Shown in pieces: positions 1 through 64,000 of a DNA stretch of 64,000 nt. The stretch covers positions 28,294 through 92,293 of the forward strand of contig JAJEKV010000779.1 of assembly GCA_021234155.1 (NCBI GenBank). Direction: 5' to 3'. The stretch comes from Isoetes taiwanensis (taxonomy: Eukaryota; Streptophyta; Lycopodiopsida; Isoetales; Isoetaceae). The position numbers were made by a program, and so were the translations under genes. Position 1 is the stretch's first letter. Every line of letters starts with the position of its first letter. The notes under the pieces were generated by a model that was given only the letters and a program-made list of their open reading frames with translations, made no database searches and was not told where the DNA came from.

Positions 1-66
1 CCTTGAATATTCTATAATATTCTAGAAAGTCCTGGAACATTTTAGAATACTCTATAATCAAGTTTC
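1..66 (+). mobile_element. Left part of a heat-shock-element-rich retrotransposon LTR, interrupted by the CACTA element
   Basis: The first 66 bases are made of TTCTATAA/TTCTAGAA/GGAACA-type words. The same unusual composition resumes immediately after the CACTA element (14,998 onward) and runs to a primer-binding-site-like sequence at 15,351. I read 1-66 and 14,998-15,350 as one LTR split by transposon insertion. The LTR start lies off the window. The orientation (+) is inferred from the PBS on its right. What is seen is the shared composition and the CACTA boundary; the LTR assignment is inference. Confidence 0.5.
20..37 (+). promoter_or_regulatory. Heat-shock element, four modules, one mismatch
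   Basis: The bases read TTC-TA-GAA-AG-TCC-TG-GAA. That is four alternating nTTCn/nGAAn pentamers in correct phase with a single mismatch (TCC for TTC). Heat shock factor trimers bind three or more such modules. It lies in the LTR fragment, where a promoter would sit. No expression evidence is available from sequence. Confidence 0.5.
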
Positions 67-97
67 CACTACAAGAGAAGGGATTTATTAGTGTCAT
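67..97 (+). repeat. CACTA left terminal inverted repeat
   Basis: Begins CACTACAAGAGAAGGGAT and ends ATTAGTGTCAT. It pairs with 14,964-14,994 in inverted orientation, with 26 of 31 positions identical by hand alignment. Confidence 0.75.
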
Positions 98-129
98 CAA
101 AAGGTCATTAAAATATTGAAAAGTGTGCA

Positions 130-700
130 CTATGACATTATTGGTGACATTTTTTATAAAAGTGGTGCTACTTGTGCCACAATTTGTATCACTTATGGCC
201 CCACTCTGTAGCACCAATTATTGTGTCACGAGTTGTCACACATATAGCATCAGTATTAGTGTTAATGCCCACTAGTGACGTTATATGTGCCATTATTAGC
301 ATCAAATATGGCGTTAGTAATTGTTACACATATAATATCAGTGTTTAGCGTCAATGCCCACTTGTGACATCATAGATGGTGTTATTAGCATTAGATATGA
401 TAGCACCTTTAGTGCCACAAATTTTGTCAATAATGTTTGTGTGGCCATAGCATATGCCATAATTGATGTTACTATTAGTATCATTAGTATTGTCAAATAT
501 TGTCCCATTAGTTGTCTCAAGCATTATGTCAGTTCATATACAAGTGTTAATTGTAATAGTAAGACGAAGATGCAATATTTTCAACAACTCCTTTATTACT
601 TATTGTACCATTCACAGTATGTAGTCTTGTTTGCTTCAACAGCAAGTAATGTTAGTACTTGTATCAATAATTGTGCCCATATTGCCTTTGATATTGCCAT
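130..700. repeat. CACTA left subterminal repeat region
   Basis: Dense recurrence of TGACATTA, GTGCCAC, GTGTCAC and GCATCA words in both orientations. Two tandem units of about 88 bp can be aligned (about 232-319 and 320-405), each with an ACACATATA start, an AATGCCCACT core and a GTGACRTYAT segment. Subterminal repeats of this kind are transposase-binding sites in known CACTA elements. Reading frames that cross this stretch are composed of repeat words and are not taken as genes. Confidence 0.55.
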
Positions 701-1975
701 TTGATTCATCATGAAAAGCCAATAAAGTTATAGTGTCACCCTAAAGTCACCACATTAGTGTATTTAGCATCACAGACACAAAAACGCATCCAATGGTTAT
801 ACCATTATAGATGAAATAGGTCATCATTCATATAGACATACATAACCATTTGAAAAACAATTATAAAGTCAAACTTGCAAGTGATTCCTCATCTCTTTGC
901 AAGTGATTCCTCGTCCCTTATATCATGTTCAATATCCTTCAATTCATCATTACCAAGTTATAGATGTCATATATGTTAAGGCACACTTTCAACTTCAATA
1001 TTCTCGTTGTGATGTAGCTACTGTACTCATGATGTGATGGTGAATAGACTAACGTCCTTCAATAAAAAAAAAAAAAATTCAATATTCTCGTCAATGACAT
1101 AATTCATAACAATACAATTTGGTGATTACATTGGAAAAAGTAATATATTATTCTCAATTGGAGTTTGATCATCTTCGTGTTGAGCCTGCAACACTTCTTT
1201 TTCTAGTCTTTCATCATTTATGGTTTGAGCATATGATTTATCCACCAACTAATATCTTCTTCTTGATATTAGTTGAACTTGATAAAGTCGCATTTAATTA
1301 AAGTGGGTCTCATTCCATTCCCACTTTTTTTTGGAACCCTGTTATTTTACACGAAAAGAACGAGGGAAACTATTCTATTCTATTATTGCTTTAGAAGATG
1401 CCTGTTTTCCTGTGTGAAAAAATGGTTAAGGAAAATTACATGGTCTACTTTTCTACAAACGAGTCGAGAGAGATAAAGCGCACACCCAAAACCGCTGAAA
1501 ATGCTATCTCTCTCAGAACAAAGTGGCCTTCGCTTCCCCTAAATTTTTATTCAAAAATACCTATTACATTGTATTTTACAATGGTTGAAGATACCATGAT
1601 GGCTCCGGGCCGACAATACAAATATTACATCATCTTCAGACACGGCATTCAATTGGCCCCCTACGAACATGCGTAGCAAGGTCCGAGGTGTTCCAAGCCA
1701 CAAGAGCAACTTGAAGAGAAGAAATCAACACGCTTAGCCCCGACCAATGCATGTCACCAACCTCTTCGGCCCCTCTCCTCGCCAATGAATCTGGCCTTTC
1801 CATGGCTCCCGATCATGTTTGTCATTATTTCTATTCACGATCCTCAGACCAAGGCAAGTGATGCTACAAGATAATACAAGAAGAAGATAACCCGCCTCTA
1901 AGGCCATTTTTTGAAGAATGTAGGTAAGGAGGCCTTTCTCTCGACTAAAGGGCCCCAATGCCCATCTGATATTCC
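701..1975. other. AT-rich CACTA interior, nothing assigned
   Basis: Contains an A-run near 1,066 and short unconnected reading frames. No domain, RNA gene or clear repeat was recognised on either strand. Confidence 0.3.
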
Positions 1976-2460
1976 TTTCTCGACTCATGAAGTCGAGAAA
2001 TGTAGTTTTAGACCCAAAAAGAAGAGTTTAGAAAATGTAGCTTAGACTCCAAAAAGAAAGTATTTTTTCCCTTGTTTTAAGTAGGAACAAAAAAATTTTG
2101 TATTTCTTTTTTTCGACTCATGAATCGGTGAAAGGCGCTAAGGCCCTCTGGCCCTTTCGATCATGAGTCGAGAAACATAGTTTTAGAGTCCAAAAAAAAA
2201 AACTTTTTTCTCCGTTTTTAAGTAGAAAAAGAAAAAGTTTTTGAGGCTGGGACAAGGAAGCCCGAGAAAGACCCGCTGTCCTCTGATGGTCTTCGATCAA
2301 GGAAGGAGAAAAGGTATGCCTCAGAGTGAAGACGAGTTGAGGGTTGTCTTTCTCGACAAGCGAGTCGAGAAAAAGCAACTCCAGAGTGAAAAAAATGCAG
2401 TTTGTGGGCCAATTTCGTGAAAAGGCGGTCGGGAGCTTTCGACTCGCGAGTCGAGAAAGA
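1976..2460. repeat. Family of TTTCTCGACT/AGTCGAGAAA dyads
   Basis: Near-palindromes of the form CTTTCTCGACTC..GAGTCGAGAAAG recur at about 1,976-2,000, 2,110-2,133, 2,154-2,175, 2,349-2,372 and 2,437-2,459. Half-sites lie near 1,459 and 1,934. Two flanking segments (TCGAGAAA, then a TAGTTTTAGA stretch, then an A-rich stretch, then TTTTTAAGTAG) look like copies of a longer unit of about 165 bp. The dyads are perfect or nearly so while the spacers differ, which could mean protein-binding sites or only a decayed minisatellite. Confidence 0.5.
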
Positions 2461-2469
2461 GACAGCTTA

Positions 2470-3430
2470 GAGGAATTTTCGTGCATTTTCTAAATGCACA
2501 CCATATCTTATGCATTTTCTATGTATACATATACAAACATGAATGCATGCTCAAAAAAAAATGGAACTTTTAATAATACGCCTAGTAGACAATATAATAT
2601 GAGCTTAAAATAATAGACATTATATAATATCCCATTGGCCTTGGATAAAATCCCATTGATGCCCCGCTTTTTCCGCTTGAAAAAATGGGATAATAAAAAG
2701 ACGAGCTAAACAATATACTATGATTTAAAAATAATATATAATATATATGGCATTAGAACTTATATATAACATTTTAATCCATACCTCGTTGGCCTTAGAT
2801 AAAATTCCAAATTTGAAATTTAAAGGGGGATTTTGCACATACCTTTGAAAAAAAGAGATTTAGGACAATGTCCTAAAGGTTCAAACTATATCATTTGGTC
2901 GGCAGACCGACGGCTCCAAATTTCTGGCTGTGGCCCTAAGTGATGGAATATGTAGAAGCAATTCCTTATTAATGAGACAAAAAAAGAGAAATTATGTGTA
3001 TAAATAATTGTCAAATTATATATTAACATTAATTTTATACTTGTTTTTTAACGATTTTTTTTACCCTGCTTTTTTCTATACCCCGCCATTTTCTCCCCCC
3101 ATGCTTGAAATTTAAAATTTGTACATACCTTTGAGATCAAGATCCTTTGTACCACTGACTTTTATTTTTGAAAAGAAGCTCCACAGCCATCCACACCACA
3201 ACATTTTTGTTATCCTCGGGTCTGCTTTTCTCCTTCATTAGCACAGATTACATTCTCCAAAGCATTGCACTCAATCCTTGGCCATAGCCAAAGCTTTTCT
3301 TTATAAGGGAAGATATAGGCAACAATTACCGAATGTAGAAGCAAAGCGACGATCATGAAGTAATGAAGAGAAGGAGATTCCGCCTGGCACGCCAATGGGA
3401 GCAAAGCAGCCCCTGCTTTTCTAAATAATC
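2470..3430. other. AT-rich CACTA interior, nothing assigned
   Basis: Two partly similar short blocks (around 2,625-2,655 and 2,785-2,815, both carrying TTGGCCTTRGATAAAAT) suggest an old internal duplication. No coding domain was recognised. Confidence 0.3.
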
Positions 3431-3504
3431 TATGAGCATTTGCATCCCGGGGCTTGAGCCACCGGATCTAAAACTTGCCAAAACGACGGGCATCAATCAG
3501 AAGG

Positions 3505-3812
3505 GTCCGCCATTAGCCAGTTTGCCCTCTCCCCTTCCCCCCCCTTCACCTCCTCCCCAACTCTTCCCACTTGCCCCTTTGTCCCTGCTTTTCAGCCCCT
3601 CTTCTCACCCACCTCCTTCCAACTCACCCCTCGCCTTGCCCCTCTTACCTCACCCCCTTCCAACTCACCTCCCTTGCACCCTCTTCCTCCCACCTCCCCT
3701 TGCCCCCTCTTCTCACCCCTTTTCGAACTTCCTCCACCCCCTTCTTCTAACTTATCCTTCCATGACTTCTCTCAACTCCCCTAACTTCTCCCCTCCCCTC
3801 CCCTTGATCTAA
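3505..3812 (+). repeat. C/T-rich (polypyrimidine) low-complexity tract
   Basis: About 300 bases composed almost only of CCCCTTC/CACCTCC words on the plus strand. A Pro/Leu/Ser-rich reading frame crosses it, but this follows from the base composition and no domain is present. Confidence 0.7.
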
Positions 3813-4600
3813 TAACGGATTGCCCCGATTATGAGTCCCATTTACCGAGTCCCAAACTTCGAGATTTGAGCCACTTTAATTAAATGCGACTTGATATCTT
3901 CTTCTTCGAATCCACCCCATGGAAGATGACTCTTCTTCCAATTCACTCTATGAAAGAGGACAATTTAATTGACCTATTTATTAGGTTGAGCTTGGTTTTC
4001 TTGTGGAGAAATCTCACCATCATAACCTAACATCAAAGAGGTATGAATGTGAGAACAAATATAATTTTCATATATAACTAGTGTGTCAATACCTAATATT
4101 AGTTTCAAAATGCAAGGCAAATTCATGCAAAATGAATTTAATTTTAAAATTCAGTTCATACAAATACATGCATGTACATATTAATCAAGGTTTTAGATTC
4201 TGTATCCTTCATTGCAGCCATGAAAATAAAAGTCTTATTTATGATCTAGGTCTGTGCAACGGATTCCAAGGCCTAACAAAAATGTTGCTTTTCAAGCATA
4301 TTCAAGATATTGGCTTCTTGATGTTCAAATATGCGCCTGATTTGGTTAGAATGTTGAGACTGGAAACCTAGAGGGGGTTCTTTTCTGGAAACCTAGAGTG
4401 GTTAAGAGAAACTAGCCTAACATTTCTAATGCAGGTTCAACCCTAGAGTAGTTTAATAAAACCTAGCCTGGTTCTATTGAAAACCTAAGATAGTTTTATG
4501 AAACAAATTTTAGGGTTCACTAAAAACCTCCCCACTAAAGGACCTCCCTAGGTTTCAATCATGTCCAAAAAATTTCTTCTTAGGTTTCAATCATGTCCAA
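3813..4600. other. CACTA interior, nothing assigned
   Basis: Near 4,365-4,530 the phrase AACCTAGAGTGGTT/ACCCTAGAGTAGTT/AACCTAAGATAGTT recurs loosely, which suggests a decayed short tandem repeat. No gene was recognised. Confidence 0.3.
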
Positions 4601-4777
4601 AATATTGAAAAATATTGTAGTTCATTCATCAGCCAGTCGACCGCTTACACAAGGCCACAAAGGCAATCGATGTTGTGGCATCATCGTAATGCACACCCAG
4701 GCGCAATTATCGATTTTTCTCGCTGGGATTTTATACCCCGCACTTTCCTGTATGGCTGCGGCCCGGCCAAAGATTTT

Positions 4778-4893
4778 GTGGCTATGGCGGCGACCGCGTC
4801 GGATCGTAAGAATCGTGGCTATGGCGGACTATGGTGGATCGAATACTGTGGCTATGGCGGACTATGGCGGATCAACTCTTCTGGCGACCCTTC
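4778..4893 (+). repeat. Short GTGGCTATGGCGG repeat, three units
   Basis: GTGGCTATGGCGG occurs at 4,778, 4,815 and 4,848 with 33-37 bp spacing, inside a locally GC-rich patch (about 4,600-4,925). A reading frame through it gives a Gly/Tyr-rich peptide. It resembles no family I know. Confidence 0.55.
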
Positions 4894-4925
4894 CTTCACA
4901 TCTCTTCTTCTGAAGTCAGCATAGG

Positions 4926-5472
4926 TAAGGAGAGCCACCATCCTAGCCGGATGTTTGAAGTAAAGCGCTTGAATACCGTGAGGCAAGAGCGGCGAGGTTT
5001 TAAGGCTTAATGTATTTCTTTCTTTCTTTTGCTGATCGGCATCACATAGTTGTTCTGGTCACTTTCCGGTAATGAAGGGACTCCATTTTCTTCGCTTTAT
5101 TATGCTGATTCGAGCTTCTAATGTTCCTATGGTCCATTTTTGAAGCGCCCATCCACTGGGACGGGCTTCTTGGAGTTTGGAGCCCGACGCATGAAATTGA
5201 TCCAGTCACCGTTCAAGGGAAAATGCCATAGCCGCTCCAGGCCCCTCCACTCTCCTCCGTCAAAAATTTTTTTAGAATCGTAATGCCTAGGTGTGCATTG
5301 TAAGGGAAAGCTCTATGTCTTGGAATATTCCCTCAAGAATATTCTCTTCAAGGGCCGCCAGGCTTCGCCATTAAGCCGCTGGCCCAGAAATTCCCTCGTG
5401 GAATTTCCTCGACTAGAACTTTCCCTAGTACAAAAAACTGTGTTTCTGAAGAATCGGTCCATGTACAGGTGG
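4926..5472. other. CACTA interior, nothing assigned
   Basis: Unique-looking sequence with short broken frames on both strands. No motif or RNA structure was recognised. Confidence 0.25.
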
Positions 5473-5715
5473 CAGAATAAGGGTGAATCATGTGGTAAAA
5501 TGGAGCTATCCAAAATTCTTGCAGGGTTCTCAGTAGAATATGGGTGAATCGTATGGCAGACATGGAAGTATTCAAGATTTCTTGCACGGTTTCCCAATAA
5601 CAGAATAAGGGTGAATCGTATATGGCAAAAATGGAGCCATCTAAATTTCTTGCAGGGTTTTCTAGGAGCAGAATATAAAAATGCAGCTATCCAAATTCTT
5701 GCGGCGCTTCTCAGC
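5473..5715 (+). repeat. Minisatellite, about 60-70 bp, four units
   Basis: Units start with AGAATAAGGGTGAATCRT near 5,473, 5,532, 5,601 and 5,670. Each continues with ATGGAGCYAT and TTCTTGCAGGGTT. Units differ by small indels; the last is truncated. Confidence 0.65.
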
Positions 5716-5867
5716 TTTGGCATATACCGCCGGCGCTCTTCTCGATAAGGAAGGACTTGTAAAGTTGTAGGGTTTCCAGCTTTGGCCATATTGCCGGCTT
5801 TGTTCGCAATGGGCAAGAAGTGGATGCTATTAGATTTAGGGTTAACCTAAAATAAGAAAAGCATCGA

Positions 5868-6560
5868 ATGCATACAAGAAATGGCAGTCAAGAAAGCAGT
5901 TCCCTTCTGCTACACTACTGTATAGACATACTAGAGCATGTGTTGATGAAACAAGAACATTCCTTGTTGGATTTAAGCCACGACGGCATATTGCAGATTA
6001 ACATGGTAAGCTCTATTCTTTGCATTGTATCCTTTGCATGGAAGCAGTGCTGCTGCAACAGGCTATAGATGAAGGCCATGGCAAAAAAGATGATAAGCAA
6101 ATGGCTTATTAGAGCATACCTCTTAGAGATCTTGCTTATCAATATAGAATGCATGAAGAAATGCTGGTTAACCAGCTATGGCGTGATATAGGCTATGCTG
6201 TGATAACAATTTTTATAACATAACAAACTTCAGCAAATCCGGTATGCTTTCAGTCTTTTCGCATCTTCATCCTTGCTGGGCAAACAATGCTTAAAAAGGC
6301 AATATCTTGTATGCATGTATTGTCTAGCTCATGTACATAAACCCTGAGTTGCATTTCATTAGCCAAATTCTACAGAAATCTTGTCTGAAAGATTGACCCA
6401 ACAAAGTCTAGATACTCCAGGCTTATTACTTTCCCAAAAAGGTAAGGAAATTCAACAGATAAATGCTTGAGCTAATGTGTATTTTTGCATTGAATCCTAT
6501 TTTAGGAAGCTTATGGTGTAATAATCTGGCACGATTGTGTGCCAAATTCAGTCAAAAGCA
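5868..6560 (+). pseudogene. Multi-exon gene fragment of unknown identity captured in the CACTA element
   Basis: Four coding-like blocks are separated by plausible introns. Block 1 (about 5,868-6,005) ends at a GTAAGC donor. Block 2 (about 6,040-6,215) is rich in acidic, Gln and Met residues and contains one in-frame TAG. Block 3 (about 6,362-6,440) begins after an ATTTCATTAG acceptor and ends AAAAG/GTAAGG. Block 4 (about 6,496-6,560) begins after TTTTAG and runs to a stop. Orderly donor and acceptor pairs and amino-acid-like composition argue for a real gene remnant rather than chance. I do not recognise the protein family. It sits inside the transposon, so it is probably a captured copy that has since decayed. 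The start codon and upstream exons are missing. Confidence 0.35.
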
Positions 6561-7395
6561 AAGATAAAGAATAAAAGGGAAAAGCTGTGAGAAAATTTGA
6601 GAAAAAGGCAGAGAAGAATAGTTGATGGAGAAGGAGCTGAAACTTAGATTTAGCTAGGTTTTTGGAGGTTCTTTCTTATTTCAGTTTCTTTCTTACTTGC
6701 AGGTTTAACAAAGCCCATGCTAAAGATTTTACAGAATTTTCCAAAGAAGATTGTGTTAGCAGTTTCAAGGTTTATTGGATGTTCTCCTTCCTTTAGTGGG
6801 GCTAAACTATCCATGGTAATCCTAGAATATTGAAGTTGTTGCAGAAGCCAGAATTACAGACATATGCTGATGCTTTGTGTTTAGTGTATTGATTTATGGA
6901 TAGTGTACATTTTCAAATGAATGTTAACTACACTTTCAAAATTTTCAAACGTAGTGATCATGATTTTCTTATTGATGTCTTGGTTATCTTTGTGGAGGTT
7001 CCAAACATCTATCTAATATTAATCAATAGATTTAGTAGCTTTTATGACTATTGTTTATATTAGAATCAATTGAATTGCATTAAAATTACAATCTCTAGAT
7101 GGCATCTTAGGCATGACATAAACACTGACATCTACAACATCCAACATCCTTAACGCCCGGTTCTCGTGTTTGCTGTGTTGAGATCCAATCTCGCCTGCCC
7201 ATTAAAGTGTTACAGGCTAGTAACTTTTCACCGCGTATATACATTTTATGCTGTTTCTAACATCCTACAGTGTTAAGCATGAAATCCTCATAGCACCCTA
7301 GGATAATATCAAGAACAACGTTTATCTCTTGGGCAGGCCCGAACTGATCCAGAGTTTGCTAAAAATCAAGTTTTGTTAGAAACAGAGCGTAAGTT
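6561..7395. other. AT-rich CACTA interior, nothing assigned
   Basis: No domain, RNA gene or strong repeat was seen. It may include the 3' untranslated or intron sequence of the captured fragment just upstream. Confidence 0.25.
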
Positions 7396-7665
7396 TGCTT
7401 CCCAGCCTCGCCTCCTAAGATCCGCCTTTTCTTTCTAAGATCCTAAAGTCAGCCCTAAGATCCTAAGAAGCAGAGCATAAGTTTGCTTCAGCAGACCTAC
7501 TCCTAAGATCCGGCCCAAGATCCCTCTCGCCCTAAGATCCTCTGCCTCAGCAGCCTTCTCCGCCCCTGAGCAAACCTCGAACTCCGCCGCCCAGACCTCT
7601 CGCCTGAGTAAACCCTCTTAACCAGAGCAAGAGAGGAGCCTCGCTCCTCGATGACGTTACTCAAA
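7396..7665 (+). repeat. CCTAAGATCC-rich irregular repeat
   Basis: The decamer CCTAAGATCC and close variants occur many times, interspersed with GCAGAGCATAAGTTTGCTTC and CTCCGCC words. The pattern is irregular, so this looks like a decayed minisatellite. A related vocabulary (CAGAGC, TTGATTCCC) appears near 9,020-9,110. Confidence 0.45.
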
Positions 7666-7724
7666 ATTGGGGGCTGAAACGCACGCCCGAGGCATTTTCA
7701 CTGGCCTGAAATTTTTTTTTTAGG

Positions 7725-7748
7725 TAACGTCCTTGGGCCAGGACGTTA
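7725..7748. repeat. Hairpin with 9 bp perfect arms
   Basis: TAACGTCCT and AGGACGTTA flank the six-base loop TGGGCC. It lies just left of the 24 bp minisatellite and resembles the subterminal hairpins seen in CACTA elements. Confidence 0.55.
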
Positions 7749-7837
7749 TCTACACCATAACATCCGACGATAGAAGTGATATAATATTTGATGTTGCATA
7801 AGTACTACCATTATATTTGGCAACTATGGATCAATAA

Positions 7838-8005
7838 ATGACATTGCTATTGACAATATAGATGACATTGATATTGACAATATAAATGACATTGACGTTC
7901 ACGGAATAGATAACACTCATATTGATAAAATAGATGACATAATTTATGCCTTAATGAACGACATTAAAGTTGATATTAGAGGCGACAATATGTATGGCAT
8001 AATTT
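7838..8005 (+). repeat. 24 bp minisatellite, seven units
   Basis: Seven consecutive 24-mers begin ATGACATTG/ATAACACTC/ATGACATAA and similar, at 7,838, 7,862, 7,886, 7,910, 7,934, 7,958 and 7,982. The first two are nearly identical and later ones progressively diverge. They lie directly beside the inner CACTA-like terminus and are probably its subterminal repeats. Confidence 0.65.
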
Positions 8006-8015
8006 GTGACAAAAT

Positions 8016-8066
8016 TATTAGTACAAGAAATTTATCGCGGCGGCTTGCGGCCAAGGCCGCCGCGAA
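8016..8066. mobile_element. Inner CACTA-like terminus with GC-rich hairpin
   Basis: AGTACAAGAAATTTAT is followed by a perfect 9 bp inverted pair, CGCGGCGGC (8,036-8,044) and GCCGCCGCG (8,056-8,064). CACTACAAGAAA followed by a GCGGCGGC hairpin is a layout I know from other CACTA ends. Here the first bases are altered (TTAGTACAAG). Its partner end was not located, so this may be a remnant of a second, nested element. Confidence 0.4.
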
Positions 8067-9659
8067 CATTTCTCTTTACCAACTTGGTGTCAATTCTAAA
8101 ACCCACCTATTATGGAGGGCATTTTAAGGTGAAATTTCTCAATTCAAACTATAATGGAAAAGGATGTAGTTGAAAAAACTTGAATATTTGTTCATGACTT
8201 CATAGAAAAATACATATAGCATCATCTATGGTTCCATATATTACGTCACATGTAAGGTCACTACTGGTAGCGCCACTCATAATCACAACATATATAAACC
8301 AGCTTTCTTTTTTATTTGATTGTAATATTTTCGTCCCAAGAAAACGCGTGAGCACGACACGTGTCTTTGAAAAAAAATAAATGAAAAAAAAAAAACGGAC
8401 GTCCCTTTCCCTTGCCGTGCAACCCTGCAGAGCAAGCAATCCGGCCCTGCTCAATAGGTCTTCCTGGGTCTTTAATTCCTTGCTCTGCTCTGGCTATGGC
8501 AGATCCGTCTTTCGGCACCTCCTAGCTCTCTGGATCTAAGCTATAAGGTGATGGATCTAAGCTACAAGGTACATCGAGATGGCTAGACACAAAGTTAAGG
8601 GCGGTAAGTTGTGTTCAGAGCAAAAAATTGTTGGAGAGCTCACCCAGACTTGACCGAAAATGTGGTGCAGTAGCTTTGTTTGCTTAAATTGTTTGTAGGA
8701 TCAACATAAGCACATTCTCACCAATGTGGACATGGCTGGAGATGGAATTCTACTGGGCTCATGCATTGCAGTTCTAAATCTGCCAGCCTTTGTATGCAAT
8801 TGACGCAGGTTCCTCACCAAATCTGTGTTCAAAATTACTAGGCTGTAGTTTCTGAAGAGCTTAGACATTTTTTCTTACGCCTTTGTTAATCCTTGGAGCT
8901 TTATTCATTTGTACCAATTATGGGATTTGCAGAAGCCTATCATGCATTCTTTTTGGCCACATATGTTTATGACTCCTTGATTCATGCTCGGCTCACAAGC
9001 CCCAAAACAAAGGCCTGGTTGATTCCCCAGAGCCTTCTGGGCCTAGAGCGAGTAGAGTAAAGACAGAACTCTCCGGTTGATTCCCAGAGCAGAGCAGAGC
9101 CCTCAGTTCGCAAACTCCAAAGCAGGGGTCTTATGTCGATCTTTTATGTCATCACAAACAACGGATCTAACCTAATTCTACCAGCTCCTAAAATTGGTCC
9201 AATCCAAATGGAGGCCACTATGTTGCATGTAACTCCCACCGGGCTTTGTTGCTCAAAATTCCATCAGAGAACTCGCCATCGTGTTGCCCGTAATTTTGCA
9301 GAGAATTCTTCCTAGGATAATAGGGTATTCCTTCGGCCTTTTGTACTTTCGGTTGGGTTGTATTTTCCTTGATGAACTTGGTATTGCACTTGGCCATCTC
9401 AGCTTCTCGATTCCCAATTATCATTATCTAGAAAGGCAAGAGTCAAGAAGGGCCAGAAGGCGATACAATAGGTGAGTTAAGTATGGAGCTTTTAAAGTTT
9501 TCTTAAACTACTCAAATTTCTGGCTTTGTGGTTAAGAAGAAAAATCAAGTTTGCAATCAGTTCATGAAACGCCTTGATAGGGCATAAATCTAAATTATGA
9601 AACATGGAAGCAGAGGTTTGGCTTCATTTATTTCTAAGATTATTCTACCTGGATTGCAG
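8067..9659. other. CACTA interior with possible exon scraps, nothing assigned
   Basis: A plausible donor (GGGCG/GTAAGT) lies near 8,607. A coding-like block lies near 8,700-8,800 after a TTTGTAG acceptor. Neither joins into a recognisable protein. The 9,130-9,475 stretch has overlapping frames on both strands and no domain. Confidence 0.25.
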
Positions 9660-10101
9660 AGAGGAAAATCTCTTGGAATTACATGATCACGAGGCTATTG
9701 CTATGTTGGAAGATCTGTTGTTTAAATCAGAAGGGGAAAAGTATAGCCTTGAAATGGAGCTAGAAATTCTTAAAGAAAAGGTTAACAAGATGGAAAGACT
9801 GAATAAGATTACTCCAAATGGGGATATTTTAGCAAATGATTCTGATGCAAGGAGCTCCGTTTGTGATGAAAGTGAGTTTCTTCAACTCCAAGGCAGAGGG
9901 GGATGTCAGGAAGAAGACATAATGAAAGAGGGCATTTAATAAGCAAGCAATTGCTGGAATCATTTTATGCATCACCTAAAGAAAAGTAGAGCACAATTGT
10001 GAAAGAAATGGATGTTGCTGATGTAGATACACCCTTGAAAACTCCATCAGATCATAGCATGGAGATAAGGTCACAAAACAAACAACTATGTGGCATTCAA
10101 G
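9660..10101 (+). pseudogene. GTD-binding (DUF593)-like coiled-coil exon, captured fragment
   Basis: The exon is bounded by a GGATTGCAG acceptor and a CAAG/GTACTA donor. The readable part matches the end of the GTD-binding domain: an Asp-x-Glu-Ala start, Leu-Leu pair, then alternating Glu/Lys/Leu heptads ending near Lys-Val, encoded at about 9,685-9,790. Known family members (zein-binding/MyoB) are plant myosin-adaptor membrane proteins. Downstream of the domain the frame shifts once near 9,925. It continues with an in-frame TAG near 9,990, then a Thr-Pro-Leu-Lys-Thr-Pro segment up to the donor. No start codon, transmembrane segment or remaining exons are present. The family call rests on pattern memory, not a search. 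A generic coiled coil is the alternative. Confidence 0.45.
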
Positions 10102-10665
10102 GTACTATTTAATGCTAGAATGTAGTTTTTACTGATCTCTGCACTGCTTTTTTTGTCAAGCAGTTGATAAGATGTACGTTGAGTTTAGATAATATGTTCT
10201 TTGTCAGAACCTTGCTATTATAGATATCCTTACCTTATCTTGGCAAAATTTCATTCAAGGACAAATGAAGCATTTCTTGCACACAAGAAGGGCAAAATAT
10301 ATTTCAAAAGATATATTCCATGCATCTTAATCCAGAACATACTTTGAAATAGCAGAAAATCAGTGCAGGATATGGCTCATGTGATTTTTCATATAATGCT
10401 CAGCAGACAACAAATGTGGTTTGTTAAACCATGATGGATTTTGTTGTCACTAAAGAAGGATAGTTATGTCTGTTTTATGCCATGATACCGTTTCTTAGAT
10501 TATAATGGTGCATGCTTCTTTTCATATTCAAAAGCCATAGACTTACTTTCATGTGGAATCATTGGTCGCGTTTTTATCTTTGCGTATTCAAGGATGCATA
10601 AATGCTTAATTTGACGGGTCTTCTAATTAGTTNAGCGCTATGGCAGTTTTTAGGCATTAAGGATT
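10102..10665. other. Intron-like or unassigned sequence between captured fragments
   Basis: AT-rich. Begins with the donor of the preceding exon. Contains the only ambiguous base of the window (N at 10,633). No gene was recognised. Confidence 0.3.
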
Positions 10666-10980
10666 AAGATTGCTAAATCTGGGAAGTTTGTGTTGCTCTT
10701 GCTTTTTCTTGATGTCATAGTCGCCATAGTAGGGCTTGCAGCTGAGTCTAAACAGATTTGGGTACGTTCTTTTCCTTTGCTACTATTTTATTAGGCTTTG
10801 CATAGCTTTTGATCAGTCTGATCAAGTAGAGCGTCGGATAAATGGGTGCTGCCTCTATCCAGAGAGTCCTGCCTTGATCTTTGGGCATAATGGCGCTTGT
10901 TGTTATTCTCTTCTTGCCTAAATCCTTGCCAATGTTGCGGGAGGTTGTATTTGTTGTACAACTAAAAGAACTGGTTCTTT
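10666..10980 (+). pseudogene. DUF1218 / MWL-like membrane protein fragment, captured
   Basis: Block 1 (10,666-10,761) encodes a short Lys/Ser lead and a hydrophobic segment ending Gly-Leu-Ala-Ala-Glu, the first transmembrane helix of DUF1218 proteins. It stops at a GG/GTACGT donor. Block 2 (about 10,830-10,980) encodes Cys-Leu-Tyr-Pro-Glu-Ser-Pro-Ala-Leu and, after one TAA, Ala-Asn-Val-Ala-Gly-Gly-Cys-Ile-Cys-Cys. Both are signature motifs of the family. In plants these multi-pass proteins affect secondary-wall lignification (MODIFYING WALL LIGNIN). The start codon is missing, one stop interrupts block 2, and the last two helices are absent. It ends close to a 22-base T-run. A decayed captured copy is the simplest reading. 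Confidence 0.55.
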
Positions 10981-10991
10981 CTCTTTCTTTC

Positions 10992-11013
10992 TTTTTTTTT
11001 TTTTTTTTTTTTT
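10992..11013 (-). repeat. 22-base T-run (possible poly(A) tail on the minus strand)
   Basis: Uninterrupted T22 preceded by CTTTCTTTC. It could mark the 3' end of a retroposed sequence lying to the right on the minus strand (11,014 onward, which on that strand reads toward AATCCCTAAAAA). I found no reverse transcriptase there, so the source is unknown. Confidence 0.4.
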
Positions 11014-12794
11014 AGGGATTTTTTATTTTTATTAATATAAAATTGGTACAAAGCCCTTATTCACCCAATTAGTGGAGAGCATAGTAAGATACAAACCAGC
11101 CACCTAACGGGTAGATTACTCTATTGGAGGTCTCTCAACCTCTTCCTTGCTCATTAGTACTATGGGAGCCACTGCTTTTCCAAAAAGTACTATAGCAATA
11201 GCCGCAGCCTCTTCCCAACAACCAAGTACTATGGAAGATAATTCCTCAATTTCCTACAGTTAGCTGCTTATGTAACCATCCCCCCCACTAACCTCAAAAA
11301 AAAACTGCCCTAAGGTGTAGCACTTAAAGTCCAAACTCTATTAGACAATTCCAATCACTAGTGGCACCAGAACAACCTTTGCAACCCATCAATTCTGACC
11401 CATGATTCCGATGAAGCTTCTCCCCGAAAATAGCGGCTTCAAGTGACAAATGGATACTATGGGAGCCTTGCTCTATCTCTTCTCCAACCATCACTCCATC
11501 CAAAAGCGCCTCTAGAATCAAGTGCAAAAATCCGACCCATAACATCTAGTCCTAGTGGCCTTGTCTCCCCTAGAACCATGTGCATATATCGGGGGCCTCC
11601 CATCTCCCTATCGCAGTTAGCCATTCTTGGGACAATAGATTATAGAAATGCCACATAAAAGCTTCTCTTGGTCAGGGACAAGAGAGCACGTGCCTATCCC
11701 GAACATCCTTCTAAAAGAATAGTTGCTTCAAAGATAGCACTTGAAAAGAAGAAAACTTAATGATCCAACTCCAACGAGAGTGTAAGTGCCAAATTCATCA
11801 TTTGCATCCTCACCTAGATAGAACTTACCATCATCGAAACATGATTTCCAATATTAAGTTCCCCAAAATATTTTCTTGTAAATCCTCAAGTAAAACGATT
11901 ACTCCGACAAAGTTCATCCACATTGAATAGAGAGGCTTCAAATGCCCGGCTTAATAAATTCAAAGCCCATTAGATTCTCCTGATTTGCTATTGCAAGAGT
12001 AGGAAGAACACCGACCAAATGAAAATGCAAAGACAAACCTCGACATCGAGATCGCCACAGTCAGAAGAAATCATAAGTTATTCTCGCCAAACTAAAGCCA
12101 TACAAAAGGAACATAGCCCTGAATATTCAAGGTGTTCAACTAGCATAGAAACAAAGAATAGGCAAGCCGACACGTAAGACAACCTTCTATACCATAGGAT
12201 CCGCGAATGAGTCGCGGAACATAAACCGCAATGAGTGCAGACTACAAGATCCGCAGCGGAGTGACACCACCGCAATGGAGTGCGGCATCAGATCCAAAAC
12301 CAAGCCTCCCACTGCTTTTATATGTGCTAGCAACAAAAAAAAATAAGACTGGATGCCCTTACCAAAGAGTTCGTGCTATCCTTAGCATAGCACTATCTAG
12401 ACCCAAAAACACAAGTGAGCAAATGCTTGAAATGATCTATAACCAGGATCAAAACCGATGCAAGGAAGATTCAAATTTTGGAGATAGCGGCCATACCTCA
12501 ATCCCTCCTCTTTAAAGAAGCGTAATCGAAAGGGAAAGAGAACACCTTGTCATACGCACACGGCATGGGAAGGCGAAGCGTGAACCGGGCTCTTCAGTGA
12601 GCAGAACTCTACAATACAGTCTATGGGTTATGTGGCCGGCCGCCGCCCCTAGTTAGGCGCAACATTTTTCTGCGCCTTCACCTCGTGTTTGTCGAATCTG
12701 GTTCTTTCTCAAGAACTTCAGTTCGATTGCAGCTATGATTGCCCTCAAAGATGCATTGATGATGCACAGAGTTTGTAACCGTCTTCTTTTCAGG
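11014..12794. other. CACTA interior, possible minus-strand retroposed sequence, unassigned
   Basis: Short minus-strand frames between 11,324 and 11,760 are interrupted by stops and show no known domain. The 12,060-12,600 part is unassigned. Confidence 0.2.
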
Positions 12795-12918
12795 GAATTT
12801 CCAAGAAGCGACTTTCTAGATGACTCTCTTTTGTTTTTCAATCAGTGCAGCTCCTTTTACGAATTTCCAGGAAGTGACCTTCTAGATCTCTATTTTGTTT
12901 TTCAACCAGTGCAACTCT
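12795..12918 (+). repeat. Tandem duplication, 66 bp, two units
   Basis: Units at 12,795 and 12,861 share GAATTTCCARGAAG, GACYTTCTAGATG-like, TTTTGTTTTTCAA and CAGTGCARCTC segments. They look like duplicated coding or intron sequence next to a GTAAGT-like site at about 12,945. Confidence 0.6.
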
Positions 12919-13179
12919 TCGGCCAAGATAAAAGAGATGCACATGTAAGTGCAATTCATTTCCCTTCAATAGTAAATGCTATTAATTAATCTAAATCAAT
13001 ATTTCATTTTACCATATATTGTGTGCTCTCTATAGGTGTGATACACTCACTTCGGCATTTGGCAAGGGTCTCATTTAACTAATCTATGCAAATATGTTTT
13101 TGATTGCAAGTCTCATCATCTGTGGGACTTTTTTCCAATTCTAAAATGACATGCAAGCTGCTCAAATCAACACTATAAC

Positions 13180-14350
13180 CTGATGGAAAATTTTAGAAGG
13201 GCATTCATAGTAAAAGCATTTCTAGAATGGGGCTCGCATGAAAACACCAAAAACCTCCCGATAGATAGGCTTCTCATTCATCTCAGCAGATTTTCTACAA
13301 TAGTGGATAGTGGATAGCCGCACACATGCGAACTACCCACGAAAAAATAAAGGGAATGTCCAATTATATAATTTGGACCCATAAAATACAATGCTAATAG
13401 AAGTTTGATTGTGTACTGGGCCGAAAGTTTATCACCGGGATTAAAAACCCTCCCTTCGGTTTTCGAGGAAAAACCTAGTGATAAGCCTTAAGCGCAAGGG
13501 GCTTGACAAAAAAAGGCGCGAGAAATCGCTCCCAAAACCCACGAATGGAGAAGTCGGGCTGCCAGCTCTCCAACCCGCACCTGCACATCACCAACACTAG
13601 AAAAATGTGACAAAACAAAAATTAGGCAACAACCCGGTATACCAGCCCCAGGTGTACATGGAAGCCAATTTTTACCTTGCATACTCACACAATTACTATG
13701 GAGTTATCCTCGCCTTATGGCGGAACAAAGTGGAGGAAGCTTATCCTCCTTATGGCGGCTGACAAAGTGGAGGACACGGATAGGCACAAGTTCTACCACG
13801 TCGGGGATCATCGCCATTATAACCCCGGTAACCAACTCCCAAAGCTAAACATACACTTGCCGAGTTGAACCCCGATCAAGTGCACATTTATTTTGGCATT
13901 ACTAGGCCTATACCAACTCACCACATGGATTTGGGCAAAACTTTAGTCATACATACATACTTTGTAGGCAGGATAGAATCCGCCTCGGGGAAGTCCGAAA
14001 AATTTTAGGCAACACTAGGGCTGGTAAACTGGTTGTTGCCTGAAAAAATGTGACAAAACAAACCTCCCAAAGTGGAGTGGCTGATCACGCAACAATAAAA
14101 CAAAAATCTCTTCAAATAGAGGGGCTGGTCACGCGTGCGTAGGTGACAAATACATTAAACAAAGAAAGGGGGGGGTGGGTTCAAAGAAAAAGAGAATAAG
14201 GATGCCGAGAGAGAAGAGGAAGCCGATAAGACGTTGATGCAGAACCGCGCCTAATATAGCGATCTCCCAACCAGAGAAGGCATGCGCCGCATGCATGCAT
14301 ATGCATGCTCGCCCCATTCTAGAATTTCGATCCGATGTCTCGGATCGATG
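13180..14350 (+). repeat. Repeat X, diverged copy inside the CACTA element
   Basis: Shares an ordered series of segments with 26,690-27,385: TCTAGAATKGGGCTYGCATG, a TTATCACSGGGATTAAAA block, a TAGTGATAAG block, a GGCTGGTCACG block, an ATGCATGC-rich block and a terminal hairpin CGATCCGA..TCGGATCG (about 14,329-14,347). The copies differ by many substitutions and indels. No protein was recognised in either, so X is an unclassified repeat family. Confidence 0.5.
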
Positions 14351-14963
14351 GGATTTTATGTTCAAATTTTGATGCCCAAAGAAGTAGAATCTTGAATAGA
14401 AAAATCATGAATAGATTTCGAGTTCTTCATAGAGTTGCCTTATATGAACAAGTAAAAACCATTAAGTTGCATCTTAACTTTGTCATGTGCAAAGAAGCTG
14501 CATAATTGTGTCCCCGTAATTGTGGCTCCTGCGAACCTCCGGATGGGGGTTGTGCTTTTTTGTTGTGGCTATGGGGCGAGGAATTGAGATTGTTTAATTG
14601 GCAAAGAAATTCTTTCCAATATTCGATTTCAGTGTATAAATGACGAGAATAGATAATATTTTGGAAAGATGTGGAGTAGAATGTAAGGTATGTGTATTGT
14701 CTTGCTATCAAGTAGCAACCACATTTGTTTTAAGTGGATATTGCTTATAAAATGCTTTCACCTTAAACAGGAATATTCCTGGGGTCAAGCATCCAGAATG
14801 ACACTTACAAAGCACCTTCGAGCAATGCAATTTTAGAACATTATGAAAAACATTATAAACAACGTTCTCATTGCCACATTTGTGTCATCGGGTTGTGTCA
14901 CCCATAGCATCAGTTATTAAAAAATTTTGAGTTGCAATTTTAGGCCAAAAATTGGCACAATCA
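14351..14963. repeat. CACTA right end with subterminal words
   Basis: The last 130 bases carry TTGCCACATTTGTGTCATC, GTTGTGTCACCCATAGCATCA and TTGGCACAATC, matching in inverted sense the GTGCCAC/GTGACA/GCATCA vocabulary of the left end. The preceding 500 bases show nothing assignable. Confidence 0.45.
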
Positions 14964-14994
14964 ATGACACTAATGGACCCCTTCTCTTATAATG
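14964..14994 (-). repeat. CACTA right terminal inverted repeat
   Basis: On the minus strand it reads CATTATAAGAGAAGGGGT and then ATTAGTGTCAT. The terminal CACTAC has become CATTAT, both changes being C to T. Confidence 0.7.
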
Positions 14995-14997
14995 TTT

Positions 14998-15350
14998 GTA
15001 GATTTCTATAGATTCCCTTGTGTTCTATGAGATTGCCTTAGATTTCTTGAGACTCCCTTACTTTCTACAACTTTCTAGAAGATTTTACAACTTTTTGAAT
15101 TATTCTAGAAGGTTCTATGTTCTAGAACCTCCTATAGCCTTCTAGAGGGTTATAGAAGACTCATGAACTTTCTAGAACATTTCCACAATTATTTGAAACA
15201 TCCTAAACCTTTCTAGAGCATTCTAAACTTTCTAGCCAAGAACCACAATGCGTATCCTCATCTAGATAGCCTCTTTATGAACTGGAAAATGAATCTTTTT
15301 TTCTTTTTGCATCTATGCATGTGGGATATATGTGCATCAGTTTTGTGATA
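14998..15350 (+). mobile_element. Right part of the heat-shock-element-rich LTR
   Basis: Continues the composition of 1-66, with at least five TTCTAGAA/TTCTAGAG cores between 15,070 and 15,235. It ends GTGATA immediately before the PBS-like TAGTATCAGAGC; a canonical LTR would end CA, so CA to TA is a single transition. The partner LTR was not found in this window. Confidence 0.5.
15103..15115 (+). promoter_or_regulatory. Perfect three-module heat-shock element
   Basis: TTCTAGAAGGTTC is nTTCnnGAAnnTTCn without mismatch. A further TTCTAGAA core follows at 15,120-15,127. This module arrangement in an LTR is that of the heat-activated Arabidopsis copia element ONSEN. Activity here is inference. 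Confidence 0.55.
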
Positions 15351-15362
15351 TAGTATCAGAGC
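15351..15362 (+). other. Primer-binding site, initiator-Met tRNA type
   Basis: TAGTATCAGAGC differs at one base from TGGTATCAGAGC, the site complementary to the 3' end of plant initiator methionine tRNA. It directly follows the LTR. Confidence 0.5.
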
Positions 15363-15691
15363 AGGAAATATGATCTAGAAATCTGTGGAAAAAGAAAATC
15401 TGGTTGCCTGGTAAGGCAGACAAAGCGTGGAAGAGTAGCAAAAGTATGGCAGTGGAAAGAATGGAAGGAATATAGGAGAAAATGAGTTGGGTGACGATGG
15501 CGCTTAGGGCTGCCGGTATTTTTCCTTGTAACTTGAGCATCTGAACTCCGTTTTCGATGATCTTTAGTTCGTTGGAAAGCTTGTTCCAAGAGCTCTCATC
15601 AACATCAATTTTGTTGCGTTTGCTATCCAGTTAGGGGCCGGATTTGGGTCTGTTTTATTTCGGCCACTTATAGTAGGGAAATTCAGTTGAA
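15363..15691 (+). mobile_element. Leader between PBS and DUF4283-like ORF, cut by copia insertion
   Basis: This is the left target half of the copia insertion: it ends at the duplicated AGTTC and continues at 24,966. No domain was recognised within the leader itself. Confidence 0.4.
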
Positions 15692-15696
15692 AGTTC
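15692..15696. repeat. Target-site duplication AGTTC (left)
   Basis: Identical to 24,961-24,965. The pair exactly brackets the copia LTR ends TG...CA. Confidence 0.75.
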
Positions 15697-16496
15697 TGTT
15701 AGAAAATTATCAGAGAATAAACCAATATGACTTAGCACAACTCAATCACCATTCATTAGATATAATTAATCTATGAACAGGATGATCTAATTTCATAAGA
15801 ACTTTTAAACAACCTCAATCATGTATATAAACTTCATTCTCCTATTATTCTAGCAAATATACTTCACCAATTGAATTAAATCATAGGAACACTGTTCAAA
15901 TGGTATTAAAATAATCACTGTAGCATTGGGCATTTTTCCATTTGGATCAGCAAATGTATACCTTGTCTTCTGCTATCACACCCACGGTATTCAGTCTAAA
16001 TCAATTATTTACACTGCTAGGTCATTTATCCCAGTAGTCTGACGGTCAAGCCAGACCGCTTGCTTGTTACCATATCCTTCGGATCCTCATGCCATTCCGG
16101 CATTGGACCGAGCTTGTTTGAACCGAAACTGGCTCCAAGTATCTCGATAGCATATTTGAAATATTCTTGAATCTCTGTTCAATGGTTTAACCATATAATA
16201 ATGTTCATTAAATAGGTCATGTCTTTGACCTAATATTTGAACCATTAACCTTTTCTTCAACCTTTGAAGTTGACTGCAATGAGTTTACCTAATTGCTTAT
16301 TTGCTTTTCAATGTCGTTCTTGTGCATAAGCATTCACTGTAGTTAACTTCCAAACACAGAACTCAACAGCACATAATTTAAACTCAAAGATTCTTCAACC
16401 TGTCAAGACACCTTCAACCGGTCTTTAATTTATTTTCTCCATTCAAGATCTTCTTCAAATATTATGATATGAAATATTATGACATGAACTCCAAAA
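15697..16496 (-). repeat. Copia 3' LTR
   Basis: Matches the 5' LTR at 24,159-24,960 throughout. Its outer end on the minus strand is ..TTCTAACA. The inner end reads TTTTGGAGTTC instead of TGTTGGAGTTC. Confidence 0.85.
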
Positions 16497-16506
16497 TTCC
16501 CCTTTC
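16497..16506 (-). other. Copia polypurine tract
   Basis: GAAAGGGGAA on the minus strand, directly upstream of the 3' LTR, where plus-strand synthesis would be primed. Confidence 0.65.
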
Positions 16507-16554
16507 ATGTCATAATTTAGTATCTCTGCAATTCATTTCTGTTGATAACTTTTG

Positions 16555-17163
16555 AAACTATTTCCACCCTAATGCCTTAGTCATAATATCTGCAAGTTGT
16601 GCTTCAGAATTTACATACTTTAACTGAATAAATCCCGTGTTCACCATGTCTCTGATGTAGTGCATCTCCATTTCAATGTGTTTGGTCCTTTCATGCAACA
16701 CAGAGTTTTTTGTCATAGCAATACAACTTTGATTGTCACAAAATAATTCTGTGCTTTCATTTTGCTATATTTCCAACTCATCCAAGAATCTTCTGGCCCA
16801 AATTATTTCCTTTGCAGCTAGAGTTGTTGAAGCATTCTCAGATTCTGCAGTTGAAAGAGCTATTGATGATTGTTTTTTGCTTCTCCAACTAACTGGTGCT
16901 CCCCCTAACATCACAATATACCCAGAAGTTGATTTACGCTCATCAAGGTCTCCACACCAATCTGCATCACTATAACTCTTCAACCTCAGATCCTTCGAAC
17001 AATAAACAATTCCTGTATATTTTGTACCCTTCAAAAATCTTAATACCCTTTTGGCAGCCAGCCAATGCTCATAACCTGGATTATTGTTATATCTGCTCAA
17101 CACATTTACTATGAAGGCTATGTCAGGCCTTGTATTATTAGCAATGAATAATAAGCTTCCCAC
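16555..17163 (-). pseudogene. Copia RNase H domain
   Basis: Starts in the RT-RNase H connection (Gly-Ser-Leu-Leu, Arg-Pro-Asp-Ile). It contains the hallmark Tyr-Ser-Asp-Ala-Asp-Trp, Lys-Ser-Thr-Ser-Gly-Tyr, Ser-Trp-Arg-Ser-Lys-Lys-Gln and Ser-Thr-Ala-Glu-Ser-Glu motifs, which hold the acidic catalytic residues. A stop (TAG) near 16,763 interrupts it. The C-terminal part with Cys-Asp-Asn-Gln-Ser, His-Glu-Arg-Thr-Lys-His-Ile and the final Asp-Ile-Met-Thr-Lys-Ala follows in the same frame to about 16,560. Normal copia proteins read through this region. A frame change near 17,165 separates it from the RT. Confidence 0.85.
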
Positions 17164-17172
17164 TAACTGTCT

Positions 17173-18060
17173 TTATGGCATTTTATTCATTTTCTCCTTT
17201 TCATCTTCATTCTTAGGACAAAATTCCTTTGACAATTTGCTTCCAGCAATGATTGGAGTTTTTACGGAATTACATTCTTGCATATTAGATTTCTCCAAAA
17301 CTGAATCTATATACTTACCTTGATTTAGTGAAATCTTCATATTTGCTCTGTCCCTTTTTACTTGAATTCCCAAGAACTTTGATAACTCTCCTAGGTCTGT
17401 CATTTTGTATCTGTTCTTGAGCATCTCCTTGCATTCATTTAAGAAATTTATGCTGTTAGATGCCAATATGCAATCATCAACATAAACAGTCATTATGCAA
17501 AAATCTCCTTCTCTCTTTAGTACATAAACATTGCCATCATTAGCCAACTTTGTAAAACTTTGTTCTTTCAGAAAATTGTCAATGCAAAAATACCATTGCC
17601 TTGGGGATTGCTTCAAGCCATAAACTGCCTTCTTTAGCCTCCACACCTTTTCTTTTCCAACTTCAAAACCTTGGGCTTGTCTCATGTACACTTCTTCTTC
17701 CAAATCTGCATTAAGAAAAGCTGTGCAAACATCCATATGATGTAAGTCTAGATTCAAAGCATTTGATATGGCAATTGTCATTCTAATGCTTGCTAATTTA
17801 ACAACTGGTGAATAGGTCTCATCAAAATCCACCCCTTTTCTTTGTGAATAACCTTGAGCAACCAGCCTAGCTTTGTGCTTTGGACTACCATCAGCATTTA
17901 CTTTCAATTTGTATACCCATTTATTTCCTATTGCATTTTTCCCCTTTGGCAAGTCTACTAGTTCATATGTAGACGTCCTTTCAAATGATTTCAACTCCTC
18001 TACCATTGCTTCTTTCCATTTTTCACAATCAAATGAGTTGACAGCCTCCTCAAAAGTTTT
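17173..18060 (-). pseudogene. Copia reverse transcriptase (RVT_2)
   Basis: Begins with the copia RT lead-in (Trp-Lys-Glu-Ala-Met, Thr-Tyr-Glu-Leu-Val, Asn-Lys-Trp-Val-Tyr-Lys). It continues through Asp-Val-Cys-Thr-Ala-Phe-Leu-Asn, Tyr-Gly-Leu-Lys-Gln-Ser-Pro-Arg-Gln-Trp-Tyr and the catalytic Tyr-Val-Asp-Asp. The usual variant at the second motif is Gln-Ala-Pro-Arg, so Ser here is a small departure. It is open for about 277 codons and ends near the RNase H junction, where the frame shifts. Copies RNA to DNA inside the virus-like particle. Confidence 0.9.
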
Positions 18061-18398
18061 TGGTGTTCAAGATTCCAATACCATGTGTATTTCATCTGTG
18101 TTTTCCTTTAAAATATTTTGTAACCTACTACTTCTCCCATTTTCTTTCCTGCCAAAGTTATGTATGTCAATATTAATTTCTTGTTGCAACCTTTCTCCTT
18201 CATTTTTCCTTTTCTTAGTCTGATCCTTTGCTTCTTTATTTTCAGCTGATTCAATCTCCTGTCTTACCCCTGCAATATTTTCATCATTGTTATTTTCTGC
18301 TAGTTCATTTTCCTGTCTTTCCCCTGCAACATTGTTATCTTCTAAACTTTTCGTGTCAGAGTCTACATCATCTGCATTATTCTGAGGCCTTTCTTCTT
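18061..18398 (-). pseudogene. Copia integrase-RT linker, degraded
   Basis: Acidic, Asn/Glu-rich linker coding on the minus strand with stops. Such linkers are typically variable in copia polyproteins. No domain. Confidence 0.5.
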
Positions 18399-19640
18399 CT
18401 ATTGTGGTATTTGCTTCCTATCAGCATTAGAACTTTCCTCCCCCTTTAAGATCTCCTGTTTTACTGAAGGTCTATATAATATATTTTCTTCAAAGGTTAC
18501 ATCCCTGCTCACCAGAATTCTCCTTCTAAGAGGATCATACATCCTATATCCTTTAGAATGCATATCATAGCCTACCAAGTAGGTTATTATTGACCTATCA
18601 TCCAATTTCTGTCTTTAACTCCTGAGGAATATGTGTGTACCCAAGACAACCAAATACTCTGAAGTTATCATAATTTGGTATTTTACCCGACCAAATATAT
18701 TCTGAGATTTTCCCTTCCAAACTTTTTGTTGGCAAAGCATTTTGTATAAACACAACAGTTTTAACCACTTCCTCCCAAATAAAATTGGGTAGACCTGCAT
18801 GTTTCAGCATGGATCTTGTAGCATCCAAGATTGTTTTATTCTTTCTCTCAGCCACACCATTCTGTTGAGGTGTGTGGTTGCATGTAAATTGCCTTTTTAT
18901 GCTCTTGCCAAGACAATATTTGGCAAATTTTCCTGACATGTATTCTCCTCCTTGATCAGACCTCACACATTTAATTCTTTTTCCAGTTTCACATTCTACC
19001 TCTGCTAAAAAAATTTTGAATGCTTCAAAGGCTTGATCTTTTGTTCTTAGACAATATATTCTGGCTTTCCTGCTATAATCATCCACAAAGGTTATAAAAT
19101 ACCTTTTTCCTGTTATCCCTGTCACATTCAATGACTCACAGAGGTCTGTATGGATTAACTCTAAAATATCATTTGCTTTTCCTTTTGCTTTAGAAAAAGG
19201 TAGTCTGGAGTGCTTTCCTAGCATACAACCCCTGCAAGTGTGATTTTCTGTTTCTTTGTCTGATGATACTAACAGGCTCTGATTTATCATGGATTCAATA
19301 TTTTTCACATTGGTATGTTCAAGTCTTTCATGCCACATCGATATATTTGGTACTAAAGTCAAGCTAACATTCCCAATTGACCGAGAATTTATACCAAACA
19401 GATTACCAACTCTTCTTCCAAAAAATTTTAATTCATTTCCATCAAAGATTTTACAATGAGTTCTTTCAAATACAACTCTCAATCCCATATCAACTAATTG
19501 AGATATTGAAATAAAGTTTCTAACTAAACTTGGAACACACAAAACATTTTGCAGATTCACTATTGTTCCATTCAGATAGCTCAAGGATTCCCACATCTTC
19601 AATTCATTGCAAGTCACCATTCTCTACTTGTATATGTCCA
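18399..19640 (-). pseudogene. Copia integrase
   Basis: The N-terminal zinc-binding part (Trp-His-Glu-Arg-Leu-Glu-His, later Cys-Arg-Gly-Cys) is followed by the catalytic core. Visible core residues are Thr-Asp-Leu-Cys, Val-Asp-Asp-Tyr-Ser-Arg, Ser-Asp-Gln-Gly-Gly-Glu-Tyr and Thr-Pro-Gln-Gln-Asn-Gly-Val-Ala-Glu-Arg, the DDE triad region. The C-terminal domain with Leu-Val-Gly-Tyr and Tyr-Asp-Pro lies in another frame at 18,399-18,605, so there is a frameshift near 18,600. Just upstream (higher coordinates) a frame break separates it from the protease. Confidence 0.9.
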
Positions 19641-20238
19641 CCTTGGCTTCCCCTTTTTTCTTTTAGGATCTTTGAGTTGCATGCAATGGATTTTTCTGCT
19701 CCACTGTCTAAAATCATAAAGTCATTGTCAACAAATTTATTATTAGTAGTAATAAAAGCTTTATGCATTCTTACCTTATCTTACCCCCAAAGAACTTCCT
19801 CCAAACACGATTTCTTACGCAATATTTGCTTCAGCATTTGAGTTACTTATGAATCTTCCCCTACCTCTTCCCCTGGCTGCTGAATATCCCCTTGCTCCCT
19901 TTTCTTTTCCTTTGGTAAATACCTCCACAATTATAACAATTGATTTCTTTTGTCATAGAGGGGCAGTCTATTTTCAGACGACCATATTGATTGCAGTTGA
20001 AGCATGGAACCAGCTTTCCCTTTTTCTTTTCTTCTCTGCCTTTCCCTTTTCTTTTCTTCTCAGGAGATAGCAATTCACCAGCTGGCGGCTTTTGCCAATG
20101 GTGGCACGTCTTTGCGTCCTACATCTCGCAAGTCTCCACCGTCGAAGTCCCTCGGCAAAGAGGGAATTTGGCCAAAAATAGGGCCTCTCAACGCCTACTA
20201 CAAGGGTTTTCCTCCCACACGAGGGGTTTTTTCATCCC
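19620..20238 (-). pseudogene. Copia gag C-terminus (zinc knuckle) and protease, left of the nested insertion
   Basis: The zinc knuckle region (about 19,930-20,000) reads Cys-x2-Cys-x9-Cys with Arg-Leu where the zinc-ligand His is expected. A second incomplete Cys-x2-Cys follows. The protease region (about 19,640-19,760) contains Leu-Asp-Ser-Gly-Ala, the aspartic protease active site, better preserved in the copy at 27,544-27,999. Low-level frame breaks occur near 19,780. The gag sequence stops at 20,238, where the nested element begins, and resumes at 23,327. Confidence 0.75.
20234..20238. repeat. Target-site duplication ATCCC (left)
   Basis: Identical to 23,327-23,331. The uninterrupted target is preserved at 28,281-28,300 in the duplicated unit, which proves the insertion point. 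Confidence 0.85.
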
Positions 20239-20920
20239 TGATATAGAGCGAGCATGGGGGAGTGGTCCACTTGAATGGGTTTGAGAAATATGGCTAATTT
20301 AATGTAAATATTCTTTCTATGATTCTCAATAATACATGAAGAAGGGCATAGAAGAGTATATTATCAACCATGGAAAAAAGGCCTATGCAAGAAGGTTTAT
20401 GGGATTACACGAAAGGGCAATCATTTTGCAAAGGTTATTTATTAAAGGTTACTAGGAAGGGGTCGTGTCAACCAACAAAAAGATAAAAGGCAAGGATACG
20501 AACCATATTGCAAAGGGGACCCATTTGAACACGTGCGTATTAAAAAAGATCTCTTTCCTATCATATAAAAGGAAGATATTATTACCATTGCATCAAAGGC
20601 TATTGCCTTTTAGAAAAAACAACGAAGGCATAAGGGGGGCGGATTTGGAGCAGGGGAGGCACAGGAAACCACATAGCGACCAAGGCGATTGCTTGGAGTA
20701 GAGAGTTCCGTTTGGCGAGCCTAGAACCTTGGTGAGAGTCGGCGGTTTCTACTTGGAGTAGGATGAAGTTCAATAAGCCTTAACCTAAGATAAGCCATAT
20801 TCCATTCAAGGGGTGGACGGTTGGGTGGAAAATCATTGCTCTTATCAATCGTGAAATAAGACTTTGTTTTGAGTTATTGAATCATCCTCTTGTAAGATTG
20901 TGAGTCTTTAACTTATATCA
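20239..20920 (+). repeat. 5' LTR of the gag-only element
   Basis: Near-identical to 22,637-23,326. Contains a CACGTG (20,530-20,535) followed about 30 bp later by ATATAAAA (20,563-20,570), a plausible core promoter. Most differences from the other LTR fall at CAG/CTG sites. Confidence 0.85.
20563..20570 (+). promoter_or_regulatory. TATA box in LTR
   Basis: ATATAAAA here and TATATAAA at 22,961 in the other LTR. A CACGTG box sits about 30 bp upstream in both. Confidence 0.45.
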
Positions 20921-20922
20921 AT

Positions 20923-20935
20923 TGGTATCGAGCTC
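20923..20935 (+). other. Primer-binding site of the gag-only element
   Basis: TGGTATCGAGCTC matches TGGTATCAGAGC of initiator-Met tRNA if CAG is read as CG, the same replacement that separates repeat copies elsewhere in this window. Confidence 0.6.
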
Positions 20936-20952
20936 ATCGATTCGGACCGGCA

Positions 20953-21740
20953 ATGGCCCAAAGCGGATTTCAACATCTCGATGTAGTCGATATCGGCAAG
21001 CTTTTAGCTAATGCCGGCTACATTGCATCCCGGATAGCCTTGCCTCACGCTGCTAATCGGCGAGGGAATATGAAATTGGATTGGTTGGCTATTCCATGCG
21101 GATTTCTTACGAGATATTCCCAAGCTGACCACCTTTGCAGAATGATCCTCCACCAGAAATCCTCCACCACCGTAGCCTCTTTAATTCCAAAGAAGATTAG
21201 AAAATGGTTGGAGAAAGTAGATATACCTACTTTTAAAGGGAAGAAGATCACGAGGCCAATTAAAGTAGTTAGTTTCATAAGCGATTGGGAAAAATTCTTT
21301 GATCGAGTGCAAGCAACCCGATGTGGAAAAATTACAAGCCATGGATAGCTATTTGAAAGACCAAGCCCAAGCCCGGTGGCAAGGTCGGCGAGAGTGTAAT
21401 CTAAGATAGACACATGGGGAAAATTCAAGAAAGCATTTGAATCGCAATATCTTCCTTCTAATTATCAAAGTGAGCTAAGAAGACTATGGGATCAAGCGAA
21501 GGAGCAACCAAGACAAGGAAACTATCGGTCCTACACCTCAAAGTTTACCCATTTGGCCGCACTAATAAGGAACCTAGATGGGGAAGAACTCCTACGAAAA
21601 ATATGTTAGTGGGTGTAAAGATGATATATATGCGAGAATTGGAGATCCTAGATCCTAAAGATTTAGATGGGGCTATAAAGATGGCATCTGCGATTGGAAA
21701 GGAAGATGGACCCCAAAATCTTGAAAATTAGATATTTGGG
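20953..21740 (+). pseudogene. Gypsy-type gag (Retrotrans_gag) of the gag-only element
   Basis: The N-terminal frame opens at an ATG (20,953) and runs about 130 codons, including Lys-Trp-Leu-Glu-Lys...Phe-Lys-Gly-Lys and Trp-Glu-Lys-Phe-Phe-Asp. After frame changes near 21,345 and 21,405 the core is readable: Leu-Lys-Asp-Gln-Ala-x-Ala-Arg-Trp, Trp-Gly-Lys-Phe-Lys, Ser-Gln-Tyr-Leu-Pro, then Asn-Tyr-x-Ser-Tyr-Thr-x-Lys-Phe. This order is typical of PF03732. Gag would form the particle in which the RNA is packaged. Whether the frame changes are real is uncertain given the error pattern in this window. Confidence 0.7.
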
Positions 21741-21904
21741 ACGAAAGGAACCACTGAGGAAGAGAGTAAAAAAAGAAAGAGAAGAAAAAATGGTAACAAA
21801 AGACTGATATAAGCGGTTCAAAGAAAAGGTACAATGAGAAAACAATGGACCTGAAGAAGGCAAGAAGAAGTTGACACCTCTAACAAAAAGAATGAGCTAA
21901 AAAG

Positions 21905-21960
21905 AGAGGATGCTTTAGATGTGGAGGGAAGCATTTTGTCGGGAGGCTGTCCTTTTGGGG
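21905..21960 (+). pseudogene. Zinc-knuckle relic of the gag-only element
   Basis: Cys-Phe-Arg-Cys-Gly-Gly-Lys-His is readable near 21,912-21,935, one residue short of the CX2CX4HX4C spacing and without the last Cys. A small indel would restore the spacing. Confidence 0.45.
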
Positions 21961-22636
21961 AAGGGGAATTACAAAAGTTGAACCTCTTAAATCGGCATAC
22001 TATTGGATGCATGCGTTAGAGGCACCTAAGCTGTGGAGCCAATAGTTGAGACTTCGAGGCGAGAGACCTCCAATGGAGAGGAGGAAGGCGGGTAAGCTTC
22101 CATGAAGAGGAGCGGTAGAGGCTAGCAGCTAAGGGAGAAGAGATGGCTCCAAATGGGAACTCTGGGATGAATAAGCGGGTGAACTTCTCTTCTTGGAGAT
22201 CCACGGGAAGCTTTTTGTAAGTGTAATTCTTTATTGGGAATAAAGAGTAGGATTTTTAAAGTTGATTTTTCTTTATTTGGAATAAGGAATAGATACTTTT
22301 TATGTGTATACCATGGTAGATTAGTGACCACTGATTGCAACGTAGCCGGCTTTGAACATGGTATATTTGATGTGAATGCCTCTTGGTAGATCGATGTAAT
22401 TGTGTCTGCAGCACAATAGGCACGAACAAGAGAGCATAAGATGTAAAACTTTGAAGACTAGTAATTGTGGTTTGCAACACAATTGGCTTGACAAAGTTAC
22501 ATCCGTACCTTGGAGGTACGAGGGTATCTTGTACTTTTGGAAGTACAAGAATATCCGAAGTAACTATTTCGAGTTGTCGTGAATAAGATATTTCTAGAAT
22601 CTTGTTGATGGTGGTGATCCGCGAAGAAGGATGGAT
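21961..22636 (+). mobile_element. 3' non-coding part of the gag-only element
   Basis: No domain on either strand. It ends with a purine-rich GAAGAAGGATGGAT just before the 3' LTR, a weak polypurine tract. Confidence 0.5.
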
Positions 22637-23326
22637 TGATATAGAGAGCATGGGGGTGGTCCACTTGAATGGGTTTGAGAAATATGGCTAATTTAATGTA
22701 AATATTCTTTCTATGATTCTCAATAATACATGAAGAAGGGGCATAGAAGAGTATATTATCAACCATGGAAAAAAGGCCTATGCAAGAAGGTTTATGGGAT
22801 TACACGAAAGGGCAATCATTTTGCAAAGGTTATTTATTAAAGGTTACTAGGAAGGGGTCGTGTCAACCAACAAAAAGATAAAAAGGCAAGGATACGAACC
22901 ATATTGCAAAGGGGGACCCATTTGAACACGTGCGTATTAAAAAAAGATCTCTTTCCTATCTATATAAAGGAAGATATTATTACCATTGCATCAAAAGGCT
23001 ATTGCCTTTTAGAAAAGGCAACGAAGGCATAAAAGGGGGCGGATTTGGAGCAGGGGAGGCACCGGAAACCACATAGCGACCAAGGCCTGATTGCTTGGAG
23101 TAGAGAGTTCCGTTTGGCGAGCCTAGAACCTTGGTGAGAGTCTGAGCAGTTTCTACTTGGAGTAGGATGAAGTTCAATAAGCCTTAACCTAAGATAAGCC
23201 ATATTCCATTCAAGGGTGGACCCGGTTGGGTGGAAAATCTGTGCTCTTATCAATCTGTGAAATAAGACTTTGTTTTTGAGTTATTGAATCACTACTGTAA
23301 GATTGTGAAGTCTTTAACTTATATCA
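22637..23326 (+). repeat. 3' LTR of the gag-only element
   Basis: Starts TGATATAGAGAGC and ends ATATCA. CACGTG at 22,927-22,932 and TATATAAA at 22,961-22,968. Confidence 0.85.
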
Positions 23327-24132
23327 ATCCCAGTGGTAGAGACATATTGTACATGGTTTCTGTGGTTTTATTTTTGTGTTTGGAAACTTTCCGCTATATT
23401 GTAAAACCGTCTCATAGGCCAGTTGGTCTCCGTGGACGTTAAAATATACTTCCTTCCTTCCTTCATTCCTTTTGCAAATAAAATTTGTGTGGCTTCTTCA
23501 TCCTCCATCACTTTATTTTGCTCTATTTCTGTTTTCAGCATCCTCTCTGCCTCGATTCTTGTCTTTGCCAAAGTTCTAATAAACATGGCTATATTCCCAA
23601 GAATAGTTACTGCTTTTGAAATAGCCAAGACCTGCTGTTGTTGAGTATATAAAACTCCTGCCCCCTCCAAGTCAGCAATGAAATTATCAAATGTTTGAAA
23701 AAAATCATTGACATTAGTCTCCTCAATTCATTTTCCAACACATCTATTTGTGAGGATGTCTTATCCTCATAATTTATGAGCATATAGCTCCACATTTCAC
23801 TAGGATGCATTCCTCTAATTTTTAAAACAATGCTCGAGTTTACCTTACTCATGATTATACCATGTGCTTCCCTTATTTTTGCAATATCCACTCCTCCCCC
23901 TCTTTCCACAGAGGTTGCTACAGCATCTGCTCCATTCACAAAGCTCGAACTCCTTCAAAAGCAACTTACTGAAGTTCTGCTTCTAACTCCCTTATCCCCT
24001 GGTTCAACAATCTCCCAAAGGCCTTCTACTTGCAACACTTGTTTGATTTTCTCCTTCCAAACTTGGAACCCTGATTCTCCCTTAAACACATCAATTGCAC
24101 TTAATAAACCTGCACCAAATCTGCTTGCCATC
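23327..24132 (-). pseudogene. Copia gag, 5' part, unit 1
   Basis: Starts at the ATG at 24,130-24,132, 26 bases inside the LTR boundary, and shows the copia gag N-terminus with Phe-Lys-Gly-Glu and Trp-Lys-Glu-Lys. A 19 bp deletion near 23,715 relative to unit 2 (28,660-28,690 region) breaks the frame. A second break lies near 23,955. The nested element then truncates it at 23,327. Confidence 0.85.
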
Positions 24133-24139
24133 TTATCTC

Positions 24140-24157
24140 AACCTTGCTCTGATCCCA
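24140..24157 (-). other. Copia primer-binding site
   Basis: TGGGATCAGAGC on the minus strand, one base from the initiator-Met PBS, immediately inside the 5' LTR. Confidence 0.7.
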
Positions 24158-24158
24158 A

Positions 24159-24960
24159 TGTTAGAAAATTATCAGAGAATAAACCAATATGACTTAGCAC
24201 AACTCAATCACCATGCATTAGATATAAATAATCTATGAACAAGATCATCTAATTTCATAAGAACTTTTAAACAACCTCAATCATGTATATAAGTCTCAAG
24301 CAAACTTCATTCTCCTATTATTCTAGCAAATATACTTCACCATTGAATTAAATCATAGGAACACAGTTCAAATGGTATTAAAATAATCACTGTAGCACCT
24401 TTTTCCATTTGGATCAACAAATGTATACCTTGTCTTCTGCTCTCACACCCACGATATTCACTCTAAATCAATTATTTACACTGCTAGTTCATTTATCCCA
24501 GCAGTCCCATGGTCAAGCCAAACCGCTTATTTTGCTTGTTATCATATCCTTGGATCCTCATGCCATTCCGGCATTGGACCCGACTTGTTTGAACAACTGG
24601 ATCCAAGTATCTCGATAGCATATTTGAAATATTCTTGAATCTCTGTTCAATGGTTTAACCATATAATAATGTTCACTAAATAGGTCATGTCTTTGACCTA
24701 ACATTTGAACCATTAATCTTTTCTTCAACCTTTGAATTTGACTGCAATGGGTTTACCTAATTGCTTATTTGCTTTTCAATCTCGTTCTTGTGCATAAGCA
24801 TTCACTGTGGTTAATTTCCAAACACAGAACTCAACAGCACATAATTTAAACTCAGCATTTTTCAACTGTCTCAGCACCTTCAACTGTCTTAATTCATTTT
24901 CTCTATTCAAGATCTTCTTCAAATATTATAATATGAAATATTATGACATGAACTCCAACA
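24159..24960 (-). repeat. Copia 5' LTR, unit 1
   Basis: TGTTGGAGTTC...TTCTAACA on the minus strand, with a TATATA-containing stretch near 24,281-24,290. The same LTR recurs at 29,137 and 34,119. Confidence 0.9.
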
Positions 24961-24965
24961 AGTTC
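24961..24965. repeat. Target-site duplication AGTTC (right)
   Basis: Pairs with 15,692-15,696. The same AGTTC and flank also follow the unit 2 LTR at 29,943-29,947, showing that the LTR there was copied together with its flank. Confidence 0.75.
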
Positions 24966-26465
24966 TTTGCCTTTGATGCCGGCTACTCCAGTGGTTCTTA
25001 AAGAAAGGGATTTTCCTTGCAAGGCGCTGGGAGTAAGGGAGCGGAAGTTCATGGGAATTTGCATCCACCAGGTACAGATTCCAGTCCTAATGTAGTTCCT
25101 CAGCTTCAGGCAAATAATAGTGCTTGGAAATCATCTGATTCGGTTACAAAAGTTTCATATTAAAGATTTAGCGATTGGCTTTGTAAGGATATATCTAGTG
25201 CATCTAGAAAGGCAAGGGTAGCAACTACTTTACAGGTATTGTCTGAAGGAAGTAAGGATGAGTTGTCGGCAATCTTGGACACATTAAAAGCCGGACAGAT
25301 TCAACTTCAACAACAGTTGCCTCTAGATGACATATTTTACCAGTCTCACTGTCAAAATGTGGTTCAGACTTCTGGTATTCCTGTGGTTGAGGTGGACCAT
25401 CAAGCCCATATTAAGTGTGCTGAGAACTTATCTTCTTGTGCAGTTCTTGGGTATTTTACTGGTGGCTAATTAGATTTTTCACGGTTCCGTGTTTGGTTAT
25501 CTCGGCTTCTGAGACGCCTTCAACTTCCTCCTTTCCAGTCCATCAAGTTGTTGGCAAAAAACTTTGTTCTCATTATGTTTGAAAGTAGTGATGCAGTGGA
25601 CTCTTTGGTATCACGAGGGATGGATCCACTTGGTTGGGAGTATATAATGTACCAGTATTACTCTCCTGGCTTTACACTAGATATAGTTTGTGCATTAAAG
25701 ATGCCTTGCTGGTTCTCGTTACCTAATCTTCCTCCTGATCTAATGGCTCATCAATTTCTAGTTGAAATTGCAATGGGACTTGGGGTTCATATCTCACACT
25801 CCATCATGAATGGTCCAAAGATTTGTGTTTCTATGCCTGTGGATTCGCCTTTACCAGATTGTGTAGTTGTCAAAGGAGGGCCTTGGTATAAGAAGTTGGA
25901 TCTTAAGCTTCTGAATGGTCCAGAATTAGCCCGTTTGTTTCCTGATAAGGAGGCTTTTGCTAGCTTTCGTCGAGGTACTCGTGCATCTCAGGCATCAGTT
26001 CAATATTCTTCTCAGGTTCAAGCTCCTATTGTTATTTCTTCATCTATTCATGATCAACCTTTGTCAGTTGCCTTACATTCCTCGGCTATGGAAGATGCTC
26101 TACACACAGTTCCAATAGTGTCGTCCTTAGCACCGTCAGCTGCAGCTATACCCCGTTATTGCTTCCGCTTCTCATGCTTCTAAGTTTGTTATGGCTGATG
26201 GTCCTAATCTTCAGTGCGCTAAAGAGTCATGGCAACAGACTAATTGGAAGAAGGCAGCGAGGAAGAAGTCGGTTATCTCACCTCACGAGGCTATCCTGCC
26301 TCGTTCTATTCAGTGGCATGATAACTTGATGTCTGTCGATGAGCATCTTGATGTTGCAGAACATATTGATTGTGATTCTAGGTTTTGAGTCCCATGTCAC
26401 AGGTCCCTTGTATGTATCTTGATATTCCTTGATAATAGATTGTCATCCTTCAAAAAAAAAAAAAA
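24966..26465 (+). pseudogene. DUF4283-like ORF, copy 1, ending in a short poly(A)
   Basis: One frame is readable from about 25,050 to 26,183 with in-frame TAA codons at 25,161 and 25,467. It then shifts near 26,155 and continues to a stop at 26,386. The middle (about 25,560-25,900) has the DUF4283 pattern: a Phe-Glu strand, Gly-x-Asp-Pro, Tyr-x-Pro-Gly-Phe, Trp-Phe-Ser-Leu-Pro-Asn-Leu-Pro, an Ile-Ala-x-Gly-Leu-Gly segment, Val-Asp-Ser-Pro-Leu-Pro and Gly-Pro-Trp-Tyr. DUF4283 proteins are plant nucleic-acid-binding-like proteins, often the first ORF of retroelements. An Arg/Lys-rich stretch follows. A14 at 26,452-26,465 ends the unit. The LTR and PBS at 15,000-15,362 lie upstream in the pre-insertion sequence. 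The 5' end of the coding region is uncertain. Confidence 0.6.
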
Positions 26466-27540
26466 GACACGAGCTTCATAGCCATAGCTAACCAGAGAGG
26501 AATATACCCCTATAGTTGGGCCGACCCACCAACCTAGCGGAGCTGCCGATCTAGGTGGGACCATGGGAGAAGGTCGACCTAGGTGGGAATTTTTTGCCAG
26601 CCTATTGACCTATGTTGTCAAAATTCAAGCTTCTTGTTTTTTGCAGATAATACATAACCAACGTGCAATACATCTCTGTTCCTAAATAAATAGCAAATTC
26701 TAGAATTGGGCTTGCATGAAACTGACAAAGCTCAGATAGATAGTTCTTTCATCTTTTTCTAAAATGGTTTAGAGTGGGTAATTGCACATTTGCAAGTTAC
26801 CCCACCCTAAAAATGAAAAACACAAGGAATCCAGTTATATCACCTGGACCCCAAAAATAAAGTTTCTACGGAGTCAGCTTGTGTGCCTATTGAGAGCTTA
26901 TCACGGGGATTAAAATACATTCCCGTTTCGTGTTTTTGAGCAAAAACTGTAGTGATAAGACCTTGGCAACGGGCTTGGACAAAATCTAAGGCTGCAAAAA
27001 ATGCTATAAAAAAAACCCATGATGCAAGGAGAAACAGAAGTTATGCATCCCAGCAAGCCTGTACATCACCAATATTAGAACATAATGATAAGAAAACAGC
27101 AACCTCGAAAGGCGGGGGTTGTTCAGGCATGCCACGCCACAAAATCTCGAAAAGCGAGAGGCTGGTCACGTACGCCACATGATAAAATAAAATTTACATG
27201 AATATACAAAAATTAAGGGAGGAAGGCTGAGAATCATGGGTACTGTTGAGAGATGCGGAAGTGCCGATGAGAAGCCGATGAACCCTCCTGCAAGAGATGG
27301 CGATCTCCCTAATGAACCAGAGGCCCAGAAAATGCATGCAATGCATACGTGCTCGCCCATTCTAGAATCCCGATCCGATGACTCGGATCGATGGCATATA
27401 GATAAGATTACACCTCAAACAATTTCAAAACAATCAATTTATGCTATTACACTTTAAATAACCAAAATAGATTGTGTTTTGAGGAAATAAACAAAGTTGT
27501 ACATAACATTACAAAATTGGAACACGTTCTGTATTATTGA
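26466..27540 (+). repeat. Repeat X, unit 1
   Basis: Near-identical to 31,457-32,520 and diverged from 13,180-14,350. It contains short purine-rich and CACG-rich segments and a perfect hairpin CGATCCGA..TCGGATCG near 27,369-27,389, after which similarity to the CACTA copy stops. The last 150 bases (about 27,390-27,540) are AT-rich, with no counterpart in the CACTA copy. No protein was recognised. Confidence 0.55.
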
Positions 27541-27543
27541 GAG

Positions 27544-28178
27544 TTATTCACATGTGCAGCTAGCTTGAAGATGGAGCTTTCTACTTGGTTCCTGTGCAGC
27601 AAATGTCTCAAAATAATGGGCTTTACCAGATAATACATTTATACAAGAATACACTATTCCCACATCTTCAATTCTTTGCAAGTCACCATTCTCTACTTGT
27701 ATATGTCCACCTTGGCTTCCCCTTTTTTCTTTTAGGATCTTTGAGTTGCATGCAATGGATTTTTCTGCTCCACTGTCTAAAATCATAAAGTCATTGTCAA
27801 CAAATTTATTATTAGCAGTAATAAAAGCTTTATGCATTCTTACCTTATCTTCTTCTATTTCAGTAACTTCCTCAAGCACGATTACTTCTGCAATATTTGC
27901 TTCAGCATTTGAGTTACTTATGAATCTTCCCCTACCTCTTCCCCTGGCTGCTGAATATCCCCTTGCTCCCTTTTCTTTTCCTTTGGTAAATACCTCCACA
28001 ATTATAACAATTGATTTCTTTTGTCATAGAGGGGCAGTCTATTTTCAGACGACCATATTGATTGCAGTTGAAGCATGGAACCAGCTTTCCCTTTTTCTTT
28101 TCTTCTCTGCCTTTCCCTTTTTCTTTTCTTCTCCGAGATAGCAATTCACCAACTGCTGGCTTTGCCAATGGTGGCACG
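27544..28178 (-). pseudogene. Copia zinc knuckle and protease, unit 2
   Basis: The protease frame (27,544-27,999) includes an Arg/Gly-rich lead, an acidic segment and Leu-Asp-Ser-Gly-Ala-Glu-Lys-Ser. It is open where unit 1 is broken. After the Gly-Asp-Leu-Gln position it diverges from the complete copia and runs into sequence without copia character, so the element is truncated before integrase. The zinc knuckle lies in another frame at 27,932-28,177 and again lacks its His. Confidence 0.75.
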
Positions 28179-28332
28179 TCTTGCGTCCTACATTCTGCAA
28201 GTCTCCACCGTCAGGGAGTCCCTCACAGCACAGGGAATTTGAGCGCCCAAATAGGGCCTCTCAACGCCTACTACAAGGGTTTTTCATCCCAGTGGTAGAG
28301 ACATATTGTACATGGTTTCTGTGGTTTTATTT

Positions 28333-29109
28333 TTATGTTTGGAAACTTTCTGCTATATTGTAAAACCGTCTCATAGGCCAGTTGGTCTCCGTGGACGTTA
28401 AAATATACTTCTTTCCTTCCTTCATTCCTTTTGCAAATAAAATTTGTGTGGCTTCTTCATCCTCCATCACTTTATTTTGCTCTATTTCTGTTTTCAGCAT
28501 TCTCTCTGCCTCGATTCTTGTCTTTGCCAAAGTTCTAATAAACATGGCTATATTCCCAAGAATAGTTACTGCTTTTGAAATAGCCAAGACCTGCTGTTGT
28601 TGAGTATATAAAACTCCTGCCCCCTCCAAGTCAGCAATGAAATTATCAAATGTTTGAAAAAAATCATTGACATTGTCCTTGTCATGGAATTTTAGTCTCC
28701 TCAATTCATTTTCCAACACATCTATTTGTGAGGATGTCTTATCCTCATAATTTATGAGCATATAGCTCCACATTTCACTAGGATGCATTCCTCTAATTTT
28801 TAAAACAATGCTCGAGTTTACCTTACTCATGATTATACCATGTGCTTCCCTTATTTTTGCAATATCCACTCCTCCCCCTCTTTCCACAGAGGTTGCTTCA
28901 GCATCTGCTCCATTCACAAAGCTCGAACTCCCTTCAGTAGCAACTTCTGAAGTTCTGCTTCTAACTCCCTTATCCCCTGGTTCAGCAATCTCCCAAAGGC
29001 CTTCTACTTGCAACACTTGTTTGATTTTCTCCTTCCAAACTTGGAACCCTGATTCTCCCTTAAACACATCAATTGCACTTAATAAACCTGCACCAAATCT
29101 GCTTGCCAT
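28333..29109 (-). CDS. Copia gag ORF, unit 2 (intact over about 258 codons)
   Basis: This is the best-preserved gag of the three. Its ATG at 29,107-29,109 lies 28 bases inside the LTR. It has the copia gag Phe-Lys-Gly-Glu, Trp-Lys-Glu-Lys-Ile motifs, and a central helical region with Leu-Arg-Arg-Leu-Lys-Phe-His and Asn-Asp-Phe-Phe-Gln-Thr-Phe-Asp-Asn. It ends before the zinc knuckle because of a frame change near 28,330. It packages retrotransposon RNA. Codon-level conservation against units 1 and 3 suggests that this copy approximates the parental sequence. Confidence 0.8.
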   Translation of the reverse strand: MASRFGAGLLSAIDVFKGESGFQVWKEKIKQVLQVEGLWEIAEPGDKGVRSRTSEVATEGSSSFVNGADAEATSVERGGGVDIAKIREAHGIIMSKVNSSIVLKIRGMHPSEMWSYMLINYEDKTSSQIDVLENELRRLKFHDKDNVNDFFQTFDNFIADLEGAGVLYTQQQQVLAISKAVTILGNIAMFIRTLAKTRIEAERMLKTEIEQNKVMEDEEATQILFAKGMKEGKKYILTSTETNWPMRRFYNIAESFQT

Positions 29110-29136
29110 CTTATCTCAACCTTGCTCTGATCCCAA

Positions 29137-29942
29137 TGTTAGAAAATTATCAGAGAATAAACCAATATGACTTAGCACAACTCAATCACCATGCATTAGA
29201 TATAAATAATCTATGAACAAGATCATCTAATTTCATAAGAACTTTTAAACAACCTCAATCATGTATATAAGTCTCAAGCAAACTTCATTCTCCTATTATT
29301 CTAGCAAATATACTTCACCATTGAATTAAATCATAGGAACACTGTTCAAATGGTATTAAAATAATCATTGTAGCATCGTGCATTTTTCCATTTGGATCAG
29401 CAAATGTATACCTTGTCTTCTGCTCTCACACCCACGATATTCACTCTAAATCAATTATTTACACTGCTAGTTCATTTATCCCAGCAGTCCCACGGTCAAG
29501 CCAGACTGCTTGCTTGTTACCATATCCTTCGGATCCTCATGCCATTCCAGCATTGGACCGAGCTTGTTTGAACCGAAACTGGATCCAAGTATCTCGATAG
29601 CATATTTGAAATATTCTTGAATCTCTGTTCAATGGTTTAACCATATAATAATGTTCACTAAATAGGTCATGTCTTTGATTTAACATTTGAACCATTAATC
29701 TTTTCTTCAACCTTTGAATTTGACTGCAATGGGTTTACCTAATTGCTTATTTGCTTTTCAATCTCGTTCTTGTGCATAAGCATTCACCGTGGTTAATTTC
29801 CAAACACAGAACTCAACAGCACATAATTTAAACTCAGCATTTTTCAACTGTCTCAGCACCTTCAACTGTCTTAATTCATTTTCTCTATTCAAGATCTTCT
29901 TCAAATATTATAATATGAAATATTATGACATGAACTCCAACA
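29137..29942 (-). repeat. Copia LTR, unit 2
   Basis: Same LTR and same right flank (AGTTCTTTGCC) as 24,159-24,965, offset by 4,978 bases. This is a duplicated block, not a second insertion. Confidence 0.9.
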
Positions 29943-29947
29943 AGTTC

Positions 29948-31456
29948 TTTGCCTTTGATCTTGGGCTACTCCGGTGGTTCTTAAAGAAGGGATTTTTTCC
30001 TTGGCATTTGATGGGAGTAAGGGAGCCCGAGGAAGTTAATGGAATTTGCATCCACGGTCTGATTCGGTCCTATAATGTAGTTCCTCGACCTCGGGCAAAT
30101 AATAGTGCTTGGAAATCATCCATTCGATTTACAAAAGTTTCATATTAAAGATTTAGCGATTGGCTTTGTTGGGATATATCTAGTGCATCTAGAAAGGCAA
30201 GGGTAGCAACTACTTTTACGGTATTGCGAAGGAAGTAAGGATGAGTTATGCGGCAATCTTGGACACATTAAAAAGCCCATTGATTCAACTTCAACAACGA
30301 TTGCCTCTAGATGACATATTTTACCGGTCACTAATCCAAAATGTGGTTCGAGCTCCCAGTATTCTGTGGTTGAGGTGGACCATCAAGCCCATATTAAGTG
30401 TCTTGAGAACTTATCTTCTTGCAGTTCTTGGGTATTTTCTTGGTGGCTAATTAGATTTTTCACGGTTAGGTGTTTGGTTATCTTTTTACACGATGGGGCG
30501 CCTTCAACTTCCTCCTTTCAGATCCATCAAGTTGTTGGCAAAAAAACTTTGTTCTCATTATGTTTTGAAAGTAGTGATGCGGTGGACTCTTTGGTATCAC
30601 GGGGATGGATCCCACTTGGTTGGGAGTATATAATGTGCAGTATTACTCTCGGCTTTACACTAGATATAGTTTGTGCATTAAAGATGCCTTCTTTGGTTCT
30701 CGTTACCTAATCTTCCTCGATCTAATGGCTCATCAATTTCTAGTTGAAATTGCAATGGGACTTAGGGTTCATATCTCACACTCCATCATGAATGGTCCAA
30801 AGATTTGTGTTTCTATGCCTGTGGATTCACCTTTACCAGATTGTGTAGTTGTCAAAGGAGGGCCTTGGTATAAGAAGTTGGATCTTAAGCTTAGAATGGT
30901 CGAGAATTAGCCGTTTGTTTCACGATAAGGAGGCTTTTGCTAGCTTTTCACGAGGTACTTTCGTGCATCTCGTGCATCGGTTCAATATTCTTCTCAGGTT
31001 CAAGCTCCTATTGTTATTTCTTCATCTATTCATGATCAACCTTTGTCAGTTGCCTTACATTCCTCGGCTATGGAAGATGCTCTACACACAGTTCCAATAG
31101 TGTCGTCCTTAGCATTTAGACTATAGTTCTATCACTATACCCGTTATTGCTTAAAGCTTCTCATGCTTCTAAGTTTGTTATGGCTGATGGTCCTAATCTT
31201 GATGCGCTAAAGAGTCATGGCAAATGACTAATTGGAAGAAGGCGTGAGGAAGAAGTCGGTTATCTCACCTCACGAGGCTATCCTGCCTCGTTCTATTGAT
31301 GGCATGATAACTTGATGTACGTAGATGAGCATCTTGATGTTGAGAACATATTGATTGTGATTCTAGGTTTTGAGTCCCATGTCACCCGGTCCCTTGTATG
31401 TATCTTGATATTCCTTGATAATAGGATTGTCATCCTTAAAAAAAAAAAAAAAAAAA
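29948..31456 (+). pseudogene. DUF4283-like ORF, copy 2, ending in poly(A)
   Basis: Collinear with 24,966-26,465 but frame-broken many more times. The differences cluster at CAG and CTG positions of copy 1, for example TTACAGGTATT to TTACGGTATT near 30,217 and CAACAGTTG to CAACGATTG near 30,295. Domain content as copy 1. A19 at 31,438-31,456. Confidence 0.6.
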
Positions 31457-32520
31457 GACCACGAGCTTCATAGCCATAGCTAACGAGAGAGGAATATACC
31501 TATAGTTGGGCGACCCACCAACCCTAAGCGAATTTCTTGGATCTAGGTGGGACCATGGGAAAAGGTCGACCTAGGTGGGAATTTTTGCGACCTATTGACC
31601 TATGTTGTCAAAATTCAAGCTTCTTGTTTTTTTGCGAGATAATACATAACCAACGTGCAATACATCTGTTTCCTAAATAAATAGCAAATTCTAGAATTGG
31701 GCTTGCATGAAATGACAAAGCTCGGATAGATAGTTCTTTCATCTTTTTCTAAAATGGTTTTAAGTGGGTAATTGCACATTTGCAAGTTACCCCACCTAAA
31801 AATGAAAACCACAAGGAATCGGTTATATCACTGGACCCCAAAAATAAAAGTTTCTCTGAATTCGACTTGTGTGCCTATTGAGGAAGCTTATCACGCGGGG
31901 ATTAAAATACATTCGTTTTCGTGTTTTGAGCAAAGCTGTAGTGATAAGACCTTGGCTGAGCAGGCTTGGACAAAATCTAAAGAAACGCAAAAATGCTATA
32001 AAAAAAACCCATGATGCAAGGAGCTTGAAGTTATGCATCCCAACAAGCCCATAGCATCACCAATATTTAGAACATAATGATAAAGAAAACGGCAACCTCG
32101 AAAAGCGGGGGTTGTTAGGGCATCTACGCCACAAAATCTCAGCGAGAGGTGGTCACGTCGCCACATGATAAAATAAAATTTACATGAATATACAAAAATT
32201 AAGGGAGGAAAGTGAGAATCATAGATGCTTGTTGAGAGATGCGGAGGAAGTGCCGATGAGAAGCCGATGAACCCTCACGCAAGAGATGGCGATCTCTAAT
32301 GAACCGAGGCCCGAAAATGCATGCAATGCATACGTGCTTTCGCCCATTCTAGAATCCGATCCGATGACTGGATCATTAGCATATAGATAAAGATTACACC
32401 TCAAACAATTTCAAAACAATCAATTTATGCTATTACACTTTAAATAACCAAAATAGATTGTGTTTTGAGGAAATAAACAAAGTTGTACATAACATTACAA
32501 AATTGGAACATATTACGTAT
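31457..32520 (+). repeat. Repeat X, unit 2
   Basis: Same content as 26,466-27,540, again with changes concentrated at CAG/CTG/CCG sites. The terminal hairpin near 32,352 is damaged (CGATCCGATGACTGGATC). Confidence 0.55.
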
Positions 32521-33260
32521 TATTGAGAGTTATTCACATGTCGGCTAGCTTGAAGATGGAGCTTTCTACTTGGTTCTTTGTCGACAAATGTCTCAAAATA
32601 ATGGGCTTTACGGATAATACATTTATACAAAGAATACACTATTCCCACATCTTCAATTCTTTGCAAGTCACCATTCTCTACTTGTATATGTCCACCTTGG
32701 CTTCCCCTTTTTTTTCTTTTAGGATCTTTGGGTTGCATGCAATGGATTTTTACGCTCCACACATCTAAAATCATAAAGTCATTGTCAACAAATTTATTAT
32801 TAGCGATAATAAAAGCTTTATGCATTCTTACCTTATCTTCTTCTATTTGTTAACTTCCTCAACCACGATTACTTCTGCAATATTTTGCTTGACATTTGAG
32901 TTATACGAATCTTCCCTTACTTACCTCTTCCCAGGGTGCCTTTGAATATCCCTTGCTCCTTTTCTTTTCCTTTGGTAAATACCTCCACAATTATAACAAT
33001 TGATTTCTTTTTGTCATAGAGGCGATCTATTTTGGGACGACCATATTAATTTGAGTTGAAGCATGGAACCAGCTTTCCCTTTTTCTTTTCTTCTGCCTTT
33101 CCCTTTTTCTTTTCTTCTCGAGATAGCAATTCACCAAGCTGGCTTTGCCAATGGTTGTACGTCTTCGTCCTACATTACTGCAAGTCTCTCCGAGTGGGAG
33201 TCCCTCCGCGGCCTGAGGGGAATTTGGCGCCCAAATAGGGCCTCTCAGCGCCTACAAGGG
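32521..33260 (-). pseudogene. Copia zinc knuckle and protease, unit 3
   Basis: Collinear with 27,544-28,178, frames broken repeatedly. The protease Asp-Ser-Gly motif is no longer readable in one frame near 32,750. Differences are CHG-site changes plus T-run length changes. Confidence 0.7.
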
Positions 33261-33329
33261 TTTTTCATCGATTAATTTAGAGACATATTGTACATGGTTT
33301 TACGTGGTTTTATTTTTTATGTTTGGAAA

Positions 33330-34095
33330 CTTTTACGCTATATTGTAAAACGAGTCTCATAGGCGATTGGTCTCGTGGGCGTTAAAATATACTTCTTTCC
33401 TTCCTTCATTCCTTTTTGCAAATAAAATTTTTGTGTGTGGCTTCTTCATCCTCCATCACTTTATTTTGCTCTATTTACATTTTCGGCATCTCCTCTCTGC
33501 CTCAATTCTTGTCTTTGCCAAAGTTCTAATAAACATGGCTATATTCCAAGAATAATTCTTGCTTTTGAAATAGCCAAAACCTGCTTTGTTGTTGAGTATA
33601 TAAAACCCCCTCCAAGTCAGCCCGATGAAATTATCAAATGTTTGAAAAAAATCATTGACATTGTCCTTGTCATGGAATTTTAGTCTCCTCAATTCATTTT
33701 CAACACATCTATTTGTGAGGATGTCTTATCCTCATAATTTATGAGCATATAGCTCCACATTTTCACTAGGATGCATTCCTCTAATTTTTTAAAACAATGC
33801 CGAGTTTACCTTACTCATGATTATACCATGTGCTTCCCTTTATTTTGCAATATCCCTCCTCCCTCTTTCCAGGAGGTTGCTTCAAACATCTGCTCCATTC
33901 AAAGCTCGAACTCCCTTGGTAGCAAACGAAGTTCCTGGGCTTCTAACTCCCTTATCCCCTGGTTCAACAATCTCCCAAAGGCCTTCTACTTGCAACACTT
34001 GTTTGATTTTCTCCTTCCAAACTTGGAACCCTGATTCTCCCTTAAACACATCAATTGCACTTAATAAACCTGCACCAAATCTGCTTGCCATCTTA
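33330..34095 (-). pseudogene. Copia gag, unit 3
   Basis: Collinear with 28,333-29,109. The first 50 codons from 34,091 are clean, then at least four frame breaks occur. The clean part lies next to the LTR. Confidence 0.8.
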
Positions 34096-34118
34096 TCTCA
34101 ACCTTGCTCTGATCCCAA

Positions 34119-34357
34119 TGTTAGAAAATTATCAGAGAATAAACCAATATGACTTAGCACAACTCAATCACCATGCATTAGATATAAATAATCTATAAAC
34201 AAGATCATCTAATTTCATAAGAACTTTTAAACAACCTCAATCATGTATATAAGTCTCAAGCAAACTTCATTCTTCTATTATTCTAGCAAATATACTTCAC
34301 CATTGAATTAAATCATAGGAACACTGTTGAAATGGTATTAAAATAATCATTGTAGAA
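34119..34357 (-). repeat. Copia LTR, unit 3, truncated at the satellite junction
   Basis: Follows the LTR for about 236 bases from its U5 end to ATCATTGTAG and then changes abruptly into the satellite. GTAG is shared by both partners at the junction. Confidence 0.85.
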
Positions 34358-37300
34358 ACCAAAGTGTTTTGTTTGGACATTTGGAGCTCGGTATGGCGAT
34401 TCGACTTAGCCACATCGTGGGGAACGAAATTACCCTAGAGACCAAGTTGCACGGTCGGTTTGCAAAGAAAGAAAACACTTAAGCCCCTCGTTTGCGTGCT
34501 TGCTTAGCCACCTCCTATAGGCCCAACCATTCAGTGTGTTGGACATGAGATAGTTTGGCTTCCTCGAGAAGGGGTGGTAGCGGCTTTGAAACTTGGTCCC
34601 AGGGGCAATTTCGGCGTTTGAGTCCATTGGCGATTCAAATCCTAAATTCGGACAGGGGAAGTTGATTTCCGTCGTCGAACCATTAATCCCGGAGAGGACT
34701 TTTGGGGCAAATTTGCTTCCGGATGGTTTTAGGGATTAGTGCTCACGGCAGCACCCCTCACGTCAAGACCGCGGCAAGGTCCTGGTCGAATCACGACAAG
34801 GATAGAGCCTACGAAGCGTAAACCACATGAGTTGCGGTTTTCTAGCGGGTTTGCATTTTGGGTGCTTAGAGTTTTGGTCTTTTGCTCTTGGGACTTGGCG
34901 ATAAAGATCAGATATGAGCATAAAGCAAGAGGCCCGGCGGAATGGAGTTTGGATCTGTACTCCTCCGTTGTGGCTGATTAGAAGTAAAAGGCGACTTTTC
35001 GCGGTAACAAGACATTCATAAATTTGTAATTAATGCATATGCGGAATTAAATTCTGATTTTTTTGTCAGCGAGGCTTCCTAAGTGATCGCCAACATATCT
35101 GGCCCAGTTTTCAAAATTTACGGACAAGGTTTAAATCAAAGTGTTTGCATTAGAGCGGTCGGGCAGCTTTGTTGTTGGGCAGTAGAGGCACACTTACCCA
35201 AGTCAAACAAGGCCGAGGACCTTGCAAAGTAGTCTCATTAGAGGAAAAAGTCCAGAACCCCAAGCGAGCCCCAAAAATTTCGGGCAGCCTTTCTGGCGGC
35301 TCACGGGGAGGGTGCGCTAAAGACCACACTCGAATCTCGGTTCCCCTATCCGGCCGTTGAATCCCGCCGTTCAAGGGCCCTGGCTCAATAAGGTCCAAAA
35401 AATCCAACATCCGTCAGGAAAACTTATCAAACCCTTGAAGCGTTGCGGTGGACCGTGTAGAAACCAAAGTGTTTTGTCGTTCGGACATTGCGGAGGCTCG
35501 GAATGGCGATTCGAATTGGCCACATCATCAGGGAGGCCAAAATTACCCTAGAGACCAAGTTGCCGCGGTAGGTTTTGCAAAAGAAAGAAACACTACGCCC
35601 TACGTTTGCGGTATTCGGCGGCCACCTCCTCTAGGCCAATTGATCGAGTGTGTTGGACATGAGATAGTTTGGCGCTTCCTCGAAGGGGGTGGTCTTACGG
35701 CCCGCGAAACTTGGTCCCCGGGGCAATGTCGGCGTTAGGGAGTCCATTGGCGAGCGAATCCGCGATTAGGAGGGAAGTTGCGTCCGTCGCCCGGGGCCTT
35801 ACCGGGAGAGGACTTTTGGGGCAAGGTTTTTTGCTTAGGATGGTTTTAGGGTCCATGCTCTACGGCGTCAACACCCCCCTCGTCAAGACCGGCGCAAGGT
35901 CCTGGTCGAATTTGACAAGGATAGAGCCTCAAAAGCGTAAACCCTATGAGTTGCGGGGTTCTAGCGGGGTTTTGCGTTTTGGGTGCGAGTTTTGGTCTTT
36001 TGCTCTTGGGACTTGGCGGATAAGATGCGATTGAGCAGCGAAGCAAGGGAGGCCCAGCGGAATGGAGTTTGGATCACGTACTCCTCCGTTGTGGCGGTTA
36101 GAAGTAAAAGGCAGCTTTGCAATAGCAAGACATTCATAAATTTGTAATTAATGCATGATGCGAATTAAATTCTGATTTTTTTGTCAACGGGCTTCCTAAG
36201 TCATCGCCAACTTCTCTGGGCCGAGTTTTTCAAAATTTCTGGACAAGGTTTAGATCAAAGTGTTTGCATTAGAGCGGTCGGGCAGACTGTTGTTGGGCAG
36301 ATGGTGACACACTTGCCCAAGTCAAACAAGGCGGGACCTTGCAAAGGCCCGTCTCATTAGAGGGAGAGTCCGAACCCCAAGAGGCCCAAAAATTTTCGGG
36401 GTAGCCTTTCTGGCGGGCTCCCGGGGGCCGTGCGCTAAAGACCACACTCCGGATCCGGTTCCCCTATCCGACCAGATTTGAATCCCGCCGTTCAAGGGCC
36501 ACGGCTCGATAAGGTCAAAAAATCCAACATCCGTCAGGGAGAACTTATCAAGCGCGGCGTTCTGCGGTCGGCCGTGTAGAAACCAAAGTGTTTTGTCGTT
36601 CGGACATTGCGGAGGCTCGGAATGGCGATTCGACTTCGCCACATCGTCGGGAGGCGAAATTACCCTAGAGACCAAGTTACGGTCGGTTTTGCAAAAGAAA
36701 GAAACACTTCGCCCTACGTTGCGATTGGCGTGACCACCTCCTAGGCCAATTGACTCTGAGTGTGTGTTGGACATGAGATAGTTTGGCCTTCCTCGACAAG
36801 GGGGTGGTCTTACGGCTCACGAAACTTGGTTCCCGGGGCAATGTCGGCGTTAGAGTCCATTGGCGAGCGAATCGATTCGGAGAGGGAATTTTTGCCGTCG
36901 TCGCCCGGGACGCCGGGGAGAGGACTTTTGGGGCAAAGCTGCTTCCGGATGGTTTTAGGGTCAGATGCTCACGGCTTCAACATCCCCCCTACGTCAAGAC
37001 CGGCGCCAAGGTCCTAGTCGAATCGACAAGGATAGAGCCTGCGAAGCGTAAACCCTATGAGTTGCGGGTTCTAGCGGGGTTTGCGTTTTGGGTCTTGAGG
37101 AGTTTTTGGTCTTTTGCTCTTGGACTTGGCGATAAGATCACGATTGAAGCATAAAGCAAGGGAGGCCCGGCGGAATGGAGTTTGGATCTGTACTCCTCCG
37201 TTGTGGCGGTTAAGTAAAGGGCTGACTTTGCGGTAGCAAGACATTCATAAATTTGTAATTAATGCATAGTACGGAATTAAATTTGATTTTTTGTCGGCGG

Positions 37301-40300
37301 GAGGCAGTCATAAGCCAACATAAAGGCGGTTTTCAAAATTTCGGACAAGGTTTAGATCAAAGTGTTTGCATTAGAGCGGTCAAGGCGGCACTGTTGTTGG
37401 GCAGCGAGAAGTTTGCACTTGCCCAAGTCAAACAAGGCGGGACCTTGCAAGGCCGTCTCATTAGAGGAGAGTCAGAAAGAAGGCCGAGCCCAAAAAATTT
37501 CGGGACCTCCCCTGGGCTGGGCATGCGCTAAAGACCACACTCCGGATCTCGGTTCCCCTATCGGCCAGTTGAATCCGCCGTTCAAGGGCCACGGCTCGAT
37601 AAAAGGTCAAAAAATCCAACATCCGTCAGGAAAACTTATCAAACCCATGGCGTTCTGCGGTCGGCCGTGTAGAAACCAAAGTGTTTTGTCGTTGGACATT
37701 CGGAGGCTCGGAATGGCGATCGACTTAGCCCGCCACATCGTCGGGAGGCGAAATTACCCTAGAGACCAAGTTGCGCGGTCGGTTTTGCAAAGAAAAAACA
37801 CTTACGCCCTCGTTGCGATGTTAAATGACCACCTCCTAGGCCAATTGATTCACGAGTGTGTTGGACATGAGATAGTTTGGCGCTTCCTCGAGAAGGGGTG
37901 GTCTTACGGCCCGCGAAACTTGGTCAGGAAAATGTCGGCGTTAGAGTCCATTGGCGAGCGAATCCACGATTCGGAGAGGGAAGTTGCACGTCGTCGCCCG
38001 GGGCCGCCGGGAAGAGGACTTTTGGGGCAAAAGCTGCTTCGGATGGTTTTAGGGTCCATGCTCGGCGTCAACACCCCTCTCACGTCAAGACGGCGCCAAG
38101 GTCCTAGTCGAATCGACAAGGATAGAGCCTCCGAAGCGTAAACCCTATGAGTTGCGGGGTTCTAGCGGGGTTTTGCGTTTTGGGTGCCCTTTTTTTGGTC
38201 TTTTGCTCTTGGGACTTGGCTGATAAGATGCGATTTGAGAGCGAAGCAAGAGCCCGGCGGAATGGAGTTTGGATCTGTACTCCTCCGTTGTGGCGGTTAA
38301 GTAAAAGGCGACTTTTGCGGTAGCAAGACATTCATAAATTTGTAATTAATGCATAGTACGGAATTAAATTCTGATTTTTTGTCGATTTGAAGCTTCCTAA
38401 GTCATCGCCAACCATCTGAGGCTGAGTTCTCAAAATTTTTGGACAAGGTTTAGATCAAAGTGTTTGCATTAGAGCGGTCAGGCGCTTTGTTGTTGGGCAG
38501 CCAGTAGCACCTTGCCCCAAGTCAAACAAGGCCAGGACCTTGCAAGGCCGTCTCATTAGAGGGGAGAGTCAGAACCCCAAGAGGCGAGCCCCAAAAATTT
38601 CAGAGGCAGCCTTTCCTTTCTGGGCTCCCCCAGGGGGCAAATGCGCTAAAGACCACACTCGGGATCTCGTTTTCCCCTATCAAACCCGTTGAATCCGCCG
38701 TTCAAGGGCCACGGCACCGATAAGGTCAAAAATCCAACATCCGTCAGGAAAACTTATCAAACAGCGAAGCGTTCTGCGGTCGGCCAGTGTAGAAACCAAA
38801 GTGTTTTGTCGTTCGGACATTGCGGAGGCTTCGGAATGGCGATTCGAATTCGCCACATCGTCGGGAGGGCGAAATTACCCTAGAGACCAAGTTGCGGTGG
38901 GTTTTGCAAAAAAGAAACACTTCGCCCTCGTTTGCGATATTCATGACCACCTCCTAGGCCAATTGACTACGAGTGTGTTGGACATGAGATAGTTTGGCCT
39001 TCCTCGAGAAGGGGTGGTCTTAAGCCCCGAAACTTGGTCCCGGGAACAATGTCGGCGTTAGGAGTCCATTGGCGAGGCCGAATCCACGATTGGCGAGGAG
39101 GAAGTTGCGTCGTCGCGCGGGAGACGCCGGCGGGGAGGACTTTTGGGGCAAAAATTTGCTTCGGATGGTTTTAGGGTCCATGCTCGGCGTCAACACCCCC
39201 TCTCGTCAAGACACCGGCGCCAAGGTCCTAGTCGAATTTGACAAGGATAGAGCCTCGAAAGCGTAAACCCTATGAGTTGCGGGTTCTAGCGGGGTTTGCG
39301 TTTTGGGTGCCGGGGATTTTTGGTCTTTTGCTCTTGGGACTTGGCGATAAGATGCAGTTGAAGCGAAGCAAAGAGCTGGCGGAATGGAGTTTGGATCTGT
39401 ACTCCTCCAATTGTGGCGGTTAGAAGTAAAAGGCGACTTTTGCGGTAGCAAGACATTCATAAATTTGTAATTAATGCATAGTACGGAATTAAATTCTGAT
39501 TTTTTGTCAGCAGGCTTCCTAAGTCATCGCCAACATCTGAGGCCAGTTTTCAAAATTTCGGACAAGGTTTAGATCAAAGTGTTTGCATTAGAGCGGTCAG
39601 GGCGGACTGTTGTTGGGCAGCCAAGGCAGCACACTTGCCCAAGTCAAACAAGGCGGGGACCTTGCAAGGCCGTCTCATTAGAGGGAGAGTCCGGACCCCA
39701 AGAGGCGAGCCCCAAAAAATTTCAGGGTACCTTTCTTGGCGGGCTCCCGGGGGCAAATGCGCTAAAGACCACACTCCGGATCTCGGTTCCCCTATCCGGC
39801 CCGTTGAATCGCCGTTCAAGGGCCACGGCTCGATAAGGTCAAAAAATCCAACATCCGTCAGGGAGAACTTATCAAACGGCGGCGTTCTGCGGTCGGCCAG
39901 TGTAGAAACCAAAAGTGTTTTGTCGTTCGGACATTGCGGAAAGCTCGGAATGGCGATTCGACTTCGCCACATCGTCAGGAGGCGAAATTACCCTAGAGAC
40001 CAAGTTGCGGTCAGTTTTGCAAAAAAAGAAACACTTATGCCCTACGTTGCGGTATTGAAATGCCACCTCCTAGGCCAATTGACTGAGTGTGTTGGACATG
40101 AGATAGTTTGGGCTTCCTCGAGAAGGGGTGGTCTTACGCCCGCGAAACTTGGTCCCCGGGGGGCAATGTCGGCGTTTACGAGTCCATTGGCGAGCCGAAT
40201 CCGCGATTCGGAGAGGAAGTTGCCCGTCGTCGCCCGGGACGCCGGGGAGGACTTTTGGGGCAAAGCTGCTTCCAGGATGGTTTTAGGGTCCATGCTGCTA

Positions 40301-43300
40301 CGGCGTCAACACCCCCTCTCGTCAAGACGAGCCAAGGTCCTAGTCGAATCGACAAGGATAGAGCCTACGAAAGCGTAAACCCTATGAGTTGCGGGGTTCT
40401 AGCGGGGTTTTGCGTTTTTGGGTGCGAGTTTTGGTCTTTTGCTCTTGGGACTTGGCGATAAGATCGATTGAAGCGAAGCAAGAGGCGGCGGAATGGAGTT
40501 TGGATCTGTACTCCTCCGTTGTGGCGGTTAGAAGTAAAAGGCGGCTTTTGCGGTAGCAAGACATTCATAAATTTGTAATTAATGCATAATGCGGAATTAA
40601 ATTCTGATTTTTTTGTCGTGAGGCTTCCTAAGTCATCGCCAACATACAGGCCGGTTTTCAAAATTTCTGGACAAGGTTTAGATCAAAGTGTTTGCATTAG
40701 AGCGGTCGGGCGGCTTTGTTGTTGGGCAGTAGCGGCAGCACACTTGCCCTTAAAGTCAAACAAGGCCAGGACCTTGCAAGGCCGTCTCATTAGAGGGGGA
40801 GAGTCAGAACCCCAAGAGGCGAGCCCCAAAAATTTCGAGGTAGCCTTTCTGGCGGCGCTCCCCAGGGGGCGATGCGCTAAAGACCACACTCGGGATCTCG
40901 GTTCCCCTATCCGGCCGTTGAATCCCGCCGTTCAAGGGCCACGGCACCGATAAGGTCCAAAAAATCCAACATCCGTCAGGAGAACTTATCAAACCATGGC
41001 GTCTGCGGTCGGCCAGTGTAGAAACCAAAGTGTTTTGTCGTTTGGACATTGCGGCGGAGGCTCGGGAATGGCGATTCGACTTCGCCACATCGTCGTCAGG
41101 GAGGCGAAATTACCCTAGAGACCAAGTTGCCGCGGTCAGTTTTGCAAAAAAAGAAACACTTACGCCCTACGTTTGCGATTACCGGCGACCACCTCCTAGG
41201 CCAATTGACTACGAGTGTGTTGGACATGAGATAGTTTGGCGCTTCCTCGAGAAGGGGTGGTCTTACGGCCCGCGAAACTTGGTCCCAGGGCAATGTCGGC
41301 GTTAGGAGTCCATTGGCGAGCGAATCACGATTAGGAGAGGGGAAGTTGCCGTCGTCGCCCGGGGCCGCCGGAGAGGACTTTTGGGGCAAAAGGCTGCTTC
41401 GGATGGTTTTAGGGTCCATGCTCTGGCGTCAACACCCCCTCACGTCAAGACGCGGCGCAAGGTCCTAGTCGAATCGACAAGGATAGAGCCTCGAAAGCGT
41501 AAACCCTATGAGTTGCGAGGGTTCTAGCGGGGTTTGCGTTTTGGGTCTTAAGTTTTGGTCTTTTGCTCTTGGGACTTGGCCGATAAGATGCGATTGAAGC
41601 AGCGAAGCAAGGGGCCCGGCGGAATGGAGTTTGGATCGTACTCCTCCCGTTGTGGCGGTTAAGTAAAAGGCGACTTTTGCGGTAGCAAGACATTCATAAA
41701 TTTGTAATTAATGCATAGTGCGGAATTAAATTATGATTTTTTGTCGTGAGGCTTCCTAAGTCATCGCCAACATGAGGCCAGTTTTCAAAATTTCGGACAA
41801 GGTTTAGATCAAAGTGTTTGCATTAGAGCGGTCAGGGGACTGTTGTTGGGCAGCCGGTGCAGCACACTTGCCCAAGTCAAACAAGGCGGGACCTTGCAAG
41901 GCCGTCTCATTAGAGGGGGAGAGTCCAGGAACCCCAAGGCGAGCCCCAAAAATTTCGAGGTAGCCTTTCTGGCGGCGCTCCCAGGGGGGGCCGTGCGCTA
42001 AAGACCACACTCGGGATCTCGGTTCCCCTATCCGGCCGTTGAATCGCCGTTCAAGGGCCACGGCTCGATAAGGTCCAAAAAATCCAACATCCGTCAGGAG
42101 AACTTATCAAAACCATGGCGTTCTGCGGTCGGCCAGGTGTAGAAACCAAAGTGTTTTGTCGTTCGGACATTGCGGAGGCTCGGGAATGGCGATTGACTTC
42201 GCCACATCGTCAGGGAGGCGAAATTACCCTAGAGACCAAGTTGCCGCGGTCGGTTTTGCAAAGAAAGAAACACTTAAGCCCTACGTTGCGGTATTCGAAA
42301 TGACCACCTCCTAGGCCAATTGACTCACGAGTGTGTTGGACATGAGATAGTTTGGCGCTTCCTCGAGAAGGGGTGGTCTTACGGCCCGCGAAACTTGGTC
42401 CCGGGGGCAATGTCGGCGTTCGAGTCCATTGGCGAGCGAATCACGATTCGGAGAGGAAGTTGCCCGTCCGTCGCCCGGGGCCGCGGGGAGAGGACTTTTG
42501 GGGCAAGCTGCTTCGGATGGTTTTAGGGTCCATGCTGCGGCGTCAACACCCCCTCTCGTCAAGACGGCGCCAAGGTCCTAGTCGAATCGACAAGGATAGA
42601 GCCTCCGAAGCGTAAACCCCTATGAGTTGCCGGGTTCTAGCGGGGTTTTGCGTTTTGGGTGCGAGTTTTGGTCTTTTGCTCTTGGGACTTGGCGATAAGA
42701 TGCGATTGAAGCGAAGCAAAGGAAGCCCAGCGGAATGGAGTTTGGATCTGTACTCCTCCGTTGTGGCGGTTAAGTAAAAGGCGACTTTTGCGGTAGCAAG
42801 ACATTCATAAATTTGTAATTAATGCATAGTGGAATTAAATTCTGATTTTTTGTCGTGAGGCTTCCTAAGTCATCGCCAACATACTGAGGCCGATTTTCAA
42901 AATTTCGGACAAGGTTTAGATCAAAGTGTTTGCATTAGAGCGGTCGGGCAGCTTTGTTGTTGGGCAGCGGCTGGCACACTTGCCCAAGTCAAACAAGGCA
43001 GGACCTTGCAAGGCCGTCTCATTAGAGGGAGAGTCAGGAACCCCAAGAGGCGAGCCCCAAAAAATTTCGAGGTAGCCTTTCTGGCGGCTCCCAGGGGGCC
43101 CGTGCGCTAAAGACCACACTCCGGATCTCGGTTCCCCTATCCGGCCAGTTGAATCCGCCGTTCAAGGGCCACGGCTCGATAAGGTCAAAAAAAATCCAAC
43201 ATCCGTCAGGAGAACTTATCAAACCCATGGCGTTCTGCGGTCGACCGTGTAGAAACCAAAGTGTTTTGTCGTTCCGGACATTGCGGAGGCTCGGAATGGC

Positions 43301-43547
43301 GATTCGACTTCGCCACATCGTCAGGGAGGCGAAATTACCCTAGAGACCAAGTTGCGCGGTCGGTTTTGCAAAAGAAAGAAACACTTCGCCCTACGTTTGC
43401 GGTATTCGAAATGACCACCTCTAGGCCAATTGACTACGAGTGTGTTGGACATGAGATAGTTTGGCGCTTCCTCGAGAAGGGGTGGTCTTACGGCCCGCGA
43501 AACTTGGTCCCCGGGGGCAATGTCGGCGTTCGAGTCCATTGGGCGAG

Positions 43548-43561
43548 CGAATCGCGATTCG
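43548..43561. repeat. Satellite internal palindrome, example
   Basis: CGAATCGCGATTCG, a perfect 14 bp palindrome in this monomer. Other monomers show variants with an extra C or A at the centre. A second palindrome, CCTTGCAAGG, is conserved in nearly every monomer (for example 43,002-43,011). Confidence 0.5.
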
Positions 43562-46500
43562 GAGAGGGAAGTTGCCCGTCGTCGCCCGGGGCCCGGGGAG
43601 AGGACTTTTGGGGCAAAAGCTGCTTCGGATGGTTTTTAGGGTCCGTGCTGGCGTCAACACCCCCCCTCTACGTCAAGACGCGGCGCAAGGTCCTAGTCGA
43701 ATCGACAAGGATAGAGCCTCACGAAGCGTAAACCCTATGAGTTGCGAGGTTCTAGCGGGGTTTTGCGTTTTGGGTGCGAGTTTTGGTCTTTTGCTCTTGG
43801 GACTTGGCGATAAGATCTGATTGAAAGCGAAGCAAGAGGCCCGGCGGAATGGAGTTTGGATCTGTACTCCTCCCGTTGTGGCGGTTAAGTAAAGGGCGAC
43901 TTTTGCGGTAGCAAGACATTCATAAATTTGTAATTAATGCATAGTGCGGAATTAAATTCTGATTTTTTGTGTCATTGAGCTTCCTAAGTCATCGCCAACA
44001 TCTGAGCCAGTTTTCAAAATTTCGGACAAGGTTTAGATCAAAGTGTTTGCATTAGAGCGGTCAGGGCGGCTTTGTTGTTGGGCGCCGGTGGCACACACTT
44101 GCCCAAGTCAAACAAGGCGAGGACCTTGCAAGGCCGTCTCATTAGGGGGGAGAGTCCAGAACCCCAAGAGGCGAGCCCCAAAAAATTTCGAGGTAGCCTT
44201 TCTGGCGGGCTCCCCGGGGGCGTGCGCTAAAGACCACACTCGGGATCTCGGTTCCCCTATCCGGCCAGTTGAATCCGCCGTTCAAGGGCCACGGCTCGAT
44301 AAGGTCCAAAAAATCCAACATCCGTCAGGAGAACTTATCAAACCCGCGGCGTCTGCGGTCGGCCAGGTGTAGAAACCAAAGTGTTTTGTCGTTCGGACAT
44401 TGCGGAGGCTCGGAATGGCGATTCGACTTCGCCACATCGTCAGGGGAGGCGAAATTACCCTAGAGACCAAGTTGCGCGTCGGTTTTGCAAAGAAAGAAAC
44501 ACTTCGCCCTACGTTGCGGTATTGACTGACCACCTCCTAGGCCAATTGACTACGAGTGTGTTGGACATGAGATAGTTTGGCGCTTCCTCGAGAAGGGGTG
44601 GTCTTACGGCCCGCGAAACTTGGTCCCAGGGGCAATGTCGGCGTTAGGAGTCCATTGGCGAGAGCGAATCGCGATTCGGAGAGGGGAAGTTGCCCGTCCG
44701 TCGCCCGGGGCCGCCGGGAGAGGACTTTTGGGGCAAAGCTGCTTCGGATGGTTTTAGGGTCCGTGCTCGGCGTCAACACCCCCCTCTACGTCAAGAGACG
44801 GCGCCAAGGTCCTAGTCGAATCGACAAGGATAGAGCCTCACGAAAGCGTAAACCCTATGAGTTGCGGGTTCTAGCGGGGTTTTGCGTTTTGGGTCTTAGA
44901 GTTTTGGTCTTTTGCTCTTGGGACTTGGCGATAAGATGCGATTGAAGCGAAGCAAGGGGAGGCCTGGCGGAATGGAGTTTGGATCTGTACTCCTCCCGTT
45001 GTGGCGGTTAAGTAAAAGGCGACTTTTGCGGTAGCAAGACATTCATAAATTTGTAATTAATGCATAGTGCGGAATTAAATTCTGATTTTTTGTCGTGAGG
45101 CTTCCTAAGTCATCGCCAACATATAGGCCCGTTTTTCAAAATTTCGGACAAGGTTTAGATCAAAGTGTTTGCATTAGAGCGGTCAGGGCAGCTTTGTTGT
45201 TGGGCAGCCGGCTGGCACACTTGCCCCAAGTCAAACAAGGCGGGACCTTGCAAGGCCACCTCATTAGGGGAGAGTCCGGAACCCCAAGAGGCGAGCCCCA
45301 AAAAATTTCGAGGTAGCCTTTCTGGCGGCTCTCCCAGGGGGCCGTGCGCTAAAGACCACACTCCGGGATCTCGGTTCCCCTATCGGCCGTTGAATCCGCC
45401 GTTCAAGGGCCTGGCTCGATAAGGTCAAAAAAATCCAACATCCGTCGGGAGAACTTATCAAACCATGGCGCGTCTGCGGTCGGCCAGGTGTAGAAACCAA
45501 AGTGTTTTGTCGTTCGGACATTGCGGAGGCGGAATGGCGATTCGACTTCGCCACATCGTCGGGAGGCGAAATTACCCTAGAGACCAAGTTGCGGTCGGTT
45601 TTGCAAAGAATAAAACACTTCGCCCTACGTTGCGGTATTCGGACGACCACCTCCTAGGCCAATTGACTACGAGTGTGTTGGACATGAGATAGTTTGGCGC
45701 TTCCTCGAGAAGGGGTGGTCTTACGGCCGCGAAACTTGGTCCCGGGGCAATGTCGGCGTTAGAGTCCATTGGCGAGCGAATCGCGATTAGGAGGGGAAGT
45801 TGCCGTCCGTCGCCCGGGGACGCCGGGAGAGGACTTTTGGGGCAAAATTTGCTTCGGGATGGTTTTAGGGTCATGCTGCGGCGTCAACACCCCCCTCTCG
45901 TCAAAGACCGCGCGCAAGGTCCTAGTCGAATCGACAAGGATAGAGCCTCGAAGCGTAAACCCTATGAGTTGCGAGGTTCTAGCGGGGTTTTGCGTTTTTG
46001 GGTGCCGAGTTTTGGTCTTTTGCTCTTGGGACTTGGCCGATAAGATGCGATTGAGAAGCGAAGCAAGAGGCCTGGCGGAATGGAGTTTGGATCTGTACTC
46101 CTCCGTTGTGGCGGTTAGAAGTAAAAGGCGGCTTTTGCGGTAGCAAGACATTCATAAATTTGTAATTAATGCATAATGCGGAATTAAATTCTGATTTTTT
46201 TTGTCGTGAGGCTTCCTAAGTCATCGCCAACATCTGAGGCGAGTTTTCAAAATTTTGGACAAGGTTTAGATCAAAGTGTTTGCATTAGAGCGGTCAGGGC
46301 AGCTTTGTTGTTGGGCAGCCCGGTAGCACACTTGCCCAAGTCAAACAAGGCGGGACCTTGCAAGGCCGTCTCATTAGAGGGAGAGTCCAGAACCCCAAAG
46401 GCGAGCCCCAAAAAATTTCGAGGTAGCCTTTCTGGCGGCGCTCCCAGGGGGCCGTGCGCTAAAGACCACACTCCGGATCTCGGTTCCCCTATCCGGCCCG

Positions 46501-49500
46501 TTGAATCCGCCGTTCAAGGGCCACGGCTCGATAAGGTCAAAAATCCAACATCCGTCAGGAGAACTTATCAAACCGCTGGCGTCTGCGGTCGACCGTGTAG
46601 AAACCAAAGTGTTTTGTCGTTCGGACATTGCGGAGGCTCGGAATGGCGATTCGACTTCGCCACATCGTCAGGGAGGCGAAATTACCCTAGAGACCAAGTT
46701 GCGGTCGGTTTTGCAAAAGAAAGAAACACTTCGCCCTACGTTGCGGTATTCGACTGACCACCTCCTAGGCCAATTGACTACGAGTGTGTTGGACATGAGA
46801 TAGTTTGGCGCTTCCTCGAGAAGGGGTGGTCTTACGGCCCGAAACTTGGTCCCGGGGGGCAATGTCGGCGTTAGAGTCCATTGGCGAGCGAATCCGCGAT
46901 TCGGAGAGGGAAGTTGCCCGTCCGTCGCCCGGGGCCGCCGGGAGAGGACTTTTGGGGCAAGCGCTTCGGATGGTTTTAGGGTCCGTGCTCTGGCGTCAAC
47001 ACCCCCTCACGTCAAGACCGCGGCGCAAGGTCCTAGTCGAATCGACAAGGATAGAGCCCTCGAAGCGTAAACCCTATGAGTTGCGAGGGTTCTAGCGGGG
47101 TTTGCGTTTTGGGTCTTAGAGTTTTGGTCTTTTGCTCTTGGGACTTGGCGATAAGATGCGATTGAAGAAGCGAAGCAAGAGGCCCGGCGGAATGGAGTTT
47201 GGATCTGTACTCCTCCCGTTGTGGCGGTTAAGTAAAAGGCGACTTTTGCGGTAGCAAGACATTCATAAATTTGTAATTAATGCATAGTACGGAATTAAAT
47301 TCTGATTTTTTGTCGGTGAGGCTTCCTAAGTCATCGCCAACATCTGAGGCCAGTTTTCAAAATTTCTGGACAAGGTTTAGATCAAAGTGTTTGCATTAGA
47401 GCGGTCAAGGGCGGCTTTGTTGTTGGGCAGTAGGGCTAGCACACTTGCCCCAAGTCAAACAAGGCGGGACCTTGCAAGGCCGTCTCATTAGGGGGAGAGT
47501 CCGAACCCCAAGAGGCGAGCCCCAAAAAAATTTCGAGGTAGCCTTTCTGGCGGCGCTCCCCCGGGGGGCGATGCGCTAAAGACCACACTCCGGATCTCGG
47601 TTCCCTATATCCGGCCCGTTGAATCCCGTTCAAGGGCCCTGGCTCGATAAGGTCCAAAAAATCCAACATCCGTCGGGAGAACTTATCAAACCATGGCGTT
47701 CTGCGGTCGGCCAGGTGTAGAAACCAAAGTGTTTTGTCGTTCGGACATTGCGGGAGGCTCGGAATGGCGATCGACTTTCGCCACATCGTCAGGGAGGCGA
47801 AATTACCCTAGAGACCAAGTTGCCGCGGTCGGTTTTGCAAAAGAAAGAAACACTTACGCCCTCGTTGCGGTATTCGGCCGTGACCACCTCCTAGGCCAAT
47901 TGACTACGAGTGTGTTGGACATGAGATAGTTTGGCTTCCTCGAGAAGGGGTGGTCTTCGGCCCCACGAAACTTGGTCCCGAGGGGCAATGTCGGCGTTCG
48001 AGTCCATTGGCGAGCGAATCACGATTCGGAGAGGGAAGTTGCCGTCCGTCGCGGGGGCCAGCCGGGGAGAGGACTTTTGGGGCAAGCTGCTTCGGATGGT
48101 TTTAGGGTCCATGCTCGGCGTCAACACCCCCCCTCGTCAAGACCGCGGCGCAAGGTCCTAGTCGAATCGACAAGGATAGAGCCTCGAAAGCGTAAACCCT
48201 ATGAGTTGCGAGGGTTCTAGCGGGGTTTTGCGTTTTTGGGTCTTGAGTTTTGGTCTTTTGCTCTTGGGACTTGGCGATAAGATCTGATTGAAGCGAAGCA
48301 AGAGGCCAGCGGAATGGAGTTTGGATCGTACTCCTCCGTTGTGGCGGTTTAAGTAAAAGGCGACTTTGCGGTAGCAAGACATTCATAAATTTGTAATTAA
48401 TGCATAGTACGGAATTAAATTATGATTTTTTGTGTCGAGGCTTCCTAAGTCATCGCCAACATCTGAGGCGAGTTTTCAAAATTTCGGACAAGGTTTAGAT
48501 CAAAGTGTTTGCATTAGAGCGGTCGGGCGACTGTTGTTGGGCAGCGGCTGGCACACTTGCCCAAGTCAAACAAGGCCAGGACCTTGCAAGGCCGTCTCAT
48601 TAGAGGGAGAGTCAGGAACCCCAAAGGCGAGCCCAAAAAAATTTCGAGGTAGCCTTTCTGGCGGCGCTCCCGGGGGGCCGTGCGCTAAAGACCACACTCC
48701 GGGATCTCGGTTCCCCTATCCGGCCAGTTGAATCCGCCGTTCAAGGGCCCTGGCTCGATAAGGGTCAAAAAATCCAACATCCGTCAGGAGAACTTATCAA
48801 ACCCTTGGCGTTCTGCGATCGGCCAGGTGTAGAAACCAAAGTGTTTTGTCGTTCGGACATTGCGGAGCTCGGAATGGCGATTCGACTTTCGCCACATCGT
48901 CGGGAGAGGCGAAATTACCCTAGAGACCAAGTTGCGGTCGGTTTTGCAAAAGAAAGAAACACTTATGCCCTACGTTTGCGGTATTCCGGACCGGCCACCT
49001 CCTAGGCCAATTGACTACGAGTGTGTTGGACATGAGATAGTTTAGCTTCCTCGAGAAGGGGGTGGTCTTACGGCCCTGAAACTTGGTCCCCAGGGGCAAT
49101 GTCGGCGTTAAGAGTCCATTGGCGAGCGAATCGCGATTAGGAGGAGGGAAGTTGCCCGTCGTCGCCCGGGCCCCGGGAGAGGACTTTTGGGGCAAAATTT
49201 GCTTCAGGATGGTTTTAGGGTCAGTGCTCGGCGTCAACACCCCCCCCTCTACGTCAAGACACAGCGCCAAGGTCCTAGTCGAATCGACAAGGATAGAGCC
49301 TCGAAGCGTAAACCCATGAGTTGCGAGGTTCTAGCGGGGTTTTGCGTTTTGGGTCTTGGGAGTTTTGGTCTTTTGCTCTTGGGACTTGGCGATAAGATCA
49401 CGATTGAGAGCGAAGCAAAGGGCCGGCGGAATGGAGTTTGGATCTGTACTCCTCCCGTTGTGGCGGTTAGAAGTAAAAAGGCGGCTTTTGCGGTAGCAAG

Positions 49501-49914
49501 ACATTCATAAATTTGTAATTAATGCATAGTGCGTAATTAAATTCTGATTTTTTGTGTGAGGCTTCTAAGTCATCGCCAACATACATGCCAGTTTTCAAAA
49601 TTTACGGACAAGGTTTAGATCAAAGTGTTTGCATTAGAGCGGTCAGGGCAGCTTTGTTGTTGGGCAGCCGGTGGCACACTTGCCCAAGTCAAACAAGGCC
49701 AGGACCTTGCAAGGCCGTCTCATTAGAGGGAGAGTCCAGAACCCCAGGCGAGCCCAAAAAATTTCAGTAGCCTTTCTGGCGGCGCTCCCGGGGGGCGTGC
49801 GCTAAAGACCACACTCCGGATCTTGGGTTCCCCTATCCGACCAGTTGAATCCTTCGTTCAAGGGCCTGGCACCGATAAGGTCAAAAAATCCAACATCCGT
49901 ATAGGGAGAACTTA

Positions 49915-50040
49915 TCAAATCATCTAATGGCGTCTTTAATCAACCCAATCATGTAGAAACCAAAGTGTTTTGTTATTCTGGCAAATACACTTCACCGGAT
50001 TAAATCATAGGAACCTTTGTTGAAGGAATGGCGGATGTAG
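49915..50040 (+). other. Chimeric patch: satellite sequence blended with copia LTR sequence
   Basis: Inside the fourteenth monomer, words from the LTR (CATCTAATGG-like, CAATCATGTA, TTATTCTGGCAAATACACTTC, TAAATCATAGGAAC, TGTTGAA) alternate with satellite words (GGCGTCT, GTAGAAACCAAAGTGTTTTG). The LTR words appear in the same order as in 34,205-34,335. This blending, with partial bases of each, is what consensus polishing gives when boundary reads are aligned to the wrong unit. Confidence 0.65.
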
Positions 50041-51079
50041 ACAAAGTGTTTTGTCGTTGGACATCGTTCGGGAATGGCGGAGGCCAAAATTACCCTAAAG
50101 ACCAAGTTGCCGCGGTCGGTTTTGCAAAAGAAAGAAACACTTCGCCCTACGTTTGCGGTATTCGGCCGGCCACCTCCTAGGCCAATTGACTACGAGTGTG
50201 TTGGACATGAGATAGTTTGGCGCTTCCTCGAGAAGGGGGTGGTCTTCTGGCCACGAAACTTGGTCCCGAGGACAATGTCGACGTTAGGAGTCCATTGGCG
50301 AGGCGAATCACGATTAGGAGGGGAAGTTGCCCGTCCGTCGCCCGGGGGCACCCGGGGAGAGGACTTTTGGGGCAAAGCACTTAGGATGGTTTTAGGTCCG
50401 TGCTCTGGCGTCAACACCCCCCTCTACGTCAAGACGGCGGCCAAGGTCCTAGTCGAATCGACAAGGATAGAGCCTCCGAAGCGTAAACCCTATGAGTTGC
50501 GGGGTTCTAGCGGGGTTTGCATTTTGGGGTGCCAAATTTTGGTCTTTTGCACTTGGGACTTGGCGATAAGATGCGATTGAGAAGCGAAGCAGAGAGGCGC
50601 GGAATGGAGTTTGGATCTGTACTCCTCCGTTGTGGCGGTTAAGTAAAGGCGGCTTTTGCGGTAGCAAGACATTCATAAATTCGTAATTAATGCATAGTGC
50701 GAATTAAATTCTGATTTTTGTCGTGAGGCTTCCTAAGTCATCGCCAACATCTGAGGCCAGTTTTCAAAATTTCGAACAAGGTTTAGATCAAAGTGTTTGC
50801 ATTAGAGCGGTCAGGGCTTTGTTGTTGGGCAGCAGTGGCACACTTTGCCCAAGTCAAACAAGGCCGGGACCTTGCAAGGCCGCCTCATTAGAGGAGAGTC
50901 GAACGGGGAGGCGAGCCCCAAAAAAGTTCCCAAGGTAGCCTTTCTGGCGGGCTCCCAGGGAGCCATGCGCTAAAGACCACACTCCGGATCTCGGTTCCCC
51001 TATCCGACCATTGAATCCCCGTTCAAGGGCCCTCGTTCGATAAGGGCCAAAAATCAACATCCGTCCAGGAGAACTTATC

Positions 51080-51290
51080 AAGCCGCCGCCCCGGGCTCAA
51101 ACATGCCACCCGAGGGCTCAAACATCAGCTTACATTCGTAAGTAGTAGCAATAGAAGATTGGTTAAATCCGGAATGTGATTTTGGTGCATATATGGCTCG
51201 GGGAATGTCAAATTAGCATAAGGACAAACTTTCATGACCATCGGATGAAAAAAGACGCAAAAATTAAAAGTGTTAGGCGTCGCTATAACA
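51080..51290. other. Right flank of the satellite, unassigned
   Basis: A CCCGRGGGCTCAAACATSMC phrase occurs twice (about 51,091 and 51,111). No gene. Confidence 0.3.
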
Positions 51291-51412
51291 AAATCGTCGC
51301 GGACCGTCGCATGCGGCGTTAAGCGGTATATCGATTTTGAAATCGTGTATATCGATTTCCATCATTATATATGATTTCAAAATTATCGTCGCATCTGCGG
51401 CGTCAGCATCTT
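51291..51412. repeat. Small composite inverted/direct repeat
   Basis: CGTCGCATGCGGCGTTAAGC (51,305-51,324) and CGTCGCATCTGCGGCGTCAGC-type sequence (51,390-51,410) are direct copies. Between them ATCGATTTTGAAATCG is paired in inverted sense with TGATTTCAAAATTATCG. It looks like a decayed miniature element. Confidence 0.4.
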
Positions 51413-51600
51413 GTCGCATCACGGCTTGTGGTGTGTTTCTGTCCAGCGGGCGTCTTTTCGGGACCATTCTAGGCTTCCTTCTATCGACTATTTTGGGCGA
51501 TCTTCTTCTGACCTTGAGCGACTTGCAAGCACTCTTTTTTAGGTTAGTAGATCATGGTTTTGGATTGAATGGTTTTTGGATTGAATGATTTAGTGTAGAT

Positions 51601-51950
51601 TTCAAATTTTTTTTTTCTATCTCTTTCCTTCTTTTTCTTCTTCTTGTTTCTTCATTCTTCTTCTTTTTCCTTCTTTCCTCATTTCTTTCTTCGATTCTTC
51701 CCTCATTTCACTCTTCCATTCTTCCATTCTTCTATCTTCTTCCATTTCATTCTCTTATTTCTTCCATTCTTCTCTTTCTTCCCCTAATTTCTTTTTTCTC
51801 CTCTTTTCCCTTCTCTTCTTTCTCCCACCCTTCTCTTCTTCTTTGATTCATTCATTTTTTTTCTTTCTTGTTTTACTATTTCTTCATCTTTTTTTTTTTG
51901 TTTCTTCTTCGATCTTTTTTTTCGTTGTTCTTATTCTTCTAACTCTTTGT
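51601..51950 (+). repeat. Polypyrimidine (TTC/TTTC) tract
   Basis: About 350 bases of TTCTTC, TTTCTTCC and TCTTCCATTC words with hardly any purine on the plus strand. Low complexity; no frame taken. Confidence 0.75.
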
Positions 51951-52069
51951 TGCTTTCTATTTCGATTTGGACCCGTCAGGATCTTGTTACACACGTCCTT
52001 CTTTTGGTAAGTTGATCGCACTTGCATTTTATTTTTATAATTTTAAGTAGGTTAAAAAAAATTGATGGA

Positions 52070-52345
52070 GTGGCTTGTTCAAGGGCATGGGTCGGCTCCA
52101 CCTAGAGTAGGGGAGGACCATGTACCGGGTTCAGTCCACTTCACTCACGATCATATATTTTTCCTAGGTTAAGAGTGGCTTGTTCAAGGGAACGCGACGG
52201 CTCCACCTAGAGTGGAGAGGGCCCGCGTGCAGGAGTTCAAGTCCCTGACCACTTGTTATTTTTTAGGGTTTAAAATAAAATTGTAGTGGCTTGTTCAAGA
52301 ACGCGGTGGCTCCACACAGTGGAGGCGACTAGGTGTTAGGGTCCA
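52070..52345 (+). repeat. Three tandem units with tRNA-promoter-like boxes
   Basis: Units start GTGGCTTGTTCAAG at 52,070, 52,175 and 52,286 (periods 105 and 111). Each has TGGCTTGTTCAAGGG, similar to a tRNA A box, then a CTCCAC...GTGGAG stem (perfect in units 2 and 3). Units 1 and 2 have a GGGTTCAGTCC / GAGTTCAAGTCC B-box-like sequence, 57 bases downstream of the A box in unit 2. A tRNA-derived SINE or a decayed tRNA cluster is possible, but no full cloverleaf could be drawn, so no tRNA is called. Confidence 0.4.
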
Positions 52346-53050
52346 AGTGGACTTTTCTTGTAATTCTTAGGTAGAGGTGGCCAAATCAGCTTATAATCCT
52401 AAAGCCTATGTTAGCCAACTCTAGCTTTTAATCAAACTAATCCGGTTGGAAGGGGCTCATTTAGATGATGGGGGGCTTTAAAAAAAAAGGTACATGACCT
52501 AGTCATAGTTTTATTTTTATTCTTTTGTTTTGTGTTAATCTATCGATTTATAGAAAAGGCAAAAGTGATTGCAAAATTGAAGTCGAATGCAAAAATTGGG
52601 AGGCTGATTGGTCAAAGGTCCCTAAACCACTTAATCTGTCCATAAGGAAGATATCAAGGTATTTGTTATTTGTTGCCATTCGTTCAATTTGAAATAAGAC
52701 ATTTAACTTGTCATGTTGTATTCCTTGCAATCAGATCAGTTTCGAACGTGCAAAGGATTCCAAGAAAAAACATCTGCCTCTGGTGCCGCCAAGGCAACTT
52801 CAAACAAAGCGAATTAGTCTCACTTGGGTTTTGTAGAAAAGGCTTTTACATAGATTAGTAAGTGCTATAAACTCTTAGTTCCGTTAACTTTCAATGTCAT
52901 TGTCTAATATTGGTGCGTATTGTTATAGAATTGGCTATCACGGGTTTTTTTCCCTAACAGGGGAACTGCGTAAAAGATAGCCACTACTAAGCCTCTTGCC
53001 TCTTGTATATGATATTGTAATTAACTATTAAAATTCTTTCCATATATTTT
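52346..53050. other. Unassigned sequence
   Basis: AT-rich. Short frames on both strands around 52,548-52,860 without domains. Confidence 0.25.
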
Positions 53051-53055
53051 TTTTA

Positions 53056-53495
53056 GGTTTGCCCTAGAGGCAAACCACGCTTTACATATCCTAGGTATAT
53101 CCTAGAATATCTCTAGGATACTTTGTAGTACTGAAACGCGTCCACGTCTGCACAGGGGCGTTCAGTATTACGCGCGTAAACGCCTTCTAGCTGAAATAGG
53201 GAAGCTTTCGCAGGTATGGCTACTCCCTGCGCGGTTCCGTCTGTCCATTAATTTGGTCCCAGCGTCGCCCTTCTCTAGAAACGCCCGGAGCCAATAGTGC
53301 AACGAGGAGAGCGGCGAGTGCTGTTTTGAGTCCTTGCCGACGTCGCGCGGGCCAGACGATGACGCTGTTTATTGCAGACGTCGCTAAATGGCCTTTCTCC
53401 ACGTGCAGCGTCCGCGTGACGTCTGAGGCTAAAAGAGGAGCGAAAGGAGACCGCAGGCGTCTTTAGGCGTCGACCATAAGAACTCACGGTGCCGA
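53056..53495. repeat. Palindrome- and CpG-rich segment, possible element end
   Basis: Starts with the hairpin GGTTTGCC-CTAGA-GGCAAACC (53,056-53,076). TATCCTAG...CTAGGATA follows, then a CpG-rich stretch with ACGCGT, GACGTC and TACGCGCGTA words. It abuts the truncated end of the third DUF4283-like copy, so it may be an element inserted into it. No coding domain. Confidence 0.35.
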
Positions 53496-54290
53496 AAAGA
53501 AACAAATGCCTCTTTGTCGAAATAAAGAGCCAATTCTGGGCCATTCAACAATTTGATGTCCAACTTCTTGTACCAAGGGCTACTTTTCACCACAATACAA
53601 TCTGGCAATGAAACATCTAATAGCATAGATAGAGAGCAAAATCTTGAGAGCAAACATCTTGAGAGCAAAATATTACAGGTGTAAAGCTAGGAGAATAATA
53701 TTGATATAGAAGATAATTGCCACCAAGTGGATCAATTCTCTAGACACTAATATGTCCCTTTGCATCACCGTTCTAAAAAAAAGTAGGAAGTTTGGATGGA
53801 CGAACAAACAAGCGAATCAAACATGAAATCGTGCAAAATCCATATAGCCCCCAGTAAAATAGGCAAGAACATAACATAATGATAAATTTTTAGCACAGCT
53901 AACATGAACATCATGATCTACTAAATTTTGATAGTCAGACTGATAGAACACATGATTTGAAGGCAATTGAAGTTGCATCTGACGAGATTTTAAAACATCC
54001 AGAATAGCCACTAATTCCTTCTTGTTCTCCTCAGCTTCACCTGTAAAGCAGCTGATACTCGAGCATTTCTGAATTCACTTGCCACATCTTTGCAAAACCA
54101 ATCATTAAATCTCTGGTACGCAACTTTACAAACAAAATCAAAAGACTTCCAAGCAGTGGTAATAGCTTGGGATTGTGACACAATAGGAGTAGAAATGGGC
54201 ACACTCACAATAAAAGGCACACTATCAGACTCTTTTAAGGGGAGGAAAATTCCCCTTGTGTAGAACCATAGAAGCATTCCTCGAAATGTG
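53496..54290 (-). pseudogene. DUF4283-like ORF, copy 3, diverged, minus strand
   Basis: Read on the minus strand, segments align in order with copy 1. The segment at 54,011-54,277 has Ala-Trp-Lys-Ser, an intact Tyr-Gln-Arg-Phe where copy 1 has a stop, and Asp-Trp-Phe-Cys-Lys-Asp. The one at 53,817-54,011 has Ile-Leu-Asp-x-Leu-Lys, His/Asp-x-Phe-Tyr-Gln-Ser and Tyr-Phe-Thr-Gly-Gly. The stretch 53,690-53,800 matches the nucleotide sequence around the Pro-Gly-Phe motif. The segment at 53,496-53,668 has Leu-Pro-Asp-Cys, Pro-Trp-Tyr-Lys-Lys and Asp-Lys-Glu-Ala-Phe. The central Trp-x2-Leu-Pro...Gly-Leu-Gly part is deleted. It is independent of the tandem units and much older. Confidence 0.6.
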
Positions 54291-57200
54291 GTTGAAAGAA
54301 TAGTGCAATTTGAAGCCCAAAATCTACTATTTTTGCCTATTTTCTAATTGATTCGGCTCAGTTTCACCTAAAACTTCTTCTTCTAATCATTAGTCTCATA
54401 TAAAAGAGTAAGAAAAAGAGATTGACATGCTTTTTAAAGTGGATAAATTCGCCCATGGAGCAACAAGAACATTCAATCGAAATTTCTGCTTCCCCAAGAA
54501 ATTCTTTGTCTGTTTTTTTGCATATTAACTATTTATTGGTGTTAAGATAATGGAGTTTTAAGATTCTCAAAAATATTACTGGGCTAATCGTGTTAAATAA
54601 GAAACATAACATTCTTGCATGAGTTGATCATGTCGATCTTCCTCCGGCACGATCATCATAGACAAAAACATATTGGAGCAAATTATACAAAGTATCTTTT
54701 CCAGCAATGAAAGAAGAAAGTAGGGATTTAGAATATTTATAATGTTTGAGCCCCAAATGTAGAAAAGCTTTGGAAGCTATAATTACTAGATCGGCATCAA
54801 TCTTCAAGCGATATGCAACATAAAAGACATAGTTGATCTAGGGACATCTTTAACATTGAGCCTCTCAAGTTTTACAGTGACCATCTGCATTCATCAAAAC
54901 TTTCCAAGGCATTGTTTGAAAGCTCTGATGTTGAACCTATTACATTGATGCAAGCTTATTGTAGGTAATGCTGGTGAAATTAACATAACGTAACAGAAAA
55001 CGAAGTTCAGCCTTCACCAAGAGAAAAAATAAATGCACGATGACTTGTATAAAATGAATCATTTGATGAATATGCACAAAATATTCTAGAATATTCAATC
55101 CCACATACAAAAATAGGGGTTTGCCAAAAGAATGGAAAAGAAGAAACTTCTCAAGTTTTTTTTGAAGGCTCCAGACCTGATTCTCCACCATGAATATCCT
55201 AACTTTACCTAGGTGGATTCTTATATATATACTGGACTTGAGCTTTAAATCATAAGGGATAACAGACATACAAGAAAGAATCTAGAAGTCCTCACAACAT
55301 TATACAATTAAACACTAATTCAAGTGTGTCAGAAGAGTACAAAACATATACTTCAATTAAAAGTAAAGTTAAGAGCAAAGGTAGGCAAGCTCTACCAGTC
55401 AAAAGTAACATAACTCTTGATAATGTCGAGCTGATTGCAATGGAAGATGAAGCATTATGTGCAACATTATCTTTTCATGATCTTTTATGTGCAACATTAT
55501 ACTCCTCTGGTACATGCAAGATTGAGGTCTTAATTGCCCAAATTGTCAATGTCCTAAAATTCCTTCATTCAAATGTCACCATAAAATCAGTATAATATAT
55601 CCTAGAAATTCCCTGCACATTTATATTATTCATCTTCTTCAAATTTATGAATATACAAACACCTACAAATTCCATTTCTCCGCTTGCATGATGTCTTTTC
55701 CAGTCATGTTATAAGCTTTTGAACCCTTAATAACTTTTATTTTCCAAACTACAAGAGGTTTGATTTATTTCATAGAGCAAGAATTGCTAAACTCCATTTT
55801 AGAATATGAATGGAAAGTAGGAGAATTTCTTACTCCCTCCAATGTACAATGGTGCATTTCAATGTCTATATTTTTGTTGCTACTGGGTGCAAAATCGGTA
55901 CTGGGTAGCAGAAATCACCGTCCGGACGCCGCTTACAAGTGCTTAAAATCGGTGTGTTTTAAACACGATGTGCGTGATTGAAGTATTGACATGTAGGGTG
56001 TGCGCCCGTCAAATGACAGGCTGAGAGAATCATGAACATGTTTGGTGCCGAAAACATGAATGCACATGAGGCGCCATATTCCTAGATGGCGGGCTAACCA
56101 TCTTGAATTCAAGCAAAATGGAGGGACTAATTGTTTCCAAAATTGCTCGAACCGAATTCAACAATTTGCCCTCACCAATTTTACACACTTCAATCCGGGA
56201 TAGATGAAACCCAATTCCTCTCCCGTTCAATTTCTGAGCCATTGATGCAGCAAGAAAGAGAGAGAGGCGAAATTGTATGCAAAGAAGGTAGCAATGAAGA
56301 AGAATTCCCTTCTAAAGATTAAGCCTTCAAGAAGAATAAGAAAGTGATTTGAATGGCTGAGAATAAGAGAAATTTTCAGGAGAAATTTATGAAGTATTCA
56401 ACAAATTAATACAAATGTTGATGATAATGACAAAGGCCCAGTATCCTTGGCGGTCTTCTTTGGAGGACAAGGGATTTACCAATTGCTTCTATAAAGAAAT
56501 CTACTTGAGTTACTATGGCGAGCAAATGGTGAAGAATTTGAAGGAAACAATGCAAGAACATAAGTTTAGGGAGGAACCATGACATGCTTGGGTGCAGGAA
56601 GTCCACCGATAATGGCAAGCGGCGGTACAAATGGTGTCAAGCCATTGAATCAAGCGAAAGTGGCGGATTGCTTTCGGCATCCCCGAAAAACAATTTCAAA
56701 TGCTTTTCAAAGAAGGGTGCAAGCTAACAAAGGGAAGGACCTTGGTCAATGTTCGGGGAGGAGGAATAGGATGGATAGCATGTTAGAACACAATAGAGAA
56801 GTTGTTATCAAGTTACGGGCCGGGAAAATATAAGAGTTTCTCCATACGAGAAAAGGCGTGAGGGAAGTATGTATGCTCGAGCGCAGGGAATAAAAGATGG
56901 AACATCAATTCACCTTCTTGAAGTCAAGCCCAAGTAAGTATTCATCCTATATTGTATGGTTCATTATATGTAGCATTTATTTGGCATTCACACGATTTCC
57001 AAGGTTGCAATTCTACCTCAGGTTTAGAGAAGAATCCTCATATCAAAAATTGCATTCTGTTGGGACTTTTGAGAGGTTGAAACCGGAGTTTTGTAAGGAG
57101 GATCGTGAGAGGCATACATCTTTATTTGCATTTACCACTTGAAATTTGAATACATCATGCGAGGGGATTGAGGCGACTGAGAAAATTGGGTGGAGTTCAT

Positions 57201-57600
57201 GACAATTGCAACCGCCATCGTGAGATTTGTGGCCCGCCCGAATGTGCAACCAAAGGAGCATACAATCAAGTGCACCAGTTGATTTATGGGGAGACAAGTG
57301 GTCCGCAAGCAAAGGTGATGATGAGGAGTGGTTTGATCATAACCGCTTGATGTTGGCGTAAAAATTTGGGTTTGATAGAATTAGAAAATGTCCACGAGGA
57401 AATGGATGGTAACGGGTTCAATTACTAGTTACTTGGAAGACATTTGAAAAGCAACGTGGACCAGGAATGAAGAGAATTCAGGGGATCCAAGAAAGGCTTT
57501 GAGGTACAAACTGTCTCGAGATTAGTACGAGAAGGAGAGAAGTCCCAAAGAGTTTCAAGAGGATGAAAGAAGGTAATATCGATTTTTGTTCCACACAATT
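54291..57600. other. Unassigned AT-rich sequence, probably old repeat debris
   Basis: On the minus strand an ATCAGAGC near 54,922-54,931 could be a decayed primer site upstream of copy 3. A short direct duplication (TTATGTGCAACATTAT) lies near 55,454-55,500. Exon-like frames near 56,890-57,350 are not recognisable. Nothing here supports a gene call. Confidence 0.25.
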
Positions 57601-57619
57601 ACATAGCACATTGGCAGGC

Positions 57620-58500
57620 CAATCGGTTTAAGCAAGCGTGTCATCATTTAGGAAGATACAATTGTATGTTATTGACTTTCTTGAAAATTACGGATCAAGA
57701 TCGAGAATGAGCCCCAATCAATACATCGCATACGACCAAGTTTCTATACTTGTTCACATAACATATAGACATGACAAAAGTGCGATATTCCTGTTCTCTG
57801 GGCGAGGAAAGAAGCTATCCAAAGAAAAAAAAATGAATAGAAGATTGGAGCGGTCGGGAATAGACTCAACAATGATAGGAAGATCATAAAGAGACTCACT
57901 TTTACATTACATTGATAAAGTGCATGACTCATTATTTGTGGAACACTTTGCCTACAAAAGCATGTTGCATGGCTTAAGGAAGTGAAATAGAGTATGAGAA
58001 GCATTGGGTTTGGAGTGATGGCTGCTCATCACAATTCAAGTCAAGGAAAACCTTTTTTTTTTAGGCAGGTACTTCACAATGAATGACAAGGAAATAGTGT
58101 GAAACTACTTTGCCACCGCTCATGGTAAAGGTGAACATGATGGTGCAGTCTTTGTTATCAAAAGGTCATGTTAAGTAAGGAACAACTCAAACACAATGGC
58201 GTGCAAGCGAGGCATGCTAAAGATATTGTAAATTTTACGTGTACATATTTCAGGCCCATCTACGGGTTGATGAAAGCAGATGAGATCAAAAGATATTTTT
58301 GGGAAATTGAACATTGTTGTGGCAAACATGCAAGAATATGAAATTGAAACACTTAAAGGCACAAAAGAAGATTCCATGTATCAGACACATGTCGGCCGGA
58401 GTAGACCAAGCAGGCTTGCTCATAGATGCACTGTCATGTTTCCGCTTGTTTTGCATGGATCATAATTGGGACTGCATCAATACTGGTAGATTTGGAAAGT
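57620..58500 (+). pseudogene. Decayed transposase-like gene (SDGC..QFK / HGKGEHDG type)
   Basis: Coherent blocks occur in changing frames. About 57,660-57,775 reads Val-Ile-Asp-Phe-x-Glu-Asn-Tyr and later His-x-Thr-Tyr-Arg-His-Asp. About 57,995-58,050 reads His-Trp-Val-Trp-Ser-Asp-Gly-Cys-Ser-Ser-Gln-Phe-Lys. About 58,100-58,150 reads Asn-Tyr-Phe-Ala-Thr-Ala-His-Gly-Lys-Gly-Glu-His-Asp-Gly. Then 58,178-58,350 is Lys/His-rich, and a Cys-Phe-x-Leu-Phe-Cys-Met-Asp motif lies near 58,440-58,460. The spaced Asp residues suggest a DDE-type nuclease. I remember these motifs together from uncharacterised eukaryotic transposase-like proteins but cannot name the family. Frameshifts, stops and a T-run at 58,050 show decay. 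Confidence 0.45.
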
Positions 58501-59142
58501 GGGAGGTAAGCTGACTTAAAACCGAGGGAGTTGAGAAGAAAAGGAGACTCTTGAACAAGCCAATGAATGGATCGGTGAATTTGGTAGAGGTAGGTGACAA
58601 TTTTGTTTGGTGAATCTTTGAGGTAGACAATTGGGAGGGTGTGGACTTCTACATCCTCAAGTGCACAAAACCCAAATGCACACTTGAAGATTCACACAAA
58701 GATGGATGGGGCAAAAATTTGGAGTGCATGAGGTTATCTTAAGTGGATTGTATTATCAATTCTTGGGTAATTTCAAGTATATGTTGCTCACTAAACAACG
58801 AAGCCTCCGTGCACAGACCATGTGGTAAGATATCCTAAAATTGATATGGATAAAATTGAAGGCCTGACATGTACAAAATTTCACACGGAGACCCATGAAA
58901 AATTATGGCCAGTCTCCCAATAACATTGTAATTCTTTGACACTTAACCAAATTGATGTCATTCTTTTCAAGTGATTTGTTGTTCCTAAGCATAAGCACAC
59001 ATTTGTATATCTTATATTATAATGTTTATAAAGTGAGGTGTGTAGTGCAGGGGCCAATTTGAATGGCGGATCATCTGGATGCATCGAGGAAGGTTAGGCT
59101 TTGATCTTACGACTTACCCCGTGATTGAATTAATGCGCCAGT
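58501..59142. other. Unassigned sequence downstream of the transposase-like gene
   Basis: No domain was recognised. It may contain the rest of the same element. Confidence 0.25.
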
Positions 59143-59362
59143 CTCTTGGGGAAATGGGGAAAGGGAAGAGGAAAGGGGGAATGTAAAGGAAAAAGGGGAA
59201 AGGGTGGAAAGAGAGAATGTGAAGGAGAAAAAGGCATGGGGAAAAGGGAGAAAAGATAAAGGAAAAGGGAAAAAGGGTGGGGATAAGAGAAAAAGGCATG
59301 GGGAGACGAAAAAGGAACAGGAGAAAAGGCCTGAAGGGAAAGGAGAAGAATAAAGTGGAAAA
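59143..59362 (+). repeat. Polypurine (GGGAAAAGG) tract
   Basis: About 220 bases of GGGAAA, GGAAAAGG and AAAAGGCATGGGGA words. The phrase AAAAGGCATGGGGA occurs twice (about 59,229 and 59,290). Low complexity. Confidence 0.7.
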
Positions 59363-59374
59363 ATTAAGAAGAAC

Positions 59375-59850
59375 ATGGCCGGATCGCCCGACATCGCGGC
59401 ACGGCAAACGGCAGGATCACGGATCAGCCGGATCCGGCAGATCCATCATCTTTCAATCCGATCCATTCCTCAAATCTTGCGCTTACCGCTTTCCATTCCG
59501 CCGTCATTGCGACATCGATCCTCAAATCAGATCCGGCGACCCGTCGAGCGGATAAAATCCGGCAAAACGCCCGGACAGGCGGATCGGCAGCAGCAAAATC
59601 CGGGCAGGTCGACATCGATTGCAGGCGTCGACGAACATCGACGGCATCGAATCGTGACGGAAATCCGCTCAACTTTATCGAGCGATCGGCACGCGCGTCA
59701 AATCGCGCATCCGGTCGGCATTCGGCGATCGAGCTGCGCTCCCTCCACGATCGACGTTTCAGGAAGGCGCGGGATAAACTATCGCTCGCCCGGCACCATC
59801 GCGCATCATCGGGATCGGCTCAAGGATCGAACTCTGATCACTTCAAAAAT
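59375..59850 (+). other. CpG- and GATC-rich island
   Basis: Base composition changes sharply at both edges: CGATC, GGATC, CGGC and ATCGGC words dominate, unlike the AT-rich flanks. An open frame of 160 codons starts at an ATG at 59,375, but the peptide is Arg/Ser/His-rich and matches no family I know. The frame openness may follow from composition. It could be an unmethylated promoter island or DNA of foreign or organellar origin. Confidence 0.4.
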
Positions 59851-59857
59851 GCATTAA

Positions 59858-61600
59858 TAATAGTGAGGATGTGGTGTGCATGGACGTGCTTTTGAAATGA
59901 AGATTGAATTACATTTGTTTAGAATGTACATTTGTGACATTGAATGTATTCCGTATTTATTTTATTCATCACTATCCCAACAATTCTTAGCAAGAATTAT
60001 ATTGTAAAGCATTTCTCGATGTGACATGTCCATTCCAATGTTATCTGAGAAATATTTGACACGATTCCGCAATTAATTGTTACGGCGTGTGAGTTTTTTA
60101 ATTATCTTGACTGGCCTAAGCATAGGATTTAAACACTAGGCCCTAATCATGGATTTAAGCTCTTCTTAAGCCCTCCTTAATGAAGCATTTTCAGTTTGCA
60201 ATTAAGCCTCGCGTTTATTTCCTTTACCCAGCCTCGCATCTGTGGAAACCAAGCACGGTATGTGTAAACAAGTGCAGAAGAAGATCGCGGATGTTGCTCC
60301 ATAATACAAGTCGACCTACTTTTCGAGCCGGTTAAGTCTGATTCAAGCAGAACCGGGCGAGGAAGAAGAAGATATTATTTTGTTATGGTACTTTCTTTGT
60401 TTGTTTCTTTTCAACATTGTTCTTGTTCTGAAGTCGGCTGGGAAGTGGGCGGTGGAAAAGAAAGAAGGAAGAAAGAGGAGTGGAGGGACAATTCCAGGAA
60501 GAGAGGAGGCTTCGAGGGAGGACAATAGTCAAGGGAAAAGAGGATGAAGAGAGAAGAAGAAGAGAAGGATGAAGAAGAAAAACAATTTGGTTCGAGAAGC
60601 TATTATGAAGAAGCCCTAAGAGGCGGAGGCAGGGTGGAGGAGATACTGTGGGTGAGCGAGACTTTGTTCAAAGACACCCCCGAAGACCGAAGGCCTTTTT
60701 TTGTAAAAATTTGACCCAATATAAAAAGATTTTTTTGTCCCTCACAATTTTCTCTATAATGTTCTTTTAGTTCCTTATTTTTTTTGTTCTTTGTTTGTCG
60801 TTTTCTTTCTCACATCAATGTTCTTTTAGTCTATGAAGTTTTTGTCTCTCTACTTCTTTTTCAGCACATTTGTTTTTCTATTAAGTAAAGAATGAATTCA
60901 TTTGATGTTCTTACTTCTATTATCCATCACGTTGGCAAAACATTGGTCCATATTCTACTTGAATATAGCAGTGCTCTAGCTCAAACACTAAGCACTTTTA
61001 ATTAGTTTCAGTGCTTGTGAGTGGCTTTGGAACACAAAACACACATGCAATAAGCGGATATCTTTAAGGTTATATAGCATAACAACATTAAGCTTGCACC
61101 TGATCTGAGGTATATATGTTTTTACCTGGTGTTTTTGGCAATTTTTGTTTACCTGGTGTTTAGCATCCCTTCGGTCGGCATTGAAGTAGATATAAACTTA
61201 AAAACTTATAGACAAGTGCATTGAACTACATAAACAATATAGCAAAAACATTCTTAAATTAAGATAAAGATGAATTTTATGAAAAGTGTAGGATTCCTTG
61301 GCTAAATAGTTCATGACAAGCAACCAATAATCTGGAGAAATGACTTCGTCATCACCATAAACCTTACCAATTCCTCCTTCACAAACTTCTTGAGGAGCAA
61401 GCTGTGTTTCGAAGTCTTTCCAAGCATAACTTCATAATCCTCTTGTCTTAGGCCAAGACTGTATCGTGTGTGTTCTTCCCGGTAACTTCATTTTTTTCGA
61501 TCTTGGCTGCCCGGTATTTCTTCTATCTTTGGGAAGAAGGGCCGGTAGCACTTCATCATGGACATCCATTTTGAATCTTGGCACCCAATTCGAGGCTTGC
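59858..61600. other. Unassigned AT-rich sequence
   Basis: A purine-rich patch lies at 60,425-60,660. No recognisable gene or terminal repeat. Confidence 0.25.
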
Positions 61601-61601
61601 T

Positions 61602-61644
61602 AAGGTAAGACTTTATAATGAATCATCAAACAAAGTCTTACCTT
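61602..61644. repeat. Perfect 13 bp inverted repeat, 17-base loop
   Basis: AAGGTAAGACTTT (61,602-61,614) and AAAGTCTTACCTT (61,632-61,644). TTTGAATCTTGG lies on both sides (61,570 and 61,643), so the hairpin is embedded in a short duplication. Confidence 0.6.
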
Positions 61645-62340
61645 TGAATCTTGGGTATGACTCATATATTTTCAAAATTGGCTTCATCATGGCCCGGGCG
61701 GTCAAGTTTGTTATTAATTGGGGTCTTCACACATTTTTCTTTGTCCCCATACAAATTGGTCGTCCCTCAAATGGACATATTGCTGACATCTTCCATTAGA
61801 GAGTTGCATTGATGACCATATACCAACACAACACTTACGTATAAAGTCTTCAAAGAAGAACAACGCCGGTGAAGATATCACTTTCTTTACGCTAGTGTAT
61901 GTCAATCAATCTGCTTCGTATTTTCATTTTGTTTTTTACCAACACACCATTTAAATCCAAGACAATGAGTTTTATCCTTCTTTGCCAAATCAATGTTTAG
62001 TACGTTGGAACATCACGAATACCTACACGGGAATGAATAGATAAATAGATGAAGAAAATGAAAAATGGGTTGAATGTGGAAACGCTAACTACGTATGAAC
62101 GGAGGATTCGACCTAACTTAGAATCAGCTAGTAATTCTAGGTGAATGCAACAAAAGAAAATCAATAATATTCAATGTTTAAAAGCAACACTAAGTTGGCC
62201 AGCAATGCCCCACCCCTTTCGGGGTTATTAAGGGCAATCACTTGTTGGTCGGGCTCACGGCGGGGGCTTTGATGCGCATTTTCTTGAGAACACTTCGATT
62301 GTGGTGTCATGATTGAACTGCTTCACCATCTTTAGCATAG
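61645..62340. other. Unassigned sequence
   Basis: Minus-strand scraps near 61,714-61,905 show no domain. Nothing else was seen. Confidence 0.25.
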
Positions 62341-64000
62341 CTACTTCTTGTTCTCTTTCTTGCTGCTTTGAACAACTTCTTTTGCTATCCTCCGACTTAC
62401 CCCTCTTTGTTCTTCTGCCCTTTCTTTTTGGCAAATATTCCTCAAGTTGCCCTCATCCGATGGAATTACTCCCTCAACCCTTAGGTGCTTCAGTGTTTTC
62501 CTGGCGGGTCTGTTGTTTTTCTTGAATTTAGTCTTTGTGTTTGGCAGTGCGTGTGTTCTGACTTCTTCCTTCTTCTTCTTGGTGGTGGGTGGTGGTTGCT
62601 CTTGCATTCAAATCGATCTACAATTATTTGTACTCCTATAGGACTTTTCAGCGGTGTTGCGTGCATCTTCAAATGGCACCATTGTCCTTCTTTGAACCAC
62701 GAAGGGGTGAGACCTCAATTAAAGGATGGATTAACATCCTTTTTTATTGTACTATTTGAAGCACACACAGCGGCCAAAACCTAGCTCGTCAAATACACCC
62801 TCACGGCACCTTTCGGGCAACCATGAATACATTGTCCTTTAACAATGAACAACAAGCTATATGATAATCATGTTGGCAATTAGTGCTAAACTTAACACGT
62901 AAGCTTTGGTGAATTCCGGACCACATCTTGGTATGTGTATGGATCTTCCACTAACAACTTTATCTGCTCATGGTAGAGATGCTAAATTCGCGAGGTATCA
63001 TTTTAACTTCCACAAATTATTTATGTAGTGCGAAGTCTCGTTCTTCTTAACTTTGTAACTCCTCCTCAAGTTTGAGTTTACATTTTGACTACGCTCATTA
63101 ACGGATGTAGGGTTCATTGCTTTTGTACCTTGTTCACATTGCCAAGTTTCCATGGACCGATCACGCTCCCAAATCTTTAATTTCTCCAACTCACGGTTTG
63201 GATTAAGCTTGAACTCCTCTGTTTTAGCCAAATCATTTTATTATTAGTGTCTTAAGCATTCAACCTCTTCAACATCATTTTACGTAATTAGGAGGGCCTT
63301 CTCGTTGCCTCAGCTCACACACTTCCTCGCTTCCAGTTCTTTATGATATAAGAAATAAAGCTGATTTTCCAATCTCCTTCTTGCATTCTCTAAGGTTTTT
63401 ATGTTTTCATCACATGCAGATATCATTTGATCCAGGAGGCTGCGCCACCTTTGGCTTTGCCTTCATTTGAGTTTTCTAACATGTGCTACAACATGTCACC
63501 TTTTCTGTTTTTACTTGTCTATTGTTGTGGTATCTTCGGCATTACCGCGGCAAATCGGCCGGTTACTTTGTGTTCCTCGGGTGCAAGTATTGATCTAGTG
63601 CAATTTTCAGCATAAAGCAAAGGGCAGCTAACTCTTACTTCTTTGTTGTGACAATTCTTGTAAGATTTTTAGTAGTGTTTCCAACTTCTCTTGAAGATGC
63701 TCCTTTACCTGGTACCATTTATCTTTCCTTATTTCCTTCTTTGTCAAAAGCAGTCCCAATCTGATCCGTACATTATTTTCCAACCAAGCTTCTTCCCCGC
63801 AAATTGGGGCTTCACCCGGTGCGAGGAACCTCGATCGTGAAAATCATCGGCTCAATACCTCCATCATCAACGGTGGCTCTTGATGTCGAGTTTTCGCGCC
63901 CGGGGAAAAAGGAGGAGAACATTGGGGCTTCGACGTCGCAGTTTCAGCACTTAAAGTGCCAACGCTTCGTAAAGTTGTACCCACTAGCGATTTACACCCT
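62341..64000 (-). pseudogene. Degraded coiled-coil coding region, minus strand, unrecognised
   Basis: Reading leftward from the window edge, 63,634-63,845 encodes an uninterrupted segment with Ala-Trp-Leu-Glu-Asn-Asn and a Leu/Lys/Glu heptad stretch. The region 63,300-63,430 encodes another helical Glu/Asn/Leu-rich stretch. 62,998-63,231 is Glu/Arg/Trp-rich, and 62,341-62,607 is very basic. Stops and frame changes separate the blocks. The composition suggests a structural gag-like or transposon accessory protein, but no motif supports a family. It continues beyond the window. Confidence 0.3.

Follow-up and report, generated by a model that had tools for sequence, protein, structure and literature searches.

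Introduction

Consensus errors linked to DNA modification form a class already known from bacteria. In nanopore assemblies of Enterobacteriaceae, Dcm motifs (CCAGG/CCTGG) hold approximately 70% of consensus errors; they are attributed to training data without the motif, and consensus does not remove them (Wick 2019, PMC6591954). In Listeria, modification-mediated nanopore errors at GCWGC and GCTGG survive polishing and are corrected with homologous sequence (Modpolish, PMC10687267). Nanopore accuracy is lower in plants, for which species-specific base callers are described (PMC9749173, PMC7501810).

The window analysed here is a stretch of 64,000 nucleotides of Isoetes taiwanensis. Differences between its repeat copies concentrate, as in both bacterial cases, in motifs containing CAG/CTG, Dcm being a 5-methylcytosine motif. 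The Dcm motif is bacterial, has 5 bases and an error of about 0.4% (PMC6591954), whereas here a 3-base plant context gives about 10% difference in blocks, with a shift toward CG. The Listeria case differs by its bacterial motifs and by errors counted as mismatches (PMC10687267). The plant studies propose modification of native DNA as a cause of lower accuracy, as we do, but their available text names neither CHG-specific errors, outcome strings, blocks nor an effect on CpG content: ‘chg’ is absent from that of PMC9749173, and its single mention in that of PMC7501810 concerns methylation detection. We propose that the differences are nanopore miscalls of methylated CHG sites, often read as CG, which persisted where polishing failed, and not mutations (probability approximately 0.86).

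Sequences and comparisons

Two tandem units were compared, A, taken as reference, and B (29,137-34,118), and the chance level for their difference events was obtained from 1000 random trials. As an index, the CAG+CTG count was related to a letter-permuted control, the same letters reordered (GAC, AGC, GCA and their complements); the cut-off for a low ratio, 0.7, is arbitrary, and natural composition can cross it too. Sister copies of the element and copies of the dispersed repeat were drawn from best matches, which biases them toward clean ones. References for the satellite (L008_03, a unit on another contig), 20.9-kb and 56-kb statistics were chosen as CHG-rich, so the loss looks larger than it otherwise would; figures from the random sample are independent of this choice, and unit A likewise was not picked for CHG richness. 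One sister copy that looked partly damaged (L030, ratio 0.96, 13 CTG) was omitted from most clean-copy comparisons (context, decay, outcome), and two of 15 random pieces (L063, L065), which read N, were excluded. The 40 gene-locus windows take in two pairs of overlapping loci, without which they number 34.

Table 1. Features of the window, with positions counted from its first letter.
Feature	Start	End	Strand	Basis
CHG-poor block, probably damaged (judged without a cleaner copy)	1	4000	.	ratio 0.47-0.51 in 2-kb windows
CHG-intact block, Copia-type polymerase and integrase frames	15001	19600	-	1-kb ratios 0.70-1.55; RVT_2 E 6e-81, rve E 4.7e-11
‘Gag-only’ element with terminal repeats (20239-20922 / 22637-23328), interior damaged	20239	23328	+	self-match 95.3%
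Unit A, tandem retroelement, CHG-intact	24159	29136	+	CAG+CTG ratio 1.02 to letter-permuted control
Unit B, nearly undamaged first part (~811 bases of A)	29137	29960	+	mean deviation from A 0.028; within CHG 0.115 (61 bases)
Unit B, damaged part, CAG/CTG/CCG often replaced by CG-containing strings	29970	34118	+	deviation 0.458 in CHG vs 0.047 at >=13 bp (from A 24970 on)
Tandem satellite, 15 units of ~1.12 kb, break near 49,924-50,078, damaged throughout	34351	51081	+	unit table; 423/538 CAG/CTG changed vs L008_03
Damaged dispersed repeat, cleaner copies elsewhere	56000	58500	+	29 CAG/CTG vs 92-93 in L032/L033

Differences between tandem units centre on CHG

The sequence-only reading had stated that copies differ almost only at CAG/CTG. 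Among 164 difference events between A and B, CAG/CTG is present in A at 84, against 24.6 at random (maximum 38), a strong enrichment; ‘almost only’ is too strong, as 58 events (35%) contain no CHG at all and 15 contain CCG/CGG only. CAG/CTG was lost in B in 79 events, gained in 7 and equal in 5, and 24 events are homopolymer-length changes. Eight of the strings quoted in that reading lie within one base of where it placed them: CAACAGTTG at 25,311 and CAACGATTG at 30,295, TTACAGGTATT at 25,230 and TTACGGTATT at 30,216, TGTGCAGCTAG at 27,553 and TGTCGGCTAG at 32,539, GTTTCTGTGG at 28,315 (and 23,356) and GTTTTACGTGG at 33,297.

When tabulated by trinucleotide, the differences are uneven over contexts and highest in the CHG classes. 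B alters 99 of the 138 CAG/CTG of A (0.72) and 26 of the 38 CCG/CGG (0.68), versus 120/405 (0.30) for the reordered-CAG trinucleotides, so that the errors concentrate in the methyltransferase target context. CpG outside CHG is altered at 48 of 118 places (0.41), and trinucleotides outside both CHG and CpG, the reordered ones included, at 782 of 4682 (0.17).

The two units differ by 10.2% overall, and by 3.9-4.5% at 6 bases or more from CHG. With growing distance the deviation of B from A falls from 0.42 inside CHG to 0.20, 0.12, 0.11, 0.06 (4-5 bp) and 0.045 (6-8 bp); among 18 clean copies, each compared with copy L011, it goes only from 0.08 to 0.03-0.06. A nanopore senses only a few bases, about the width of this decay, and the footprint therefore appears limited to pore-sensed bases. 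After the nearly undamaged first part of B, the mean deviation rises to 0.116, and differences at least 13 bases from any CHG are also more frequent there (65 of 1428 positions, versus 5 of 419 in the clean first 811 bases, p 7e-4). One repeat pair is without the pattern: between 23,327-24,158 and 28,286-29,136, none of 21 CAG/CTG is altered (3 of 24 in the reverse direction). Unit A also holds a DUF4283 protein fragment (25470-26183, Pfam E 6.9e-8).

Damage comes in blocks

A CAG+CTG ratio below 0.7 was found in 39 of 64 kilobases of the window, 18 of 52 random kilobases and one gene-locus window (1/40, or 1/34 without the overlapping loci). The ratio is 0.24-0.60 across the ‘gag-only’ element (1-kb windows starting 20,001-22,501), of which the stretch 20,900-22,650 has 38 of 45 CAG/CTG changed relative to a CHG-rich copy, L039, 20 of these 38 with CG. 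No Pfam match was found for its frame 20896-21348. In the dispersed repeat at 56-58.5 kb, 76 of 93 CAG/CTG are changed relative to L033, also chosen as CHG-rich, and copies are graded, from 93 CAG/CTG with 26 CpG down to 29 with 62. CAG+CTG and CpG counts are inversely related across copies (rho -0.99, n=9, and -0.85, n=7, p 0.016). Even the two ‘clean’ copies L032 and L033 have CHG-centred differences (0.099 vs about 0.02; 8 of 14 with CG), which makes ‘clean’ a relative status.

In two clean allelic contig pairs the CHG enrichment is absent, with CAG/CTG change of 0.01 and at most 0.05. A third pair (C925/C406), in which both contigs are CHG-poor and their identity is 0.825, has changes of 0.51-0.66 at CAG/CTG and 0.67-0.76 at CCG/CGG, but was set aside as main evidence because many other contexts are high too. 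An rbcL pair failed as a control, its two copies being only 89.7% identical, and for the single stretch of the window tried (6,000-8,400) no allele was found on another contig.

If CAG/CTG were mishandled by the base caller or the polisher whatever the DNA, and clean regions were simply better polished, polishing of unique DNA would account for the clean genes, and the excess of far-from-CHG differences in damaged B would also fit. However, CAG, CTG, CCG and CGG have little in common but CHG, and their reordered letters are less affected. The outcome, furthermore, tends to CG, the context that such base callers know as methylated. Bacterial precedents link such errors to methylated motifs (PMC6591954, PMC10687267), and we regard an error independent of methylation as unlikely.

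Satellite units

Relative to the CHG-rich reference L008_03, the CHG classes are the most changed in the 15 satellite units (CAG/CTG 0.79, CCG/CGG 0.64, the other 30 trinucleotide classes 0.03-0.51), as the sequence-only reading had anticipated. CG is contained in 274 of the 423 changed CAG/CTG. Exact matches in the satellite number 4 for GGCCAGTTTT and one for GGCCGGTTTT. CHG scarcity extends to satellite arrays on 8 other contigs (ratio 0.44-0.79). Certain CHG sites escape almost entirely (CTG kept in 48 of 51 at one column), so damage depends on local sequence too.

Real subfamilies or gene conversion, with B and the satellite units descending from a CG-rich lineage, would explain why an identical replacement recurs across units (CGG for CAG in 29-39 of about 45-51, at five columns) and why its polarity is equal in all 9 loci regardless of contig orientation. 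A drop of differences to baseline within approximately 6 bases of CHG is not something a lineage split would lead one to expect, and from this decay we judge a distinct lineage very unlikely. Against it also stand the damaged units, which are scrambled and mutually different at several places despite constant flanks, the adjacency of clean and damaged units within one array (L006, L008, L010), and the graded copies of the dispersed repeat.

Unit B departs from its sister copies

Over a 1.35-kb part, the identity of 20 copies from other contigs is 0.895-0.938 with A and 0.82-0.85 with B. These copies are other loci rather than accurate reads of B itself; as they side with A, B is, on this comparison, the apparent outlier. 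All 20, fetched from best matches, have an ordinary CAG/CTG ratio (0.96-1.46; at least 1.07 in 19). Of the sites that A shares with at least 90% of 19 copies, B alters 12 of 16 CAG/CTG, 3 of 43 CAA/TTG and 0 of 36 AAA/TTT; GAC/GTC is raised too in this part (0.22 over 50 bases, B versus L011; 4 of 13 sites).

Damaged copies have a small set of outcomes in common. Replacement strings contain CG at 36 of the 99 changed CAG/CTG of B versus 11 of 183 in 19 clean copies (Fisher p 3e-10, rough, the copies being related). The CG count rises from 14 to 53 in CHG-loss events, and goes from 10 to 9 in events without CHG. Deamination of 5-methylcytosine at CHG, RIP-like decay included, would strike the affected context, and C-to-T does make up 115 of 183 CAG/CTG changes in the clean copies, but single C-to-T or G-to-A changes account for only 9 of 99 in B (Fisher p 8e-20, again rough with related copies), 67 of the 99 exceed a single-base substitution, and B alone departs from 20 copies, which already contradicts this explanation for the bulk of the changes; we reject it for B as scarcely credible.

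Discussion

Errors of sequencing or consensus at CHG, rather than mutations, as the sequence-only reading proposed, agree with changes in B that are often multi-base and seldom C-to-T, with a decay over about 4-6 bases and with the shared outcomes. As a mechanism, native plant DNA with 5-methylcytosine at CAG, CTG and CCG would have been sequenced by nanopore, and a base caller familiar with methylated cytosine chiefly in CpG would tend to call mC-A-G and mC-T-G as a CG-containing string (CAG as CGG, CGA or CG; CTG as CG, ACG, CCG or TCG), or else scramble neighbours within the few pore-sensed bases. With most reads in agreement, the error would pass into the consensus. A later correction with accurate reads may have mended genes and many dispersed copies. 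If it failed in repeats such as satellites and near-identical tandem units, damaged blocks would be left sharply set off from clean ones. We infer the platform, methylation at these exact sites, the CpG-trained base caller and the polishing failure. Methylation is made probable by the context, by methyltransferase genes and by CHG-biased C-to-T decay in clean sister copies (CG 0.085, CHG 0.052, CHH 0.030; pairwise values, not independent).

It had further been claimed that the error map itself reports heavy CHG methylation. In that form this is not borne out: given the ordinary CHG content of all 20 fetched copies and the more numerous far-from-CHG differences in damaged B, the map looks like methylation times polishing failure. 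The errors suggest methylation, whereas clean sequence is uninformative about it. The raised change at CpG outside CHG (isolated CpG in B 0.12 over 75 bases, versus 0.063 for other C/G) counts against miscalls of methylated CHG, because a CpG-aware base caller should not yield it. The 58 events lacking CHG and the raised GAC/GTC weigh in the same direction.

Outcomes in B are strand-asymmetric: CAG became CGG or CGA in 22 of 71 cases, CTG became CCG or TCG in 1 of 67 (p 1e-6). The model then needs one read strand winning the vote, and leaves the satellite polarity unexplained. The idea of a single read strand behind each damaged stretch stays a suggestion, since heterogeneity among copies has a permutation p of 0.001 at 20.9-22.65 kb and 0.08 at 56-58.5 kb, and nine satellite loci have one polarity. 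More tentatively, and rather doubtfully, unpolished blocks of public nanopore plant assemblies might preserve CHG methylation unintentionally and in strand phase, if a CpG-trained base caller turns every methylated CHG into a pseudo-CpG with a polarity set by the read strand winning the local vote. Consensus alone would then suffice to read methylation and to recognise false CpG enrichment, frameshifts and retroelement ages.

If CHG miscalling is correct, CHG alterations may affect approximately one third of random kilobases of the 1.66-Gb assembly. Many apparent mutations in damaged repeats would not be real, and frameshifts, LTR ages, satellite divergence, CpG content and CHG depletion taken from such stretches would be wrong. 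The CAG+CTG index flags suspect stretches without reads.

A matching methyltransferase is probably encoded, represented by an exon and a neighbouring frame. The chromomethylase-like exon, on C1026, matches PDB 4fsx (E 6e-16) and had no match in a Pfam search; the adjoining frame matches PF00145 (E 4e-9). The assembly contains further frames, which we take to be MET1-like and DRM-like.

Differences between the two tandem units

CHG denotes CAG/CTG together with CCG/CGG; copies are called damaged where these sites are altered and clean where they are mostly kept. Units A and B, adjoining tandem retroelement copies, differ by 164 events when aligned, and eight of the strings quoted by the sequence-only reading were recovered within 1 base of their positions. 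CAG/CTG of A is present in 84 events, against a mean of 24.6 and a maximum of 38 in 1000 trials of random placement. It is lost in B in 79 events, gained in 7 and equal in 5; 15 involve CCG/CGG only, and 58 no CHG. The enrichment claimed for CHG is thus strong, but "almost only" overstates it. By site, B changes 99/138 CAG/CTG, 26/38 CCG/CGG and 48/118 CpG outside CHG of unit A, compared with 120/405 letter-permuted trinucleotides and 782/4682 of all trinucleotides outside CHG and CpG.

Bases within CHG deviate at a rate of 0.42; one base away the rate is 0.20, over the next two positions 0.12 and 0.11, 4-5 bases out 0.06, and from 6 to 12 bases 0.045. A nanopore senses a length of about this width, and the decay fits such sensing better than a mutational process. 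In the one clean-clean comparison among seven pairs (23,327-24,158 with 28,286-29,136), CHG enrichment was absent and 0/21 CAG/CTG were changed.

Comparison with sister copies

Twenty copies of a 1.35-kb element stretch were taken from other contigs, 10 per orientation. Their identity is 0.895-0.938 to A and 0.82-0.85 to B, and they carry 36-55 CAG/CTG each (A 47, B 13). At consensus sites, identical in A and in no fewer than 90% of 19 copies (L030, one copy of the stretch, left out), B changes 12/16 CAG/CTG, 4/13 GAC/GTC, 3/43 CAA/TTG and 0/36 AAA/TTT.

The true mutation spectrum is that of the 19 clean copies, mostly C-to-T at CAG/CTG: a single C-to-T or G-to-A accounts for 115/183 CAG/CTG changes there versus 9/99 in B (p = 8×10−20, rough as the copies are related). 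Conversely, changed strings contain CG in 36/99 cases in B versus 11/183 in clean copies (p = 3×10−10, rough for the same reason). In pairwise, hence non-independent, comparisons of clean copies the C-to-T rate is 0.085 at CG, 0.052 at CHG and 0.030 at CHH, a bias that would be an evolutionary sign of CHG methylation in this element family. B thus departs from all 20 copies by changes that are seldom C-to-T, and the proposal of an artefact tied to CHG context is most likely right.

CHG traded for CpG

The 79 CHG-loss events hold 14 CG in A and 53 in B; for events without CHG the counts are 10 and 9. Nine copies of the 56.0-58.5 kb repeat range from 93 CAG/CTG and 26 CpG to 29 and 62 (Spearman −0.99); seven copies of the 20.9-22.65 kb repeat give −0.85. 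Between the window satellite and a CHG-rich unit from another contig (L008_03), 423/538 CAG/CTG sites differ, 274 of these with CG. The presumed miscall tends to create CpG. A base caller knowing methylated cytosine mainly before G might call CHG as CG strings. Even between the two CHG-richest copies of the 56.0-58.5 kb repeat, differences peak at CHG (0.099 versus about 0.02 elsewhere) and 8/14 changes contain CG, so that "clean" is only relative.

Damaged and clean blocks

The CHG index is CAG+CTG over that of the same letters reordered, in 1-kb windows; values below 0.7 are low.

CHG-index blocks (positions of window starts) and repeat features
Feature	Position	CHG index
High-index block	4-9.5 kb	0.75-1.24
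High-index block	15-19.5 kb	0.70-1.55
High-index block	23-29 kb	0.82-1.41
Low-index block	20-22.5 kb	0.24-0.60
Low-index block	30-52 kb	0.17-0.71
Low-index block	56-58 kb	0.35-0.58
Unit A	24,159-29,136	
Unit B	29,137-34,118	
Satellite	34,351-51,081	

The index is low in 39/64 kb of the window, in 18/52 kb of random assembly (3/13 pieces low as a whole, 13 of 15 being readable), and in 1/40 kb around actin-family and methyltransferase genes (1/34 without overlapping loci). Over its first 811 bases the A/B pair shows almost no damage, deviating by 0.028 on average versus 0.116 in the rest. Positions at least 13 bases from any CHG differ at 65/1428 in the damaged part versus 5/419 in the clean part (p = 7×10−4); the damaged block is therefore worse in general, as expected where accurate-read correction failed.

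Contig pairs C1026/C61 (identity 0.989) and C1056/C277 (0.982), allelic in clean regions, lack CHG enrichment; a third, C925/C406 (0.825), CHG-poor on both sides, has it. In the stretches aligned, the small contigs C61, C277 and C406 match parts of their large partners in reverse orientation, and are probably uncollapsed haplotypes.

Among 51 aligned satellite units (15 from the window, 36 from eight other contigs), CHG sites are fully or almost fully kept in L008_03, L006_05 and L010_01, which lie on different contigs, in both orientations, and were also used to define the sites. Damaged units are scrambled at several places between constant flanks. A few CHG sites persist almost throughout, even in damaged units (CTG at alignment column 856, intact in 48/51), so damage depends additionally on the neighbouring sequence or on a lack of methylation at some sites: survivors are either unmethylated or in a context that gives the base caller no difficulty.

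Strand polarity

In B, CAG became CGG or CGA at 22/71 sites and CTG became CCG or TCG at only 1/67 (p = 1×10−6). Either direction occurs in other damaged copies, with heterogeneity among copies at permutation p = 0.001 in one repeat and 0.08 in another. If reads of one strand prevail locally, this polarity could follow; PMC8961926, seen in excerpt, mentions that nanopore errors can be strand-specific. However, the satellite, in the window and at loci L003-L010, has the same polarity at 9/9 loci regardless of contig orientation, unlike the dispersed repeats, and read-strand majority does not explain this.

Precedents and methylation

Excerpts of earlier reports attribute to Dcm sites approximately 70% of the consensus errors that nanopore sequencing made in Klebsiella with then-current base callers (PMC6591954), and such errors in Listeria to GCWGC and GCTGG motifs (PMC10687267); for low nanopore accuracy in plants, modification or methylation is named as a likely cause (PMC9749173, PMC7501810). 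By title and abstract opening, none of the matches listed concerns a plant assembly in which CHG is rewritten as CG, which speaks only weakly for novelty. As for the proposal that methylation can be read from the error map, it holds in one direction only: errors point to methylation, and clean sequence does not exclude it.

The window corresponds to C529:28294-92293 in an assembly of 1.66 Gb and 1110 contigs. Its plastid-type rbcL, its Copia elements and its DNA methyltransferases of plant type mark this assembly as evidently that of a plant. C1026 and, as an allele, C61 carry a chromomethylase-like gene. One of its exons hits PDB 4fsx (entry name DNA (cytosine-5)-methyltransferase 1; E = 6×10−16) but no Pfam family, and the adjoining frame matches PF00145 (E = 4×10−9). 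The 4fsx protein is ZMET2 of maize, which is related to CMT3; further frames are presumably MET1-like and DRM-like.

Window positions 15697-20217 match pieces of the A/B units (24159-24958 and 27656-28291) at their ends and carry minus-strand Copia polymerase frames in the middle, which suggests an autonomous relative of which the A/B units are a derivative sharing its ends. CpG is very low in the Copia block at 16001-20000, with observed/expected values of 0.24 and 0.12, the lowest among the 2-kb pieces of the window.

Two rbcL copies, C1052:5415903-5416829 and C840:20428-21354, both have open frames and are 89.7% identical in DNA (147 mismatches and 2 gap openings in 1445 bases). The copy on C1052 could be a different lineage's plastid gene, or an ancient transfer with its frame kept.
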